A stretch of 64,000 nt of DNA, taken from contig SXID01000019.1 of NCBI GenBank assembly GCA_005772955.1, positions 1-64,000 on the forward strand, in the 5' to 3' direction. Below are positions 1 through 64,000 of the stretch, piece after piece. The notes beneath the pieces are model-generated. The model ran no database searches. It was not told the origin of the DNA and worked only from the letters and a program-made list of their open reading frames with translations. Source of the DNA: Planctomycetia bacterium (GTDB lineage Bacteria > Planctomycetota > Planctomycetia > Gemmatales > Gemmataceae). The position numbers were made by a program, and so were the translations under genes. Every line of letters begins with the position of its first letter. Position 1 is the first letter of the stretch.

Positions 1-66
1 CAGGCTGCTTCCAATGTGGAAGCAGCGATCACCGGAGGGAATGCGCTTGACGCGCGCGGGCGGTAG
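1..66 (+). CDS. Possible C-terminal end of an upstream protein (partial)
   Basis: Frame 1 is open from the first base to a TAG at 64-66 and would encode about 21 residues, ending in NALDARGR. The following gene starts 86 bases later on the same strand. In planctomycetes DUF1501 genes often follow a DUF1549/DUF1553 gene, but the visible tail does not match the usual end of those proteins, so no family is assigned. The 10-bp inverted repeat at 4-13/17-26 may simply be part of this coding end. Calling it coding at all is an inference. Confidence 0.3.
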   Translation, partial: QAASNVEAAITGGNALDARGR

Positions 67-152
67 GGAGACACTCAGTACAGCGAGTCACTCCTCAACG
101 ATTCGCCCCCGCTAGTTTTTCCCTGCCGTGCGCTCCCTTCGGAGACCCGCCC

Positions 153-1475
153 GTGCTCACCTTTCGCGGTGCTTCACACCGTCTATGCGATAACGTTTCG
201 CGTCGTGATTTCCTCGCGGTCGGTGCGCTCGGATTGGGCGGCCTCACGTTCGCTGACGTGCTGCGCGCACGCGCTGCCAATCCTACTTCGACCAGCGCCA
301 AAGCGGTCGTCATGGTCTACCTGCCGGGCGGACCGTCGCACATCGACATGTTCGACCCGAAACCCGACGCGTCAGCAGAGTTCCGCGGCGAATTCAAGCC
401 GATCAAGTCGAACGTCAGCGGCGTGGACATGTGCGAACTTCTCCCGCTCCACGCGAAGATCGCGGACAAGTTCGCCGTGGTGAACGGCATTCAATCGGTG
501 GACACGCACAGCGCCGAACTCCTGATGCGTGGGCACCTGAACGGCCCGTCGAAGCGCCCGGTGTTCGGCTCCGTCGTGAGCCGGCTTCGTGGCGGCACCG
601 GTTCCGACGGGATGCCGCACTACGTCGCACTTGGCGGCGAGAACGGCTCCGACCCCGGTGATCCCAGCTATCTTGGCACTGCGCACAGGCCGTTCAAGCC
701 GGGCGGCGAAGCGCTCAACAGCCTCACCCTCGTAAAGGGCGTTACGCCGGAACAACTCACCGAGCGCAAGCAACTCCTGAGTTGCTTCGATACCGTTCGC
801 AAGGATGTGGACGCACGCGGCGAGATGGCCGGCACCGACGTGTTCACGCAACGGGCGCTCGAAGTGATTGCTTCAACGAAGGTGCGCGACGCGTTCGACG
901 TGAGCAAAGAACCTAAATCGCTTCAGGAACGCTACGGCCCCGGCAAACGGCTACTGCAGGCGCTGCGGCTCGCGCAAGCCGGCGTGTCGGTGGTGACCGT
1001 GTCGGTCGCGGGGACCGTGGTGCCGGTCGGCGACTGGGACACGCACGGCAAGAACGACGGCCGGAAGTTTGGCCAATTCGAGGACTACCGGCAGCGCCTG
1101 CCGGTGTACGACAAGATCATGCACACGTTCCTGAGCGATCTCTACGAACGCGGGCTGGACAAGGACATCGCGGTCGTTATCTGGGGTGAGTTCGGGCGCA
1201 CACCGAAAATCAACAAGGACGGTGGCCGCGACCACTGGGCACCATCGGGTACCGCGATCGTTGCGGGCGGCGGGTTCAAGACGGGGCAGAAGATCGGCGA
1301 CACCGGCTTGCGCGGTGACCGCGAACGCGCTCGTTCGACGCCTTACACCCCGGCCAACATGCTCTCCACGCTGTATGGTTTCCTCGGCATTGACCCGAAG
1401 ACCACGCTGCCCGATCTCACCGGGCGCCCGGTGTACCTGCTCGACGACCCCGAACCGATAACCGAACTTTCGTAG
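153..1475 (+). CDS. DUF1501 domain-containing protein (first of a tandem pair)
   Basis: This is a 440-residue secreted planctomycete protein of the DUF1501 family, which has an alkaline-phosphatase/sulfatase-like fold; no substrate is known. It starts at GTG 153, preceded by GGAGA at 141-145. Residues 16-21 are SRRDFL followed by a hydrophobic stretch to about 37, a twin-arginine-like export signal. Family motifs are LPGGPSHIDMFDPK (57-70) near the start and WGEFGRTPKIN (344 onward) followed by GRDHW near the end. The length is normal for the family. The next gene is a second DUF1501 protein 66 bases downstream, separated by a palindromic repeat, and the two may be co-transcribed. Family assignment is strong; function is unknown. 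Confidence 0.93.
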   Translation: MLTFRGASHRLCDNVSRRDFLAVGALGLGGLTFADVLRARAANPTSTSAKAVVMVYLPGGPSHIDMFDPKPDASAEFRGEFKPIKSNVSGVDMCELLPLHAKIADKFAVVNGIQSVDTHSAELLMRGHLNGPSKRPVFGSVVSRLRGGTGSDGMPHYVALGGENGSDPGDPSYLGTAHRPFKPGGEALNSLTLVKGVTPEQLTERKQLLSCFDTVRKDVDARGEMAGTDVFTQRALEVIASTKVRDAFDVSKEPKSLQERYGPGKRLLQALRLAQAGVSVVTVSVAGTVVPVGDWDTHGKNDGRKFGQFEDYRQRLPVYDKIMHTFLSDLYERGLDKDIAVVIWGEFGRTPKINKDGGRDHWAPSGTAIVAGGGFKTGQKIGDTGLRGDRERARSTPYTPANMLSTLYGFLGIDPKTTLPDLTGRPVYLLDDPEPITELS

Positions 1476-1525
1476 GACAGGCTTCCAGCCTGTCAGAACA
1501 ATGACAGGCTGGAAGCCTGTCCTAC
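1472..1525. repeat. REP-like palindrome between the DUF1501 genes
   Basis: A perfect 24-bp inverted repeat (1472-1495 and 1502-1525) has a 6-base loop. Its core is GACAGGCTTCCAGCCTGTC. The left arm overlaps the stop codon of the upstream gene. There is no U-tract, so it is not a classical terminator. I recall this sequence class as a dispersed intergenic repeat of planctomycete genomes, often seen translated as 'TGFQPV...TGWKPV'; that recollection was not checked. Confidence 0.85.
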
Positions 1526-1541
1526 ATAAAGGCATTCTCCG

Positions 1542-2933
1542 ATGAACACCTCTCTCTCACGCCGACAGATGCTCCAACTTGGTGGCGTCACCGCGCTGAC
1601 GATGGGCGTTCCGGGCACGGTCGCGGCACGCATGGACCCGGCCCGGCGCACTCCCGGCGCGGCCGAGAAGTCGTGCATCTTCGTGCTGCTGTGCGGCGGG
1701 CCGAGCCACCTCGACCTGTGGGACTTGAAGCCCGACGCGCCGAACGAGATTCGCGGGCCGTACAAGCCGCTGCAAACTGCCGTGCCGGGCATGCGGATTA
1801 GCGAGCTTCAGCCGAAGCTCTCGAAGCTCACGAAGCACTTCGCGCTGGTCCGTTCAGTGACGCACCCGGGCAACATCAGCAACCACTTCGACGCGATGCA
1901 CAACCTGCTCTCGGGTCAGCACAACGCGCCTCAGGACTCGCCGTACCTCGGCTCGATTCTGTCGAAGGTGCGCCCGAGCCAGAAAGCTCTCTCGTCCTAC
2001 GTGTGGCTCATCAAGTGCGTGGGCGACCCGGTGTTCTGCGCCCCGAACATCGGTACCGGCGGCAACCTCGGCGCGCACCACGCGCCGCTGTTCGTTGGCA
2101 GCGCCGCGAACAACCCCGCGCTACCCGGCTTCAAGGCGCCCGACGCGTTGCTGCCGGTGGACACTAACGAGCGTTTACACGGTCGCCGCGACCTTCTCGG
2201 TAGCCTGAATCGCGGTGCGAGCGCGAGCGATTCGGCGCAACAGGGCTGGCGCGACGTACAGGGGAAGGGGTTCGAGATCGCGACTTCGACGGGGCCGCGT
2301 GAAGCGTTCAACATGGACCGCGAAGACGTGCGTACCCGCGACCGCTACGGACGCAACCCGCTTGGGCAGAACCTGCTCCTCGCGCGTAGGCTCGTTGAGT
2401 CAGGCGTTGGGTTTGTGACCGTGAACGGCTGGACCGGTCCGTCGCCCGGTCAGGCCGGTGGCGGCCCGCCGAGTTCGAGCTGGGACATGCACGGCGGCGA
2501 GATGGGTATGGGCAACGCCTTCGGCACCGGTTCCTACGGTATGGGCTGGTGCCAGCCGGTTCTCGACACCGCGGTGTCCGCGTTGTTCGACGATCTCGAG
2601 GACCGCGGGATGTTGGAAAGCACGCTCGTGGTCGTGATGGGTGAGTTCGGCCGTACACCGCGTATCAACCAGTTGGCCGGCGCAACGCCGGGTCGCCAGC
2701 ACTGGCCGGCGTGCTACACCGCAATGCTCGCGGGTGGCGGCATCAAGGGCGGTCAGGTCTACGGCGAATCGGACAAGATCGGCGCATACGTGAAAGACAA
2801 GCCCGTGCGCCCGCAAGACCTGAGTGCGACAATCTTCCACGCGCTCGATGTGCCCTACGAATCGCGCGTCACGAAGGAAGGGTTGTCGAAGCCGCTCAGC
2901 ACCGGCGAACCGCTCCTGGGGTTGTTCGACTGA
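1542..2933 (+). CDS. DUF1501 domain-containing protein (second of the pair)
   Basis: This 463-residue protein is a paralogue of the preceding gene. The N-terminus has SRRQML at 6-11 and a hydrophobic segment ending near VAARM, a twin-arginine-like signal. The family motifs GGPSHLDLWDLKP (about 52-64) and GEFGRTPRIN (367 onward), followed by GRQHW, are present. It differs from its neighbour in a Gly/Pro-rich insert (SPGQAGGGPPSSSWDMHG) before the conserved DMHG. Catalytic function is unknown. It is followed by a weak hairpin and T-run at 2963-3006. The family assignment is secure. Confidence 0.93.
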   Translation: MNTSLSRRQMLQLGGVTALTMGVPGTVAARMDPARRTPGAAEKSCIFVLLCGGPSHLDLWDLKPDAPNEIRGPYKPLQTAVPGMRISELQPKLSKLTKHFALVRSVTHPGNISNHFDAMHNLLSGQHNAPQDSPYLGSILSKVRPSQKALSSYVWLIKCVGDPVFCAPNIGTGGNLGAHHAPLFVGSAANNPALPGFKAPDALLPVDTNERLHGRRDLLGSLNRGASASDSAQQGWRDVQGKGFEIATSTGPREAFNMDREDVRTRDRYGRNPLGQNLLLARRLVESGVGFVTVNGWTGPSPGQAGGGPPSSSWDMHGGEMGMGNAFGTGSYGMGWCQPVLDTAVSALFDDLEDRGMLESTLVVVMGEFGRTPRINQLAGATPGRQHWPACYTAMLAGGGIKGGQVYGESDKIGAYVKDKPVRPQDLSATIFHALDVPYESRVTKEGLSKPLSTGEPLLGLFD

Positions 2934-2962
2934 TGATCCGGCCGGAAGATGTTGCTGGGTCG

Positions 2963-3006
2963 GGGTGAGCGAGTTGTAATTCCTACTCACCCGGTGCCGC
3001 TTTTTT
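2963..3006 (+). terminator. Weak Rho-independent terminator after the DUF1501 pair
   Basis: A 7-bp stem GGGTGAG/CTCACCC (2963-2969 and 2986-2992) with a 16-base loop is followed after eight bases by six T (3001-3006). The stem is short and the gap to the T-run is long, so it is only a candidate. Confidence 0.4.
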
Positions 3007-3062
3007 CCTATTGACCGCTCGCGTGTGTCCGGCAGGTACAGGGTTCGGCACATTTTTGCGAT

Positions 3063-3078
3063 TGGCACGACACCTGCT
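3063..3078 (+). promoter_or_regulatory. Sigma-54-type promoter element
   Basis: TTGGCACGACACCTGCT-like sequence: the GG at 3064-3065 and the GC at 3076-3077 are separated by exactly ten bases, and TGGCACG is intact, matching the RpoN -24/-12 consensus closely. It faces away from both neighbouring coding starts, into a region with no gene. Eighty bases downstream is a perfect 10-bp hairpin (3144-3153/3160-3169, loop CCGGAA). A small non-coding transcript is possible; this is inference. Confidence 0.45.
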
Positions 3079-3256
3079 TTAGAGTAATTCGTTCTCAACC
3101 AGTACCGTGCAGTGATGTAAGGGGCTGGAACAGAAGAGGCAGTTCGCACGCGGCCGGAACCGCGTGCGATCGACTTCCGGCCGGTTGTGAGTCACGTGAG
3201 GAGGTTGCGGAGGATCCGCTCCACTCGTGCGACCCGCGACCGGTCGGTTGTGTTTC

Positions 3257-4663
3257 TCACTTCGACATCGCGTCCTTCATTAGCTCACCGATTGCAGTCT
3301 CGATCTTCACGGCTGCCTCCACTTCGAGGAAGCTCGATCGCGCGCGCCACGTCTCGTAGCCGCCGAGTGCGTGTTGCGCGGGTGTGGGCAGGTAGCCGAA
3401 GTAGCCGTTCGCGAGCGACACCACGCACGTCGTTTTCAGCAAACTGTTCTTCTTGACCGCGAGGCCGATCTCGGTGAACACCTCACACGGAATCGCTACC
3501 ACTGCGAACTGCCCGATGAGTAACACCTGAACTGGCACCTTCACCTTGTCCGGGTACTTCGCCATCAGGACGGTTTCGCGAGCGTACGTTTCTTCGCTGC
3601 CTTTCAGGTCGCGCCCCTTCGCTTTCTCCAGAATCACCTCCGCGCGTTTCACCTCGTCCGCGGTTGGCTTGCGGACACCAAGTTCGATGTCCTTCGTCGC
3701 GACGCGCAACGCCATCCGCGAGCCGTACTCGGCCTTGTCCAGCGACTTGACCGCGGCGGTCGCGACCGCGTCCGCGACGAGGCGTGAGCGCTCGCCGGGT
3801 TGGAACTTCGGCGATGCCTCCTTGAAGTTGATGTTGTTCACGTCGCCGCTGGTACCGTTCGAGAGCAACCCGACGAAGCCCTTGCCGGCTTTCAACTTCT
3901 GCGACACGCTGTCCGCGAACACACCGAAGTAGTCCGCTGACAGGGCCGGCATGTCGCCGACGTAGTGCAGCGAGTAGTTCGCGAATAGCGCGAGCGGCTT
4001 GTCGTCGGCGTCGCGCAGTGACATGACCGTGACGCGTGGGTCGGTTGGCCCCGCCGGTTCGAGGAGGTCTATACTCATTCGCGGCGGGTTCATCTTCACC
4101 TTGTCGGTGTCGCCGCCGAACGGGTCGAGGTTCTTCACGCCGGCCTTCAGCTTCCATCGCCTGTTGAACACCTGATGCGGTTCCTCCGCGATGCCCCACG
4201 CAAGCTTCGCGGGCGCGAGGTTGGTATGCGCCTTGTCGATGCCCTCCGCGATCTTGCGAACGAGGAACTTTGTGTACTCCGCGTCGGCGTCGCTGCCGAA
4301 CACAGATGCCACCGCGGGCGCGCTGTGTGTGTGCGTCGCGGAGATGAGCATGTTCGTCGCGGGGATGCCGGTCTTCTTCGCAGCGAGTTTCTTGGCTTCG
4401 TCGATGAGTTCGCGTGGAATCATGCAGCTATCGACGACCACGATGGCGAGCTTCGTGGTGCCGTCATCAAGAACCAAACATCGTGCGTGAAGCGGGTCGT
4501 GTGCGGAGTTAACTTTGCGATCCGCGAACCCGCCATTGACGGACACCGGGAACTTCTGAGGCGTGACGTCCATCGCATACGCGCCGGCACGCAGGGCCGG
4601 CTCGGCACCGGGCGCGAAGGACGGGGCGAGTAGCGTAACGAACAGAGCGACGAGTCGGCGCAT
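3257..4663 (-). CDS. Neutral/alkaline non-lysosomal ceramidase-like secreted protein
   Basis: This is a 468-residue exported protein. The start was set at ATG 4663, where MRRLVALFVTLLAPSFAPGA gives a clean signal peptide; the frame stays open 16 codons further upstream without a good start. The body resembles the N-terminal domain of neutral ceramidases: ITHTHS-like ISATHTHSAPA is the metal-binding histidine motif, and SNGTSGDVNN is the conserved segment downstream. It lacks the C-terminal beta domain of full ceramidases, which is usual for the many short planctomycete members. Substrate is unknown and amide-bond hydrolysis is only inferred. It lies 79 bases downstream of the haem-binding dehydrogenase on the same strand, separated by a hairpin. 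Confidence 0.82.
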   Translation of the reverse strand: MRRLVALFVTLLAPSFAPGAEPALRAGAYAMDVTPQKFPVSVNGGFADRKVNSAHDPLHARCLVLDDGTTKLAIVVVDSCMIPRELIDEAKKLAAKKTGIPATNMLISATHTHSAPAVASVFGSDADAEYTKFLVRKIAEGIDKAHTNLAPAKLAWGIAEEPHQVFNRRWKLKAGVKNLDPFGGDTDKVKMNPPRMSIDLLEPAGPTDPRVTVMSLRDADDKPLALFANYSLHYVGDMPALSADYFGVFADSVSQKLKAGKGFVGLLSNGTSGDVNNINFKEASPKFQPGERSRLVADAVATAAVKSLDKAEYGSRMALRVATKDIELGVRKPTADEVKRAEVILEKAKGRDLKGSEETYARETVLMAKYPDKVKVPVQVLLIGQFAVVAIPCEVFTEIGLAVKKNSLLKTTCVVSLANGYFGYLPTPAQHALGGYETWRARSSFLEVEAAVKIETAIGELMKDAMSK

Positions 4664-4698
4664 GGCAACCTCGAAGGCGTTTGCGTTGTTGTTCGTGT

Positions 4699-4721
4699 CC
4701 CTCTCCCGCAAGGGGAGAGGG
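4699..4721. repeat. Short palindromic intergenic element
   Basis: A perfect 9-bp stem CCCTCTCCC/GGGAGAGGG (4699-4707 and 4713-4721) with a 5-base loop lies between two minus-strand genes. No T-run follows on either strand. It may be a REP-like unit or an mRNA-processing hairpin. Confidence 0.55.
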
Positions 4722-4742
4722 CAAAGACGAAAACCGGACTAC

Positions 4743-7742
4743 TCACTTCAGCGTCCCCAGGTAGAAGAGCAAATCGGCTATCTCCGGGTCACTGAGTTTG
4801 TCGATCAACCCCGCAGGCATGAGCGAAGCATCGACCTGCTTCTTGGACGCGATGTTGGCCCCCGCGATCCGCACGGTGGTATCCGCACCGGTTTGCAGAA
4901 TTACGCCGTCGGTCGCTTCGTACACGAGGACGCCGAGGTAGCTCTTCTCATCGTTGGTCGTGACGCGCGTGGGCCGGAAGCGGGCGGGGACGTCTTTGCC
5001 CGGCTGAACGATAGCCGTGAGTAGATCGTCGCGGCTGAATCGTTTTCCCACACCAAGGAGCGATGGCCCGATCGCACCGCCGCTGTCGTGACACGCGGCA
5101 CACGTCGCCTTTGTGAACGCGATCTTCCCGCGTCCGGCGTCGCCTTTCGCCCAGTTGATGCCGGCGGCGCGGTTCTGCCACGCGAGCGCGTCGAAACTGT
5201 CGGTGTTCTTGAGCCAGGGCAGGGCGTCTCGTTGATTCTTGGTGAGCCACTCGGTCCACGCCTTTGCGTCGCCTTCGAGTTTCACCCCGGTGCGGGTCTG
5301 AAGCAACGAGACGAGCGCGGCGCGGGTCGCTTTCTCCTCCGGGGCTGACCGGCGAAGAGCGGTGACCGCGAGGCCGACTTGCCGGTTCGCGTTGGTCGTC
5401 GGAATGGTTCCCAACGCGAGGGCTGCGCGTCGCACGATTTCGGAATCAAACGAACCGAGTCCGACGAGAAGTTTCTCCTCATCGCCCTCGTTGTGTGTCG
5501 GGCTTTTGATCACAACGCCAATCACGGCCTCTTGTAGTGCGGGCTGTTTCCACAGACGGTTGAGGACAGGTCGCAATACGTCTTGGGGTAGGTCGCCGAG
5601 GAGTTCGACCAACTCCGGTGTCCAGGTGAAGTTAGGGCTTGTCGCGGCCACCGCGAGGAACGTCCGGGCGGCCTTGTCGCGAGGGATTTTGAGTGGCTTG
5701 ATGAACGCGACATGCTCAACCCGGCCGAAGTCGGTGTGGGCGAATACCTCGGCGCCGAGATCGGGCCAGTTCTTCCCGAACTGAGCGAGCAGTTCCTCGA
5801 ACCGCAACGGCCAGTGTCGGTCCAACACTACGCCCTGCGCCTTCACTTTCTGCGGGAGCGCGAACAGGGCGTTTGCGAGTCCTTCCGTTGCAGCTGGGAA
5901 CTTCGCGCTTGTGGTCCCGGCGAGCGCGATGAGGAAGTGCAAGTCATCGGCTTGCGCGGTAGCGGCGTCGATCTGCATGAAGGTGGTCAGTCGCACGGGA
6001 GTGTCGTAGTCGCCACCGAGAATCCCGAACAGGCGCGCGAGTTCGCGAACCACTTCGCGCTCGTTCGCGGGTCCATCCGCGCGGCGCCCCAGTGCGACCA
6101 GACTCTCGCGAAGTTGAGCTGCACGTAGAGGATGGATCCAGTAGCGGAGCGTGTAGCCCTCGAACACGGTGCCGACAGCGCCCTTCGCGGTCAGATCGCC
6201 GTAGGCCAGATGCACGATGCGGAAGGCCGTGAGCAGTTCGCGTTTGGTCGCGTGGCGGTCGTTCAGGACACCGAGCGCGGCCTGCAACGCCCACTCCGGT
6301 TCGTTCCCGGCGACCTGAAGCGCGACCACAAGTTGTGCGCCTGTCGGTGGCCCGTTTCGCGGTATCTCCCCGACCGGCACGACGAGACCGCCCGCGGCGC
6401 GCGCGGCGGCGGCGCTCACGAGCGAGTCTGGAACCGTCAGACTGAACTTCACCACGTCGAGGATCGGCTGCGCCCAGCCCATCCTTTCGCGGTGGCGCAG
6501 CATGAGTTCGAGTGCGTGCCGTTGGGCGCGCTGTTCGGCATTCGTAGGCCATTTCGTGAACGTCCACGGCTTCTGGCAATCCGCGAGCCACTGCTTCGCG
6601 GTGTCTTTGTCGTGATCGAGCGACCGCTTCGCCATCGGGAGCGGTTTCGGGTTCGCGTCGCCTTTGTCGAACGCGATCCGATACACGCCGCCGCGCGTGC
6701 CGCGCCCGCCGATGCTCACGAACAACTCGCCCGTCTTGGGATGCACCGCGAGCGCGGTCGGCGCGAAGCCGCTCGTGCCGATCGCCTCCGCGAACACTTC
6801 CGGCTTCCCCTCGTAACTCGAACCGCTCGCCTTCAGCGGGACGTAGTGAATGCGGCCGAACGTCCAGTCCGCGAGGAAGAACCCGCCGCGATACTTTGAC
6901 GGGAACTGCGAGTGTCGGTAGCACGCGACCCCCGTGGGCGAGCCGCGACCGAGGTCGGCGATCGGCGGCACAACGTCTGGAAAATAGGGCGGTTTGCGCC
7001 ACGTCTGCGAGATCTGCGGCGAGCGCCATCCGTAGTTGCTGCCCGGGACGACGTGGTAAAACCGACAGCCTTCGTGCCAGGGTAGGCCCACACACCGCTC
7101 GTTGTCGGAGTCGTAGGTGAATGGTTCGCCGTCCAGGTTGAAGTCGAACGAATACGGGTTGCGGAACCCGTCCGCGACCACCTCGACCGACTTGAAGTCG
7201 GGAGAGATGCGCAGCAGCGCGCCTGCGATCGGGTCTTGCACCGGCGAGCGGTGATCGGTGATGAGCGCCTTGCGCACGCCTGCGTTGTTGCCACAGAGCA
7301 GATAGAGCCAGCCGTCGGGCCCGCGGCGCACCGCGTGCGCGGCGTGTTCGCCGCCAGTTGTCAGTGCGAGAATGAGTTCTGGTGCTCCCTTCAACTTGTC
7401 CTTGCCGTTGTACCCGCGGTAGCGTTTCAACCCGCCGTCAGTCACCACGAAGAGCGAGTCGCCTTCCGCGAGCAGACCGAGCGGTCCTTCTTTTAGGCCG
7501 TCGATGAGGTCTACGGCACGGTCGGCAGAACCGTCGTTATCGTCATCGACCAGTACGCGAACGTACCCGCGACCCGCGATCAGCACGCGGCCCGAGTCGT
7601 CGATGGTCATCGTGTAGATGTCTGGCGCGACGGGGTTATCCGCATACATCATCACGCGGAACCCCAGCGGCAAGTTCAGGTCCGCGACCGGTGCGTGCGG
7701 CGATCCGGCGGTCGCGGCGAGCAAGAGAAGGGCAGCGGTCAT
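4743..7742 (-). CDS. PVC-type haem-binding CxxCH protein (membrane-bound dehydrogenase-like)
   Basis: This 999-residue protein has a short signal peptide (MTAALLLLAATAGSPHA). Residues from about 20 to 370 form a PQQ-glucose-dehydrogenase-like beta-propeller, with GPDGWLYLLCGNNAG and RNPYSFDFNLDGEPFTYDSD as typical blades. A HEAT-repeat-like middle follows (about 400-850). The C-terminal c-type cytochrome domain carries CAACH at about 880-884, with GPSLLGVGKRFSRDDLL downstream. This domain order is the hallmark of the PVC superfamily 'Cxxch' proteins. A periplasmic oxidoreductase acting on sugars is expected from the family; the substrate is not evident. It is probably co-transcribed with the ceramidase-like gene that follows it. 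Confidence 0.9.
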   Translation of the reverse strand: MTAALLLLAATAGSPHAPVADLNLPLGFRVMMYADNPVAPDIYTMTIDDSGRVLIAGRGYVRVLVDDDNDGSADRAVDLIDGLKEGPLGLLAEGDSLFVVTDGGLKRYRGYNGKDKLKGAPELILALTTGGEHAAHAVRRGPDGWLYLLCGNNAGVRKALITDHRSPVQDPIAGALLRISPDFKSVEVVADGFRNPYSFDFNLDGEPFTYDSDNERCVGLPWHEGCRFYHVVPGSNYGWRSPQISQTWRKPPYFPDVVPPIADLGRGSPTGVACYRHSQFPSKYRGGFFLADWTFGRIHYVPLKASGSSYEGKPEVFAEAIGTSGFAPTALAVHPKTGELFVSIGGRGTRGGVYRIAFDKGDANPKPLPMAKRSLDHDKDTAKQWLADCQKPWTFTKWPTNAEQRAQRHALELMLRHRERMGWAQPILDVVKFSLTVPDSLVSAAAARAAGGLVVPVGEIPRNGPPTGAQLVVALQVAGNEPEWALQAALGVLNDRHATKRELLTAFRIVHLAYGDLTAKGAVGTVFEGYTLRYWIHPLRAAQLRESLVALGRRADGPANEREVVRELARLFGILGGDYDTPVRLTTFMQIDAATAQADDLHFLIALAGTTSAKFPAATEGLANALFALPQKVKAQGVVLDRHWPLRFEELLAQFGKNWPDLGAEVFAHTDFGRVEHVAFIKPLKIPRDKAARTFLAVAATSPNFTWTPELVELLGDLPQDVLRPVLNRLWKQPALQEAVIGVVIKSPTHNEGDEEKLLVGLGSFDSEIVRRAALALGTIPTTNANRQVGLAVTALRRSAPEEKATRAALVSLLQTRTGVKLEGDAKAWTEWLTKNQRDALPWLKNTDSFDALAWQNRAAGINWAKGDAGRGKIAFTKATCAACHDSGGAIGPSLLGVGKRFSRDDLLTAIVQPGKDVPARFRPTRVTTNDEKSYLGVLVYEATDGVILQTGADTTVRIAGANIASKKQVDASLMPAGLIDKLSDPEIADLLFYLGTLK

Positions 7743-7768
7743 GTGGGGTCTCCGAAGAAGCTCTCCGA

Positions 7769-7795
7769 AATCCCTCGCTTCTTAGGGGAGGGATT
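7769..7795. repeat. Inverted repeat in a divergent promoter region
   Basis: An 8-bp perfect inverted repeat (7769-7776 and 7788-7795, AATCCCTC/GAGGGATT) lies in the 159-base region between two divergent genes. It could be a regulator site or a REP fragment. Confidence 0.3.
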
Positions 7796-7901
7796 GGGTA
7801 GAGGTCATCTTCCAGTCAGCGTACCGCTTTTCTCGGAATGTTGCACGAAGCAAGGCACCGGGCGCCACTATTAACTGCGACGGACGCACCGAGGAGACAT
7901 C

Positions 7902-10094
7902 ATGCCGCGATTGACGCTTCGCACCTTGCTCGCCTACATCGACGACACGCTCGGCCCGGTGGAAACTCGCACGCTTGGCCGGAAGGTCGCGGCGAGCGAA
8001 GAAGCACGCGAACTCGTCGAGCGGATCAAGAAGGTCACGCGGCGCCGCGGGCTGCGCACTCCCGCTCCGAACGTAGACGACGAAGTCGCCGACCCGAACA
8101 CAGTCGCGGAGTACCTCGACAACACACTCGATTCGACCACGCTCAAGCAAGTGGAGGAAACCTGTCTGGGGTCCGACGTTCACCTCGCAGAAGTGGCCGC
8201 GTGCCACCAGATTCTGACCCTCCTGCTTACGGAACCCGCGCGTGTACCACCACGGGCGCACCGGCGGATGTACGGCCTCCAACCGGCACCGGCTTCAACA
8301 CCGGACCGACGCCCGAACAAAACGCTTCCGATCGGCGGGGTAGGCCCGACCGACCCGAATCAGAGCGACCAGGACGAAGCTGACGCGGCCCTGTTGCTTG
8401 GCATGAAACGATACTCGGCCGCGACCGGTTGGGCTGCGCGGCTCGCGATTTTCGGCGTTGGCGCGGCGTTCCTCGCGTTCCTCGCAGTTGCCGTGTTCAT
8501 GGCGCTCCCGCAACAGACCCCCAAACCGCCCGAGACGACACCCGGTCACTCGTACGCGCAACAGCCAGCACCCGAGGTGATCCCGCCCAAGCCGAAGGAC
8601 ACCGAGAAACTCAAGGTGCCAAAAGACCCGGACGAGGTCGCGCCAAAGCCTGTCGAGGTGAACGTGGTTTCCACTTTCGCTGCGGCGATCGCCACGGAGT
8701 TCGCGGCCACCAAACCTAACGATCCTGGACCTGCGCTGAACGACCCGGTTGCGGCACCCGACGCGAAGGTCCGCGACATTGGTCGCGTCGAAACCAGCCG
8801 TGTACTCGTCGTGGCCCAGGATCGCCCCGGCTCGTGGGTCCGTCTCCGGTTGAAGGGCGACGACGACGCAACAGTATCCTCCAACGTCGCGCTGATGGCG
8901 CTGCCGGGGTACAAGGCGAATCTCCTGATCGGTGACCGCGACAAGTACGTTCAGGTGCATTTATGGGGCAACGTACCGGAGCAACTCCGGTATCGCGTAT
9001 TCGAGTCGCGCGTGAAGTTCCACCCGCCGGGTGCAGGGTTCGACGCGGACATCACGTTGCTCGCGGGCCGCATCTATCTGAAGAGCAAGAAGCTGGACGC
9101 GGAGCGGAAGCCGACCGGCGCGAAGGTCCGGGTTCGCATCGCGGGCGAGGTCTGGGACATCACGTTGCCGGATGAGCAGGCGCAGGTACTCATCGAACAC
9201 GTGTCATGGTTCGAGCCGGGCACAGCCTACGCGCGCACGGCCGGCACGCCGCCCAAGGCCGAGGGACGCGTCGCAGTCATCGCTGGCTCGATCGGGTTCG
9301 TCGCTCCGCGTCGGTTCAAGAATATCGGTACAGTGGCGCTCAACACGCAACTCACGTGGGATTCCGTGTCCGGGGTTCTCGCAGAGCCGAAAGCGATATC
9401 GAACCTGCAGAACTCGACCCCGAACCCCACCCTTCCCGAATTCCAGAAAGTCGTCACGAGTACACTGACCGACGCGGCTGACAAGGTCACCGATCCGAAC
9501 GTGACACGTCAGGTGATGGAGGCCCGGCTCGAATCGCTGCCCGGTGGCGATCAGCTTGTTCGCGACCTGACCGCGCGGCTCGCGGTCTATTCGCAGGTCG
9601 CGCTAGCGGACAGTTCGCCCGCCGGGGGCGACACGCTCAAGCCGCTGGTTGACATCCTGAAGTCGGAACTGCAGTGGCCTGCGCGTCAGTCGGTCGTGAC
9701 CGCGCTCATGGCTTGGGTCGCGCGCGATCGCGGGAACACCGCGCTGCTCCGCGCGGTTTTCATTAACAAGGGGTTGGGCGCAGAAACGGACAAAGAAGAC
9801 GTGGCCGATCGTCTGTTGCGGCTATTCCGCGGCTTCGTGTCCCCGACGAAACCCGACCCGGACCGGCTCGACGACCTGTTGAAGTGGCTCAAGGATTCGA
9901 GCATCCCAGTGCGCGAGGCGGCGCTGTGGAACATCGTCGCTGTGGAAATGGAGGCGTGGATTCCGCAGCCAGTCCTGATCAACGTGGGTGTTGGGGACAG
10001 CGACGAATACGGAAAGTTCCTGACAACTTTGCCGGCGAAGATCGAAATGTTGAAGAAGCGTGAACCGTCGGTGCCGCTGCCCGTCCCGAAGTAA
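7902..10094 (+). CDS. Planctomycete membrane protein with anti-sigma-like N-terminus
   Basis: This 730-residue protein starts at ATG 7902 with AGGAGA just upstream. The first 100 residues resemble the helical N-terminus found on planctomycete anti-sigma-factor-like proteins (TLRTLLAYIDDTLGP and a second AEYLDNTLD repeat) but without zinc-ligand cysteines. A single membrane helix sits at about 177-201, so the first part is cytoplasmic and the remaining 500 residues are outside. A Pro/Lys-rich linker (PKPKDTEKLKVPKDPDEV) follows the helix. The outer part has a beta-rich FecR-like segment (about 290-480) and a helical C-terminus. No sigma-factor gene is adjacent. Function is unknown. Confidence 0.8.
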   Translation: MPRLTLRTLLAYIDDTLGPVETRTLGRKVAASEEARELVERIKKVTRRRGLRTPAPNVDDEVADPNTVAEYLDNTLDSTTLKQVEETCLGSDVHLAEVAACHQILTLLLTEPARVPPRAHRRMYGLQPAPASTPDRRPNKTLPIGGVGPTDPNQSDQDEADAALLLGMKRYSAATGWAARLAIFGVGAAFLAFLAVAVFMALPQQTPKPPETTPGHSYAQQPAPEVIPPKPKDTEKLKVPKDPDEVAPKPVEVNVVSTFAAAIATEFAATKPNDPGPALNDPVAAPDAKVRDIGRVETSRVLVVAQDRPGSWVRLRLKGDDDATVSSNVALMALPGYKANLLIGDRDKYVQVHLWGNVPEQLRYRVFESRVKFHPPGAGFDADITLLAGRIYLKSKKLDAERKPTGAKVRVRIAGEVWDITLPDEQAQVLIEHVSWFEPGTAYARTAGTPPKAEGRVAVIAGSIGFVAPRRFKNIGTVALNTQLTWDSVSGVLAEPKAISNLQNSTPNPTLPEFQKVVTSTLTDAADKVTDPNVTRQVMEARLESLPGGDQLVRDLTARLAVYSQVALADSSPAGGDTLKPLVDILKSELQWPARQSVVTALMAWVARDRGNTALLRAVFINKGLGAETDKEDVADRLLRLFRGFVSPTKPDPDRLDDLLKWLKDSSIPVREAALWNIVAVEMEAWIPQPVLINVGVGDSDEYGKFLTTLPAKIEMLKKREPSVPLPVPK

Positions 10095-10214
10095 TCGGGG
10101 TAGGTGCCACTTGCCGAGCGGCACGCCTTCGTGCGGGGTGTGCGTCCCGGAGTGAGGTGAGGCTATTCCAGTTGTGTCGCCGTGCCGCTCCGCACGCGAC
10201 ACCCACCCTGCACC

Positions 10215-11993
10215 TCACACCAGCGCCACGGTTGCGCCCGGCTTCAGGTCGATCACCTGAAGCTCGATCTTCCGGGAGCCTTTCCACTCGTTGATCTTCG
10301 CCGTGAAAGCCAGGCAGCAATCGCCGCCAGCGCTTACCAGTTCTTCCATACGGTCGGCCATTCCCCACGCCACACAGCGGATTGTTGTCTCGCCTTGCCG
10401 CACTCGGAAGTCCATGTGTTTTTGTGTTTCACCCTGGCCGATCAATCGCGCGGCTTCCACCTTCAGCCCGGACGCGAGGAACTTGGGTCGCGGGTTCCCG
10501 GCACCGTAGGGTTCGAGTTTGTCGAGGTCGTTGAGCAACCCGAACGTGAGCGCCGAAAGCGGCACCTCTGCGTCGAGCGTGAGGAGTTGTGCGGGCGCGC
10601 CGCCGGGGTAGTGGTTCGCGACGTACGTATTAAATCGCTCACGTAGAGCCGGGATACGCTCTGGACGTACCTTGAACCCGGCTGCGGCCGCGTGGCCTCC
10701 GTGCCCTTCGAGCAGATCGTCACACGCCACGAGCGCGGTGTGTAGCGCGAACCCCGGTACGCTTCGGCCCGATCCCGTTGCGACCGATTCGTTCGGCTGC
10801 ATCGCAATCACAAGAGCGGGGCGCCCGAAGTAATCGACCAGCCGGCTCGCGACGATCCCGACAACGCCGGGGTGCCAGTCCTCGGAACCGACCACCACCG
10901 CCGGGTCGGTTGCGAAATGCGCCTCCACGAGTTCCTTCGCGGCCTGCGTATACTTTCGCTCGCGCACCTGCCGGTCGCCGTTCTGCGATTCGAGCTGCTG
11001 CGCCAGTTGCGTCGCCTTCGCCACCGAAGTTGTGGTGAGTAGCTCGACCGCGAAACTCGCGCAGCCGAGACGCCCGGCCGCGTTCAACCGCGGAGCGAGT
11101 TTGAAGCCTACATCCTCAGAAGTCAGTACCTGATCGGACTTCACTCCGCTCGCGTCGAGGAGAGCTTTCAACCCCACCGACGGTTTCGTGCGGATTCGGT
11201 CCAACCCGTGACGCACGAAGATGCGGTTCTCGTCGCGCAGCGGCACCACGTCGGCTACCAACCCCAACGCTGCTAACCCCACGGCATCGAGTAACACCTC
11301 GCGCACGTCCGCGGGCACCTTCTCGGAACCGCACGCACGCTGCGCGACTGCCCACGCAAGTTTGAACGCGACACCGGCACCCGATAGATCGCTGAACGGG
11401 TATGGTTCCGGCGCCGGGCGTCGCGGGTGAACGAGTACCGCGGCGAGCGGCAGAATTGGCCCGTCGAGACCCATCTTCATCTCGTGATGGTCTGTGACGA
11501 TTAGTTCCAGTCCGATGTCGTGCGCGACCTGCGCCTCCGCGAGGCTTGCTATTCCGCAGTCCACGCTCACCACTAGCGACACTCCCGCACGATGTAGTTC
11601 GCGGAGTCGCTCACTGTTCAAGCCGTAGCCTTCGGACAGGCGCAGCGGCACGTGGAACTGCACATCCGCTCCGAGTTTGCCCAGAACGCGGAGAAGTATC
11701 GATGTACCAGTTACGCCATCGACGTCGTAGTCGCCGTAGACGCAGATGCGCCGCTTGTCTGCGATCGCGCGGGCCACTCGTTCCGCAGCTTCATTCACAC
11801 CGGGGAGCGACAGAGGTGGATGTAGTCCTGCGAGCGGGGAATCGAGGAAGCGCCGGGCCGAAGACGCGTCCTTTACACCACGATTCAGCAGAAGTTGTGC
11901 GACAACGGAGGAAACCCGCGCCTGTCCGGCGAGCCTGTTCGTCGCGGTCGGGTCGGATGGGAGCAAGTGCCACTGCTTTTGCGCGCGCGCCAC
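10215..11993 (-). CDS. recJ: Single-stranded-DNA-specific exonuclease RecJ
   Basis: RecJ degrades single-stranded DNA 5'-3' in recombination and mismatch repair. The start was placed at GTG 11993 because GAGGAG lies six bases upstream and the protein then begins with the RecJ-like ARAQKQWHLLPSDP; the longer frame to 12089 has no family match. The result is 592 residues, normal for the family. DHH-superfamily motifs are visible: VYGDYDVDGVTGTS, VSVDCGIAS and IVTDHHE (metal ligands), then the DHHA1 motif GGHAAAAGF. The C-terminal OB-like domain (MDFRVRQGETTIRCVAWG) is intact. It converges on the preceding gene with a 120-base gap. Confidence 0.96.
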   Translation of the reverse strand: MARAQKQWHLLPSDPTATNRLAGQARVSSVVAQLLLNRGVKDASSARRFLDSPLAGLHPPLSLPGVNEAAERVARAIADKRRICVYGDYDVDGVTGTSILLRVLGKLGADVQFHVPLRLSEGYGLNSERLRELHRAGVSLVVSVDCGIASLAEAQVAHDIGLELIVTDHHEMKMGLDGPILPLAAVLVHPRRPAPEPYPFSDLSGAGVAFKLAWAVAQRACGSEKVPADVREVLLDAVGLAALGLVADVVPLRDENRIFVRHGLDRIRTKPSVGLKALLDASGVKSDQVLTSEDVGFKLAPRLNAAGRLGCASFAVELLTTTSVAKATQLAQQLESQNGDRQVRERKYTQAAKELVEAHFATDPAVVVGSEDWHPGVVGIVASRLVDYFGRPALVIAMQPNESVATGSGRSVPGFALHTALVACDDLLEGHGGHAAAAGFKVRPERIPALRERFNTYVANHYPGGAPAQLLTLDAEVPLSALTFGLLNDLDKLEPYGAGNPRPKFLASGLKVEAARLIGQGETQKHMDFRVRQGETTIRCVAWGMADRMEELVSAGGDCCLAFTAKINEWKGSRKIELQVIDLKPGATVALV

Positions 11994-12280
11994 GTTGTGC
12001 TCCTCACTTCTCGGATGTGAACCGATATTTAGAACAGATGTCCACTGACAAGGCAAGCCCATCCTACTCGCGACGGTCGCGTCTGGCACGGCTCAGCCGG
12101 CGCACACGGTAGATCTGCGCTCGCCGCGAACCCCGGCACGTGCGGTACGACCGCGCCGCAGGTTGAGAGATTGTGCTGGATAAAAACCGGGAGCATCACG
12201 AAGGAGTCACGGGCGGGTCGATGCGAGGAATGTGAGGTGATTGTCTTCACAGTTTCCCAACTTGTTCGGAGGATAGCCAC

Positions 12281-12802
12281 GTGACAGCCGCGTTCCTGCT
12301 TATGTCCTCGGCCGCACTGGCCGGGGCCGACCCTGCTCCCACGCCGGCCGCACCTGCGCCGGCCGTCGTGCACTCCGGTGCCGGCTGCAAGAACTGCACT
12401 CCGGCCCCGTGTGGCTGCGAGAAGCCGAACCTGCTCGACCGGTTGAAGGCGAAGTTCGGTAAGAAGTGTCACGACTGCAGCAGCGCGCCGGTGCCGGCGG
12501 CTGCCCCGGTTGCCCCACCCGCACCGCGCAACGCCTGTAGCCCGTGCAGTGTCGCGGATCGGCCCAACTTGCTCGACAAACTGAAGTCTCGTCTGGGCCA
12601 GTTGAAGGCTTCGCACTGCGGCCCAGTGTGCGATCCGTGCGGTGCCCGCGTGGCGCCGGCCACCGGCGGGACCACACCGCCGAAGGAAATGCCGAAGCCG
12701 AAGGACGAGAAGCCCAAGCCCAAGGGCGGCACCAGCAGCAGCCTTCCGGTTCCGCTGCCTAACGCTGTGGGCGGCTTGGCCGTGAGCGGCAGCCCGTACT
12801 GA
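12281..12802 (+). CDS. Small Cys-rich secreted protein with a duplicated module
   Basis: This 173-residue protein starts at GTG 12281, with GGAGGA at 12268-12273. A signal peptide (FLLMSSAALAGA) is followed by a Pro/Ala-rich chain. A short module occurs twice: CGCEKPNLLDRLKAKFG, then SVADRPNLLDKLKSRLG, each next to CxxC-type pairs (CKNC, CHDC, CSPC, CDPC). The tail is Lys/Pro-rich (PKEMPKPKDEKPKPKG) and ends in a hydrophobic VGGLAVSGSPY. Many planctomycetes encode such export-targeted Cys-rich proteins, with unknown function; metal binding or disulphide cross-linking in the envelope is possible. A hairpin and T-run follow at 12833-12870. Confidence 0.7.
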   Translation: MTAAFLLMSSAALAGADPAPTPAAPAPAVVHSGAGCKNCTPAPCGCEKPNLLDRLKAKFGKKCHDCSSAPVPAAAPVAPPAPRNACSPCSVADRPNLLDKLKSRLGQLKASHCGPVCDPCGARVAPATGGTTPPKEMPKPKDEKPKPKGGTSSSLPVPLPNAVGGLAVSGSPY

Positions 12803-12832
12803 CCGCTGTCACTTCTGACACGCATTCCCGCT

Positions 12833-12870
12833 GACCAGTTCGGGTGAACTGGTCGGCCGGAGCGTTTTTT
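12833..12870 (+). terminator. Rho-independent terminator candidate
   Basis: A perfect 9-bp stem GACCAGTTC/GAACTGGTC (12833-12841 and 12846-12854) is followed by GGCCGGAGCG and six T (12865-12870). It lies 31 bases after the Cys-rich secreted protein gene. Confidence 0.55.
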
Positions 12871-12958
12871 CCGATCCTTTCCAAACTCCCCTCTTCCACC
12901 CAGGCGCGCAGGCATTAGTATTTTAAGGGATGAATAACGCCAACGGGGTTAAGCACGG

Positions 12959-13534
12959 ATGAATGCGACATCTCCGGGGGTTGGGGCAGAACTCGCGAAC
13001 AAGATTGCCCGACTCGTCGAGGAGCGGGGCTGGAATCAAGAAGACTTCGCCCGCATCTCAGGTCTGAACCGGCACACGATCCGGCCGATTCTCCACGGTG
13101 GCCCAAAGCGGCAGCTCCGTAACGCCACGGTCAGCCAGTGCGCCGAAGCGCTTGGGCTGACCGTGAGTGAACTGCGCACGCTTCCACTCGACCGGCTCCT
13201 GCCTCGGATGCACGGCAAGCCCGCAGACGACGAGGAGTCACTCAAGCTTCTTTACGAACGCGCGCAACTCCCCGACTTGCTCAGTTGGCTGGAACGCAAC
13301 CGCGATCGTGCCACCGAACTGCGACCGGACGAGGTGCAGGAACTGCTCGATATGCAGGCGCCGGGTGGCCCGCTCGTGAAGATGGGCGTGGACACCTGCG
13401 TCGATATGCTCGAACGCAGGCGGCATCTCGTTTGTCGCGTGAAGGAAATCGCGGGGACGGAGTATTTCGAGTTCCTGGAACAGTTCGTGAAACTCATCCA
13501 CGAGAAAGTGAAACCCGCCGCCCGGCGGGGATAA
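12959..13534 (+). CDS. XRE-family helix-turn-helix regulator
   Basis: This 191-residue cytoplasmic protein has a lambda-repressor-like HTH at about 10-72: LVEERGWNQEDFARISGLNR and the recognition helix region NRHTIRPILHGG, then VSQCAEALGLTVSEL. The C-terminal 100 residues are helical (YERAQLPDLLSWLERNRDRA) and could mediate oligomerisation or ligand sensing; they match nothing I recognise. It is a single gene, flanked by a terminator upstream and open intergenic DNA downstream. Targets are unknown. Confidence 0.85.
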   Translation: MNATSPGVGAELANKIARLVEERGWNQEDFARISGLNRHTIRPILHGGPKRQLRNATVSQCAEALGLTVSELRTLPLDRLLPRMHGKPADDEESLKLLYERAQLPDLLSWLERNRDRATELRPDEVQELLDMQAPGGPLVKMGVDTCVDMLERRRHLVCRVKEIAGTEYFEFLEQFVKLIHEKVKPAARRG

Positions 13535-13578
13535 GACTCTTCCCGGCTACTGGTCTTGTGCCGGTGCCGTCGGCCAGA

Positions 13579-13869
13579 TCATCGAACCCTCGTCGCCCCC
13601 TGCGGCCGAGCGTTACGAATGTCGTCTCCGTAACGGTCCCTTCCACTGGTCGCCAGACACGTTCGTACGCGACCGTGCGGCGCACCCACAACCCCGTCCC
13701 GACCCACGTAGACCCGAACCCAGTCGCGACTCGTGTGGAGGAGGTCGGCGAGCGTTCGCGGGGACAGCCACGGCCCCCGGTTCGTCGTCAGGATTACGAT
13801 CCCGATCCGCTGCTCGTCTAGCAGCGACCAACCGGGGCGCGGCGGAGTCGCGTGATTAGTTGGAGTCAC
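13579..13869 (-). CDS. Doubtful small ORF, possible 96-residue protein
   Basis: From GTG 13869, with GAGGGGG just upstream, the minus strand is open for 96 codons. The product contains RPGWSLLDEQRIGIVILTT and LADLLHTSRDWVRVYVGRDG, which could be a small HTH-like segment. Codon use is not clearly different from noncoding frames here and no family is recognised. It may be a spurious ORF. Confidence 0.3.
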   Translation of the reverse strand: MTPTNHATPPRPGWSLLDEQRIGIVILTTNRGPWLSPRTLADLLHTSRDWVRVYVGRDGVVGAPHGRVRTCLATSGRDRYGDDIRNARPQGATRVR

Positions 13870-13933
13870 ACTCGCCCCCTCGCGAAGAAGTGATCTCGAA
13901 GGATACCAGTGAGATCGGGGCAGCACAGGTAGA

Positions 13934-13993
13934 TAGCTGAAGCGGGGAGTTCTCCCTTCAGCTAGTTGTGTTCCGCCGCGAGTGGCGGAACAC
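13934..13993 (-). terminator. Tandem stem-loops after gltB
   Basis: Two perfect inverted repeats lie within 70 bases of the gltB stop: 13968-13977/13984-13993 (GTGTTCCGCC/GGCGGAACAC, loop of 6) and 13934-13942/13956-13964 (TAGCTGAAG/CTTCAGCTA). No strong T-run follows either on the minus strand. Termination or 3'-end protection of the gltB message is likely. Confidence 0.5.
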
Positions 13994-14002
13994 CAGCAAC
14001 TC

Positions 14003-17000
14003 TCACCCCGCGTTGGTGCCAGCGGTTTTGAGGTCTTCCATCGCACGTGCCACCGCGAGCGGCAACACCTTCCGCAATCGACGACCACGGCGCACGTCGG
14101 CCCAGTTCTTGAGAATGTGTTCCGCCTGCCTGCTCCCGGTCCGGGCGAAGTACTGGTGCAACAAGGGGTGCATCCACTCGTAATCGACGTGCGAGCAGTC
14201 GATCACAGTTACGCTCTTGCCATGCAACTTCGCGGGGGCTTCAGTCTTGGGGTCGAAGACGAACAATTCGCCGCCAGTCATGCCGGACCCGATCTCGTTC
14301 TCAACCGGCCCCAGAATGAGAACGCGTCCGCGGGTCATGTACTCGCACGCGTACTTGCCTGCGGCTTCCGCAACAATGGTTGCGCCCGAGTTGCGGATAC
14401 CAAGGCGGTGCCCGGCGCGGCCGCCGATGAACACCGTGCCGCCGGTCGCGCCGTAGCCCACGTTGTTACCGGTCACGCTCTGGATTTCACCGCCATAGTT
14501 GCTGATTGTGTAGTCAAGCGTGACCACCACGGTGCCGCCGGAGATACCCTTCGCGACACCGTCCTGCGCGAATCCGCGAAGTTCCAAGTCCAGGCCGTTG
14601 ATGCACCACGCGCCGAAGCTCTGGCCCGCTTCACCGTCGAGCCGCACCTTGATCTTGCGGTGATTCGGCATCCCCTCACGACCGTACAGTTTCGCGATCT
14701 GACCCGCGACGGTTGCGCCTACGGCGCGGTCGGAGTTCTTCACGCGGAACACGATGTCCGCGTTCTGTGCGGTATCGATGGCGTCGTGGGACGCCGCGAG
14801 TATGCGATCGTTCAGCGAGCCAGTGCTGTCGCACAGCCCACGCCCGGGAGTCGTCTGCGGGTGGTTCTCAGCCAGACGCGACATTGCCATGTCTGGGTGA
14901 ATGAACGGCGACAGGTCGAGCAGCGCGGGCCGCGGGTGCTTTTCCTTCAGGTCGGTTCGCCGCACAAGCAAGTCCGAGCGCCCGGTGATGTCGGAGAGTT
15001 GATTGAAGCCCATTCGCGCGAGCAGTGCGCGGGTCTCATACGCGACAGCGTGCAAATACGCTTTCGTGTGTTCGGGGTGGCCCTTAAAGATCTCCGGCGA
15101 GCCGGTGATCCCGGTCGGGCAGTTCGGAATGTGGCAACTCTTGCACACAATACACCCCACCGACACCATCAAGCCCTGACCGAAGCTGAACTCGTCCGCG
15201 CCGAACAGCGAGTATTTGATGATGTCATGCCCGTTCTTGATGCCGCCGCCGACGCGGAGCTTCACGCTGGTTCGCAATCCGTTCACGACGAGCGCTTGAT
15301 GCGCTTCGGCCAATCCCATCTCGCTCGGAAGGCCCGCGTGTTCCTTGCTCGACACCATCGCGGCTCCGGTGCCGCCGTCGATGCCGTCGATTTCGATGAT
15401 GTCAGCACCGGCCTTCGCCACGCCGACCGCGATGGTCCCGATGTTCTCGACCGCGACGAGTTTCACGGACACCGGCGTGCCGGGCTTCACTGCCTTCAGG
15501 TCGTAGATGAGTTGCGCCAGGTCTTCGATGCTGTAGATGTCGTGGTGCGGGGGCGGGCTGATGAGGTCCGTGCCGGGCTTCGCGAACCGGATCTCTGCGA
15601 TCTCGGCCGTGACCTTCTTGCCCATCAACTGACCGCCCTCGCCGGGCTTCGCGCCTTGCGCCATCTTGATCGAAATCTCATCCGCGTTGATGAGATACTC
15701 CGCGTCGACACCAAACCGGCCAGATGCGATCTGCCGGATACGGCTGCGGAACCGGCTCTTCGCGAGGTCGCCATCGAGCGTGTAAATCTCGGGGTGCGCG
15801 AGTCGTTGGGCACGCACCTTGTCCCAGAACGCCCCATAGGCACGCTCGGGGAGGTCGTTACGCCACCGCGCTTCGCCGCCTTCGCCTGAGTTGCTCGCAG
15901 CACCGAGTTCGTTCACCGCTGCGGCGATTGTCATGTGCGACGCGCCGGTGAGTGCACCGTGGCTCATCGCGGCGCCGCGGAAGTGCTGAGCGATCAGCTT
16001 CGCAGCGGTTTGCACTTCATCCAGTGCTACGCCGCGAGCGGCGTAGTGGAGGGTGAAGAGGTCGCGTAGCACCGTGGGGACGCGCGTGCTGACCATGTCA
16101 GTGAACTTCACGAACTTGTCAGCGACGCGCTGCGGCGCGCCCGGGTCGTCTTCAGAGGGCGGCGCGGTGTAGGCCATCTCACCGCCGGATTGCTCAGGCT
16201 CAGGGTGTGCCTCTTTCACCGCGTCGCGCAGCGCCATCCGCACCTTTGCGTTGAACGCGTGATAGTCGCGGTTGCGGCCTAGCACCGTCATCTTCTCGGC
16301 CTGCTGAACGCGCCACTGCACGTCCTCGACCAGTTCAACGAAGCCAATCCCACCAAGGCGGCTGGGGAAGTCGCCGAGGAACGCCATGAGGTCGGGACCG
16401 AACCCGACCGCCTCGAACAACTGCGCGCCGCGATAGCCCTCGATGGTGGTGATTCCCATCTTGGAAATGACCTTCTTGGTGGTGTCTTCGAGCGCCGCGA
16501 AGAGATTCTCCAGCGATTCGCGCGGTTCGAGCTTCAGCTCCTGCTTCGAGTCGGGGTCTTTGAAGTTCAGGCCGTCCTTGACGAGTCGCAACATGAGATA
16601 CGGGTGAACCGCGTCCGCGCCGAACGCGACCAGACAGCAGATATCGTGACCTTCCTGAATGTCACCGGCTTGCACGATGAGGCTGCACTTGTCGCGCAAC
16701 CCCTGGCGGCACAGGTACTGGTGGGCCGCGCCGAGCGCGAGCAAGGACGGGATCGGGAAGATGCCGCGCTTGCACGCTTCTTTGTCGGACAGACAGAGGA
16801 CGTGGTAGCCGTCGTGAACGGCTTTCTCCGCGGCGCTCTGAAGCGCGACGAGGCTCGTGCGTAGCGAGTCCGCACCACCTTGGATGGGGAACGTTGCGTC
16901 GAGCAACTTGAAGCCGAGCACCTCGTTCTGTCGAATCTCCTCGACGATCGCGTCGGAAATGACCGGGGACGGCAGTTCCATCTGGCGGATGGGGAGGGCG

Positions 17001-18757
17001 TCACCCCCGCCCTCGTGGGCGGAGTTAACCTGCGTCGGTCCGCGCCCGAGGTAGGTAGTCAGCGACATCGCACCGCCCTCGCGGTACGGGTCGATGGGCG
17101 GATTCGTCACTTCTGCGAACGTTTGCTGAAGGTACTTGAACAGCGTTGGGTGGTGCTGACTGAACACCGTCAGCACACGGTCGTGACCCATGCTCGACAG
17201 CGGCTCCTTCTTGAGCTTTGCCATGTCCCGCACGAACACCGCGCGGTCAAAGTCCCACCCGGCCGCTTGCAACAAGTGATCGAGGGACCAGGTGCGCTCC
17301 GCGAGCATCGCGCCCACCGTGTCGTCCGTTTGCCGCGTGTAGTCGAAGCCTTCGGGGATGATGATCTGCCGGCGGTTCAGGTCGCGCACGTCGCCCAGTT
17401 CAGTTTGCGCTTCGGTAACTACCCGCGCCATGATCTGGTAACTGTCGAGCCGTTCGCCGGTTTGGGTGTCCAGTGCGATCATCTGTCCCGGTTGAAGCTG
17501 ACCGCTCGCAACGATAGTTGTCGCGTCGAGGCCAAACACGCCGGACTCGCTGCCGATGTAGAGCCAGCCCCTTCTGTCAGAACACCAGCGCACAGGCCGC
17601 AACCCCATGCGGTCTACCAGACCCACGAGCATGCGCCCGTCAGTGCCGATGATGCCAGCGGGTCCGTCCCACGCGGCGAGGCTCCCGAACGCGCGCCGGT
17701 AGTACGTGAACAGGTCGAACGCTTCCTGCCCCCACACGTCTGCTTCCGTGTCCCACACCGGCGGAATGCTGAGTCTGAGAGCACGCAACATGCTCCAGTT
17801 CTGCTCGCGCATCAGGTACTCGACCCACTCGTCAAGGCTCGCGGAGTCACTCATCTTCGGTGTGAGCAGATCGCCACCGGGCAGCGGCGGTTGCAAACCG
17901 CGTGCGAACGCTGACACCGCGTTGCGCGTTGTGCGTACGGTGTTGATCTCACCATTGTGACAGGTCAGTCGGAACGGTTGTGCCAGGGTCCAGTTCGGGA
18001 ACGTGTTTGTGCTATACCGGCGGTGGAATGTTGCGATGCCGGTCTCGAACGCCGGGTTCACGAAGTCCTGGTAGAAGTCCGCGAGTTGGCCGCTGGTCAT
18101 CAGCCCCTTGTAGCCGATGAGCGCCGCGGAGAGCGACACAACGTAGGCATCGAGACTTGCGGCAAGCAGGCGTTGGCGCAGTTCGAGCCGGCGCAGCACG
18201 AGCCACTTGTCGGCCGCAGCCACGTCTCCTTCGACCTTGAAGAGCGCATGTTCGATAAAGGCAGGGCGCGTGCTGCGCGCCTTCTCGGGGAGCACGTCGT
18301 CGTTGACGGGCACGGGGCGGAAACCGAGGAGATTGACAGGGCCACCGGAAAGAACCTCACGCACAAGCGAGCGAACTTGATCGGCGCGTGCCGGCTCGCG
18401 CTCGAAGATGAACAGCACACCGATGGCAACCGTATCTTCCGGGCGCAGGTCGCGCGCCCGCTCAAAACGGAGTCGCTTCGCTTCTTCTTTGAAGAACGCT
18501 TGTGGGGTCGCCAGGAGGAGACCCGCGCCGTCGCCCGCGTCGCCGCACACGCCGCCACGATGTTCCATCGCTTTGAGCGCGCCGACGGCACGCCGGAGTA
18601 ACTCGGCTGAGGGTTTCCCGTCGCGGGCAGCAACGCCACCGATGCCGCAGGCGTCGTGCCCGACTTCGTCGGTGTAGAGGAGATTGCCACTGCGGACCCG
18701 TTCCAAGCCGGTCGCGTTCATCGGCGCCTTCACCCGCTGCGGGCGATAACTTGACAT
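14003..18757 (-). CDS. gltB: Glutamate synthase, large (alpha) subunit
   Basis: GltB makes glutamate from glutamine and 2-oxoglutarate in ammonium assimilation. The 1584-residue length fits the large subunit. The class II amidotransferase domain begins at HDACGIGG (Cys37 is the predicted nucleophile after processing of a 36-residue propeptide). The FMN/synthase domain follows, with [11 protein letters not shown] and [20 protein letters not shown]. The 3Fe-4S cluster motif is [12 protein letters not shown] (about 1203-1213). The C-terminal GXGXG beta-helix domain contains GGVIVV-like repeats such as [17 protein letters not shown]. No gltD is present in the window, so the small subunit is encoded elsewhere. 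It stands alone with its own terminator region. Confidence 0.97.
   Translation of the reverse strand: [1584 protein letters not shown]
16027..16046. repeat. Short palindrome inside gltB
   Basis: CTACGCCGC/GCGGCGTAG (16027-16035 and 16038-16046) with a 2-base loop. Its core resembles the palindromic element found in valS, but the encoded protein here has the normal family length, so this may be chance codon use. Confidence 0.3.
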
Positions 18758-19017
18758 CGAAAATTCTAACGGTTGCCACTACACCGTGGCAGGTAAGCGT
18801 TCATCTTCGGTCGGACGGGGTACGACGGCAAGGGGCCACGCACCCATGGATTCTCAAAGATTGTTGTATAGGTGCTTGCATCGGGTCGAATCGGGGGGTA
18901 GAACACGGTTGTTTGTTAAAGCCCGGCGGGCGGGTTGTCCTTATCACTGGCAGATCGGGAACACGTCCGCTGTTTATCACGTACGCCCGATTCAGGGGCG
19001 AACCAAGGGGGACTCTC

Positions 19018-19125
19018 ATGGAATTCTTGCAAAGCTGGTGGACCATGGGCGGGATGTTCGTCGCCCTGCTGGTACTGATTGGGTTGATGCTGTTCTTGCG
19101 CGGCAACAAAAAGGATGAACAATAA
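19018..19125 (+). CDS. 35-residue single-pass membrane peptide
   Basis: ATG 19018 is preceded by AAGGGGG at 19004-19010 region (six to ten bases away). The peptide has one hydrophobic helix (GMFVALLVLIGLMLFLRG) with a charged tail NKKDEQ, so it would insert with the C-terminus in the cytoplasm. The frame upstream of this ATG has no start with a ribosome site. It is flanked by gltB (divergent) and the Deg protease (convergent). Small single-helix peptides of this kind commonly regulate membrane proteins, but no partner is evident. Confidence 0.55.
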   Translation: MEFLQSWWTMGGMFVALLVLIGLMLFLRGNKKDEQ

Positions 19126-19187
19126 CCGTCATTCGCGTCGATCGTTGGACCCGCTGCCGGGTCCGACGATCGTCCTCTTCGGCGTAC

Positions 19188-20327
19188 TCACGGCTTGTTC
19201 GATCGCACCTTCTGTCCACCGTATTCTCCCACCGTTACCACTACTGCCTGCGTCTTCCTGTCGCGCCACACGGTCAGTTTCACCCTCTGACCCGGCGGCA
19301 GCGCGGACACCACGTTGATCAAGTGGTTCTCATCCCGTAGCGTGACATCCTCGATGTGGAGTACGACGTCTCCGACTTTCAGCCCGGCTGCGGACGCCGG
19401 CGTGTTCGGGTGAACGATCTCGACCAGAGCACCGCTCACGCGAGTCAGCCCCAGTCGCAGTGCTTCGGCCGGTTCGAGCGCGCTGGCCAACTGCACGCCG
19501 AGGTAACCGCGAGTCACCACTCCCTTCTCGATGAGTTGTCCCCCGATCCGTTTCACGAGGTTCGCCGGGATGCTGAACGACACACCGCTGTTGCTTCCGC
19601 TCTTGGACGCGATCGCGGTGTTGATGCCCACCACGCGGCCGTCCAGATCCACGAGCGGGCCACCACTTGAGCCGGGGTTGATCGCCGCATCCGTCTGCAA
19701 GAACTCCTTGATGCGGATCGTTGAGCCGAGTGAAATCTGCCCGCGATCGGTAGCGGAGATGATCCCGTGTGTCACGGTTTGACTGAGTCCGAAGGGGCTA
19801 CCGAAAGCGAGTACCCACTGACCTCGGCGCACACGCGAACTGTCCGCGAGCGGCGCCGCGGTCAGTGTGTCATCCTCGATGTTCAACAGTGAGATATCCG
19901 ATTCCGGGTCGTTCCAGATCCGCGCCGGCTGCACGATGCGGCCGTCGGAGAGCGTGACGTACACTTTCGCGGGCGCCGCGGCTCCAACGACGTGGTAGTT
20001 CGTGACCACCACAACACCGGTTGCGCCTGGCAACTTCACAATGACGCCAGAGCCAGACTCTTCAACGGGATCGGTCTTGCTCGCGCCTGGTACGGCGGGC
20101 TTGACCGCGTCCACGGCGACCACGGACGGACTGAGTTGCCGGATCACCGTCTGAAACCGATCGTGTGGGATGCCGCCCGCGTTCGCGCCGTCGAGCGCGG
20201 GGAGAGAGGGAGACGCCGGACTTGGCTGCGCGGAGGCGATTCCGCCGCGCACGAGCGATTCGGTTGCCGCGCCGCCGAGAAACGCGCACGCCGCTCCCAC
20301 CATTCCGAAAGCCAGTTGCTTGCGCAT
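19188..20327 (-). CDS. Deg/HtrA-family serine protease with PDZ domain
   Basis: This 379-residue protein is a periplasmic S1C-type protease. ATG 20327 was chosen because AAGGTGG precedes it and the protein then starts with a signal peptide or anchor (MRKQLAFGMVGAACAFLGGA); the open frame upstream is unlike the family. The catalytic triad is His112 (TNYHVVG), Asp144 (ESDISLL) and Ser221 (NPGSSGGP). One PDZ domain spans about 275-365 (GYLGVQLAS, DVVLHIEDVTL). Only one PDZ is present, as in DegS-like and many planctomycete members. A role in envelope protein quality control is inferred from the family. Confidence 0.93.
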   Translation of the reverse strand: MRKQLAFGMVGAACAFLGGAATESLVRGGIASAQPSPASPSLPALDGANAGGIPHDRFQTVIRQLSPSVVAVDAVKPAVPGASKTDPVEESGSGVIVKLPGATGVVVVTNYHVVGAAAPAKVYVTLSDGRIVQPARIWNDPESDISLLNIEDDTLTAAPLADSSRVRRGQWVLAFGSPFGLSQTVTHGIISATDRGQISLGSTIRIKEFLQTDAAINPGSSGGPLVDLDGRVVGINTAIASKSGSNSGVSFSIPANLVKRIGGQLIEKGVVTRGYLGVQLASALEPAEALRLGLTRVSGALVEIVHPNTPASAAGLKVGDVVLHIEDVTLRDENHLINVVSALPPGQRVKLTVWRDRKTQAVVVTVGEYGGQKVRSNKP

Positions 20328-20480
20328 GTCGGCCACCTTGAGTGAAACCGGTCGGGTTCGGGGACGCCGGTGAGGATGGACCCTCTCAACCGCTTTCACT
20401 CTACCCGTTCGCGTGGGTGGGCGCCGGTTACCGTGTCGGTAGAAACGCCAGGGTTGGCCGGCTCGGGTCGCTACGAACCG

Positions 20481-20510
20481 AAAAAAAACCGCAGCCATTA
20501 TAGGCTGCGG
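20481..20510 (-). terminator. Rho-independent terminator of the DksA/TraR-like gene
   Basis: On the minus strand an 8-bp stem CCGCAGCC/GGCTGCGG (20503-20510 and 20489-20496, loop of 6) runs directly into eight U (A's at 20481-20488). It lies 26 bases after the zinc-finger gene stop. Confidence 0.88.
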
Positions 20511-20535
20511 GCTTGATACAACCGATCTACACGGT

Positions 20536-21000
20536 TTACTTGCTCAGATCGATCTCCAGGTCCGAGATGTTCACGTCGCGGTCGTCACGCGGGTAACCGT
20601 CGGTGATCCGGCCCCAGTCCGCTCCACCGTGATCGGCGGCCCACCCGCCGTCGAGTTCCGTTTCTCGCTGACACGGCACGCAGAGCGTGCTGAAGGGTAA
20701 CGCATTAAGTCGTGCGACAGGGATCTTGATCGAACACACTTCGCACTTGCCGTACGTCCCGGCCTTAAGCCGACGGAGCGCGCGTTCGATCTGGGCGAGT
20801 TCCTTGGCTTCGAGTTCTGCGATAGCCGAGGAGATTTCCTCGCCGCTCGCGTCGAAGGCCGCGTCCGCGGGGTCGCCGGAAGCAGACGAGTGCTTGATGT
20901 GGGCCAGTTCTTCAAGTTCGAGACCGAGCCGTTTCCGGAGTTCGGTGCGACGGGCAATCAAGTTCTGATGGAGCCTCAGCAGAGCGTCTTGGCGTGCCAC
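20536..21000 (-). CDS. DksA/TraR-family C4 zinc-finger protein
   Basis: This 154-residue cytoplasmic protein has an N-terminal helical coiled-coil (about 1-75) followed by a C4 zinc finger, CEVC (86-89) and CVPC (107-110), with GTYGKCEVC and RLNALPFSTLC as the family signature. DksA-type proteins bind RNA polymerase through the secondary channel and modulate transcription with ppGpp. The acidic DxxDA tip of true DksA is replaced by ASGDPADAAFD, so the exact activity is uncertain. It is a single gene with its own strong terminator. Confidence 0.9.
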   Translation of the reverse strand: MARQDALLRLHQNLIARRTELRKRLGLELEELAHIKHSSASGDPADAAFDASGEEISSAIAELEAKELAQIERALRRLKAGTYGKCEVCSIKIPVARLNALPFSTLCVPCQRETELDGGWAADHGGADWGRITDGYPRDDRDVNISDLEIDLSK

Positions 21001-21581
21001 GGTTGACTACCTCCCAGGTCGGCAGATTCCATTTGGTCGTAACCGTTGGAGCCTGTTGTGATTTAGGTCGATTAACTGCGGCGAAGGAAAGAACGGGTCG
21101 AATTCGCCCTGCAGCAGTTCTATTTCTCCGACTGCCCGTTAGTATAGGCCCCAAGCCTGTGCATCTTTCACCAAACTACCCAGGAAGAGTAGGTTGGAGA
21201 GGAATTACCAGCACAGAACGCGCGAAGATCGCGCGAACGGGCCATCTCGTCCCTCATAAGATCGTCGTAAAACGCAAACAGTTTCAGAATTTCAGACGAG
21301 GCCGACGAAGTTTCGTTGGTCCGGGGAGCATTCTTCGAATGATGACGCGCAAATTCCGCGCCGACAGGAATGTGACAACCTCGTGACGGACACCTAATTG
21401 TCCAGTCTGTGCGATTCAACGGTTAGCAGTCGTCTCTTGGCAATAGAGAGTGAACAGGAAGAGAGGTTGTGAGGAGGACGAGGAAAAGGAACCGGGGCAC
21501 GGTTTTGGGTTGTCGCCCCGAGGGGCTAAGTCCCTGACCGATGCTTTTCCGCCATCCCCTACGTTCTCCTTCCACGTGCGC
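21001..21581. other. Intergenic region without a recognised gene
   Basis: This 581-base stretch lies between the DksA-like and DHH genes, both on the minus strand. Its open frames show no family features or ribosome sites. It presumably holds the DksA-like promoter; no clear -35/-10 pair stands out. Confidence 0.55.
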
Positions 21582-22682
21582 TTAGGATTGCAGATTCTGG
21601 AGCATGTCACGGAGGGGGACAAGACGCTGACCGCGGGTGTCCTCGATCCTGAGCGCCTTCAGGAACCGGCGGCGGAGTTCGCTTTGAAGATCCTCGATCG
21701 CGCTTGGCGATGTGCTCGATAGTGGGATGCTGCCGCCGGCCCGGCGGTCGTGGCCACCGGCGCGGCCGAGTTTGCCGACAACCTGCCGCAGTATTTCGCC
21801 CGCGCGTGCGTTCTCGATCGCGGCACGCACCGACAGAATCAGGTGGTCTTCAAACACACCACCGCACACTGCGTAGTCCACCTGCTCGAAGCGGATCATG
21901 AAGTCCACGACCTCGGCCGCCTGTTCGGGCAGCGGCAGGGGGTTCACCCAACTCATCAGGAGTCGGTCGTAGATGAACGAACTCTGCATCGCGTGGAGCG
22001 TACATTCAAAGTAACTGTGCGGTAACCGGGCGTTGCGAATCTGCGCGATCACGTCCTTGTCCGCGACAGGGTACAGCGTGATGAGCGCCGCATCGTCCGC
22101 GGGGCTGGCCTCTCGCGGGTAGCCGGTAACTTCGGTCTCGATCCCGTAGAGCAACGCAGTTGCTACTTTTTCTGGAATCGGCGTGCCTTGTTCCAACAGG
22201 TATTTAGTGACGAGCGTGCAGGTCGCGCCGTGCGTCGCGCGGATGTCGGTGAACGCGACATCTTCGAGGTCGCCGGGGGTGTCGTGGTGGTCGATGACCG
22301 CGTACAGCGGCACGTTCTCGGGGAATGTGTGCCGCCCGGTTCGCGGTTGGCTATCGACCATCACGACGGCGTCGTTCGCGCCCCACTCCAACTCTTCGAT
22401 GGGAACGAGGTCGAGGTGGAGGATCTCAACGAGCGCGCGATTTTCGGCGCGATTGATGAGGCCGTCGCGGGTGATGACGGTGGGTTTGCCGAGGCGGGTT
22501 TCAACGAGGTGGGCTAACCCCAGCATACCGCCGAGTCCGTCCGGGTCCGGCTGAACGTGCGAGACAAAAACCACACGGTCGAACGTATCGAGTCCGAGCA
22601 AGAACCGGTCCGACCTGCGTAATCCGGTGGCGGGTGATTTTGGGTCAGTGCCATTATCAACGTCGGCGCTACGGCGCGCCAT
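21582..22682 (-). CDS. DHH-family phosphoesterase (NrnA-like)
   Basis: This 366-residue protein starts at ATG 22682 (AGAGGA upstream); the frame is open further but lacks a signal. Motifs of the DHH superfamily are VSHVQPDPDGLGG (metal ligands Asp46 and Asp48), VVMVDSQ (Asp110) and VIDHHD (131-134). DHHA1-like elements are in the C-terminal part (AVCGGVFEDHLILSVRA and GGHDRRAGGSI, in place of the usual GGGH). NrnA-like enzymes degrade nanoRNA and hydrolyse pAp. The GGHDRRAGG variant suggests a diverged subfamily, so the substrate is uncertain. Confidence 0.88.
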   Translation of the reverse strand: MARRSADVDNGTDPKSPATGLRRSDRFLLGLDTFDRVVFVSHVQPDPDGLGGMLGLAHLVETRLGKPTVITRDGLINRAENRALVEILHLDLVPIEELEWGANDAVVMVDSQPRTGRHTFPENVPLYAVIDHHDTPGDLEDVAFTDIRATHGATCTLVTKYLLEQGTPIPEKVATALLYGIETEVTGYPREASPADDAALITLYPVADKDVIAQIRNARLPHSYFECTLHAMQSSFIYDRLLMSWVNPLPLPEQAAEVVDFMIRFEQVDYAVCGGVFEDHLILSVRAAIENARAGEILRQVVGKLGRAGGHDRRAGGSIPLSSTSPSAIEDLQSELRRRFLKALRIEDTRGQRLVPLRDMLQNLQS

Positions 22683-23091
22683 GGATGAGTCCTCTTGAAC
22701 ATCCGGCCCTTCACTTCCCTGTGACGGGTCCGTTTGGTGGGGCGTCGGGCCTTCCAAAAGCTCCAAACCGTTGTACCTCGCGGGCGGGTAGTTGCCAAGC
22801 GCGGAGAATCTCGCGCAAGCGACGGGAATCGCCGAAAGTGTTTCTGGGGCGCGTTTTAACGTGCGCGGAAAAGTGGCCGCTGGACAAGCCTGGGGTGGAG
22901 AACGAGCACCCGCAGGTGTCCGCCTCCGGGTGAATGACACTCGACTCGTTGCGCAAGAGGTGTTGGTTGGAGCAGATCTTGGCCACACGATCCTGTGTGG
23001 ACATTACCCATACATCCGGTTGTGGAGTCCAGCGACGTTCTTCATCATCACCGTGTGACGACGGGGCGGGTTGCGATACCGGTCTGTGGCG

Positions 23092-23190
23092 GTCCGCCAC
23101 GAGTTTGTCGAACTCGTCAGCGGATAACCCCGTGCACATGCGGAAGAACGACGGCTTCTGAACCAACTTCTCGTAATTCGTCGTGCCCAC
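23092..23190 (-). pseudogene. IS5-like transposase, N-terminal fragment
   Basis: From a GTG at 23190 the minus strand encodes TNYEKLVQKPSFFRMCTGLS followed by ADEFDKLVAD, which resembles the N-terminal HTH region of IS5/Tnp4-type DDE transposases. The family similarity ends after about 33 residues and the catalytic DDE part is absent, so it is a truncated remnant. No terminal inverted repeats were found around it. Confidence 0.55.
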
Positions 23191-23409
23191 GAATAGCCAA
23201 CCGGCCGCTATTTCGCAACGAATCGAATAGCCTCGTGTGCGGCGGGCGAGGTTGCCGCAAAATCCTACCAACTGCTCCGGCCGGGTGATAGAACCCCGTC
23301 TCCACGTCGCGCATTAATTATCCAGATTCACAAAACCCGCTGGCGTTTTCGGCGTCCGGCCTGTCTCTGCGCCTTTCGCGAGCGTCCGGCGGACGTGGAC
23401 GAGAAGGGG

Positions 23410-23433
23410 CGCAAAGAGCCATCGCTCTTTGCG
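23410..23433 (+). promoter_or_regulatory. Hairpin upstream of the TerC-like gene
   Basis: A perfect 9-bp stem CGCAAAGAG/CTCTTTGCG (23410-23418 and 23425-23433) with loop CCATCG lies 48 bases before the TerC-like start. TerC genes are often under the yybP-ykoY manganese riboswitch, but its conserved core was not found, so this is only a leader hairpin of unknown role. Confidence 0.35.
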
Positions 23434-23481
23434 GTTGGTCGCTGCGGTGCGTCGCATTTTCGGCGGTAGGCAGGTGACCCC

Positions 23482-24591
23482 ATGCTCGGGCTTGGCCCCA
23501 TCTTTAACGTGATCCTCGTGAACCTGGTTCTATCCGGGGACAACGCGGTGATGATCTCGCTCGCGGTACACCGGCTGCCGCAGGCGCAGCGCCGCCGGGC
23601 GATCTTCCTCGGTTCGCTCACCGCTGTGGCCCTCCAAACCACCCTCACGCTGATCGCGTCGGTGCTCCTGCTCGTCCCAGGGTTGATGCTGATCGGCGGG
23701 GTCGGCCTGTTTTTGGTGGCCTGCTCACTGGTGCGCGCTGAGGCCGAAGCGGAGGCGCAGGATGAAGCCATGCACGGTGGCTATGTGAATACCGGGACAA
23801 TCTGGCACGCGGTTCGCCGCATCCTGGTAGTGAACTGCATCATGAGCCTCGACAACGTTCTGGCGGTCGCGGCCATGAGCCGCGGGGAACCGGTCGCCAT
23901 GGCGATCGGACTGCTCGTTTCGGTGACCGTGATCACGATGTTCAGCGGCGTCGTGGCCCGGCTGATGAACCGGTACCGGTGGCTCCCACTGACCGGCGGT
24001 TTGGTGATCGCGTTCACCGCCGGCGATCTGATCATCAGCGACCGCGATGTCGGACGGTTCGTGGTGTCCAACTTCAACGTCTCGCTGAACGCGGAATGGG
24101 ACGACCGGATGGCTACTCGCGCCGAACTCGAGACGTTCACCGGGACGGACACTCTGCCCGCCGACACCCGCTCGCGGGTGTCGGTGCAGGGGAACACGGT
24201 CGCGTTCGCCGGGGTCATGTCCGAGTCCGACCGTGACGCCCTACGGACCTGCGTGTGTTCCGATGGCGACAGGGCGAAAGTTGCCGAGATGTACAAGGGC
24301 GCACAACAGCGACCGGCCCCCGCGTGGACGCCCACGGTCGTAGACGGTTGGCTCCAGGAGCGGGTGCAAGTAAAATGGCACCACGAGTTGTGGTCCCGGG
24401 TTCGCGACGCGCGATACCCGTGGGTCAGTTACGTCTTCCAGGGCGGGTTCGTGCTTGGTCTGCTCGGGTACGTCGGATATCTTCGGCGAGATACCGTGCA
24501 GCCACACGAACAGTTGGCTCCCTCCGATGGACCATCAACCGAGGCTCAACTGTCTCCCCACGTTGGAGGTACGCCATGCAGCAGTTCCTGA
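23482..24591 (+). CDS. TerC/YjbE-family integral membrane protein with long C-terminal extension
   Basis: This 369-residue protein has the TerC core in residues 1-185: several membrane helices with the two acidic signature motifs LSGDNAVMISLAV (near 18-30) and SLDNVLAVAA (about 132-141). TerC-type proteins are linked to metal (manganese) export and tellurite resistance. The remainder, about 185 residues, is absent from typical TerC proteins; it contains a BON-like soluble segment (DTRSRVSVQGNTVAFAGVMS) and a last helix (FVLGLLGYVGYL). The stop overlaps the next gene by 16 bases, so translation is coupled. It opens the membrane-protein island. Confidence 0.85.
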   Translation: MLGLGPIFNVILVNLVLSGDNAVMISLAVHRLPQAQRRRAIFLGSLTAVALQTTLTLIASVLLLVPGLMLIGGVGLFLVACSLVRAEAEAEAQDEAMHGGYVNTGTIWHAVRRILVVNCIMSLDNVLAVAAMSRGEPVAMAIGLLVSVTVITMFSGVVARLMNRYRWLPLTGGLVIAFTAGDLIISDRDVGRFVVSNFNVSLNAEWDDRMATRAELETFTGTDTLPADTRSRVSVQGNTVAFAGVMSESDRDALRTCVCSDGDRAKVAEMYKGAQQRPAPAWTPTVVDGWLQERVQVKWHHELWSRVRDARYPWVSYVFQGGFVLGLLGYVGYLRRDTVQPHEQLAPSDGPSTEAQLSPHVGGTPCSSS

Positions 24592-25637
24592 CCCCCTACG
24601 AGATGGAGCAGGTCGATCACATTTCGTCCTGGCTCTCGGAGCGGCCGAGCGTCGTCGAAACGTTCGTGGACCGGGTCACAGCCCCGATCGCGTGGATCAG
24701 TTCGCACTTCACCATCGATCTCGGATTGGTGAACGTCCCCCGTATGGCGCGGCTGGCGGCGCTCAATGACGGGATCGCTGAGATCTCAAAGGCGGCCGGG
24801 GTCGCCGACGTGATTGAACTGAAGCACCACCCGCTGGAAGAATGCGACGCGCTGGCCCTCCAGGTGAGCTACCACAACGAGCGGCTCGCGCTCGTCGAGG
24901 GGGCGGGTTTTTCGGTCCTCGGCAGCCTCAACCCGATCGTTTCGTTTATGGCCGAACTCGGGGATGAAGCGGTGGAACTCATTTCCGCCATGCGGTCGAT
25001 CACCCGCATCGGGCACTGTTACGGGTACCGCTTGAACCGCCCTCAGGACTTGGCGATCATCGAATGCGTACTGGAGGTCGCGATGATCCTCGACCCGGTT
25101 CGGCGGGCGGCGCGCGTGAAGACCCTGCACGAAGCGCTCGACGGGAAGCTGGTTCTCACCCCTGTCGAAGAAGCCCACACTGCCGAGGAAGCGGTCGAGA
25201 AGATCACAGGCGAGGCGTCGATCGCCCAGATGGCCGCAGATGAGTTGGTGGAAGGGCCGTTCGCGGTCGTCTTCGACTACCACTTCGAGCGGCAAGTTGA
25301 CATCGCGGCCCGGCGGATTTTCCAGGAACGGTGGCTGCGGGACAACGGGAAGGTGAAGAGAGTTCCGCCGGCTCCGGCCTCGCACCGGCGGTCGTCGGCC
25401 CGTGAGGTGTACGACGCCGGTGGGCAAACGGCCTTCATCGGCGGCGGCTTTCTCGGGTTCGTGGTCTGCCTGCCGGTCGCACTGGTGGGCCGATTGTTCC
25501 GCCTGTCCAACAACCTCGCCGTCCGCGGCTGCCGAGACGGGTCCGACCAAGCCAGAGCCACCGTCCGTCGGTGGCCCGGAGCCGCCAAGACGAAGGCCGT
25601 CGGCGCCAAGCCCGCCGTCGCCACGGCGACGGTGTAA
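24576..25637 (+). CDS. EcsC-family protein
   Basis: This 353-residue protein starts at ATG 24576 with GGAGGT upstream; the open frame extends leftward but is a shadow of the TerC-like gene. EcsC features are the amphipathic N-terminal helices (TPYEMEQVDHISSWL), the central Ala/Gly-rich segment and LNRPQDLAIIECVLEVAMIL. A hydrophobic hairpin-like segment lies near the C-terminus (TAFIGGGFLGFVVCLPVALV), then a basic Ala/Lys tail. EcsC proteins were named from the Ecs transporter locus of Bacillus and their biochemical role is unknown. The 16-base overlap with the TerC-like gene indicates one transcript. Confidence 0.8.
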   Translation: MQQFLTPYEMEQVDHISSWLSERPSVVETFVDRVTAPIAWISSHFTIDLGLVNVPRMARLAALNDGIAEISKAAGVADVIELKHHPLEECDALALQVSYHNERLALVEGAGFSVLGSLNPIVSFMAELGDEAVELISAMRSITRIGHCYGYRLNRPQDLAIIECVLEVAMILDPVRRAARVKTLHEALDGKLVLTPVEEAHTAEEAVEKITGEASIAQMAADELVEGPFAVVFDYHFERQVDIAARRIFQERWLRDNGKVKRVPPAPASHRRSSAREVYDAGGQTAFIGGGFLGFVVCLPVALVGRLFRLSNNLAVRGCRDGSDQARATVRRWPGAAKTKAVGAKPAVATATV

Positions 25638-25727
25638 GGCGATCGGTGCATGAGAAAATTACCCGCCGCTCACCTTCTCTCGGCTCGTCCTAATACTCCC
25701 ACTCTACCACCCTTCGGAGATTGCGTC

Positions 25728-26006
25728 ATGTCCCGTGCCCTGGCCCCGACCGCTCCCGCCGGACTCTCCGTGAGCGGGGCGCCCTGCGCGCTCGGACAGA
25801 AGGTGTCCGACGTGGCCGGTCAGGTGGTGTATTCGACGTGCTACTGTCTTGCGTACACCGCGACCCTCCCGCTCGCGCTGGTGTTCTACTACACCCCGAA
25901 GTCGAACTGGTTCGTCCGGGGCGTTCTCGCCGGTTCGGGGCGCGCCTTCCGCGTGGTTGACGGGGTGCCGACAACGGCCAAGAAGCCGACGCGGGCGAAA
26001 CGGTAA
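25728..26006 (+). CDS. Small membrane protein, paralogue family of the island (member 1)
   Basis: This 92-residue protein starts at ATG 25728 (GGAGA upstream). The central hydrophobic segment VVYSTCYCLAYTATLPLALV is followed by FYYTPKSNWFVRGVLAGSGRA. Two genes downstream (27913 and 28299) share this layout: tyrosine-rich hydrophobic stretch, a Pro-x(1)-x-Asn step and a Gly-rich helix. The tail is basic (TTAKKPTRAKR). Function is unknown. It lies 90 bases after the EcsC-like gene on the same strand. Confidence 0.65.
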   Translation: MSRALAPTAPAGLSVSGAPCALGQKVSDVAGQVVYSTCYCLAYTATLPLALVFYYTPKSNWFVRGVLAGSGRAFRVVDGVPTTAKKPTRAKR

Positions 26007-26226
26007 GGTTTTTCCGTAGGTCGATCTCCGGTAAAAACGTCGCGTTCGGAACGCAATAACCCGATTGTGATTTTGTTCCGGCATGTTTAGTTTATTACAG
26101 TCACAAGTATAGTTCGAAAACAAGGACGAACCTCACCCCCCGGTCTGCGCCGGCTCGGGCATGACACGGACTCCTGAACCATCTCAGATCCACCCGTAGA
26201 CCGGGCGAGATCGCGAGAGGCCGTTT

Positions 26227-27174
26227 ATGGTTCCCTCTTCCTGGAGTGGGGTGAGTGTCAAACTACCAGCCAAGCGAATCGCTCGCGGGCGCGAAATCCG
26301 CCAACATTCGGCGCCATCGGGAGTGTGGACTGGCGCCTGGAGCGATCTACTGGACGCGCCCGCAGGCCGGATCGAGGTTCCGCCCGCGCACCACCTCATC
26401 CATTTCCTCCTCGATGGTCGCGTGTCCTTGCGCGTGTCCGGAGCCGGGCTGGACCGTGTGGTTCGGGCCGGCCCTGGGAGTATCACAATCATCCCCACCG
26501 GCGGGCGGTACGCGTTCCTATCCGACGGGCCGAGTCGTTCGGTGATTTGTTCGATCGACCCCGACGAAATGATCGCGCTCGTGGCACCCGAGTTGGCCGG
26601 GGCGGCCGCGGAATTCGCCATTTTGACGCACGTGGGCATCGCGGATTCGCAACTCTGGTACTTCGGGGAAGCCCTGTCCCGTGAACTCGCCGATCCAGAA
26701 CATATGGCGAACAGCCTTTACGTTCAGTCCCTGCACATCGGGCTGACGATTCAGCTCCTTCGGCGTTACACGCCCCTCGGGCGTCGGTCTGGATCGCGTT
26801 GCGCGTTGGCCACTCGACTGACGAACGACCGGCAGGCAAGAGCGAAGGCGTACATCGAGGAACATCTGGCCGACGGTTCCTCTCTCGACGCTGTGGCTGC
26901 CGCGGTTGGCGTTAGCCCGTTCCACTTCGCGCGGATGTTCAAAGCGTCCGTCGGCCTCACGCCTCATCAATACCGAACGCAGGCGAGGGTAGACCGGGCC
27001 AAACAGCTCCTCGAACCCGGTGGCCTGTCGCTGGTTCAGGTGGCTCTGGATGTCGGGTTCTCGTCCCAAAGTCACTTGACGGCGGTGTTCCGGAAGGCGG
27101 TCGGGCTGACCCCCGCGGTGTACCGGCGGCGGTGCGGTCAGGCCGCGCGGGGGGGGCAGACCGGTACGGTATAG
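26227..27174 (+). CDS. AraC-family transcriptional regulator
   Basis: This 315-residue regulator has a cupin-like N-terminal sensor half (HHLIHFLLDGRVSLRVSG, GSITIIPTGGRYAFLS) and a C-terminal double HTH at about 215-310: SSLDAVAAAVGVSPFHFARM then LSLVQVALDVGFSSQSHLTA, with FRKAVGLTPAVYRRR as the AraC signature. It sits inside the island in the same orientation as its neighbours and is the obvious candidate local regulator. The 220-base AT-richer region upstream (26007-26226) likely contains its promoter. The ligand is unknown. Confidence 0.9.
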   Translation: MVPSSWSGVSVKLPAKRIARGREIRQHSAPSGVWTGAWSDLLDAPAGRIEVPPAHHLIHFLLDGRVSLRVSGAGLDRVVRAGPGSITIIPTGGRYAFLSDGPSRSVICSIDPDEMIALVAPELAGAAAEFAILTHVGIADSQLWYFGEALSRELADPEHMANSLYVQSLHIGLTIQLLRRYTPLGRRSGSRCALATRLTNDRQARAKAYIEEHLADGSSLDAVAAAVGVSPFHFARMFKASVGLTPHQYRTQARVDRAKQLLEPGGLSLVQVALDVGFSSQSHLTAVFRKAVGLTPAVYRRRCGQAARGGQTGTV

Positions 27175-27296
27175 GTGCCGACCGTCGCATTGGGTGAGCG
27201 CGGATCGCTTGCCCGACCGACCCTAACGGCGTGGACGCCCGACGGGTTCGGATAGTGTCCGAGTTGCACGCCGATCGAATCGCAAGGGGGCCGGTC

Positions 27297-27563
27297 ATGC
27301 CGTTACGAACGTCTGAGATTTTTTGTTTGGGTGTTGGTGCGGTCGCCGGTGCGGCTCTGGTGGTCGGGATGCCTTACATACGAAAGAACGTGCTCCCGAA
27401 ACTGGTCGCCGCGGACGGCACGCTGGGCAAACTCTACGCCACCGTCGCGGAGAAGGTCGCGATGGAGATCGAGAAACTCCAGGACGAAGCGGCAACCACT
27501 GCGGCGGAGTCGCCCGCTGCTGAGCCGGTTCCTCCCGTCGGACCGATGGAGCAGGTGGCCTGA
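27297..27563 (+). CDS. DUF5132-like small membrane protein
   Basis: This 88-residue protein starts at ATG 27297 (GGGGG upstream). A Gly/Ala membrane helix (FCLGVGAVAGAALVVGMPYI) is followed by an amphipathic helix (LYATVAEKVAMEIEKLQDEA) and a Pro/Ala-rich acidic tail. Length and layout resemble DUF5132, whose members often lie next to HMA2-domain P1B ATPases, and here such an ATPase gene begins 1.2 kb downstream. YtxH-like stress proteins have a similar layout, so assignment is tentative. Confidence 0.6.
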   Translation: MPLRTSEIFCLGVGAVAGAALVVGMPYIRKNVLPKLVAADGTLGKLYATVAEKVAMEIEKLQDEAATTAAESPAAEPVPPVGPMEQVA

Positions 27564-27912
27564 TTCATTAACACAGGTGGCCTTCCGCCCCCCGTTCAGG
27601 AAGAAGTGTCGCAACCTCGAATTTCGGTACGCGGGAATGTCCCATAGAGAACACTGTTAATCGTTCGAGCGTCACGGACGCATCGGTGGCGGTGGCGACT
27701 GGGCCGCCAGTGGGATGGGTGGGTGCGGTTGGCGAGGTAATAGGAGCAGGATCGTATCAGGGGCGGCAAAGTTTGATAGTGTGCGACCTGGAAAGTGGAT
27801 AAAGTCACATGCAAGTGCTCTAAACACCCAGGTTTACCAACCGACCACGGTAACGCCTGGCGGTGCGATTAGGCGGGCTTGTCCCGCGACCGTTACATTC
27901 ACGGGGGACACC
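27564..27912. other. Intergenic region inside the island
   Basis: This 349-base gap is less GC-rich than its surroundings. It has no credible ORF, hairpin or repeat. A promoter for the 27913 gene is plausible, but I see no clear element. Confidence 0.5.
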
Positions 27913-28242
27913 ATGGTCGAGCCTTTCAAGCCCGCGAACACGACGCCCTTGGCGGAGCCCGCTCCGGGGTCGTCGATTGCCGGAACCGCCTCGCTCGCGA
28001 TCAGTTCCGGCGTGTCGGCCGCCAAGTCGGCCGCGGCAAAACTCGCTCCGAAGTTGGGTTCGTACCTTCACACGGCGGTTCACGCCACCGGCTACGGGCT
28101 GTCGTTCGCCTTCGTGTTCCCGGCGGTCTTCATTGCCGAGTTGGTACCGTCCGAGAACGTTCTGATTTACGGCCTCAAGGACGGCGCCGCTGCCGCCAAG
28201 CGAGCGGTCGAGCAGGTCGCCGATCGCCGCGCGACTGCTTGA
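27913..28242 (+). CDS. Small membrane protein, paralogue family of the island (member 2)
   Basis: This 109-residue protein starts at ATG 27913 (GGGGGA upstream); the longer frame has no signal. After an Ala/Ser/Pro-rich N-terminus comes HTAVHATGYGLSFAFVFPAV, a hydrophobic segment, then ELVPSENVLIYGLKDGAAAA. The same pattern is in the next gene (VYTAGYGVSYGLVFPALLL, then VVPKENSLIQGMSDGAHDA). The two genes are clear paralogues and member 1 is more distant. The pattern recalls small phasin-like or organelle-shell-associated proteins in general layout only; function is unknown. Confidence 0.7.
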   Translation: MVEPFKPANTTPLAEPAPGSSIAGTASLAISSGVSAAKSAAAKLAPKLGSYLHTAVHATGYGLSFAFVFPAVFIAELVPSENVLIYGLKDGAAAAKRAVEQVADRRATA

Positions 28243-28298
28243 CAGCAGGCGACCAACTTCACCCCATCACCCACGACCGACCCGCAGGAGAAGCATCA

Positions 28299-28691
28299 AT
28301 GAGCCCCCAAGACAACGGGCCCAAGCCGGTCGAGTTGACCATCCTCGACAGGGTGGCCGACGAACTCGACGCGGCGGCCAGCCAGTACCCGGAGGGCGCC
28401 ACCGCCCCGTCCACGCTCTCCACAATAGTGGGCGCACCGTGCCGGTTCTTCTCCAAACTCGTGTACACCGCCGGGTATGGGGTGTCCTACGGTCTTGTGT
28501 TCCCGGCCCTCCTCCTCGCACGCGTCGTTCCCAAAGAGAACTCGCTGATTCAGGGCATGTCCGACGGTGCCCACGACGCGACGGCGATGGCCGCACAGTC
28601 GGCCGGTAACGTTCGGGCGATGCTCGGCGTCAGCGATGACCCGTACCGGGTTCAGGGGGCCGAACCCCCGGCCCTCACGGCAGGCGTCTGA
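28299..28691 (+). CDS. Small membrane protein, paralogue family of the island (member 3)
   Basis: This 130-residue protein starts at ATG 28299, preceded by GCAGGAGAAG. The hydrophobic core FFSKLVYTAGYGVSYGLVFP and VPKENSLIQGMSDGAHDATA mirror the previous gene, which ends 56 bases upstream. The N-terminus is polar and acidic (LTILDRVADELDAAASQYPE). The C-terminus is a short polar tail. The pair most likely arose by tandem duplication and is co-transcribed. No known family is recognised. Confidence 0.7.
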   Translation: MSPQDNGPKPVELTILDRVADELDAAASQYPEGATAPSTLSTIVGAPCRFFSKLVYTAGYGVSYGLVFPALLLARVVPKENSLIQGMSDGAHDATAMAAQSAGNVRAMLGVSDDPYRVQGAEPPALTAGV

Positions 28692-28784
28692 GTTCTTTTC
28701 CGCTTCTCGTCTCCTACCCCGCACCTCCCCCTTCACCCGCTGTGCGGGGGGATTGGTTTGACACTGTCACCCTCGAGTGGACCA

Positions 28785-31466
28785 ATGACCCTGAGCGTGT
28801 CGCGCCTGGGCGATGGGAAGATCCGGCTGACGTGCCGGGAACTGCTGCACGACACGGACGGGCGTGTGTCCCAGGTGTTCCTCCAAAAGGTTCTCGTCGC
28901 TGACGGGGTGACCGGAGTTGCTTTCGTCCGTGGGCGCGGACTCGACCCTGAGCACGCGGTCGAGATCCGGTACGCCCACCGGCGTGTCACCTTCGACCAG
29001 GTGATGCGGTCAATTGCGACCGCGCTTCGCAGCGGAAAACCAGCCACGAAGGGCGCTGCTGCGCCGCGCAGTGCCAGTGCCATGAACGGTTTCGTCTCGC
29101 TCAACGGTGCGAACGGCACCAGCAACGGGAACATCGGCGCAAACGGCACGCACGCGTACCCGGTCGGGCGACACACCCACCACCCGGACGAGGCGAACGG
29201 CCCGCCGCGGAACTCGCTGGTTGGGCTGCCGGCCCTTCCCGACAACCGCGGGGTCAGTCGCTACTACCGCCAGGGGCGAGTGTTCACGACCTGGGAAGTC
29301 ATCCACGAGATGCCCGACCGACTCCGCCTTCGGCACCCGGCCCTGCGCCGGAAGGCCGAAGTGTGCCAGGCGATCGAACGGGACTTGATGGGCGTTCTCG
29401 GCGTGGACAACTACTCCACCAGCCCGTTGACCGGGACGGTTGTTGTCAAGTACAACTCCCGCAAACTGCGCCGCGATCAGGTGTTCACGATTCTGGATAC
29501 GGCCCTCGCGAACGCGACCATACCCGACAAGTATGACCCGCTCGACCTCGACCTGCCGCTCAACACCGTGAACGTCCCGCTCGCGATCGCGGGCACGTTC
29601 GCCGCGCCGATCCTGCTCCCCGCCGCGGCTGGGTTGCTCCTCTACAACTCCATCCACACCTACAAGGCCGCCTACGATGTCCTCGTTCGCGAGCGGCGTC
29701 TCGGGGTGGACGTGCTCGACGCGATCGTGGTCACCGCGTGCCTGGGCACCGGCACCATCTTCGCCGGGGCCGTCCTCACGTGGTGCCTTAGCTTCGGTCG
29801 ACTGTTGGTGAAGAACACGCAGGACCGGTCGAAGAAGATGCTCCTGAGCGCGTTCGGCAAGCAGCCGCGGTTCGTGTGGCTCCTGAAGGACGGGCAGGAG
29901 ATCGAAACGCCGCTGGAGAAACTCCAGGCGAATGACATCATCGTCGTCGGGACCGGCGACACGGTGCCCGTGGACGGGATGATTCACGAGGGTATCGCGA
30001 CCATCGACCAGCACGCCCTGACTGGCGAATCGACCCCGGCCGAGAAGGGCATCGGGGACCGCGTGTTTGCCTCGACTCTGCTGGTTGCCGGCCGCATGCA
30101 GGTGCGGGTGGAACAGGCCGGTTCGGAGACGGCCTCGGCGAAGATCGCCCGAATCCTGAACGAGACGGCCGGGTACAAACTCGGCGCCCAACACCGTGGC
30201 GAAGCGATGGCCGATAAGGCCGTCATCCCGACGCTCGCCATCGGGGCCACTGCGCTGGCGACCATTGGGACCGGTGGGGCGGTCGCGGTCCTCAACAGCG
30301 ACTTCGGCACCGGCATCCGCATGGCGGCTCCGCTGGGGATGTTGTCCTCGCTCGCGCTCGCGGCCAACCGCGGCATCCTGGTGAAGGACGGGCGGGCACT
30401 GGAGAAGATGTCCGAAATCGACACCGTGCTGCTCGACAACACCGGCACCCTGACCCGCGAGGTTCCGGAGGTTGGGCAGGTCGTCACCTGCAAGGGCTAC
30501 ACCGAGAACAAGATCCTCCAGTGGGCCGCGGCTGCAGAGAACCGGTTTGCCCACCCGATCGCCAAGGCCATCGTTCAGGAGTTCGAGAAGACCGGGCTGC
30601 CGATGCTGCCGATCGAGGACACCAAGTACAAGATGGGGTACGGGATCAGCGCCGAGATCGAAGGGTACCTCATCCGCGTCGGCAGCGCCCGGTACATGAA
30701 GATCGAAGGGGTGGACATCCCGCCGCACGTCCAGGCGGTACTGGACCGGGCGCACCACGAAGGGCATACGCTGGTGTTCGTCGCCGTGGACGACCACTTG
30801 GGCGGGGCGATCGAACTGCAAGCGTCACAGCGCCCGGAGGTGGCCGACATCATCGCCGGCTTGCGTGCCCGAGGGATCAAGCACATCGCCATCATTTCCG
30901 GCGACCACGACGCACCAACCCGCAAACTGGCGATCAAACTCGGGATGGACGAATACTTCGCCGGGGTGCTGCCGGCCGACAAGGCGTCTTATGTCGAACG
31001 TCTCCAGGCCCAAGGCCGGAAGGTGTGCTTCGTCGGTGACGGGATTAACGACTCCATAGCCCTTAAGAAGGCCGACGTGTCAATTTCCCTCCGCGGGGCG
31101 ACTTCGATCGCCACGGACACCGCCCAAGTGGTCTTCATGGAGGAGAGCCTGGGCAAGTTGTGCGAGTTCCGCGACATCGCGCAGGCACTGGACGAGAACG
31201 TCAAACGGAGTTGGAAGCTGATCCTGGTTCCGAACGCGTTGTGCATCATCGGGGCGTTCACGCTCGGGTTCGGGGTGATGGCGTCGGTGCTGACCAACAA
31301 CGTCGCGGCGATCGCAGCCCTGGCGAACGGTATGGCCCCGCTCCGGCAACTCCGCCGGGAACAGGAAGCCGCCCAGGAGCAAGAGGAGCGCGAACTGGAG
31401 GAAGCAGTCGATGGCGAACAAGGAACGTGTTTACTCCCGCAAACTGAAGCAGCCCTTGCCAGATGA
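28785..31466 (+). CDS. P1B-type metal ATPase-like protein with DNTGT motif and no CPx
   Basis: This 893-residue protein starts at ATG 28785 (a TTG at 28758 is the alternative). The N-terminus carries the island's ~70-residue HMA-like domain (GDGKIRLTCRELL start), a Gly/Asn-rich linker, then an HMA2-like domain (MPDRLRLRHPALRRKAE). The actuator motif TGES is at 413-416 and GDGIND at 751-756. The phosphorylation motif is DNTGT (551-555), not DKTGT. The membrane helix that normally carries CPC/CPx reads MAAPLGMLSSLALAANRG, so the usual metal ligands are absent. The HP motif is kept as AHPIAKAI. It may be a divergent transporter (the P1B-6/FezB type is a candidate) or one with altered kinetics. 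The next gene starts within its 3' end. Confidence 0.88.
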   Translation: MTLSVSRLGDGKIRLTCRELLHDTDGRVSQVFLQKVLVADGVTGVAFVRGRGLDPEHAVEIRYAHRRVTFDQVMRSIATALRSGKPATKGAAAPRSASAMNGFVSLNGANGTSNGNIGANGTHAYPVGRHTHHPDEANGPPRNSLVGLPALPDNRGVSRYYRQGRVFTTWEVIHEMPDRLRLRHPALRRKAEVCQAIERDLMGVLGVDNYSTSPLTGTVVVKYNSRKLRRDQVFTILDTALANATIPDKYDPLDLDLPLNTVNVPLAIAGTFAAPILLPAAAGLLLYNSIHTYKAAYDVLVRERRLGVDVLDAIVVTACLGTGTIFAGAVLTWCLSFGRLLVKNTQDRSKKMLLSAFGKQPRFVWLLKDGQEIETPLEKLQANDIIVVGTGDTVPVDGMIHEGIATIDQHALTGESTPAEKGIGDRVFASTLLVAGRMQVRVEQAGSETASAKIARILNETAGYKLGAQHRGEAMADKAVIPTLAIGATALATIGTGGAVAVLNSDFGTGIRMAAPLGMLSSLALAANRGILVKDGRALEKMSEIDTVLLDNTGTLTREVPEVGQVVTCKGYTENKILQWAAAAENRFAHPIAKAIVQEFEKTGLPMLPIEDTKYKMGYGISAEIEGYLIRVGSARYMKIEGVDIPPHVQAVLDRAHHEGHTLVFVAVDDHLGGAIELQASQRPEVADIIAGLRARGIKHIAIISGDHDAPTRKLAIKLGMDEYFAGVLPADKASYVERLQAQGRKVCFVGDGINDSIALKKADVSISLRGATSIATDTAQVVFMEESLGKLCEFRDIAQALDENVKRSWKLILVPNALCIIGAFTLGFGVMASVLTNNVAAIAALANGMAPLRQLRREQEAAQEQEERELEEAVDGEQGTCLLPQTEAALAR

Positions 31467-31722
31467 GAAGAAGCCGCTCCTCTCGAACCTCATTTTGGAG
31501 CGGCTCGGAAGCCAAGCGCCGGGGATGACCGTCGCCTGGCACAAGACCGACCCGGTGATGACCGTCCGCGCACGGATGGTGACGTTCACCATCCGGTTCG
31601 CACTGGCGGAAATGACCGTGGAGTGCGAGTACGGGTGGCTCGCCCGACAGATCGTCACCGACGCGACTCGGGTGAAAACACGGGCCACCATCCACCAGTT
31701 GTGTGACGACGCCGACCTTTGA
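31411..31722 (+). CDS. 103-residue protein overlapping the ATPase gene
   Basis: ATG 31411 is preceded by GGAGGAAG and lies inside the last 56 bases of the ATPase gene, so translation is coupled. The protein is soluble and basic at the start (NKERVYSRKLKQPLPDEKKP), then beta-rich (GMTVAWHKTDPVMTVRARMV, FTIRFALAEMTVECEYGWLA). The layout slightly resembles the polyhydroxyalkanoate granule-associated 'PHA_gran_rgn' family, but I would not assign it. Overlap and orientation suggest a job with the ATPase. Confidence 0.7.
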   Translation: MANKERVYSRKLKQPLPDEKKPLLSNLILERLGSQAPGMTVAWHKTDPVMTVRARMVTFTIRFALAEMTVECEYGWLARQIVTDATRVKTRATIHQLCDDADL

Positions 31723-31770
31723 CCCAAACGGCCCGGCCGAGGGTCGGACCGACCCGGAGCCGAGCAACCT

Positions 31771-34296
31771 ATGTCCGCCGGACCAGACCATCGACCGCTT
31801 CCGCCGTCCGGCGTCCGGGTTCGGGTGCTCCGCGATGTCATTGAGGTCGCGTGCCCGGCGATCTTCTCACGGTCCGCAGCCGGTCAGATCTCCCACTTCC
31901 TTCGTGAAACCGCTGCGATTCCGCGAGTCGAGGCCGTTGAGGTCGATCTCGACGCGGGGGTTGCCCTGATCCGGTTTCAGCCCGGTCGGGTGGACGCCCG
32001 TCGGTTGGTCGGCGAACTCGCGGCCAACCTCCGGCGTCCGAGTTCCACCCCCGGCTTGGGCGACCTGTCGCCGGCGGTCGTCGAGTCGCTGTCCCGCGAC
32101 GGCAAGATTCAAGTCCAGCGGGTCGCCGATGTGGTGACCGACCTCGAACTGCTTCACGACATCCACGGGCGGCTGCGGGTCCGGCACCCGCATCTCAAGG
32201 GCGACCCGGTGCTCGCTCGCGAGGTCGAAGGGGAACTGCGTCCTCTGAACGGCGTGACGGCCGTCGAGGCCCGTACCCGCACCGGCTCGGTGCTGGTCTA
32301 CTACACCCCCGCCGTGCTCACCAAGCCAGATCTGCTGCGAGCGCTCGGACGGGCGATCCACAAGACGGGCCGCCGCGCCGCGACACCCGTGACCGTCGCC
32401 GCGCTGGTCCCACACAGCGTCAGTCTCGGCGCCGCAACGATCGCCGAGTTCGCTGCACCTGCGCTACTACCGGCCGCGGGTGCAGTGTTCGTCGCGGCCA
32501 ACTGGCGTTCTCTGGTGAACGGGTCGAAGGAACTGCTCACCCTCCGGCCGCGGCTCGACGGGTTGGGCACCGCGATCACCACCCTCACCGTGATCAACGG
32601 GAGCTTCTTCGCGGCATCGGCCATGCTGTGGCTGATCAACTTCTGGCGACTGAAGCACGAATGGGCACGCTCCGCGGCCCGCGATCGGTTGCTTGAAGAC
32701 CTCGCGGTGCCGGTGGACGAACCACAGGCCGAGAGCCTTCCTGCGCAATTGGGCGACGGCCGCAGAAAGGGCAAACCGGGCGACATTGTGCGCCTGACCA
32801 GCGGCGACCGGATCACGGCCGACGGCGAGGTGTGCGGCGGCGCCGCAGCGGTGGACGAGCGGTGTCTGACCGGCCGTGACGCGATCGTTCGGAGGGCGGT
32901 TGGGGACCGAGTGCTGGCCGGGGCGACCGTTCTCGACGGCCGAATCGTGGTCCGGCGGACGGCGACCGGGTCGGAAACACGCGCGTCGGTTCTCGGCCGG
33001 GAAATCGAGGGGGCGCTGCAAGCGAGCCGTCACCCGAAGGCGTACACCGTTCGTTCTGAGCGCGCTGCCGCGACGATGGTGGTGCCGGCGTTCGCGTTGG
33101 CCGGCGCCGGGTTTGCCCTCGGCGGGGTAGGGACCGCGCTGGCCGTTCTCCGCCCGGACTACGCGAGCGGGATCGGTGTGGCCGACTCTTTCGAGCGCAT
33201 CCGGGTCGTCGGCACGCACATGCAAGACGGCGTGCTGGTCCGCCGCCCCGAGGCGCTCGCCCGGCTCCGCTCGGTCCGCTCGGTCCTCATTTCCTCCGCC
33301 ACGCTCCCACACAGTTGCTCGGTGGTCCACCGGGTCGAATCTCAAAGCCTATGGACCGCAGAAGCGTTACTCGGTTTGGCCGTTCGTACGGGGCGATACT
33401 TCGGTAACGAGGTCGCGGAGGCGGTCCGGGCCGAGGACCGCGGCGTGGTGCCAATTGCGGTTCCGGTCGAGTTCGACGACGGCGTGACCTTCTGGGACGG
33501 TCAGCGACTGATTCGGATCGAACATGCGCGCGGCGCGCCGGGGTACCACACGCTCACCGTCACCACAAACGCGGGAACTGCCGGTCGCATCGACATCCGA
33601 CCGGCCGCCGAACCGGCTGCGGCGTTGGTGACTGCATTCAAGCGGAACCGGGTGGCGGTCGGGTTCGTCGGTGGCGACCGGAAGCAACTGCTAAGGGCCG
33701 GAGCGGACTTCGTCATCCCGCCGGTTCGAGACGATGAACTCGGGGATCAGATCGAGGAATGGGGCGAAGCAGGGCGGCGCATTGTGTTCGTGGGCGACGT
33801 GCGTTCATACCCCCGTGCCGCCGGCGCGGCCGAGGTGAGCGTCAGCACGGCCGGACTCGACCACCCTACTGCGGGCGATGTCGTCCTCCTGAGCGGCACC
33901 TGCGACTCGGCCCCCGCACTTTGGGGCGCGGCGCGCCGGGGCCGGTTGCGGCGGGCGATGGCCTTCGGGATGACGTGGGGGCCGAACGCGGCGGGCGTGG
34001 CGGCCGGGTTTGTGTTCGGATTGCCGCTGATCACGGTCGCCCTGAGCAACGCCGGGACTCTGGCCGCGTACACGTGGGGGCAGCGCAACACCCGCCTCCC
34101 GGCGTCCACGGCGGCCATCTGGCGGCCGGGCGCTGGTCCGTCGCGGAACTTGTTTAAATCGTCGGACGTTCGCGCCCCGCCGATTGAGTCGGGGGACGGT
34201 GAGACGGTCGGGGTGGACCAACCGGAGACGCAGGGGAAGGCTCCTGACGCGGGTGCGGAAGACGCGCACCCGAACACGGTGCTGCAAAACGCATGA
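31771..34296 (+). CDS. P-type ATPase pseudoenzyme (all catalytic motifs lost)
   Basis: This 841-residue protein is a paralogue of the preceding ATPase: same N-terminal HMA-like domain (about 20-90), the HMA2-like domain (HDIHGRLRVRHPHLKGDP), matching membrane helices and cytoplasmic loops in order. The catalytic parts are gone. Where the partner has VLLDNTGTLT this has VLISSATLP (Ser508 replaces the phosphorylated Asp); TGES is LTGRDA; GDGIND is VGDVRSYPRAAG. The open frame is intact over 2.5 kb, so it is maintained and not decaying. A structural or regulatory partner of the active ATPase is a reasonable inference. The C-terminal 60 residues are a polar tail not in the partner. Confidence 0.88.
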   Translation: MSAGPDHRPLPPSGVRVRVLRDVIEVACPAIFSRSAAGQISHFLRETAAIPRVEAVEVDLDAGVALIRFQPGRVDARRLVGELAANLRRPSSTPGLGDLSPAVVESLSRDGKIQVQRVADVVTDLELLHDIHGRLRVRHPHLKGDPVLAREVEGELRPLNGVTAVEARTRTGSVLVYYTPAVLTKPDLLRALGRAIHKTGRRAATPVTVAALVPHSVSLGAATIAEFAAPALLPAAGAVFVAANWRSLVNGSKELLTLRPRLDGLGTAITTLTVINGSFFAASAMLWLINFWRLKHEWARSAARDRLLEDLAVPVDEPQAESLPAQLGDGRRKGKPGDIVRLTSGDRITADGEVCGGAAAVDERCLTGRDAIVRRAVGDRVLAGATVLDGRIVVRRTATGSETRASVLGREIEGALQASRHPKAYTVRSERAAATMVVPAFALAGAGFALGGVGTALAVLRPDYASGIGVADSFERIRVVGTHMQDGVLVRRPEALARLRSVRSVLISSATLPHSCSVVHRVESQSLWTAEALLGLAVRTGRYFGNEVAEAVRAEDRGVVPIAVPVEFDDGVTFWDGQRLIRIEHARGAPGYHTLTVTTNAGTAGRIDIRPAAEPAAALVTAFKRNRVAVGFVGGDRKQLLRAGADFVIPPVRDDELGDQIEEWGEAGRRIVFVGDVRSYPRAAGAAEVSVSTAGLDHPTAGDVVLLSGTCDSAPALWGAARRGRLRRAMAFGMTWGPNAAGVAAGFVFGLPLITVALSNAGTLAAYTWGQRNTRLPASTAAIWRPGAGPSRNLFKSSDVRAPPIESGDGETVGVDQPETQGKAPDAGAEDAHPNTVLQNA

Positions 34297-34368
34297 CGAT
34301 TGCAGGAAGGTGAGCGAGACCGGCACCCGCCGATCCGCACACGCCCGATTCCTCCTTGAGGCACGGCA

Positions 34369-34734
34369 ATGTCCGACCACCGACAAAATAGCTTCCCCCA
34401 TCTCCGGCTCCACGCGTCGGATGACGCGCCGCCCGAGCAAGGCGATTCGATCGGCAAGTTGCCCCCTGAGGTGGGGGCGCTGCTCGTGGTCGCGGGTGTC
34501 ATCGGGATCGTGTTGCCGGGTCCGGGAACGCCGGTGTTCCTGGCCGGGGCTTCGGTCCTGTGGCCATCCGTGTTCGGCCGGGTGGAGCGATTCGCCAAGT
34601 GGCGGTTCCCGAAGACCCACCGGGCCAGCATCGTGCAACTCAAACAGTACCTGAACGACCTGGATTACCGGTTCCCCGGGTCGCTTGAACGGCATACTCC
34701 CGATGGCGGTTCCGCGGGGACCGTCCCAAACTGA
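34369..34734 (+). CDS. PGPGW-like small membrane protein
   Basis: This 121-residue protein starts at ATG 34369. A hydrophobic hairpin (VGALLVVAGVIGIVLPGPGT then PVFLAGASVLWPSVFG) contains LPGPGTP, similar to the PGPGW transmembrane family, and is followed by a basic amphipathic segment (RVERFAKWRFPKTHRASIVQ). The N-terminal 30 residues are polar. PGPGW proteins have no known function. It lies 73 bases after the pseudo-ATPase and belongs to the same run of genes. Confidence 0.7.
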   Translation: MSDHRQNSFPHLRLHASDDAPPEQGDSIGKLPPEVGALLVVAGVIGIVLPGPGTPVFLAGASVLWPSVFGRVERFAKWRFPKTHRASIVQLKQYLNDLDYRFPGSLERHTPDGGSAGTVPN

Positions 34735-34769
34735 TTCCAAACCCGGGCGCGGCCCGGAGAAGGTGCGTA

Positions 34770-34880
34770 ATGCTCCGTCGCTTCACCAATGTGGTTACCG
34801 AAGGCATTCTGTCCGGGTTCACGTTCGCGATCGGCTGGGTGCTCGGGCTCGTGTTCCTGAGCAGCCTCCTGGTGGCCTGA
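34770..34880 (+). CDS. 36-residue membrane peptide
   Basis: ATG 34770 has GGAGAAGG upstream at a good distance and the frame ends at TGA 34878-34880. The product has a basic start (MLRRFTNVVTEG) and one long helix (FTFAIGWVLGLVFLSSLLVA). It is flanked closely by membrane-protein genes of the same strand. The strong ribosome site makes it more credible than other ORFs of this size, but expression is unproven. Confidence 0.6.
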   Translation: MLRRFTNVVTEGILSGFTFAIGWVLGLVFLSSLLVA

Positions 34881-35003
34881 TCTCGCGTTGTCTGATTCGT
34901 CACGGGCGGGGGTTCGCGCCCCGCCCCTTCGTCCGCTCATCCGGTTGCTTCGACATCAACCACGGCGGCCGAACCACCGGCCCCACGCATTCGAGGTTCT
35001 CCA

Positions 35004-36437
35004 ATGGACAGTGCCGCGCCCACACCGCCCAAGCAATCCACACCCACCGTCGTGTCCGAGGTGGGCCGGGTGACCATCTCCGTGCCCGGTATGTTTGCCG
35101 ACCCGGCCGACCCGACTGCGAACCGAATCGTTCCCCTTCTCATGGAAATCCCAGGGGTCACAGCGGTCGAAATTCGCCGCGGCCAGGGGGCGAGTATTGT
35201 GCTCGGTTCGAAGACAACGCCGACCCCGGAGCAACTCCGGGCGATTGCCGACAGCTTCCGAGCCGTCTCGCCCGCGCCGGTCGTACTCGCGCCCGCGCCG
35301 GTCGCGCCCGCCGATACCGCGGTTGCCCCCTCGGAGGGCAGGTCGGAACAGCCCGTGGCCCCCGAATCGGGCGGACTCCGGACCCGCAACAACGCGCTCC
35401 TGGGGGTGTTCATCCCGCTGACGTTGCTGCTCGAACAGCAGGACGCCCCGCCGCTCGTTACGTTCCTGGCGGCCGCCATTTGCTTGATCCCGCTCGCGTC
35501 GCTGCTCGAGAAGGCGACCGCGTCACTCGCCGCGGCGTCTGGTACGACGGTCGGCGCGCTGCTCAACTCCACCCTCGGGAACCTGCCGGGAATCATTATC
35601 GGCCTCACTGCACTCCAGAAGGGTTTGGACGTGGTGGTCAAGGGCGCGATCGTCGGGACGGTGGTCGGCAGCCTGCTGTTGTCGCTGGGGGCGGCCATGT
35701 TTCTCGGCGGGTTCCGGCGGGCCATCCCGAAGTTCAACACGCTTTCGGTCGGGGTGTCCGGGAACCTGCTGGTCCTGGGCGTCGTGGGGCTGTTGGTCCC
35801 GCTGTTGTTCAACCTGACCGACAGCGGGTCCAAGACGGAGATCAGCCTGGAGATCGCTGCCGTGCTTCTGGTCACCTACCTGCTGAGCTTCGTGTTTTCG
35901 CTGATCACCCACAAGAGTTACCTGGGCACGGCGATGGAGGGGCACGAAGCAGCGGTCTCCGCGACGCCGCACTGGGGCGTGCCCAAGGCACTGGTCGTGC
36001 TGGCCGCGACCGCCGCCGTGTTGGTGGTCGTGAGCGACATGCTGACCGGTGCCCTCGCCCCCGCAGCCAAGGAGATCGGCCTGTCGGACGTGTTCGCCGG
36101 GATGTTCCTCCTGGCCGCTGCCGCGAACATGCCGGAGATGCTCAAAGTCGTGTCCTTCGCCCGAAAGGGGAACATGGGACTGGCGTTCAACGTCACGCTT
36201 CAGTCCTGTACGCAGATGGTCGTCTTCGTCGCCCCGCTGTTGGTGTTCGTCAGTTTCTTCACCGGCGGTACGCTGAACCTGGTGTTCGCTCCGTTCGCGG
36301 CCGTGGGGCTAGTGCTGACCGTGCTGGCCATCCGCGGGTTGTTGACCGACGGTGAGACGAACTGGCTGGAAGGCATGTTCCTGATCGCCTTGTACGTGCT
36401 GCTCGGGATCGGCGTGTTCAACCTTCCGGTCAAGTGA
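35004..36437 (+). CDS. Ca2+/H+ antiporter-like (CaCA) protein with N-terminal HMA-like domain
   Basis: This 477-residue protein starts at ATG 35004. Residues 18-90 are the island's HMA-like domain (EVGRVTISVPGMFADP, EIPGVTAVEIRRGQG); a Pro/Ala linker runs to about 125. The rest is a CaCA-type transporter with about ten helices. The two alpha-repeats are recognisable: TTVGALLNSTLGNLPGII and GMFLLAAAANMPEML, where the usual Glu of alpha-1 (GNATELI) is replaced by LPG while NMPE keeps the Glu in alpha-2. Loss of one cation-binding carboxylate would alter or abolish Ca2+ transport. Fusion to an HMA-like domain is not typical of the family. Confidence 0.85.
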   Translation: MDSAAPTPPKQSTPTVVSEVGRVTISVPGMFADPADPTANRIVPLLMEIPGVTAVEIRRGQGASIVLGSKTTPTPEQLRAIADSFRAVSPAPVVLAPAPVAPADTAVAPSEGRSEQPVAPESGGLRTRNNALLGVFIPLTLLLEQQDAPPLVTFLAAAICLIPLASLLEKATASLAAASGTTVGALLNSTLGNLPGIIIGLTALQKGLDVVVKGAIVGTVVGSLLLSLGAAMFLGGFRRAIPKFNTLSVGVSGNLLVLGVVGLLVPLLFNLTDSGSKTEISLEIAAVLLVTYLLSFVFSLITHKSYLGTAMEGHEAAVSATPHWGVPKALVVLAATAAVLVVVSDMLTGALAPAAKEIGLSDVFAGMFLLAAAANMPEMLKVVSFARKGNMGLAFNVTLQSCTQMVVFVAPLLVFVSFFTGGTLNLVFAPFAAVGLVLTVLAIRGLLTDGETNWLEGMFLIALYVLLGIGVFNLPVK

Positions 36438-36457
36438 CCACATACGAGGACGACCCA

Positions 36458-37294
36458 ATGGTACGGCCCGCCCCCGATTGTTGCCCGCGACCCGGTCCGC
36501 GAATCACCTGCCGGCCCGGTGAGATCGTGATCGACCATCCAGAACTGTTCTCGGAGGGGGCAGAGGAGCTGTGCCTGAAATTTCTCAACCGCGCCCTTCA
36601 CGTGCCGGACGTGGCCGCGGTCGAGGTGGACCGACTCGGCCGCGCCACCATCTTCCTGAACCCCGACGTGGACCGCCCCACCGACGCCCTCAAGGCCGTC
36701 GCCGCCAGTCTCCGGGCGCCGGAGCCGTTCATTGAGAACCGCGCGATCGGGCGTTTCCGTTTCCCCGTGGGCGAGCGGTTCATCGCCGCCCGCCGTTCGG
36801 ACTGGCTTAAGGATATTTCCCCCGAGTTGGGTTCGGAGGTACTCGGACTGGCGACCGATGGGCATTCGACCGCGCCGGCTCCGAGCCGGGGTCAGATCGT
36901 TCGCGGTGCGTACGGGGTACTGGCCGTTGGGTCGCTCGGGATGGCCTGGGTCGGGCTTGTCACACCGGGCATCCCGATCGTGCCGTTCGTCCTCCTATCG
37001 AGTTTTTGCGCGATCCGTTCGTCCCCCGCGTTGCACGCCCGGATCAAGCGGTCGAAGGTCTTCGGCCGGATGCTTTTGGACTGGGAACAGCACCGGGCGA
37101 TCAGCCGGCGGGTGAAGCGGTTCGCCATCTTCTCGACCCTGGTGGTTACGACCATGACCATGATCGTCGTGTCGGGTAACCCGCTACTGCTCGCGCTGAG
37201 CGCGGTTTTTGGCGTGATGGGGCTGACTATCGTGCTGTTGTTCCCGACGGTCGATCCCGGCGCTCGGACCCGGCGGACCTTGGTGTCACCGTGA
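36458..37294 (+). CDS. YbaN/DUF454-like membrane protein with N-terminal HMA-like domain
   Basis: This 278-residue protein is placed at ATG 36458, which has GAGGAC at a good distance; GTG 36434 overlapping the antiporter stop is the alternative. Residues about 17-90 are the HMA-like domain (RPGEIVIDHPELFSEGAEEL, VPDVAAVEVDRLGRATI). After a linker comes a DUF454 domain: RGAYGVLAVGSLGMAWVGLV and TPGIPIVPFVLLSSFCAIRS, then SPALHARIKRSKVFGRMLLD. Two further helices follow. DUF454/YbaN proteins are small inner-membrane proteins of unknown function, normally without an extra N-terminal domain. Confidence 0.82.
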   Translation: MVRPAPDCCPRPGPRITCRPGEIVIDHPELFSEGAEELCLKFLNRALHVPDVAAVEVDRLGRATIFLNPDVDRPTDALKAVAASLRAPEPFIENRAIGRFRFPVGERFIAARRSDWLKDISPELGSEVLGLATDGHSTAPAPSRGQIVRGAYGVLAVGSLGMAWVGLVTPGIPIVPFVLLSSFCAIRSSPALHARIKRSKVFGRMLLDWEQHRAISRRVKRFAIFSTLVVTTMTMIVVSGNPLLLALSAVFGVMGLTIVLLFPTVDPGARTRRTLVSP

Positions 37295-37438
37295 GCCATT
37301 AATCGAGGAGCGAACGCGCCTGCAGAGTTGGCTTGGGTTCTTCTTCCGTAACGGGCGCTCGATTCTCCCCGCGCCGGTCGCTGACGTATTCTGGGCTGAT
37401 GTACCGGTCATGCCGGGTTCAAACGAGAGGCCAATCAC

Positions 37439-38560
37439 ATGGGCCAAAAGTCGTCGATTCGCTACTACGCCGGGGAATTCTTGACGCGCGCCAAGAATTT
37501 CATTCGTCACCCGATCACCCAAATCGTGATCGGGGTGTGCATCGGCATGAGCGCGATCGCGGAGATCGTCCAGAGCATCGAGGAAAATCGGCATTACCTG
37601 GGGGGGCACCACGGCCTGCTCATCTTCGGTATCGGGCAGATCTTTGTCGCCCTCGGCGACCTTCGCGAGGCTCTGCAACAAAGCGCCGAAGCGCTGGAGA
37701 AATCGCACCTCCTCGAAGAGGTGGCACGGATCGAGGAAAAGGTCGTTGCTGAAGCGATGCAGATCGAGCAAAAAGTCATTGAACTCGGTCAGACGATCTT
37801 CACGGATGAGACCGCGGCGAACAGCGGGGTGCCCCAAGCGGGCGAAACGGTGGATTCGGTCGCGGTCGCCAGTTCGGTTGTGGCGTTGGTTTCGACCGGA
37901 ACGGCGGGTTCGGCCGAGGCGGTCGTCAAGACCGTGGCGGAGGAACCCCAACCGGTAACCGAGGAGGTGCCCCCGCCGCTCTACTCCATGTTGGAGGAGG
38001 AACCGGTTGCAGTCCAGGTGCCGGTAGAGGTGGCTCTCGTGGCGGTCGCCAGTTCGGTTGTGGCGTTGGTTTCGACCGGAACGGCGGGTTCGGCCGAGGC
38101 GGTCGTCAAGACCGTGGCGGAGGAACCCCAACCGGTGGCCGAGGAGGTGCCCCCGCCCATCTACTCCATGTTGGAGGAGGAACCCGTTGCAGTCCAGGTG
38201 CCGGTAGAGGTGGCTCCCGCCGCACCGGTCGTGTTGGAACCGCTCTCGCTTCCGTCTGCGGCCGAGGTGCCGTCTTTCGCGCCCGCAGAGTACGATCGGG
38301 TGCCGGGCCCACGGCCCGTCGCGATCCAACCGGGGCGAGTGGTGCTGAATTTTCCGGGGCTGTTCGCCGAAGGGCCGAACGGCTCAGAAGCGCTGGTGCA
38401 GCGGTTGCTTGCGGTGCCCGGTGTGGAGCGGGTTGAGAGCGGCGGGGATGCGGTCACGATGTACCTGGTCGGCGGCGCGACCCCGGGACCGGGGCTGTTG
38501 AAGGCGACCGCAGCCGCACTGCGCGAGGTCCGAACGGGAGCCCTGGTCCTCCCGAATTAG
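37439..38560 (+). CDS. Membrane-anchored protein with internal repeat and C-terminal HMA-like domain (paralogue A)
   Basis: This 373-residue protein starts at ATG 37439 (GAGAGG upstream). The N-terminus has a membrane segment (ITQIVIGVCIGMSAIAEIVQ) and a second hydrophobic stretch (HHGLLIFGIGQIFVALG), then a coiled coil (EKSHLLEEVARIEEKVVAEA). The middle is a 60-residue unit repeated twice in tandem, Val/Ala/Glu/Pro-rich. The last 75 residues are the HMA-like domain (QPGRVVLNFPGLFAEGPNG). The next gene has the same ends without the repeated middle. Function is unknown; a scaffold or anchor in a metal-handling membrane is plausible. Confidence 0.75.
   Translation: MGQKSSIRYYAGEFLTRAKNFIRHPITQIVIGVCIGMSAIAEIVQSIEENRHYLGGHHGLLIFGIGQIFVALGDLREALQQSAEALEKSHLLEEVARIEEKVVAEAMQIEQKVIELGQTIFTDETAANSGVPQAGETVDSVAVASSVVALVSTGTAGSAEAVVKTVAEEPQPVTEEVPPPLYSMLEEEPVAVQVPVEVALVAVASSVVALVSTGTAGSAEAVVKTVAEEPQPVAEEVPPPIYSMLEEEPVAVQVPVEVAPAAPVVLEPLSLPSAAEVPSFAPAEYDRVPGPRPVAIQPGRVVLNFPGLFAEGPNGSEALVQRLLAVPGVERVESGGDAVTMYLVGGATPGPGLLKATAAALREVRTGALVLPN
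37862..38221 (+). repeat. 180-bp tandem duplication inside paralogue A
   Basis: Two directly adjacent copies (37862-38041 and 38042-38221) differ at about seven positions, roughly 96% identical. The unit is exactly 60 codons, so the frame is kept. The near-identity implies recent duplication. Confidence 0.95.
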
Positions 38561-38764
38561 TGTGGTACCGGGAACTGTGTCGCGTTGGCCCCGGGTGCAA
38601 CAGCGCCAGACGACGCGGACCCTCCAGGGTCGACGCGACACAGTTTCTGAAGCCGCTCGAGTGTTGAAGGTGCTGGGTTTCGCAAACCGCTCCCAACCTC
38701 TCCCCGAAACAAAGGGATGGGCTTCAAGACAACGTCCAAATTGGGCACGATCGGTGTCAATCAC

Positions 38765-39448
38765 ATGAACCAGAACTCACCACCGAGCCGCTCCGGCGCG
38801 ATCATCCGGTTCTTTACGCGGGCGAAGACCTTCTTCGAGTCCCCGGCCTGCAAGGTCGGGATCGGGCTGTGTCTTGTCCTCACCGCTGTTGCCGAGATTG
38901 TGGACGCGATCGTCGAAGACGCGCACAAACTTGGGGGCCATCACGGCCTTCTTGTCTTTGGAGTCGGCCAAATTGGCACCCACGGGGGCACCTTCATCAA
39001 AGGGGCCAAGAATAGTTACCTCGGGTGGAAGGAGAGGCGGCGCGCCGCGGAAGAGGCGAAGAACAACCCTCCCGCCGGGGGGATGGGTCAGAGCGAAGTC
39101 CCGGCCGTTGCGTCGGAGCCGCGACCTGCGGACGACATGGTTCCGCAACGCGTGCTCCGGTCGGTGACCCTCCGACCGGGGCGTGTCGTGCTGAGCATCC
39201 CCGGGCTACTGTCCGGGGGGAACGCGTCTTGGTCTGTGCTGGTGCAGCGGTTGCTGGCGGTGCCCGGTGTGGAGCGGGTTGAGACCGGTGGGGACGCGGT
39301 CACGATGCACCTGGTCGGCGGCGCGACCCCGGGACCGGGGCTGTTGAAGGCGACCGCCGCCGCGATTCGTGCGGACCGTTTGAAGCCGGTCAGTTGGTCT
39401 CCATCGCCCAGTGGGTCGCCCGTTGGATCAACTCTGCGAGCGTCGTGA
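38765..39448 (+). CDS. Membrane-anchored protein with C-terminal HMA-like domain (paralogue B)
   Basis: This 227-residue protein starts at ATG 38765, chosen because the paralogue begins at the matching point and both share CAATCACATG there; ATG 38717 is an upstream alternative. It has the same N-terminal layout (FFTRAKTFFESPACKVGIGL, HHGLLVFGVGQI), a shorter polar middle, and the HMA-like domain (RPGRVVLSIPGLLSGGNASW). About 125 bases of the domain are some 95% identical to paralogue A. Its 3' end overlaps the convergent response-regulator gene by 59 bases. Function is unknown. Confidence 0.75.
   Translation: MNQNSPPSRSGAIIRFFTRAKTFFESPACKVGIGLCLVLTAVAEIVDAIVEDAHKLGGHHGLLVFGVGQIGTHGGTFIKGAKNSYLGWKERRRAAEEAKNNPPAGGMGQSEVPAVASEPRPADDMVPQRVLRSVTLRPGRVVLSIPGLLSGGNASWSVLVQRLLAVPGVERVETGGDAVTMHLVGGATPGPGLLKATAAAIRADRLKPVSWSPSPSGSPVGSTLRAS
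39240..39364 (+). repeat. Near-identical segment shared with paralogue A (38394-38518)
   Basis: The two segments differ at about six of some 125 positions, while the rest of the two genes is much more diverged. This points to recent duplication of the domain or gene conversion between the paralogues. Confidence 0.85.
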
Positions 39449-40064
39449 CCCCCAACTTCTCCTTGATCCGCAGTCGGTGCGTCTCGACCGTCTTGCCGCT
39501 GATGTGCATCTGCTCGGCGATCTGCTGGGTACTCAATCCCCGTCCGAGCAGAGTGAACGCTTCCAGTTCGCGGTCGGTGAGTGACGCGACCGCGCCCCCC
39601 CCCGCTGCCTTTGCGTTCTCGCCTACCAGCCGGGTGAGGAACTGTGAGGTCAGGTCCGCACTCACGTACACCTGACCGGACAGCACGGTGCGCAACGCCG
39701 CTATCAGGTGGCTGGTGGCGTGCCGCTTGTTCACGTAGCCCATGGCACCGGCGCGGAGAGCCCGCTCGGCGTATAAGCTCTCCGCGTGCATCGACCAAAC
39801 GAGCATCCGTGCGGTTCCGTCTCGGGCGCGGATCCGCTTGACGAGTTCGATTCCGTTGCCGGCTTTCAGCGAGATGTCGATCAGGATCACGTCCGGGACG
39901 GCCGCCGGCAATCGGGTCAGGGCTTCGGTCACGTCTTCCGCTTCGCCGCAGACGATCATGTCCGGTTCGGCACAGATTTTCAGAGCCAGCCCTTCGCGGA
40001 CGATCGGGTGATCATCCACGATAAACACCCGCGACCGGTAGGGTTTGTAATTCGCGTCACTCAC
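39390..40064 (-). CDS. NarL/FixJ-type response regulator
   Basis: This 224-residue protein has a receiver domain (FIVDDHPIVREG; Asp63 in LIDIS is the phosphorylation site; Asp17/Asp18 acidic pair) and a LuxR-type HTH at about 160-224 (LTDRELEAFTLLGRGLSTQQ, IAEQMHISGKTVETHRLRIK). It overlaps the histidine kinase gene upstream by 8 bases, so they form a coupled pair. Its 3' end overlaps paralogue B by 59 bases on the opposite strand. It is the nearest two-component output to the island, so control of the island is possible. Confidence 0.93.
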   Translation of the reverse strand: MSDANYKPYRSRVFIVDDHPIVREGLALKICAEPDMIVCGEAEDVTEALTRLPAAVPDVILIDISLKAGNGIELVKRIRARDGTARMLVWSMHAESLYAERALRAGAMGYVNKRHATSHLIAALRTVLSGQVYVSADLTSQFLTRLVGENAKAAGGGAVASLTDRELEAFTLLGRGLSTQQIAEQMHISGKTVETHRLRIKEKLGVTTLAELIQRATHWAMETN

Positions 40065-41808
40065 GACCGGTCCTCTTTGGGATGGTACACACCACTGCGG
40101 TACCGCCGCTGGCCGTGGGCAGAAACTGCACGCCCCCGCCGACCAACCTGGCGCGGTGCTGCATGATCCGCAACCCCAGCCCGGTGCAGCTCGCGGGGTC
40201 GGTTGGGAGTCCGCGCCCGTTGTCGCGGACGGTCAGGGTGACTTGGTTTCCGTGATCTTGGAGGATTATCTCGATAACTGACGCGTCCGAATGGCGAAGT
40301 GCGTTCCCGAACGCTTCCTGGGCGATTCGGAAAAGCTGGGTCGCGGCCGTCGGATCTGTGATGCCCCCTCCGCCCACGCACTGAAAAGAAGACGCGACAC
40401 CGGACCGTGTGGCGGTGCGGGCGACCAGATCCTCCAGGGCCGACCGCAACCCCTCGGGATCCAGTTCGACGGGGACAAGCCCGCGGGACAGTGCACGAAT
40501 GTTCTCCCGAACCCGTTCCAGTCCGGCAGTGATGGTGGCCGCCAGCGCAGCCTCGGCGGGCGCGGAGGGGCGCAACCGCTTCACCAAGGTATCCGCCATC
40601 AGGGCCAGCCCGGTCAGCTCCTGGCCGACACCGTCGTGCAACTCCTGGCCGATCCGCAGTTGTTCCCCGTCCACAGCCTGGCTCACTCGCCGTTCGAGTT
40701 CCCGGCTCCGTGTCAGGTCGCGCAAGATGGTCGACAGGTAGAGCAGCTCCCCTGACCGGTCGCGGTGTGCGATGATCGTTTGGGAGGTGGGAACCTCTCG
40801 CCCGTCGGCGGTTTGGATCGCCGTTTCACCGGACCAGAACCCGTCGCGAAGGGCCGTCGGGAGACCTACGGCGGCGACTGCCCCCGCGGCCCAGGTGGGG
40901 TGCAGTTGGGTGAGAGTCCAGAGATCGAACGCGGCGGGATCGGTTGCGCCGACGAGCCGTGCGAGGGCGCGGTTCATGAAAACAATTTTCCCGTTCGGGG
41001 CGGCGGTGGCGACGTAGTCCGGGGTCGCCTCAAGTATCGCCGCTTGACGGATCGTCACCTCTTCGGCCCGTTTCCGATTGGTGATGTCCTGAACCAGTCC
41101 GATTTCCCGGCTGCGCCGTCCATCCGTCCCGCGTTCGATCACCCGGGCCACATGGTACAGCCACACCCAACCCCGTGCGGGATGCTGGTACCGGTACTCG
41201 AGCAACGCCCGGTCGGTTCGCCCATCGGCCAACTGGCGGTCCAACTCGGTGACCCACCCGGCATCGTCCGGGTGGAGGCGGATGAGCCAGTTTTCGAACG
41301 CCCCGTCAGTCTCCGTCGGCCCCAGCCCAACGAGGTCTTGAGCGCGCGTGTCCAGGGTGATCGAGTTTCCACCGTTGGCCTCGACCCGGTTGTACATACC
41401 CATGGATGCGGCATCGACGGCGAGGACCAACCGCGCCTCGCTCGCCCTAAGCGCGTCCTCGATTTGCTTCCGTTCGGTGATGTCCACGGCCGACGCGACG
41501 AGGTGGGTCACCGCCCCGCGGTCGTTTAACAACGGGGCCACCATCAGGTGGATTGTCGCGAACTGAGTTGCATGGACCCGAGCGACGATGTCCACCCGGG
41601 CCACTTCACCGCGACTGGCCCGCGCGACCACTTCCCAGGCGAGGCTCTGGACCGCGGGGGCGTAGTTGAACCAGTAGTATTCCCACAGCTTGCGCCCGAA
41701 CACGTCGGCCAGGAGGGGCGCGCGGTTCGCTTCGGTCAGGGTGCCGTCCGGGGTGAGGACGCCGACGAAGGCGAACAGGCTGTCCAGCACGCGGCGGCCG
41801 AATTGCAT
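40057..41808 (-). CDS. PAS-domain sensor histidine kinase (HisKA_3 type)
   Basis: This 583-residue cytoplasmic kinase has several PAS domains before residue 375 (LLADVFGRKLWEYYWFNYAP; TDGAFENWLIRLHPDDAG with a PAC motif; AAPNGKIVFMNRALARLVGA). The dimerisation/phosphoacceptor region ELHDGVGQEL has His391, and the ATP-binding domain has VRDNGRGLPTDPASCTGLGL. This type of kinase partners with NarL-like regulators, and the adjacent gene is one, overlapping by 8 bases. No membrane helix is visible, so the signal is intracellular; redox or a cofactor sensed by PAS is possible. Confidence 0.92.
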   Translation of the reverse strand: MQFGRRVLDSLFAFVGVLTPDGTLTEANRAPLLADVFGRKLWEYYWFNYAPAVQSLAWEVVARASRGEVARVDIVARVHATQFATIHLMVAPLLNDRGAVTHLVASAVDITERKQIEDALRASEARLVLAVDAASMGMYNRVEANGGNSITLDTRAQDLVGLGPTETDGAFENWLIRLHPDDAGWVTELDRQLADGRTDRALLEYRYQHPARGWVWLYHVARVIERGTDGRRSREIGLVQDITNRKRAEEVTIRQAAILEATPDYVATAAPNGKIVFMNRALARLVGATDPAAFDLWTLTQLHPTWAAGAVAAVGLPTALRDGFWSGETAIQTADGREVPTSQTIIAHRDRSGELLYLSTILRDLTRSRELERRVSQAVDGEQLRIGQELHDGVGQELTGLALMADTLVKRLRPSAPAEAALAATITAGLERVRENIRALSRGLVPVELDPEGLRSALEDLVARTATRSGVASSFQCVGGGGITDPTAATQLFRIAQEAFGNALRHSDASVIEIILQDHGNQVTLTVRDNGRGLPTDPASCTGLGLRIMQHRARLVGGGVQFLPTASGGTAVVCTIPKRTGRE

Positions 41809-41982
41809 GGAGTCACCGGGCGTTGGTGATGACCTACTTGCGCCGAACGTGTCTCGCGGGGCCGGGCCGGTTCACCGCGACGGGCGACACGTTCGTTGCC
41901 GTACTCGAAGGGAAAGGCCCACGCTACCGATCGTTCAGCAGTCGGAAACACTTTACCGTCTCGCAGACGGTCGGTTACGGGC

Positions 41983-43110
<1,128 letters not shown>

Positions 43111-43180
43111 CGGTAGCCTCCAAGAAATGAGACCTGCGGGAGAGATCAGGCACAGAACCGGTTGGCGTGAGGAACGTAGC

Positions 43181-43603
43181 TCAGTCGATCAGGTCGAAGT
43201 CGAACGTGTTGTCCTTCTCGGCGATTACCTCGGCGGTAAGCCCGGATTTCTCCGGGTCGGAGTACTTGGGTGGGGTGACCAATTTCCCGCGCTTGTAGTT
43301 GATGTCGTCGGCCGCCAGGCGCGGCCCCTCAGGCTCCGCTTCGTACCGGACAGTCACGCGGTACTTCCCCGGCCGGGCTCCGTCGTTGGCCTGGAACGTG
43401 GTGAGTTGGTAGCGCCCGGAACTGTCGGCGGTCCCCGTTGAGGCGCGTATTCCGGGGTCTTCCGAGGAGAATGACACGTAGGCGCCGGGCAGCGGCTTGC
43501 CGTTGTAGCGGACGGTCCCGGACACAGTCACGAACCCGCGCCCGCCGCCGCAACCGCAGAGAAGGAGCAGGCACACGATCGGCAGGTAGCGGAGGGAGAT
43601 CAT
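43181..43603 (-). CDS. Small lipoprotein with carboxypeptidase-regulatory-like fold
   Basis: This 140-residue protein starts at ATG 43603 (AGAGG upstream). The lipobox is LLLLCGC with Cys as the lipidation site. The body is a beta-sandwich-like [20 protein letters not shown], then [20 protein letters not shown], typical of the small planctomycete lipoprotein paired with DUF1559 genes. It is transcribed with the downstream pilin-like gene. A role in pilus or envelope assembly is only inferred. Confidence 0.88.
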
Positions 43604-43735
43604 TGTCCGACCTCTCGACGACAGGCAGTCGATCTTGTTGGTACGGCCGGGCAATCTCTAGGATCGACTGCGATTAGGGGTGGGTAGTAGCACTGTACAA
43701 TTCAGCGCCATTGGTGGCCAATGCTCGCTTGGACC

Positions 43736-43760
43736 CGTTTGAGTGTGCCACACTCAAACG
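43736..43760. promoter_or_regulatory. 25-bp perfect dyad upstream of the DUF1559 operon
   Basis: Half-sites CGTTTGAGTGTG and CACACTCAAACG surround one central base (43748). The almost absent loop makes it a dimeric protein-binding site more than an RNA hairpin. It lies 133 bases before the lipoprotein start. Confidence 0.5.
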
Positions 43761-44127
43761 GCGTGCACAAGGTAGAATGTTGCGGGGACCGCATGGGTGG
43801 GACAACCGCGGGAACGGAACGTATGACTCCACTGCCAATCGCGTGGGCGGGAAGGGGAACGGGTTGACGACGAACTAGCGAACGCCGTTCCTCCGCGTTC
43901 TCCGTCGGGCGGATGTCGTGGCCGCGCCTGTTCCACGATCTGCGCGCCGCGTGCCAAACCGAGTTTGCGAACACATTCCACGCGCACGTCGTTCGCGAAT
44001 GGATTGGGATCAGGCTGGCCGTGGCGCAGGAACTCTACCTGCAAACGACTGAAGACCACGACCAGCAAGCGACGCAGAATCCGGCGCATGGAGTGGCGCG
44101 AAATGCGGCTCAGACAGGAGCAAACGT

Positions 44128-44204
44128 AAAAAGACCGGAGCGGACAAACCCGGACGAAGTGCTTGAAGATCAAGCATTCCGTCCGATTCTGTCCGCTCCG
44201 GTCT
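44128..44204 (-). terminator. Long-hairpin terminator after tRNA-Glu
   Basis: Outer arms of 15 bp (44132-44146 and 44190-44204) are perfect; inside, CGGACG/CGTCCG and TGCTTGA/TCAAGCA pair further. On the minus strand the hairpin is followed by UUUU(U) (A's at 44128-44132). It lies 21 bases after the tRNA 3' end. Confidence 0.85.
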
Positions 44205-44224
44205 ACTCTGGTCTTGACGTTCGG

Positions 44225-44298
44225 ATGACCCTACGGGGACTCGAACCCCGGTTTGAGCCTTGAGAGGGCTCCGTCCTAGGCCACTAGACGATAGGGCC
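44225..44298 (-). tRNA. tRNA-Glu (anticodon CTC)
   Basis: Read on the minus strand, the cloverleaf is complete: 7-bp acceptor GGCCCTA/TAGGGTC (one G-T pair), anticodon stem GAGCC/GGCTC with loop CTCTCAA (anticodon CTC, reads GAG), T arm GGGG-TTCGAGT-CCCC, and discriminator A. Length 74 nt; CCA is not encoded. A long-hairpin terminator follows. Confidence 0.96.
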
Positions 44299-44443
44299 GA
44301 ATTCCAATGGATTTGTAAGCGGGCGAACGCGAAATGTCAAGTACCGCGAAGAACTGACCGAGTCTGGAGCAGTTCGTTCCCGTTCGGAGCGCAGTCTGGT
44401 AAGGTAATAGAGAGCGTCAGCATCGCGGCGACCGGGAGCGGCC

Positions 44444-45391
44444 ATGGGCATTCAGGACCGGGACTATTACCGCGAAGGGCCGAGCTTCCTGGACCGCGTG
44501 GGCCAGCAGGGCGCGACTGCCTGGCTGATCGCGATCACAGTGGGGGTTTTCTTCGGCCAGGTTCTTGCGCCGGGTCCCGTCTTGCGTGGCGATCCGAACC
44601 CGCTTCTCCTTGGCCCACTCGTCACGCTGGGCGCGTTTGACCCGGACCGAATCTCCGATGGTGAGGTCTGGAGGCTGCTTACACCCGTCTTTCTGCACGC
44701 GGGTCTGTTCCACCTGTTCGGCAACATGCTCATCCTCTACTTCACCGGAGTGAAGTTGGAGGAACGCTATGGCAGCCGCGAGTTCGTCATCTTCTACATC
44801 GTGGCGGGCATCTTCGCGAATCTCGTGTACCTCGGCGCGCAACTGGCCGGCTTGACGGAGATGTCACGCGCGGTCGGGGCGAGCGGCGCGGTGGCCGCGA
44901 CACTGATCGTCTTCGCGTTCAACTACCCGCGACAGAAAGTCCTGCTCTACTTTATCATCCCCATGCCGGTGTGGTTGCTCGCAGCGCTGTGGATCGGCTA
45001 CGATGCGATCGCCGCGGTAGGGGCCATGAACGCGAATCCGAACCGACAGGGCGCGGGTATCGCGTACTTCGCTCATTTGGGTGGGGCCGCGTTCGGACTG
45101 CTTTATTACCAGTTCGGGATACGGTTCAGCCGTGTGTTTGACCGGTCCCCGAAGACCCGCGCGCGGCCGAAACTGCGGCTGGTGGTGCCGCCAGTCGAGG
45201 AGCCACCCGAACCGGTAGGCGCCGCAGTCGTAGCAGCCCCGAGACCAGCCACGCCAACAGACGAGCAACTCGAGGCGAAACTCGACGCGGTATTGGATAA
45301 GGTGTCCAAACACGGTCCGGAGAGCCTCACGCCCGAAGAGCGTGAGATCTTCTACAAGGCAGGCGAGTTGTACAAGAAGCGTCGCAAATAA
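44444..45391 (+). CDS. Rhomboid-family intramembrane serine protease
   Basis: This 315-residue protein has about six helices. The catalytic dyad is Ser147 (GASGAVAAT) and His211 (YFAHLGGAAFG). The first loop has the HxxxN motif region as HAGLFHLFGNMLILYF. The last 90 residues are a soluble tail (PRPATPTDEQLEAKLDAVLD, LTPEEREIFYKAGELYKKRR) as in bacterial rhomboids with a DUF6576-like end. Rhomboids cleave transmembrane proteins; substrates are not predictable here. It is monocistronic, 145 bases from the tRNA. Confidence 0.93.
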   Translation: MGIQDRDYYREGPSFLDRVGQQGATAWLIAITVGVFFGQVLAPGPVLRGDPNPLLLGPLVTLGAFDPDRISDGEVWRLLTPVFLHAGLFHLFGNMLILYFTGVKLEERYGSREFVIFYIVAGIFANLVYLGAQLAGLTEMSRAVGASGAVAATLIVFAFNYPRQKVLLYFIIPMPVWLLAALWIGYDAIAAVGAMNANPNRQGAGIAYFAHLGGAAFGLLYYQFGIRFSRVFDRSPKTRARPKLRLVVPPVEEPPEPVGAAVVAAPRPATPTDEQLEAKLDAVLDKVSKHGPESLTPEEREIFYKAGELYKKRRK

Positions 45392-45487
45392 TGGAACCGC
45401 AAGTTCCAGAGTTCCAAGTTGAAACGCACATCGACTTCGTGGTGTGGCTCAACCTGGCTTCTTCTGGAACTTGGAACAGGGGTAACC

Positions 45488-45715
45488 ATGCCGCTCTACG
45501 AATACACTTGTCGGAACTGCGAGCACACTTTTGAAACACTCGTGTCAGCGCGGGTCGCGGTCGTGGTGGCGTGCCCCAAGTGCGATGGCACGGACCTGGA
45601 CCAACTCATCGGGCTGCCCGCGCCGGGGCGTGTGGTCGAAGACAACGCCGCGACCAACTGCCGTGGAGACGGACCGCCCTGCGGCGCGCCCCGATGCGGT
45701 CGGAAAGGTTCCTGA
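45488..45715 (+). CDS. FmdB-type zinc-ribbon protein
   Basis: This 75-residue protein starts at ATG 45488. MPLYEYTCRNCEHTFETL and CPKCDGTDLDQL form the zinc ribbon (CxxC-x~20-CxxC). A Cys-rich C-terminal tail (NCRGDGPPCGAPRCGRKG) is longer than in minimal members. FmdB-family proteins are small regulators named from formamidase regulation; the true role is unknown. It lies 97 bases after the rhomboid gene with an imperfect repeat in between. Confidence 0.88.
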   Translation: MPLYEYTCRNCEHTFETLVSARVAVVVACPKCDGTDLDQLIGLPAPGRVVEDNAATNCRGDGPPCGAPRCGRKGS

Positions 45716-45888
45716 TTGTGCAGGTGCCCCCATCAGAATGTTGACCTGCGCGGACTTGTCTTCGACGCGCGGGCACGTATATAGATACTATGATTGAATA
45801 ACTCTGTTGAGAATTCCCCATGTCCTGACAGGGTATTCTGTTCCGTCGGGGAGAACGCTCTCGTATCTCCTATAACCTGCTCCAGGGG

Positions 45889-46209
45889 ATGAACCCAATG
45901 ACCGATGAGACGCAGGCCAAAAACTGCGCGAAGATGCTTCAAGCGCTCGCCGAACCGAACCGCATTCGCGTGATCGAGTGCCTCCGCACTGGGTCGATGA
46001 ACGTCACGGATCTGGCCAGGGCCTTGAAGGTCGAGATCGTGAACGTTTCGCATCATCTCGGCGTGTTGCGCGAGGCTGGTTTGGTCGAGGCCGTCAAGGA
46101 CGGCCGGTTCGTGATCTACTCGCTTCACCCGAAGGTCTTCCAAAACGACAGCTCGAAGGCGACCTACCTCGACCTCGGCTGGTGCCGTGTCGAGATCCCG
46201 CACAACTGA
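45889..46209 (+). CDS. ArsR/SmtB-family transcriptional regulator
   Basis: This 106-residue winged-helix protein reads LQALAEPNRIRVIECLRTGS, MNVTDLARALKVEIVNVSHH and LGVLREAGLVEAVKDGRFVI. The internal ATG 45898 has AGGGG at better spacing than ATG 45889, so the protein may be 103 residues. The alpha-3 metal box (ELCVCDL in ArsR/SmtB) is MNVTDLA here, with no Cys, so metal sensing through that site is unlikely. Targets are unknown. It is monocistronic. Confidence 0.92.
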   Translation: MNPMTDETQAKNCAKMLQALAEPNRIRVIECLRTGSMNVTDLARALKVEIVNVSHHLGVLREAGLVEAVKDGRFVIYSLHPKVFQNDSSKATYLDLGWCRVEIPHN

Positions 46210-46279
46210 CTCTTGAAGAGTCTCAAGTTGAAGATCTGCGCAGGCTGTGTCTTCGACTTGAGGCTTGAGGCTTGAGACT

Positions 46280-47221
46280 TTACGACTTGGGACTTAGAAG
46301 ACCGCCATACAGCGCGGGCGGAAACACTTCGACCTTCAAGCGTTTTGGCAACACCTCTATCTCCACCTCCTTCATTCCATCCGCCGGCACGCACACGAAC
46401 TCGCCGTCCGCGTGGACGCAGAGCGGGGTTTCGCACCCCACGACAATGCACCGCGCGCGACCGAGCGTGAGGAGTCGGTGGGTCTCCGGGAGTTTGCCGA
46501 GTACCATCGCGGGGAGGTAGCGCAGCAGGTGAAGACGCGTCAGTCGCTTCGCGTGCACGTAGTCGAACACCCCGTCGGTAAGGCTCGCCTTCGGACGTAG
46601 AGGGAAGTTCCCTTCGCGCTGACCGTTGAGTACAGAGAGCGCGAGCGTTGGCGTGGTCACCTCGGTGTCGTCGAAGCGGATAGTCATCGGCGGCTTGTCG
46701 AAGTGTCTCACCAGTGCTTTGAGGAACGCCCAGCCGTAGAGCGGTAGTCCCTTCAACCAGCGCGTCTTGCGGGCTTCGCCGTTCACCATGCCATTGAACC
46801 CGACGCCGAGGTTACAGACGAAGAACACCGAGCGGTTCGCGATGGTCACGCGGCCCACATCGATTTCAAGAACTTCTGTGGTGACGTTCTGCTCGCGCTG
46901 CAGCCACCACGCGTTCATTCCGAGCGTGAACGCGAAGTCGTTGGCGGACCCGAGTGGCCATACAGAGAACACCACGTGGCGGCGTTCGCTCTGAAGCACT
47001 CCGTTGGCGACCTCGTGTACGGTTCCATCGCCGCCGGCCGCGACCACGCGCGCGAATCCTTCGTCGCAAGCGCGGCGCGCGAGTTCTGTGGCGTGGCCTT
47101 CGCACGCAGTCGGCCGAAGTTCGACACCGCTCGCGAGCGCATGCGGCAGCGCCTTCAGAAGGCGCTCTGCTCTTCCGCGACCGGCGGACGGGTTGTAAAT
47201 CACACAGGTGCCGTCGGGCAT
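46280..47221 (-). CDS. Diacylglycerol/lipid kinase family protein (YegS-like)
   Basis: This 313-residue protein starts at ATG 47221 with GAGG nearby; the open frame reaches 47647 only as a shadow of truB. Motifs are YNPSAGRGRAERLLKAL (start), GGDGTVHEVANGVL (nucleotide site) and GSANDFA, then the C-terminal beta-sandwich with NLGVGFNGMVNGEARK and LPLRPKASLTDGVFDYVHAK. The family phosphorylates lipids such as diacylglycerol. It is divergent from truB with a 77-base promoter region. Confidence 0.9.
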   Translation of the reverse strand: MPDGTCVIYNPSAGRGRAERLLKALPHALASGVELRPTACEGHATELARRACDEGFARVVAAGGDGTVHEVANGVLQSERRHVVFSVWPLGSANDFAFTLGMNAWWLQREQNVTTEVLEIDVGRVTIANRSVFFVCNLGVGFNGMVNGEARKTRWLKGLPLYGWAFLKALVRHFDKPPMTIRFDDTEVTTPTLALSVLNGQREGNFPLRPKASLTDGVFDYVHAKRLTRLHLLRYLPAMVLGKLPETHRLLTLGRARCIVVGCETPLCVHADGEFVCVPADGMKEVEIEVLPKRLKVEVFPPALYGGLLSPKS

Positions 47222-47298
47222 CGGGAACCTCGTTTGCACTCTGGGTGTCGGTGCCTTGAGACGCATTGTGGGATAACCGCAGGTGAAGGGAAGAGCAC

Positions 47299-48183
47299 GT
47301 GAACGGCCTTTTGGTGATCGACAAACCCGGTGGAATGACTTCGCGTGACGCCGTGAACTGCGTGCAGAAGTGGTTCCCAAAGAAAACGAAGATCGGGCAC
47401 ACGGGCACGCTCGACCCGCTCGCAACCGGCGTGTTGGTGGTGTGCATCGGCTTGGCGACGCGGCTCGCGGATTACGTTCAGGCAATGGGCAAGAGTTATT
47501 CGTCGCGATTCCGGCTTGGCGCGAGTAGCACCAGCGACGACGCCGACGGCGAAGTAACAGAGACGCCGAACGTGTTCGCGCCGACGCGAGACCAGATAGA
47601 TGCAGCGTTCGCGACGTTAACCGGAAGCATTGAGCAAATGCCGCCAAGTGTGTCCGCGCTCAAGGTGGGTGGAAGGCGTGCGCACGACCTCGCGCGTAAG
47701 GGGAAAGACGTTCCGCTAGTTCCGCGAACCGTGCGCATCGACGTGATTCGCGTTCTCGATTATGCGTGGCCGTGGCTCGAAGTTGAAGTCGATTGCGGGA
47801 AGGGGACGTACATCCGCTCCATCGCGCGCGACCTGGGCACCGCGCTCGGCTGCGGCGGTTTGGTCCAGACGTTGCGGCGCACGCGCGTCGGGCCGTTCGT
47901 GGCGGAGCAGGGGGTAAATGTGGACGCCGACCCCGCGAGCGTGAAGTTGTTGCCGATGACGACCGTGCTCGCGGGTATGGAACAGATCCGACTGAGCGCC
48001 GACGAGATACGGCGGCTCCGTCAGGGGCAGCGCATCACGGCGAGTGGGGGGCGCACAACTCCTGATGGGAGCGAGATCGCGCTGCTCGACGAGAAGGGCG
48101 AATTGGTGGGGACTTGTGTCGTTCAGGGCGAGCAGATCGTTACACAGATCATGTTTGCTGCGTCACTCAGCACCATCGCGTAA
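47299..48183 (+). CDS. truB: tRNA pseudouridine(55) synthase
   Basis: TruB makes pseudouridine at position 55 of tRNA. The start is GTG 47299 with AAGGGAAG upstream. The 294-residue length is normal. The catalytic Asp39 is in GHTGTLDPLATGVLVV; LLVIDKPGGMTSRDAV and YSSRFRLGASSTSDDADG are diagnostic. The C-terminal part resembles a PUA-like end (LRQGQRI, GELVGTCVVQGEQIV). It ends near valS, which is convergent. Confidence 0.96.
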   Translation: MNGLLVIDKPGGMTSRDAVNCVQKWFPKKTKIGHTGTLDPLATGVLVVCIGLATRLADYVQAMGKSYSSRFRLGASSTSDDADGEVTETPNVFAPTRDQIDAAFATLTGSIEQMPPSVSALKVGGRRAHDLARKGKDVPLVPRTVRIDVIRVLDYAWPWLEVEVDCGKGTYIRSIARDLGTALGCGGLVQTLRRTRVGPFVAEQGVNVDADPASVKLLPMTTVLAGMEQIRLSADEIRRLRQGQRITASGGRTTPDGSEIALLDEKGELVGTCVVQGEQIVTQIMFAASLSTIA

Positions 48184-48199
48184 CACTCACAAGCCCGCA

Positions 48200-48236
48200 C
48201 CGCGAGCAAGGGCGATCGCTGATCCCTTGCTTGCGG
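48200..48236. terminator. Stem-loop between convergent truB and valS
   Basis: A 13-bp stem (48200-48212 and 48224-48236) with a single G-T pair and 11-base loop lies between the two stop codons. No T-run follows, so it is likely a bidirectional stability or weak termination element. Confidence 0.45.
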
Positions 48237-48241
48237 GTAGG

Positions 48242-51200
48242 TTACGCGCTCTCCAAGTCCCTCATGTTCTCTTCCATCGCAGCAATCTGCTTCTCGACGT
48301 CAACCACCAAATCGCGCTGCAGTTGCACCACTTCAGGGGGCGCGCCAGCCACGAATTTCTCGTTGGAGAGCTTCGCCTTCGTACCCTCCAGCGACTTGCG
48401 CTTGTCGGCAATCTGCTTTTCCAGGCGCTTGATCTCCGCGGCGACATCGATCAGCCCCGCGAGCGACACATAAGCCTCGAACTCGGGGCGCACGATGCCG
48501 CCGGCTTGCTTCGGTTTGGTCGCGGTCGGCCCGGCGGTGAGGGTCGCGATCCCCGCGAGCGGCCCGATGAACGTCGCGAGCGCGTTGAAGTCCGCAGCCA
48601 CCGCTTCGGCGCACTTCACGCTTACGTCGAGTCGCGTCTTGTCGTCCACCTGATAGCGGTTGCGCACCTCGCGCACGCTCTTCACGAGGTCTTGCATTCG
48701 CGCGAACCGCGATTCCACTTCCGCGCTGATCCATGCGTCGGGGTACGACGGCCACTTCGCAATCACCACGCTTTCTTCGGCCTTCGCGGGTGCGGGCAGG
48801 CCGCGTTCGGACGCGGTTTCGTTGAGCGCGTGCCACAGCGATTCCGCCACGAACGGCATCACCGGTTGCACCAACCGCAGGATGCCGTCGAGTACGCCAG
48901 CCAGCACGCGCTGTGCGAGCGGGCGCGCCGCCGCGTCCTTGAGCCGGCCCTTCGACATCTCGATGTACCAGTCGCAGAACTCGCTCCACACGAAGTCGTA
49001 GAGAAGCCGCGCCACGTCGCTAAAGTGGTACCCTTCGAGCGCGCCTGTCACGGCTTTCGTGGTGGTCGCGAGCCGCGACAGCAGCCACTTGTCCTCGGTG
49101 GGTAGCTCCTCCAGCTTGATCGCGCCGGGCGTGTAGCCGTCGAGGTTCATGAGGAGGAAGCGTGTCGCGTTCCACAACTTATTGGCGAAGTTGCGACCCT
49201 CCTCGAAGCGGTCGGAGCCTTGCTTCGCGGTGGGGCGTTCGGTGTCCTCCATCGGCCACGGCCCGCCGGGGCGGAACTCCTTCTTGCACTCCGGGCACGC
49301 GAGCTTTTTGGTTCGCATGTACATGTGCTCTTGCTTCACCGGCACTTCCTTACCGCAGTGCGGGCACACGTTCGACACCGGTAGTCGCGAGTCCTGCGTC
49401 TCGGTGGCGAGCTTCGCCATCCCGTATCGCATGGCGTCGGTGCCGTAGCGCTCAATGATGTCGAGCGGGTCGACGCCGTTGCCCTTCGACTTCGACATGC
49501 CCTCGCCGAACCCGTCCATCACCTTCGGGTGAATGTACACATGGCTAAACGGAATCTCGTTGAGGTTGAACAGCCCGGTCAGCACCATCCGCGCCACCCA
49601 GAGCGTGATGATGTCGCGGTTGGTCACCAGCACCGACGTGGGGTAGTAGGACTGGTCCTTTTCCCAATCAGGCGCGGTGCGGTCGGCGCGCGCCTCCGGC
49701 AGCACCGGTCCCGGCCAGCCGAGCGTCGAATGCGGCCACAGCGCCGACGAGAACCACGTGTCGAGTACGTCCTCTGATTGCTTGTATCCGTTGCCTTCGA
49801 GATCGGCCTTGAACGTGTCGTCCGCGCGTAGCGCGACGTGTATGGTGAGCGTGTCTTCCTGAAATTGGAACGCGGCGTCCGTGCCCGCCGGCACCATCAG
49901 CGCAAGCCCCTTGCGCTGGAAGTTGAACACGCCTCGCTCAGTGAAACGCTTGCTCCACACCGGGATGCGGTGGCCCCACCACAGTTGGCGGCTGATGCAC
50001 CAGTCGCGCTTCTCGCCGAGCCAGTCGAGGTACGAACGCGCGTAGCGATCGGGATAGAACTTCACTCTCCCTGAAGTCACTGCGTCCATTGTCATCTGTG
50101 CGAGGCCTTGCTTCGTCGCTTGCGGCGTAGCGTTCCCCGCTACGCCGCAAGCGACGGCAGAGTCGAAGTCACCCATCTTCACGAACCACTGGTCCGACAA
50201 CAAAGGCTCAATCGGCGTCTTGCTGCGGTCGCTGATCTTCAGCGGAATATCGCGGTCGGCGCGGTCGATGTAGAGGCCGAGTTCCTTCATCTTCTCGGTC
50301 ACGGCGTCGCGTGCTTTGGTGCGGTCCAGCCCCTTGTATTCGCCGCCTTGCTCGTTGATCGTGCCATCGAGGTTCAGGATGTTGATAATCCCGATTTCGG
50401 GATGCCTCTGCCAGCAGGCGTAGTCGTTCGGGTCGTGCGCGGGTGTCACCTTCACGCAGCCGGTGCCGAGTTTCGGGTCCGCGAGGATGCCGTCGGCGAT
50501 AATGGGGATCTCGCGCCCTGTGTGCGGCTGCAACACATACTGCCCGATGAGGTGCTTGTATCGCTCGTCGTTAGGATGCACGCACACCGCGGTGTCGCCG
50601 AGCATCGTTTCGGGGCGCGTCGTGCTGAACGAGATGAATTGTGTAGCGTCGAGGTTCGGCGCGTCAGGATCAAGTAACGTATCCCCTTTCACAATTGTGC
50701 CATCGGGGAGTTCCTCGTAGACCGGTTTCCCGAAAAGCTCATCGCCCAGGTACTCCTTCTCCACCACTTGATACTTGAACGTCCAGAAGCCGCCCTTCGT
50801 TTCCACCGTGTCGGTTTCGTCGTCGGCCACCGACGTTTGCAGGTGCGTGTCCCAGTTCACCAGCCGCTTGCCGCGATAGATGTAGCCGTCCTTGAACATG
50901 CGGAAGAAGGTTTCGCGCACGGCCCGCGCGCACACCGGGTCGAGCGTGAAGCGCGTGCGGCGCCAGTCGCAACTCGCCCCCATCTCCCGAAGCTGCGTGA
51001 TAATGCGGGCCTCGTACTGATCCTTCCACGCCCAGATGCGCTTCACGAGTTCGTCGCGGCCGAGGTCGTGACGTGTCTTCTTTTCTTGTGCGAACACGAG
51101 CCGTTCCACCACGGCTTGCGTCGCGATGCCAGCGTGGTCTGTACCCGGTATCCACAGCGCGTTGAAGCCTTGCATCCGCCGCCAGCGGATCAACACGTCT

Positions 51201-51388
51201 TGCAGGGTGTGGTTGAGCGCGAGGCCCATGTGAAGCGCGCAGGTCACGTTCGGCGGCGGAATCACGATCGTGAACGGCTTCTTCGCGGGGTCGGGGTTGC
51301 TGTGGAAGTACCCGCGTTCCTCCCAGAACGTGAGCCACTTCTCTTGAGCCGCTTTCGCGTCGTAAGCCTTCGGAAGTTCGGTCGCCAT
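48242..51388 (-). CDS. valS: Valyl-tRNA synthetase (with an in-frame palindromic insertion)
   Basis: ValRS charges tRNA-Val. Class I motifs are PPPNVTCALHMGLALNHT (HIGH region) and MSKSKGNGVDP (KMSKS). The editing domain (ARPETMLGDTAV-like TTRPETMLGDTAVCVHP) and anticodon-binding domain are intact. A CxxC pair (CPHCGKE ... CPECKKE) forms an inserted zinc ribbon. The C-terminal coiled coil is present (IKRLEKQIADKRKSLEGTKA). At 1048 residues it exceeds the usual 880-950. About 20 extra residues (SAVACGVAGNATPQATKQ within MGDFD...GLAQMTMDAV, about 408-427) come from a palindromic element at 50114-50156. Confidence 0.97.
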   Translation of the reverse strand: MATELPKAYDAKAAQEKWLTFWEERGYFHSNPDPAKKPFTIVIPPPNVTCALHMGLALNHTLQDVLIRWRRMQGFNALWIPGTDHAGIATQAVVERLVFAQEKKTRHDLGRDELVKRIWAWKDQYEARIITQLREMGASCDWRRTRFTLDPVCARAVRETFFRMFKDGYIYRGKRLVNWDTHLQTSVADDETDTVETKGGFWTFKYQVVEKEYLGDELFGKPVYEELPDGTIVKGDTLLDPDAPNLDATQFISFSTTRPETMLGDTAVCVHPNDERYKHLIGQYVLQPHTGREIPIIADGILADPKLGTGCVKVTPAHDPNDYACWQRHPEIGIINILNLDGTINEQGGEYKGLDRTKARDAVTEKMKELGLYIDRADRDIPLKISDRSKTPIEPLLSDQWFVKMGDFDSAVACGVAGNATPQATKQGLAQMTMDAVTSGRVKFYPDRYARSYLDWLGEKRDWCISRQLWWGHRIPVWSKRFTERGVFNFQRKGLALMVPAGTDAAFQFQEDTLTIHVALRADDTFKADLEGNGYKQSEDVLDTWFSSALWPHSTLGWPGPVLPEARADRTAPDWEKDQSYYPTSVLVTNRDIITLWVARMVLTGLFNLNEIPFSHVYIHPKVMDGFGEGMSKSKGNGVDPLDIIERYGTDAMRYGMAKLATETQDSRLPVSNVCPHCGKEVPVKQEHMYMRTKKLACPECKKEFRPGGPWPMEDTERPTAKQGSDRFEEGRNFANKLWNATRFLLMNLDGYTPGAIKLEELPTEDKWLLSRLATTTKAVTGALEGYHFSDVARLLYDFVWSEFCDWYIEMSKGRLKDAAARPLAQRVLAGVLDGILRLVQPVMPFVAESLWHALNETASERGLPAPAKAEESVVIAKWPSYPDAWISAEVESRFARMQDLVKSVREVRNRYQVDDKTRLDVSVKCAEAVAADFNALATFIGPLAGIATLTAGPTATKPKQAGGIVRPEFEAYVSLAGLIDVAAEIKRLEKQIADKRKSLEGTKAKLSNEKFVAGAPPEVVQLQRDLVVDVEKQIAAMEENMRDLESA
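50114..50156. repeat. Palindromic element inserted in frame in valS
   Basis: A perfect 19-bp inverted repeat (50114-50132 and 50138-50156) with a 5-base loop; core GCTTGCGGCGTAGCG. The reading frame continues through both arms. The flanking protein sequence reads like normal ValRS on either side, so the element looks inserted. A 16-nt half recurs at 54059-54074. Confidence 0.85.
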
Positions 51389-51533
51389 GTCACTACCTAA
51401 ATATCACGCCGGAGCCGGAGGGTGTGGTGAGACGCGACTTGGCTCGCGTTTTGAGACAGCATCGAATACCTTCAATTCGGCCACACGCACTCCGGCCCGG
51501 CATGTTTCGGGGTCGAGCGGATTGGATGACAGT

Positions 51534-53141
51534 TTACCGGCAGGTTCGTTCTTCGTCCTTGAAGAGCTTGTACTCAATCGCATCACACAGAGCGAGCCAA
51601 CTTGCCTCGATGATGTTTTCGCTCACGCCCACGGTGCCCCACACGTCGGCCCCGTCACGCGACTCGATCACCACTCGCACGCGGGCCGCGGTGCCTTCTT
51701 TGGGATTCACCACACGCACCTTGTAATCGACTAATTGCATCTCTGCGAGTCGCGGGAAGAAGCGAATCAGCGCTTTGCGCAGCGCGCCGTCGAGCGCATT
51801 CACGGGGCCGTCGCCTTCGCTCGCGGTGTGCTCGATCACGCCCGCGACCTTCAACCGTACGGTCGCTTCCGTGATCGGGGTGTTGTTCTCGCGCGCCTCA
51901 ATGTTCACGCGGTACGTCACCCGCTCGAACCACGGCTTGTAGAGCGTCAGCGACTTATCGACTTGCCACGGCTTGTGATCCTTCGCCATCTTCCGCACCA
52001 GCAGATCGAAGGACGCCTCCGCCGCCTCGAACTCGTACCCGCGATTCTCCAAGTCCTGCACCGCGGTGAGGATTTTGGTCATCAGCGCCTTGTCGTGGTT
52101 CATCTGGTACTTCGCGGTCTTGTTCAAGATCGTCGAGTGCCCCGACAGTTCCGAAACGAGAATGCGGCGCTCGTTGCCCACGGCTTCCGGGGTTACGTGT
52201 TCGTAGGTGGTTGGGTCTTTCGCGACTGCGTGCGTGTGCATCCCGCCCTTGTGCGCGAACGCCGATTGCCCCACGAACGGCTGCCCATTGCGGTGGTTCA
52301 AGTTCGCGAGTTCGTAGACGTAGCGCGACGTTTCGGTGAGTCGCGTGAGGCTGCCGGGCTTCAGCACTTCGCGCCCGTACTTCAGCGCGAGGTTTGCGAT
52401 TACACTCACCAAGTCCACGTTCCCGCAGCGCTCGCCGATGCCGTTCATCGTACCCTGTGCCTGCGTCGCACCGGCGCCCACGGCCGCGAGGGTGTTGGCG
52501 ACCGCGAGTTCGCAATCGTTGTGGCAGTGGATGCCGACCTCGCACGTCACCGCGCCCTTCGCGGCCTTCACCACCTCCGCGACACGCTCCGGCATCGTAC
52601 CGCCGTTAGTGTCGCAGAGGATAACGACACTTGCTCCGGCGTTCGCGGCGGCCTGAAGCGTTTGGAGCGCGTACTCGGGGTTCGCGCGGTAGCCGTCGAA
52701 GAAGTGCTCCGCGTCGTAGAACACCTCGCGGCCCTGCGATTTGCAGAACGCGATCGAGTCCGCGATCATCGCGACGTTCTCTTCGAGCGTGGTGCCGAGC
52801 ACGTTCGTTACGTGGAAATCCCACGTCTTGCCCACGATCGTCACCACCGGCGTGTGCGCGTCGAGCAGTGCCTTCAAGCACGTATCGGTTTCGGCGGGCG
52901 CGTTCTTGCGCCGCGTCATGCCGAACGCGCAGACCTTCGCGTGCTTCAGGGGCAACTCGCGCACCGCCTGGAAGTACTCGAAGTCTTTCGGGTTCGACAG
53001 CGGGTAACCGCCTTCGATGTAGTCCACGCCAATATCGTCGAGCCTGCGAGTGAGTAAGAGCTTGTCTTGTAGGGAGAAGTTCACGCCTTCGCCCTGGCTC
53101 CCGTCGCGGAGCGTGGTGTCGTAGATGGAAACGCGGCTCAT
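51534..53141 (-). CDS. cimA: (R)-citramalate synthase
   Basis: CimA condenses pyruvate and acetyl-CoA to citramalate, the first step of the pyruvate route to isoleucine. ATG 53141 begins MSRVSIYDTTLRDGSQGEG, the HMGL-like TIM-barrel start with catalytic Arg/Asp. GIHCHNDCELAVANTLAAV gives the metal ligands. NLVDMVEPF-like LALKYGREVL and the C-terminal LeuA-dimer domain (regulatory) are present. The 535-residue length suits CimA; the 2-isopropylmalate synthase homologue would need Leu-pocket residues not visible here. It is preceded by an Ile/Val-coded leader peptide and attenuator, which supports a branched-chain role. Confidence 0.9.
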   Translation of the reverse strand: MSRVSIYDTTLRDGSQGEGVNFSLQDKLLLTRRLDDIGVDYIEGGYPLSNPKDFEYFQAVRELPLKHAKVCAFGMTRRKNAPAETDTCLKALLDAHTPVVTIVGKTWDFHVTNVLGTTLEENVAMIADSIAFCKSQGREVFYDAEHFFDGYRANPEYALQTLQAAANAGASVVILCDTNGGTMPERVAEVVKAAKGAVTCEVGIHCHNDCELAVANTLAAVGAGATQAQGTMNGIGERCGNVDLVSVIANLALKYGREVLKPGSLTRLTETSRYVYELANLNHRNGQPFVGQSAFAHKGGMHTHAVAKDPTTYEHVTPEAVGNERRILVSELSGHSTILNKTAKYQMNHDKALMTKILTAVQDLENRGYEFEAAEASFDLLVRKMAKDHKPWQVDKSLTLYKPWFERVTYRVNIEARENNTPITEATVRLKVAGVIEHTASEGDGPVNALDGALRKALIRFFPRLAEMQLVDYKVRVVNPKEGTAARVRVVIESRDGADVWGTVGVSENIIEASWLALCDAIEYKLFKDEERTCR

Positions 53142-53169
53142 TGGTGACTCATGCGCGGGAGAAACAAAG

Positions 53170-53197
53170 AAAAAACCCCGAAGCGAAGCTCCGGGGT
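53170..53197 (-). terminator. Attenuator terminator before cimA
   Basis: On the minus strand a 9-bp stem (53188-53196 with 53176-53184, one G-U pair, loop of 3) runs into six U (A's at 53170-53175). It ends 29 bases before the cimA start. A competing pairing of 53221-53226 with 53192-53197 (CGGGGT/ACCCCG) would disrupt it. Confidence 0.8.
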
Positions 53198-53227
53198 GCG
53201 TAAGGTCGAACCTTCGGCGAACCCCGC

Positions 53228-53305
53228 TCACCCTGTGGTAATAACGACGACCACGCCAATAATGGCGGTCGCTGCGATTACGGCGGGAGCGGAGCGGGTG
53301 AACAC
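53228..53305 (-). CDS. Ile/Val-rich leader peptide of the cimA attenuator
   Basis: A GTG at 53305 (GAGAGA upstream) opens 25 codons ending at TGA 53228-53230. The second half is AIIGVVVVITTG, with the run ATT ATT GGC GTG GTC GTC GTT ATT, as in the ilv leader peptides. The stop lies two bases before the 5' arm of the antiterminator (53226-53221), so a ribosome that finishes would let the terminator form, while one stalled on Ile/Val codons would not. The peptide has no other known function; a plain small membrane peptide is the alternative. Confidence 0.7.
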   Translation of the reverse strand: MFTRSAPAVIAATAIIGVVVVITTG

Positions 53306-53330
53306 GTTCGGTTCTCTCGGTGTTGGAGTA

Positions 53331-53358
53331 AAGCTACACCGCGGCGCGTCAGAGTCAA
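53331..53358 (-). promoter_or_regulatory. Candidate sigma-70-type promoter of the cimA leader
   Basis: On the minus strand TTGACT (53353-53358) and TAGCTT (53331-53336) are 16 bases apart. Transcription would start near 53323, about 18 bases before the leader-peptide GTG. Confidence 0.4.
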
Positions 53359-53401
53359 GCGCGTCATTCGCGAGACACCGTACCGGCGCGGTTGCTTCGC
53401 C

Positions 53402-53989
53402 TTACTTCTCGACGGTGACCTTCACAGGTTCGCTCTTGAGGACGTCGCCCTTACCGCCGTCTTTGTTGGACAGCGAGTAGGTCGCCGTGAGCATGTACTC
53501 GCCTGGCCCAGTCCAGAACACGAGCCGCGAGAACCCGCGAGCGCCGTCGGCGAACGCCTTCACCGGGATCTCGTGCGACTTGCCGGCCGCGAGCGTGACC
53601 TCACGCGGCAATCGGAAGTCGGCCGTGAACGCGACCGGGTTGTTCATATTCACGACACCGGCGCCGCCGGTCAGCTCGAACGTGTACACGTTCGGGTCCC
53701 CGCCCACGTAGATCGTCATTTCTTCCTTCGACGTGTTGGTGATTTGCAGCACGAGGTCCACCGTCAGCGGCTTCGGCGGGGTTGCGCGTTCGCCCTTTTC
53801 GAGCTTCTTCGCGGTCGTTTCGAGCGTCTGCTTGTACTCGTCCGCGGTCTTGCCGCCGCCGTCGAACTTGTACTTGTCGGTCTTCGCCACGATCTTCAAT
53901 TGAATCGGTCCCGGCTTCTTCTTGTCCTGAGCAGAAGCCGACGTTGCGAACACGAATAGAGCCAGGACCGCGAGTACGAGCAACTTCAT
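53402..53989 (-). CDS. Secreted protein of unknown function
   Basis: This 195-residue protein starts at ATG 53989 with GAGGAG eight bases upstream; a GTG at 53998 is upstream but less likely. The signal peptide MKLLVLAVLALFVFATSASA is clear. The mature part begins QDKKKPGPIQLKIVAKTDKY and has a beta-rich character (LTVDLVLQITNTSKEEMTIY, GAGVVNMNNPVAFTADFRLP), possibly an immunoglobulin-like domain. No family is recognised; similar secreted proteins are common in Gemmataceae. It is followed by the cimA leader region. Confidence 0.7.
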   Translation of the reverse strand: MKLLVLAVLALFVFATSASAQDKKKPGPIQLKIVAKTDKYKFDGGGKTADEYKQTLETTAKKLEKGERATPPKPLTVDLVLQITNTSKEEMTIYVGGDPNVYTFELTGGAGVVNMNNPVAFTADFRLPREVTLAAGKSHEIPVKAFADGARGFSRLVFWTGPGEYMLTATYSLSNKDGGKGDVLKSEPVKVTVEK

Positions 53990-54058
53990 TGGTAGCACTC
54001 CTCAAGGGTAAACGGGCGATACAGAACAGACGACGGTGGGGGCGAACTGGATTGCCGC

Positions 54059-54074
54059 CGCTTGCGGCGTAGCG
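54059..54074. repeat. Half copy of the valS palindromic element
   Basis: CGCTTGCGGCGTAGCG at 54059-54074 is identical to 50117-50132 in valS. Here it lies just after the nadB stop, as a degenerate or partial copy; GCCGCCG precedes it. Confidence 0.7.
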
Positions 54075-54080
54075 TCTGAC

Positions 54081-55700
54081 TCACGCCAGCGCAACGAACG
54101 GCTCGCTGACGACGTGACGCAGGCCCCAGACCGCGTCATCGCGCGCGGGGAAGTCACTGCGGAAGTGCGTGCCGCGCGATTCCTCGCGTGCCAGCCCCGA
54201 TGCGATCATCAACCTCGCGATGGTGAGTAGGTTCTGTAGCTCCCACCCGGCTTTGCCGTCGAACTCGCGCGACAGCGCGTAGCGGCACCAGAACCGCAAG
54301 TCTTCCTTCGCCTCGAGCAATCGCGCCCGTTCGCGGACGATCCCCATTTTGCGGACCATGAGACTCCGCAACGAAGCCATGAGGTCGGCGAGGTCGAGTC
54401 GGGCGTCGTCCTCCGCGGGCGCGATCGCACTGCGTAGCGGGTACGCGGTCATGTCACGCGGCATCTTGCGAATCGTGTCTGCGGCTCCGCGACCGCAGAG
54501 CGTGCCGTACACCAAACCCTCAATCAAGCTGTTCGACGCGAGCCGGTTCGCGCCGTGCAGCCCGCTGGAAGTTACTTCCCCGGCGGCCCAAAGTCCCGGC
54601 ACCGTCGTGCGGCCTTGCTGATCGACCGTTACGCCGCCGACCATGTAGTGCGCACCTGGCCGCACCGGGATGCGGTCCTTCGTGATGTCGAGGCCGAAAC
54701 TCTTGCACACTCGGTTGATGCCCGGGAACCGGTGATGCACCAACTCCGGGCTGAGGTGCGAGAGGTCGAGGTACACGTTCGGGTGTTGCGTCTTCTCCAT
54801 CGTGCGGAAGATCGCCCGCGCCACCACATCACGAGGAGCAAGTTCGTGGCGCGGGTCATCTTTCAGCATGAACCGCTCGCCGTACACATCGCGAAGGTAC
54901 GCGCCTTCACCGCGAGCGGCTTCGCTCACTAGGTAGCGCGCGGACCCGGCGACGTACAGCACCGTGGGGTGAAACTGCATGAACTCCATGTCGCGAAGTT
55001 CGGCGCCGGCACGGTACGCGGCGGCCATCCCGTCGCCAGTCGCGACTGGCGGGTTGGTCGTTTCGCGGTAGATCATCCCGCACCCGCCGGATGCCAGTAT
55101 CACTTGCTTCGCCCAGATGAGGAACTTCCCCATCCCGTTGCGCGAAACCACCGCGCCGCAGCAAACCCCGTCGTGCGTGAGCAGATCAATGGTGAACGTG
55201 TCGTCCCAGATGCGGACGTTGGGTCGCGTGCGCGCGTACGCGATGGTAGCCCGCATCATCTCGAAGCCGGTGGAATCGCCTAACGCGTGAACAATGCGCC
55301 GATGGCTGTGCCCGCCTTCGCGGGTGAGCGCGAGTTGGCCGTTCTCCTCGTCGAACTTCGTGCCGAACTCGATCAGCTTTTCGATCTGGTGCGGCGCCTC
55401 GCGCACGACGAGTTCCACAACATCGCGGTTACACAACCCGTCGCCCGCGACGAGCGTGTCTTCGACGTGGTTCTCAAACGTATCTTCCGGCGCACGCACG
55501 CCCGCGATCCCGCCTTGGGCGTACGAGCTGTTGCTCTCGGTTACACGATCCTTCGTGACGACGAGAACGGAGAGGTCGGGTGGCACTTCGAGCGCGGCGC
55601 GCAGACCTGCGATCCCGGCCCCGATGATGAGCACATCCGCGAAGCGATGGAAGGTGTCGCGTGCGTCGAAGGAGCTGAGGTAGCGGTTGGCGCCTGACAT
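54081..55700 (-). CDS. nadB: L-aspartate oxidase
   Basis: NadB oxidises aspartate to iminoaspartate with FAD, the first step of de novo NAD synthesis. ATG 55700 gives a 539-residue protein; the open frame upstream is a shadow. The FAD motif is LIIGAGIAGLRAALE (GxGxxG 27-32). SNSSYAQGGIAGVRAPEDTF and the catalytic LREGGHSHRRIVHALGD are visible, as is the C-terminal helical domain with the usual SLRSLMVRKMGIVRE. No nadA or nadC lies adjacent. A REP half-element follows the stop. Confidence 0.95.
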   Translation of the reverse strand: MSGANRYLSSFDARDTFHRFADVLIIGAGIAGLRAALEVPPDLSVLVVTKDRVTESNSSYAQGGIAGVRAPEDTFENHVEDTLVAGDGLCNRDVVELVVREAPHQIEKLIEFGTKFDEENGQLALTREGGHSHRRIVHALGDSTGFEMMRATIAYARTRPNVRIWDDTFTIDLLTHDGVCCGAVVSRNGMGKFLIWAKQVILASGGCGMIYRETTNPPVATGDGMAAAYRAGAELRDMEFMQFHPTVLYVAGSARYLVSEAARGEGAYLRDVYGERFMLKDDPRHELAPRDVVARAIFRTMEKTQHPNVYLDLSHLSPELVHHRFPGINRVCKSFGLDITKDRIPVRPGAHYMVGGVTVDQQGRTTVPGLWAAGEVTSSGLHGANRLASNSLIEGLVYGTLCGRGAADTIRKMPRDMTAYPLRSAIAPAEDDARLDLADLMASLRSLMVRKMGIVRERARLLEAKEDLRFWCRYALSREFDGKAGWELQNLLTIARLMIASGLAREESRGTHFRSDFPARDDAVWGLRHVVSEPFVALA

Positions 55701-55788
55701 GACGGAACCCGTGTGAGAGGTTGCCGTCAACGTAGGGAGAGCGTGTCTGAAGGCGAGCAGGGGGCTTACGTCCCCCGCTCGCCTTCGG

Positions 55789-58700
55789 TTACTTCTTTTC
55801 GTTGATGAGTTTCTGGAACTTGTCCTTGAGGTTCTCGAAGTTGGGCGGTTCGACAAGCTTTCCGCCAGCGGTGCTGTTGTTGGTGCCCGGGCCACGTGGA
55901 TCGACCTTGTTCGCGGCGCCCCCGGTGATGGTGGTGCCCGGTTCCACGGTGCTGGCGGGGGGCGGCTTGTCGCCCGCGACAATCTTGTTCACCTCGTCGC
56001 GAAGTTTCTGAACATGCTTCTCGTAGTCGTCCAGGAACTTCTTGTACTCCGCGTCCGTGAAGCCCTGCTTCTTCTGGAACGCCTCGTCGTAGCGTTTCTT
56101 CTCGAACTGTTCGAGCTGAAGCTCGGCCGTCTTGAGGCGGTTGCGGGCATCCTCCTCCATCGCCTCCTTCGTGATCGCGCCACCACCGACCCCGCCCCCC
56201 TTCGGGTCGTGCTTCTTCGACGGCTGCTCCTTCGCCATCTTTTCCAGCTCTTCCTTGAGCTTCTTCTCCTGCGCTGGGTCGCCGGGCTGCTGGTTCTTCA
56301 TCGCCTCTTCGAGCTTCTTGCGGTTCTCCTCGCCGATTTTTTCGTCGAGGTCTTTCTTGGCCTGTTCGCGGGTCTTGGCGTCCGGTGATTGCAGGTCTTG
56401 CGCCTTCTTCGCGAGGTCTGAGATCTCTTCCTTCGTCAGTTCCTTCCCCTTTGACCCGTCCTTGCCGTCCTTCTCTGCGTTCTCCATCTGCTTCTTCAGA
56501 TCGTCGAGCTTCTTCTGCGCGGCGGCTTGCTTGTCCATGTCCTTCGACTGAAGGTCTTTCATCAGTTGCTCGGCTTCCTTGCGGTTCTGCTCACCGACCA
56601 TCTTGTCGAGCTTCTGACGCGCCGCCTCCTTCTTGGCCTCGTCCGCACCCTGCAAGTCTTTCAGTGCGTCCGCGATCTCCTTCTGCTGCTTCTCGTCGAA
56701 CTTGGGCGAGCCATTCTTGTCGCCCTTGTCGTCGGGCTTGCCGCCGCCCTGTTGGGCCTGCTTCTTGAGTTCTTCGAGTTTGCGCTTGGCCTCTTCGCGG
56801 GTCTTCTCGTCCGGCGAATTGAGGTCGTTGGCAACCTTCTCGATCTCCTCGCGCTTCTCCTTGCCGATGGCCTTGTCGAGTTTGTCGCGCGCCGCCTGCT
56901 TTTTCTTCTCGTCCGGGGAGGTGAGGTTCTTCGCGGCGTCTTCGAGTTCCTTGAGTTCCTTCTCGTCGAGCTTCTTCTGCTTGGGCGCGTTGTTGCCCGC
57001 GCCGCCCATTGGCTTCGCGGTGTCGTCCTGCGGTTCGGGCTTCTCCATGCCTCTTTCGTCGCCGCCAGCCATCGGGGGCTTCTTGAGGTCGTCGGGCTTG
57101 GCCTCGGCCGCGCCGGTGCCGTTTGGCTTCATCGGCTGGTTGCCATTGCCGTCGGGCTTCGTCTCGGTGGTGTTCATCCCCCCGCCGGGCATCATCATGT
57201 CGTCGGTCGGCTTGGGCTTGTTCTCGCCCGCTGGCGGAGCCTTGTTCGGCTTCGCGTCACCCGCGCCCTGGTTCTCGGGCTTGTTGGCCGGGGGCGGGCC
57301 TTTGGGTTCGTTGGGCTTGTCGCCACCGCGGTTCTGTTCCGGCATTGGCTTGGTCTTGGTACCCGCGTCGGTGGCCGGGTCTTGCTTGTCGGTTGCGTTG
57401 GGCATGCCGGCAGGTTCGCCGTCCTTCTTCCCGGTCGCGGGCTTGGCGCTCGCCCCGGAGTCGGGGTCTTGCTTCTGGCTCGGGTCTTTCGGCGCGGGCT
57501 GCGCGTCCTTCGGTTGCGGCTTCTCCTGACTCGGTGAGGTGCCGCCGATCGGTTCGTCGCGATTCTCGGAAGCCGCGGTAGGTTTCTCGCCCGTCTTCGG
57601 ATCGCCCTGCTTCGGTTGAGGCGGCTTTGACGCGGACGGATCAGCCGACTGCTCGACGTTTCCTTCGGGCTTCGTGTCGGCGGGCTTCGCGTCGTTCTTC
57701 ATCGGGTTCATGCCGTCCGGTTTCTGCTCCGGCTTTGGCTGGGCCATGTCGCCCATGTCACCCATCGGCGGCTGTGGCTTCTGCTCCGCGGGGTTCGCGC
57801 GGTCTTTCTCGTTGGGCGCCGCGTTCGGCTTCGCGGCCCCGCCCTGCTTGTTCTCCTTCTCGATCTCGTTCTTGAGGTCTTCGGCCTTCTTCTGAACGTC
57901 TTTCTCGTCCTGCGTCTTCGGCATCGGCGCTTCGGGCGGCTTCGGACCCATGCCCATGTCGGTCCCCATGTTCATGGGGTTCATCGGGTTCATGTTCGGG
58001 TCGTTCGGGGTTTTCGGCGGGTTCCCCATGTCGTTCATGCCGGGCATACCGGCGTCGCCGCCCTTTTTCGGGTCGCCGTCCTTCTTGGGATCGCCGGGCT
58101 TCGGCGGCGGGTTCGCGTCGGGCTGCTTGCCGTCCGCGTTGTCCTTCTTGTCGGGCTGTTGCGGCGCGTTCTTCGGGTCGCGCTTCTCCTGGTCGAGTTT
58201 CTGCTGCTGGTCCGCGTTGTGTTTCTTCTCCTCGTTCTTGCGGTCATCCTTCTGCTTATCGAGGTTCTGCTTGTCCTCGTCCGCGACCGGTGGCGGGAGC
58301 AGACGCACGCGCTTGACCTCGGACCGCCCGACGTTCGCTTTCGGTTCGGTGCAGTTGTCGGTCGCTTCCAGCCAGTACTCGATGACCATGTCCGGCGTGA
58401 GGTCGAGTTTCAGCCCGGCCGCGTCCTTCGTCAGTTTTGCGAGATCGACCGAGTCCTTGTAATCGACATCGGTGGGCCACGTGTCGTCCTTAGTGCGGCG
58501 GAAGGAAGTCTCCTTGCTGTTCAGGAATGGGCGGTCCGGGAGCGGGCGCTCGGTCGCGCCCAAGATCCGCATCTTCAGCGTGATCGTGTCGATGCCGAAG
58601 TCGTCACCGATCTTGCCGTCAACCGCGAGTTGGCCGTTCGCGGGGATCGCGGTTTCTTCCTCTTCTGGCTTTGTGATGATGAGCTTCGGCTCCTGGTCCG

Positions 58701-59925
58701 CTTCGACGGTGATCGTGGACTGGAACGGGTCGGCACTGCGCTCACCGTTGCTCGCGCTGAAGGTGAGTTTGTACTTCGCGCTCTCGGATAGTTTGAACGC
58801 GAACTGGAGGCTGTCCGGCTTGCCCACAACGGGCACGCCATTCACGCGAACGTTGCCCGGCTCGATGTGCATCGTGCCGTCACGCACGTCGCGGTTGGTG
58901 CGCGCGACCAGCGTGACCGTCGTGCCCTTGTAGGCGCGAATCATCGGGTCGTTCGCGGTCTCGGGCTTCCGACGTAGGTATTTGGGGTACTCGTAGGTCG
59001 CCTGGAAGTCGGTGAACAGCGGCAGTGAGCGAACCGTGACCTTGTACTCAGGGGTTTCGCCGTCCCCGCCAGCGACCTTGTACCAGAACCCGTTCTGCAC
59101 GAGGTAATCGGGGACGCGAAGTTCCCAGTCGCGTGTGGTGGTCCCCTGAACCATCGGGAGTTCGGTGTAGTTCGGGTCGGCCGGGTTGTGCCGGATCATC
59201 AGGCGCACGCGATCGGCGCTGTTCTCGTTCGGCACCTTCCCGCCGATGTGGACCGCGACCGTGAGCGACTGCCCGACCGTAATGGTCGGGTCCGCGGGTG
59301 CGGGCTTCACCAGTTCGATCTGTGTGCGGCTTTCGATCTTGGTGGACGAGAACGGCGCAAAGGTGCGGCCCATGAGGGAAGCAAACTGCGCCGGGCGGAA
59401 CACGAGGAACAGCACGATCAGCATCAGGAAGAACCCGACAGCCACGCCGCCGAGCCAGAGCAAACTACGGTGATCGACGGCCTTGTTCACATCGGCTTCG
59501 GAGGTGGCCTGTGCCGCGCGCTTCGCAAGCGCGGCTTTCACTGTCGCGTTGAGGTTGCCCTTCTGCTTCGCATCGACGTAGCCGGTGACGCTGTTCTTGG
59601 CGTCGTCGATGGTGTTTTCGACCTGTCGGGCCGCGTACAGCGGGTTTATCTTCTTGCGGAGCGGGCTTAGCAGGGTGAGGTATGCGACTCCCGCGAGGGC
59701 CGCGACGAACCCCAAGAGTGACGTTTGCCGCACCCATTCGGGGAGATTGAAGTACTTGTCGAGGAGAATCATCGCGGTGGTGTAGACCAGCACGAACGCG
59801 ACGAGCACGAGTCCGCCGAACATGAGGTCATGCGAGCGAATGCGGCTTGTCGCCTGGGCGATCTGTTCGTCCACCCGCGAATCGTTCTTCGCGGCAGCGT
59901 CTTTGGGTTCGAGAACCGCGGCCAT
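55789..59925 (-). CDS. Very large membrane protein with low-complexity and coiled-coil repeats (DUF4175-like)
   Basis: This 1378-residue protein has three N-terminal membrane helices (about 35-57, 69-89 and 154-179), then a beta-rich extracytoplasmic part to about 545 with DUF4175-like features (DPTITVGQSLTVAVHIGG, GDDFGIDTITLKMRILG). Residues about 545-1000 are low complexity (Pro/Lys/Asp/Gly/Met). Residues about 998-1231 hold three copies of a ~70-residue coiled-coil unit, e.g. SPDEKKKQAARDKLDKAIGK and GADEAKKEAARQKLDKMVGE. The C-terminus has another coiled coil. A periplasmic scaffolding or peptidoglycan-associated role is plausible. It has no operon partner in view. Confidence 0.85.
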   Translation of the reverse strand: MAAVLEPKDAAAKNDSRVDEQIAQATSRIRSHDLMFGGLVLVAFVLVYTTAMILLDKYFNLPEWVRQTSLLGFVAALAGVAYLTLLSPLRKKINPLYAARQVENTIDDAKNSVTGYVDAKQKGNLNATVKAALAKRAAQATSEADVNKAVDHRSLLWLGGVAVGFFLMLIVLFLVFRPAQFASLMGRTFAPFSSTKIESRTQIELVKPAPADPTITVGQSLTVAVHIGGKVPNENSADRVRLMIRHNPADPNYTELPMVQGTTTRDWELRVPDYLVQNGFWYKVAGGDGETPEYKVTVRSLPLFTDFQATYEYPKYLRRKPETANDPMIRAYKGTTVTLVARTNRDVRDGTMHIEPGNVRVNGVPVVGKPDSLQFAFKLSESAKYKLTFSASNGERSADPFQSTITVEADQEPKLIITKPEEEETAIPANGQLAVDGKIGDDFGIDTITLKMRILGATERPLPDRPFLNSKETSFRRTKDDTWPTDVDYKDSVDLAKLTKDAAGLKLDLTPDMVIEYWLEATDNCTEPKANVGRSEVKRVRLLPPPVADEDKQNLDKQKDDRKNEEKKHNADQQQKLDQEKRDPKNAPQQPDKKDNADGKQPDANPPPKPGDPKKDGDPKKGGDAGMPGMNDMGNPPKTPNDPNMNPMNPMNMGTDMGMGPKPPEAPMPKTQDEKDVQKKAEDLKNEIEKENKQGGAAKPNAAPNEKDRANPAEQKPQPPMGDMGDMAQPKPEQKPDGMNPMKNDAKPADTKPEGNVEQSADPSASKPPQPKQGDPKTGEKPTAASENRDEPIGGTSPSQEKPQPKDAQPAPKDPSQKQDPDSGASAKPATGKKDGEPAGMPNATDKQDPATDAGTKTKPMPEQNRGGDKPNEPKGPPPANKPENQGAGDAKPNKAPPAGENKPKPTDDMMMPGGGMNTTETKPDGNGNQPMKPNGTGAAEAKPDDLKKPPMAGGDERGMEKPEPQDDTAKPMGGAGNNAPKQKKLDEKELKELEDAAKNLTSPDEKKKQAARDKLDKAIGKEKREEIEKVANDLNSPDEKTREEAKRKLEELKKQAQQGGGKPDDKGDKNGSPKFDEKQQKEIADALKDLQGADEAKKEAARQKLDKMVGEQNRKEAEQLMKDLQSKDMDKQAAAQKKLDDLKKQMENAEKDGKDGSKGKELTKEEISDLAKKAQDLQSPDAKTREQAKKDLDEKIGEENRKKLEEAMKNQQPGDPAQEKKLKEELEKMAKEQPSKKHDPKGGGVGGGAITKEAMEEDARNRLKTAELQLEQFEKKRYDEAFQKKQGFTDAEYKKFLDDYEKHVQKLRDEVNKIVAGDKPPPASTVEPGTTITGGAANKVDPRGPGTNNSTAGGKLVEPPNFENLKDKFQKLINEKK

Positions 59926-60338
59926 GTACCGTTCTCCGAAGCAGCGTTGGGCCTGCGAGGGGCTTTTGATCGCCTGATCGCATTGCGTTGCGCAATCTAC
60001 CAGGGATTATACCTCTAAGACGCGACACCGCCACACCCGGATTGCGGGCAACAGGCGATAAGCGCGGTAGTTACAATCGCGAGGGTGGGTGTTTAGCTCT
60101 CGCCGAGGCTGAAGATGCAGTGCGAGGGAGCAACGTCTCTGAACCGGATGATCGGCGTCCCGTACCACATGTGCACATTGGGGGAGATGCGCACTTGCCA
60201 AGTCAATGACGCTCAGGGGTGCGGGGATCCGTGTACGCAGTGCGCACCTTCGGTCATTCCGTTACCACTTCGGCCAGACCCCCGCTTCCATAGAACAGCA
60301 GACAGACACACCGCTCGCCACAACTGAGGAGTCACACC
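59926..60338. other. Intergenic region, divergent promoters
   Basis: This 413-base gap between divergent genes has no family-like ORF. A Cys-rich open frame (60115-60327) lacks a ribosome site and was not called. No clear repeat or hairpin was seen. Confidence 0.55.
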
Positions 60339-61796
60339 ATGTCCGCCGTTCCCCCTGTCAAGAACCGTCAACTCTACATCGACGGCGCTTGGTGCGAATC
60401 CGCCACCGGCAAGAAACTCGCGGTTACGAACCCGGCCACGGAAGAGAACATCGCGGAGGTCAGCTTCGGGAACCGCGCGGACGCGGCGCGGGCCGTGGCT
60501 GCGGCGTCCGCGGCGCTGCCCGCGTGGATGAAGTTAACTGCCTACGACCGCGCGAAGGTACTGAAGAAGACCGCCGATCTCATGCGCGAACGGGCGGACG
60601 CGCTCGCCCGCACGATGACGATGGAGCAGGGCAAGCCGGTCATCGAGGCGAAGGGCGAGGTAATGCACTCCGCGGACACGTTCGAGTGGTTCGCGGAGGA
60701 AGGCAAGCGGGCTTACGGGCAGGTGATTCCGCAGACCAACCCCGCCAAGCGGCACATGACTATCAAGCACCCGGTCGGCGTGGTCGGCGCCATCGGGCCG
60801 TGGAACTTCCCCATCACACTGCAAGCGCGCAAGATCGCGCCCGCGCTCGCGGCCGGTAGCACCATCGTGTGCAAGCCCGCGAGCCAGACGCCGCTCTCAC
60901 TCATCGGCGTGTTCGAGTGCCTCATCGACGCCGGACTTCCGAAAGGCGTCGCGAACCTCATCATCGGTTCCGCAAGCGAAATCAGCGACGAGTTCATGCA
61001 GAACAGTGCCGTGCGGAAGATCAGCTTCACTGGCTCAACCGCGATCGGCAAGCAACTGATGCGGCAGGCCGCGGACCAGGTGAAGCGGCTTTCGCTCGAA
61101 CTTGGTGGGCACGCTCCCTTCATCGTGTTCCCGGACGCCGACCCGGAGGTAGTGGCGAAAGCCGCCGTGCTCGGCAAGTTCCGCAACAATGGCCAGGTAT
61201 GCATCAGCCCGAGCCGGTTCTTCGTTCACAAGGACATCGAGAAACGGTTCATCGAGGTCGCGGTGGAAGAGGCGAAGAAGCTCAAGATGGGCAACGGGCT
61301 TGATGAAGGCGTCGTGGTCGGACCGATGTTCGAGAAGAAGGCGATGGAAGGCACGCAGGCACTCATCGACGACGCGAAGGGCAAGGGCGCGAAGGTGCTC
61401 ACCGGCGGCGGGAAGTCCACTCGCTTCGAGAAGGGCTACTTCTTTGAGCCGACCGTGCTGTGCGGGCTGTCCGCGGACGCGAAGATTCTGACGGACGAGC
61501 CGTTCGCCCCGGTGATGCCGGTGCTGGACTTCACGAAACTCGATGAGGTGATCGCGCAAGCGAACAACACGAAGTACGGCCTCGCGGCGTATGTGTTCAC
61601 CAACGACATCAGCATCGCGTGGCGGATGGCCGAGGGCTTGGAGGCGGGCATCATCGGCTTAAACGACCCGGTGCCGGCGACACCGCAGTGCCCGTTCGGA
61701 GGCATGAAAGAATCCGGCATGGGCCGTGAATTAGCCCACGAAGGACTGGAAGCGTACCTCGAAACCAAGTACGTTTCGATGCAACTACGTGGGTGA
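60339..61796 (+). CDS. gabD: NAD(P)-dependent succinate-semialdehyde dehydrogenase
   Basis: This 485-residue aldehyde dehydrogenase oxidises succinate semialdehyde to succinate in GABA breakdown or a TCA-shunt. Cofactor motif GVVGAIGPWNFPI, catalytic Glu254 (LSLELGGHAPF) and nucleophile Cys288 (NNGQVCISPSRFFV) are intact; NDPVPATPQCPFGGMKESGM is a SSADH-type loop. It has the family length. No GABA transaminase lies in the window, so the true substrate could be another semialdehyde. It is monocistronic, starting at ATG 60339 with GAGGAG upstream. Confidence 0.9.
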   Translation: MSAVPPVKNRQLYIDGAWCESATGKKLAVTNPATEENIAEVSFGNRADAARAVAAASAALPAWMKLTAYDRAKVLKKTADLMRERADALARTMTMEQGKPVIEAKGEVMHSADTFEWFAEEGKRAYGQVIPQTNPAKRHMTIKHPVGVVGAIGPWNFPITLQARKIAPALAAGSTIVCKPASQTPLSLIGVFECLIDAGLPKGVANLIIGSASEISDEFMQNSAVRKISFTGSTAIGKQLMRQAADQVKRLSLELGGHAPFIVFPDADPEVVAKAAVLGKFRNNGQVCISPSRFFVHKDIEKRFIEVAVEEAKKLKMGNGLDEGVVVGPMFEKKAMEGTQALIDDAKGKGAKVLTGGGKSTRFEKGYFFEPTVLCGLSADAKILTDEPFAPVMPVLDFTKLDEVIAQANNTKYGLAAYVFTNDISIAWRMAEGLEAGIIGLNDPVPATPQCPFGGMKESGMGRELAHEGLEAYLETKYVSMQLRG

Positions 61797-61949
61797 GAAT
61801 GCACTGGCGGATCGCGAAAATGAGAGAAGGGGTGGGTGGAGTTCAGAAAAAACTCTACCCAAGACTGAACGGACGTGGTAAAGAAATAGGTGGTAAGTTA
61901 CGAACGTCTCGGTAACGCCCACCCGGGCGCGTTTCAAGGGTGATACGCC

Positions 61950-62240
61950 ATGACCCGCATGTCGCGTGAATTATCGCTTGTTCTGCTCGGTGCCGGCGTG
62001 CTGACCGCAGCCTACTTCGCGTGGCCGGAAAGGGATTACGCTCTTGAGGCCGACAAACAGGCCGAGAAACGCGTCGGTGGGCGTTCCCGTAGTGGCGGCA
62101 CGTTCATCTTCATCGGGCACATCGGTGGCGGTGGCGGCCCCTCTTCGGTGACCGGTGGCGGCCGACCTGGCATGGCGAGCGTGTCCAAGGGCGGCTTCGG
62201 CTCCGTTGGGGGTCGCGTCGGTGGCGGCTCTGGCGGCTAA
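61950..62240 (+). CDS. Small Gly-rich membrane/secreted protein
   Basis: This 96-residue protein has one N-terminal hydrophobic helix (LVLLGAGVLTAAYFAWP) and a Gly/Ser-rich tail (HIGGGGGPSSVTGGGRPG). It lies just before a glutathionylspermidine-synthase-like gene. In enterobacteria such ATP-grasp proteins (YgiC/YjfC) are neighbours of small envelope proteins (YgiB/YjfM), so this may be the local counterpart, though no sequence similarity is evident. Confidence 0.6.
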   Translation: MTRMSRELSLVLLGAGVLTAAYFAWPERDYALEADKQAEKRVGGRSRSGGTFIFIGHIGGGGGPSSVTGGGRPGMASVSKGGFGSVGGRVGGGSGG

Positions 62241-62257
62241 CTCTCGAATCAAAAGGT

Positions 62258-62325
62258 GAACGGCCGGCGTCAGGTGGCTGGTGAGTGGTCGTCGCACCAC
62301 ACCAGCCGCATCACGCCGGCCGTTC
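62258..62325. repeat. 68-nt nested inverted repeat between the small protein and the ATP-grasp gene
   Basis: Outer 13-bp perfect arms GAACGGCCGGCGT/ACGCCGGCCGTTC (62258-62270 and 62313-62325), with inner arms GGCTGGTG/CACCAGCC (62276-62283 and 62300-62307). The stable hairpin lies 71 bases before the next gene. It is not followed by a T-run. It may be an RNA-level control or REP-like element. Confidence 0.7.
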
Positions 62326-62395
62326 GCGCGCTCGCGGGTCGCAAGTTTCACCTCTGCACACCGGCCGTCACGCGGTCGTTCGCCAGGAGTCAACG

Positions 62396-63535
62396 ATGCG
62401 CCGGGTCAGCGTCGATCCCCGCCCGAACTGGCAGAAACGGGTCGAAGAGTTCGGTCTCTACTACCACACCCTCCGCGGCGAGGCGTACTGGGACGAGTCT
62501 GCGTTCTACCAGTTCACGGCCTTTGAAATCGACACCATCGAGACTGCGACGCAGGCTCTCCACAAGATGTGCATGGAGTTGGTTCAAGAAGTCATCGACA
62601 AGCGCCTCTTTGGACTTTTCCTGATCCCCAAGGAGTTCGAGGATTACGTCATCCGGTCCTGGGAGAACGATGAGCCGTCAGTGTACGGCCGCTTCGACCT
62701 CGCCTATGACGGCGTCGGTCCGCCCAAGATGCTGGAGTACAACGCGGACACTCCGACCGCACTGGTCGAGGCGTCCGTCGCCCAGTGGATGTGGCTCAAG
62801 GACATCGACGAGCGCGGAGACCAGTTCAACAGCATCCACGAACACCTCATCGACGCGTGGAAAGAGGTGCTGAAGCGTGACAGCGGCCCGATTCACTTCG
62901 CAGCGATGAGCAAACTGGACACGCCCGAGGACTACATCACCGCGGAGTACATGCGGGACACCGCGATCCAGGCCGGCGCGAAGACCACGTTCATCGACGT
63001 GACCGAAATTGGCTACGACAAACCGCGGAAGGTGTTCGTGGACGGCACCGGATTTCCCATTCACCGGTGTTTCAAACTCTACCCGTGGGAGTGGATGACG
63101 CGTGAGGAGTTCGGGCCTCACCTCAGTACCGCACCAACCAAGTGGGTTGAGCCCGCGTGGAAGATGATCTTGAGCTGTAAGAGCATCCTGCCGCTCCTGT
63201 ACGAACGCCACCCGGACAGCCCGTTCTTGTTGCCCGCGTCATTTGACCCACTCACCGACGGCAGTTACGTGAAGAAGCCGATTCACGCCCGCGAAGGCGC
63301 GAACATCGAGATCGTCATCGGTGGGCGCGTCGCGCACAGCACCGACGGGCCGTATCAGGGCGGGCCATATGTGTACCAGGCGCTTGCCGGCAATCTGAAG
63401 CCGCACGAGGGCCGTTTCCCGGTCCTCGGTAGTTGGGTTGTCAACGGTGAGGCGTGCGGCATGGGCATCCGCGAGGACGCTTCGCTCATCACCGGTAACA
63501 CGAGTAGGTTCATCCCACACCAGTTCGTGGGCTGA
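62396..63535 (+). CDS. Glutathionylspermidine synthase-like ATP-grasp protein
   Basis: This 379-residue protein starts at ATG 62396 (CAGGAG upstream). It matches the synthetase half of glutathionylspermidine synthase (GspS C-terminal): RPNWQKRVEEFGLYYH, PPKMLEYNADTPTALVEASV and FMQFKLYPWEW-like CFKLYPWEWMTREEFG, with KPIHAREGANIEIVIGG. The amidase half is missing, as in YgiC/YjfC. These enzymes form an amide bond using ATP; the acceptor in this group is unknown, and planctomycetes may use a different substrate than spermidine. Confidence 0.88.
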   Translation: MRRVSVDPRPNWQKRVEEFGLYYHTLRGEAYWDESAFYQFTAFEIDTIETATQALHKMCMELVQEVIDKRLFGLFLIPKEFEDYVIRSWENDEPSVYGRFDLAYDGVGPPKMLEYNADTPTALVEASVAQWMWLKDIDERGDQFNSIHEHLIDAWKEVLKRDSGPIHFAAMSKLDTPEDYITAEYMRDTAIQAGAKTTFIDVTEIGYDKPRKVFVDGTGFPIHRCFKLYPWEWMTREEFGPHLSTAPTKWVEPAWKMILSCKSILPLLYERHPDSPFLLPASFDPLTDGSYVKKPIHAREGANIEIVIGGRVAHSTDGPYQGGPYVYQALAGNLKPHEGRFPVLGSWVVNGEACGMGIREDASLITGNTSRFIPHQFVG

Positions 63536-63654
63536 TATCGTGTTCTCTGGCCACCCGGCGCGGAAGCGCTCGATTGGATCGCTTCGGCGCTTGATCCCGT
63601 CCTGTCCACCGACTACATTCGTCGCGAGATACATTGAGAACCGGAGTAGCTGGA

Positions 63655-64000
63655 ATGTCCACGACGTTCTTGTTCGAGGAACTCGACGACGCGACCCGCG
63701 AGTACCTGACCGCGGTTCGTGACAACGAAGGCGCTGGTGCGCCTGGCGTGTTCGCCCCCACCAGTGATTCGCTCCCCGGCTGCGGGTGCATCGCGGGGCC
63801 GATCGTCATTGTCGTCACGCTGCTGTTCACGCTCACCACGTGGCTCGGCATCATCTACGAAGAACCCTTGAAGGTGGCCTTCCTCCAGACAGCCGGGTTA
63901 CTCCTCGGCGGTTGGCTTCTCATTGCCGGGTTCCGCGGCAAGGGCGGTAGCAAGAGCGCCGGGACTTGGGTCTACGTCGATCCGCTCAACCTGTACGAAG
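63655..64000 (+). CDS. Membrane protein, truncated by the window edge
   Basis: ATG 63655 (with GGAGTAG nearby) opens a frame that is still open at base 64000; 115 residues are visible. After a polar N-terminus (MSTTFLFEELDDATREYLTA) there are two helices: CIAGPIVIVVTLLFTLTTWL and FLQTAGLLLGGWLLIAGFRG. The remainder is outside the window. No family is recognised. Confidence 0.65.
   Translation, partial: MSTTFLFEELDDATREYLTAVRDNEGAGAPGVFAPTSDSLPGCGCIAGPIVIVVTLLFTLTTWLGIIYEEPLKVAFLQTAGLLLGGWLLIAGFRGKGGSKSAGTWVYVDPLNLYE

Follow-up and report, generated by a model that had tools for sequence, protein, structure and literature searches.

In a Gemmata-like bacterium, about 16 membrane-transport genes make up a block that is real, mobile, and conserved. 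Its motifs indicate that it is centred on a working-type ion pump together with a copy of the same pump that is permanently dead. The window (the whole stretch of DNA analysed here) is 64,000 nucleotides long. A sequence-only reading had described in it 16 kb of metal-handling-type genes on one strand, and every gene that it named is present on the forward strand between positions 23482 and 39448. The features of the block and its right edge are given below, where "tag" refers to a domain common to six of the proteins.

23482..24591, +, TerC-family membrane protein (Pfam TerC, 1.3e-36; homologue in L039/L077, 33-35%)
24576..25637, +, EcsC-family protein (Pfam EcsC, 2.4e-11; L039 homologue, 30%)
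25728..26006, +, smA, a small membrane protein (counterparts among the small proteins of related loci)
26227..27174, +, AraC-type regulator with weak cupin similarity (Pfam HTH_18, 1e-25)
27297..27563, +, one-helix protein of DUF5132/PacL-like type, a TM at the N-terminus followed by a charged helix (L054 homologue, 35%)
27757..28242, +, small membrane protein smB (74% to L037)
28299..28691, +, small membrane protein smC, smB paralogue (80% to L037)
28785..31466, +, ATP1, P1B ATPase of active type, TM4 NSDFGTGIRMAAP, two HMA-like domains at the N-terminus (TIGR01525)
31411..31722, +, 103-aa protein overlapping the end of ATP1 (81% in L037, 36% in L039; a similar protein adjoins ATP1 in L076)
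31771..34296, +, ATP2, conserved pseudo-ATPase, TM4 RPDYASG (motif comparison, tree, dN/dS)
34369..34734, +, PGPGW-type membrane protein (Pfam PGPGW, 2.5e-5, just above cut-off)
34770..34880, +, 36-residue membrane peptide MLRRFTNVVTEGILSGFTFAIGWVLGLVFLSSLLVA (78% in L037, 58% in L039, 42-48% in Schlesneria-type loci)
35004..36437, +, CAX-type Ca2+/H+ antiporter, N-terminal tag (TIGR00378; alignment)
36434..37294, +, DUF454 membrane protein, N-terminal tag (Pfam DUF454, 7.2e-23)
37439..38560, +, X1, membrane-anchored, C-terminal tag (family homology, tag profile)
38765..39448, +, X2, X1 paralogue with membrane anchor and C-terminal tag (family homology, tag profile)
39390..40064, -, NarL-type response regulator, right edge of the island (Pfam Response_reg, GerE; L037 has it at the same site, 75%)
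40057..41808, -, PAS histidine kinase paired with the response regulator (Pfam; L037 has it at the same site, 71%)

The AraC-type regulator, the 103-aa protein, and the domain common to six proteins did not figure in the earlier list.

Conservation and mobility of the block

The locus is colinear in two congeners (L037 and L038); in another genus (L039) it is rearranged and nearly complete. Its core extends to further planctomycete families (L076, Schlesneria), to Verrucomicrobiota, and to Pseudomonadota (Azomonas, Acetobacteraceae), and conservation of the neighbourhood, which the sequence-only reading had named as its check, is thus found. The three small paralogous membrane proteins, the 36-residue peptide, and the two anchored paralogues proposed by that reading have homologues in the same neighbourhood of other genomes and are therefore real genes. 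The smC family is present in most ATP1 loci. The PGPGW gene follows ATP2 in L037, L038, L076, and the Schlesneria loci and is present in L039, while the peptide gene holds the same position after PGPGW in L037, L039, and Schlesneria-type loci. Gene overlaps are found within the block: the EcsC gene, which starts at 24576, shares 16 bases with the TerC gene, and the DUF454 gene shares 4 bases with the antiporter gene. The true start of smB is probably near 27900, since the homologous part comprises residues 49-158.

The product of 27297..27563 had been called DUF5132-like. The gene is there, and a protein of similar shape adjoins ATP1 in L076 and L063, but the family name is less secure: Pfam gives no DUF5132 (PF17195) match, and profile comparison with true DUF5132 is marginal (probability 37%, E 3.5e-4). 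Nor does this protein match DUF1490, the PacL domain, in Pfam; one gammaproteobacterial DUF5132 protein gives DUF1490 at E 0.088.

Carriers of the locus are rare, amounting to 4 of 95 genomes in the family and 2 of 392 in the phylum sample. In relatives, the genes that flank the island are linked to each other without it, and the G024 copy adjoins a group II intron. That copy has no TerC, EcsC, or AraC regulator gene next to it, which marks the left part of the island as accessory; the same can be said of the TerC gene by itself, as it is conserved near the island in G060 only. The AraC-type regulator is likely to control the island. Plasmids yielded a single distant ATP1 relative, on Methylobacterium pMRAD05. 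Rfam matched neither a metal riboswitch nor any other RNA family between 22 and 42 kb of the window, and no riboswitch of relevance in related loci. A defence function was considered and rejected, as PADLOC gave no match.

The pump and its inactive sister

ATP1 scores 410.5 bits against TIGR01525 (cut-off 346.25), and heavy-metal P-type models give its best scores. All ATP1 copies retain TGES and GDGxND, and HP and GDGIND are present in all relatives (motif table). The phosphorylation motif is DKTGT in every ATP1 relative and DNTGT in the ATP1 of the window, at about 30435-30449. TM4 reads N[SC]D[FL]GTGIRMAAP and TM6 [TF]N[NQ]. There is no CPx ion site in TM4 of any ATP1, where D[FL]GTGIR occupies the position of CPCALG, and no Cys or Pro ligand is found there. 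ATP1 forms its own clade (support 97/97) with a dN/dS of 0.115.

The sequence-only reading had also spoken of a catalytically dead ATPase, and this description holds, as ATP2 has neither TGES nor DKTGT nor GDGxND. It retains two HMA-like domains and the core of the A-domain; what has been lost is the phosphorylation chemistry. Could ATP2 be a pseudogene? This was rejected, because it is under purifying selection (dN/dS 0.257) and is present in three phyla. Of the 18 ATP1 loci whose flanks are long enough to judge, 16 include the dead partner, and these span Planctomycetota, Verrucomicrobiota, and Pseudomonadota; the exceptions are L056 and L063, with no dead partner within about 10 kb of ATP1. 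The tree places all dead pumps in one clade (support 100/99), showing a single origin by this evidence, and the distances within ATP1 and ATP2 are correlated (Mantel r 0.956, 0/20,000 permutations). To our knowledge, reliance on an inactive sister has no precedent among P-type ATPases, and a search of the available literature for such a case found nothing.

The antiporter scores 224.9 bits against TIGR00378 (NCBIfam cax; cut-off 211.15) and matches Pfam Na_Ca_ex at 8.3e-22. Its first repeat reads GNLPG and not GNLPE in the window (change at about 35589-35591), so that the acidic residue of GN..E is missing from repeat 1. L037 keeps the acidic residues of both repeats; L039 and L076 are without the second. 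Given the DNTGT of ATP1 and the glutamate lost by CAX, the copy of the island in the window may be impaired.

A cysteine-free domain shared by six proteins

A cysteine-free HMA_2-like domain of about 70 residues opens each of the two ATPases; the CAX antiporter, the DUF454 protein, X1, and X2 carry it as a fusion. A profile search of the bacterium's own genome finds six copies, all inside this locus:

28812..29033, +, tag copy 1, N-terminus of ATP1 (own-genome match 2.1e-22 with a profile built with copy 1 included; leave-one-out E 9.7)
31831..32037, +, tag copy 2, N-terminus of ATP2 (leave-one-out E 0.0055, weak)
35058..35264, +, tag copy 3, N-terminus of the antiporter (leave-one-out E 3.5e-9)
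36512..36718, +, tag copy 4, N-terminus of the DUF454 protein (leave-one-out E 4e-10)
38327..38527, +, tag copy 5, C-terminus of X1 (leave-one-out E 4.4e-20)
39173..39373, +, tag copy 6, C-terminus of X2 (leave-one-out E 1.4e-20)

Leave-one-out searches thus detect the tag at E <= 3.5e-9 in four of the six proteins. They give no support for the copy in ATP1 (9.7), for which the case rests on the family alignment. The tag by itself has no Pfam match. The second N-terminal domain of each ATPase does match HMA_2 (PF19991; gathering threshold 30 bits), with 34.9 bits in ATP1 and 36.9 bits in ATP2, and comparison of the tag with this domain by hhalign gives 95% (E 2e-8). The AF2 model of tag copy 4 has a ferredoxin-like fold (pLDDT 85.5), and its first Foldseek matches are the HMA domains of MerP and MNK1 (E 0.017). 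By profile and model comparison, then, the tag is related to HMA_2. VIA-align returned middling Z values only, for common alpha/beta folds, and for this reason no function was drawn from it; the AF2 model of the whole DUF454 protein is too uncertain (pLDDT 53). HMA-like N-terminal extensions of DUF454 proteins also occur in L055, L051, L053, L058, and L065. The family includes CAX homologues without the tag, which suggests that the tag was added to CAX.

A possible export assembly and its alternatives

We tentatively propose, giving it not quite an even chance, that the block encodes a cation-export assembly organised like the PacL effluxosomes of mycobacteria, with a one-helix scaffold, docking through a shared domain, and a hard divalent cation as its cargo. 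ATP1 would be the ATP-driven pump of this assembly, and ATP2, as a permanently inactive sister, most likely a fixed structural or regulatory partner subunit in a heteromer with ATP1. The tag may act as a docking module through which these membrane proteins, unrelated in other respects, come together in a single assembly, and the small one-helix proteins (the DUF5132/PacL-like protein, smA-C, and the 36-residue peptide) may provide the scaffold. Export would run from the cytosol to the periplasm or to an invagination. The cargo would most likely be Mn2+ or Ca2+, ahead of Fe2+, because ATP1 has no CPx ligand and because CAX and TerC are its neighbours; analogous HMA_2/DUF5132/EcsC clusters of Gammaproteobacteria, in which the transporter is either a P2-type cation ATPase or a Na/Ca exchanger, also favour a hard cation. 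Counting against the proposal are the leave-one-out values of the two ATPase tags, the lack of RNA-family matches, the accessory left part, the two loci with an unpaired ATP1, the changes at catalytic positions in the ATP1 and CAX of the window, and the marginal DUF5132 match.

In mycobacteria, PacL proteins, which consist of a TM and Glu/Ala repeats, use the N-terminal metal-binding domains of P-ATPases to cluster these pumps, and several pumps share one platform (PMC9374683, PMC13043812). Here, as there, P-type pumps and small TM-plus-charged-helix proteins are encoded in one operon. However, CtpC keeps CPC in TM4, whereas no ATP1 has CPx, and the PacL/Ctp effluxosomes described include neither a dead partner pump nor a tag fused to an antiporter, a DUF454 protein, or anchor proteins. 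The gammaproteobacterial clusters L105, L106, and L108 resemble the island in bearing HMA_2 on several proteins together with DUF5132, EcsC, and a P-type ATPase or Na/Ca exchanger. They differ in that the pump is P2-type rather than P1B, no dead pump is seen, and HMA_2 is mostly on stand-alone small proteins instead of being fused.

Does the block belong to the ferrosome (fez) loci, as the term "ferrosome-like" in the sequence-only reading implied? Fez loci combine a P-type pump with an HMA-type N-terminus and small hydrophobic partners in a patchy cluster, as the island does (PMC10979944, PMC12574912). FezC, a cytochrome of DUF4405-like type, is known from the fez cluster of D. magneticus. 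Membership is not supported. With P1B-6 pumps from beside DUF6110 genes standing in for FezB, the yardstick has VD[FY]SCA.K..P in TM4 and LHN in TM6; ATP1 lacks both signatures and falls in a separate clade. No island protein matches DUF4405 or a cytochrome in Pfam. Pfam gives no island match at E<=1 to DUF6110, the type of the small membrane protein FezA, though small TM-plus-helix proteins are present. The island also differs from fez loci in having two pumps, one of them dead, together with CAX, DUF454, PGPGW, and X1/X2. The claim of a new domain set is supported. The DUF6110-P1B-6 pairs of Bacillota (L120, L121, L123, and L124) likewise place a small TM protein beside a P1B-type pump with an HMA-like N-terminus, and TM4 of their pumps has D[FY] as well as a basic residue in common with ATP1. 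In contrast, ATP1 has GTG for SCA in TM4 and [TF]N for LHN in TM6, and the Bacillota loci have a single pump and not a pair.

By analogy with PacL platforms or ferrosomes, a role of the assembly in organising P-type pumps within the membrane is plausible. That it makes membrane vesicles which ATP1 fills with iron or another cation, as a ferrosome or other lumen-forming storage organelle, is unlikely. HMA_2-bearing pumps with small one-helix proteins recall fez loci, small DUF6110 proteins adjoin P1B-6 pumps, and the poorly understood EcsC-, DUF454-, and PGPGW-type proteins could shape membranes; against this stand the TM4, TM6, and tree position of ATP1 and the lack of FezC and DUF6110 matches. 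We consider it decidedly unlikely that the block is a genomic island of unrelated transport and stress genes that form no joint machine. Its rarity, the linked flanks of relatives, the group II intron, and the variable TerC, EcsC, and AraC genes fit such an origin, but the same families recur jointly in other phyla, genes overlap, the shared domain of six proteins is confined to the locus, and the ATPase pair is co-inherited.

Alternatively, ATP1 and ATP2 might be a P-type device that moves no metal, flippase-like or otherwise, and serves membrane or envelope maintenance. The absence of Cys or Pro ligands in TM4 would suit this, as would the ExoD, SRPBCC (lipid-transport type), and amino-acid permease genes near proteobacterial and verrucomicrobial loci; the preference of ATP1 for heavy-metal models, the HMA_2 domains, and the CAX and TerC neighbours make it highly unlikely. 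The chance is slimmer that ATP2, though dead for transport, is a metal or ATP sensor controlling either ATP1 or the right-edge two-component system. Its retained HMA-like domains and A-domain core, the kinase/regulator pair conserved at the island edge in two genomes, and the response regulators within the G060 locus are compatible with sensing, but none of the more distant loci that were read showed the kinase.

The export assembly could be taken further, as a new class of P-type pump in planctomycetes and relatives: an obligate active/dead P1B-related heteromer without CPx that recruits an antiporter and other membrane proteins via a dedicated, degenerate HMA domain and loads a hard cation into a dedicated membrane compartment. 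We regard such a class as rather improbable. The active/dead pair has been kept across three phyla and, if it is one pump, a textbook pump family would gain a new quaternary principle. Should the cysteine-free domain prove to be a docking tag, folds of metal-binding domains would be reused as addresses that build membrane assemblies, a question left open by the mycobacterial effluxosome work. Azomonas macrocytogenes strain CECT 4462 carries the ATP1/ATP2 pair and, as it is a named strain, makes the question of the pair testable.

Gene content, recurrence and mobility of the block

The block lies in the 5.9 Mb genome of a Gemmata-like planctomycete, and its nearest counterparts are found in Gemmataceae and Singulisphaera metagenome-assembled genomes. 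It spans 23482-39448, with this gene order:

+ strand: TerC, EcsC, a small membrane protein, an AraC-type regulator, a one-helix DUF5132/PacL-like protein
+ strand: two further small membrane proteins (smB, smC)
28785-31466, + strand: ATP1, an active-type P1B ATPase
+ strand: 103-aa protein
31771-34296, + strand: ATP2, a second, catalytically dead ATPase
+ strand: PGPGW protein
34770-34880, + strand: 36-residue membrane peptide
+ strand: CAX antiporter, DUF454 protein
37439-38560 and 38765-39448, + strand: membrane-anchored paralogues X1 and X2
right edge, - strand: response regulator and histidine kinase

The ATP1 and 103-aa genes overlap by 56 bases and those for CAX and DUF454 by 4. The peptide gene is smaller than gene callers usually report; its position after PGPGW is kept in several planctomycete genera.

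The neighbourhood, which the sequence-only reading had treated as one cluster, does recur in congeners, other planctomycete families, Verrucomicrobiota, Azomonas and Acetobacteraceae. The run from smB to X1 is intact in two congeners (L037, L038); X2 follows X1 in L037, and the L038 contig stops after X1. In another genus (G060; L039/L077), homologues of nearly every part, including TerC, EcsC and CAX, lie within ~20 kb in rearranged order, and X1/X2 are missing. A locus from another planctomycete family (L076) has, consecutively, CAX, a small protein, a DUF5132-like protein, ATP1, the 103-aa protein, ATP2 and PGPGW, while Schlesneria-type loci have a small protein, ATP1, ATP2, PGPGW, the 36-mer, a small protein and an HMA-like-DUF454 fusion. 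ATP1, its dead partner and the small proteins also occur together in Verrucomicrobiota, Azomonas and an Acetobacteraceae MAG, but there CAX and DUF454 are missing and ExoD and an amino-acid permease are present instead. Such ExoD-like and permease genes were seen in L062, L064, L066 and L060, some with an SRPBCC protein; L060 has two dead ATPases. In other planctomycetes (L065:12765-13884, L076:10883-11627, L058:13112-13735), a 106-260-aa protein and a ~70-aa one-helix protein, both absent from the window, lie between ATP1 and ATP2; a Pfam scan of the two larger intervening proteins gave no meaningful match.

The unit is rare: among comparison genomes that are mostly metagenome assemblies, ATP1 orthologues occur in 4 of 95 from the family and 2 of 392 sampled from the phylum, the latter a possible undercount as just two candidates were scored per genome. 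In G024 and G016 (L125, L128) the block's left (DksA, DHH) and right (rhomboid) flanks lie 7-13 kb apart with the block missing between them. The G024 copy (L037) is on a different contig, close to a group II intron (domain at L037:16012-16232) and a transposase-like gene, with the response regulator and histidine kinase at the equivalent position. Since the TerC-EcsC-AraC part does not adjoin this copy, it is accessory.

An active pump and a dead partner

Every ATP1 has TGES, the phosphorylation motif, HP and GDGxND. As the sequence-only reading had held, the cluster includes a catalytically dead ATPase: the ATP2 type has lost TGES, DKTGT and GDGxND, keeping [RG]PD[YF] in TM4. Such a second ATPase lies nearby in 16 of the 18 loci with enough flank (exceptions, L056 and L063). 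In a tree of 49 sequences, with long branches flagged, dead pumps form one clade (100/99) and ATP1s another (97/97), and these group together apart from CPx pumps (100/100). ATP1 and ATP2 distances correlate across 14 loci (r 0.956; 0 of 20,000 permutations), consistent with a single inactivation long ago, after which the two genes were inherited together; shared host descent could also produce this correlation. Compared between the window and L037, ATP1 has a dN/dS of 0.115 and ATP2 one of 0.257; the latter value rules out a decaying pseudogene.

In the window, ATP1 reads DNTGT instead of DKTGT (30435-30449; AAC for AAG) and CAX reads GNLPG instead of GNLPE (35589-35591; GGA for GAG). Both changes are confined to this genome, relatives keeping the canonical residues, and they reflect either an impaired copy or assembly errors.

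A shared domain and the closest known systems

ATP1 and ATP2 begin, before their Pfam HMA_2 domain, with a ~70-residue tag (..LF..........R.....V..VE.D...G.A.I..). It is fused N-terminally to CAX and DUF454 and C-terminally to X1 and X2; the genome has six copies, none of them outside the block. Leave-one-out profiles recovered it in CAX (3.5e-9), DUF454 (4e-10), X1 (4e-20) and X2 (1e-20). The ATP2 copy gave a weak signal (0.0055) and the ATP1 copy was missed (9.7), a gap partly closed by a wider alignment with ATP1/ATP2 N-termini of other phyla. The tag is related to HMA_2 and has no CxxC. Its AF2 model has a beta-beta-alpha-beta-beta-alpha fold (pLDDT 85.5), with HMA metallochaperones as first Foldseek matches (E 0.017). 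The tag was probably added secondarily to the block's CAX, because alignments with CAX relatives from other loci of the family begin only at residue ~100-135. An HMA-like N-terminus is fused to DUF454 in G060 and Schlesneria as well.

Is ATP1 a ferrosome pump? Bona fide P1B-6 pumps encoded next to DUF6110 genes, the yardstick for FezB, have VD[FY]SCA.K in TM4 and LHN in TM6. In ATP1 these segments read N[SC]D[FL]GTGIRMAAP and [TF]N[NQ], and the ATP1 proteins branch in a clade of their own; ATP1 is therefore not a P1B-6 pump and by this yardstick does not qualify as FezB. Pfam scans of the block proteins recognised neither a FezC-like nor a DUF6110 protein. The suggested membership of the fez operons is not supported; the block may nevertheless work like a ferrosome.

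Among possible parallels, the mycobacterial effluxosome has the best support; in it, one-helix PacL proteins cluster P-ATPases via the pumps' N-terminal domains (PMC9374683, PMC13043812). In the block, the pumps' N-terminal fold itself has spread onto partner proteins, which suggests that the tag may be a docking module. The cargo, most likely a hard divalent cation, is suggested by ATP1's lack of thiol ligands and by the neighbouring CAX and TerC. Gammaproteobacterial clusters, of a parallel kind with a different pump class, agree with this cargo. These (L105:8327-13795, L106:16-6736, L108:4143-10656) encode small HMA_2 proteins and true DUF5132, with EcsC in L106 and L108. A P2-type cation ATPase adjoins in L105 and L108, with an N-terminal HMA_2 in the latter and a similar start in the former; L106 has a Na/Ca exchanger.

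Elsewhere in the window, a Cys-rich small protein (12368-12799, + strand) repeats PNLLDKLKSRLG-like units. A 1378-aa protein (55792-59925, - strand) contains a long central region of low complexity, rich in Lys, Pro, Glu and Asn; the strong AT skew at 56-58 kb probably stems from this region.
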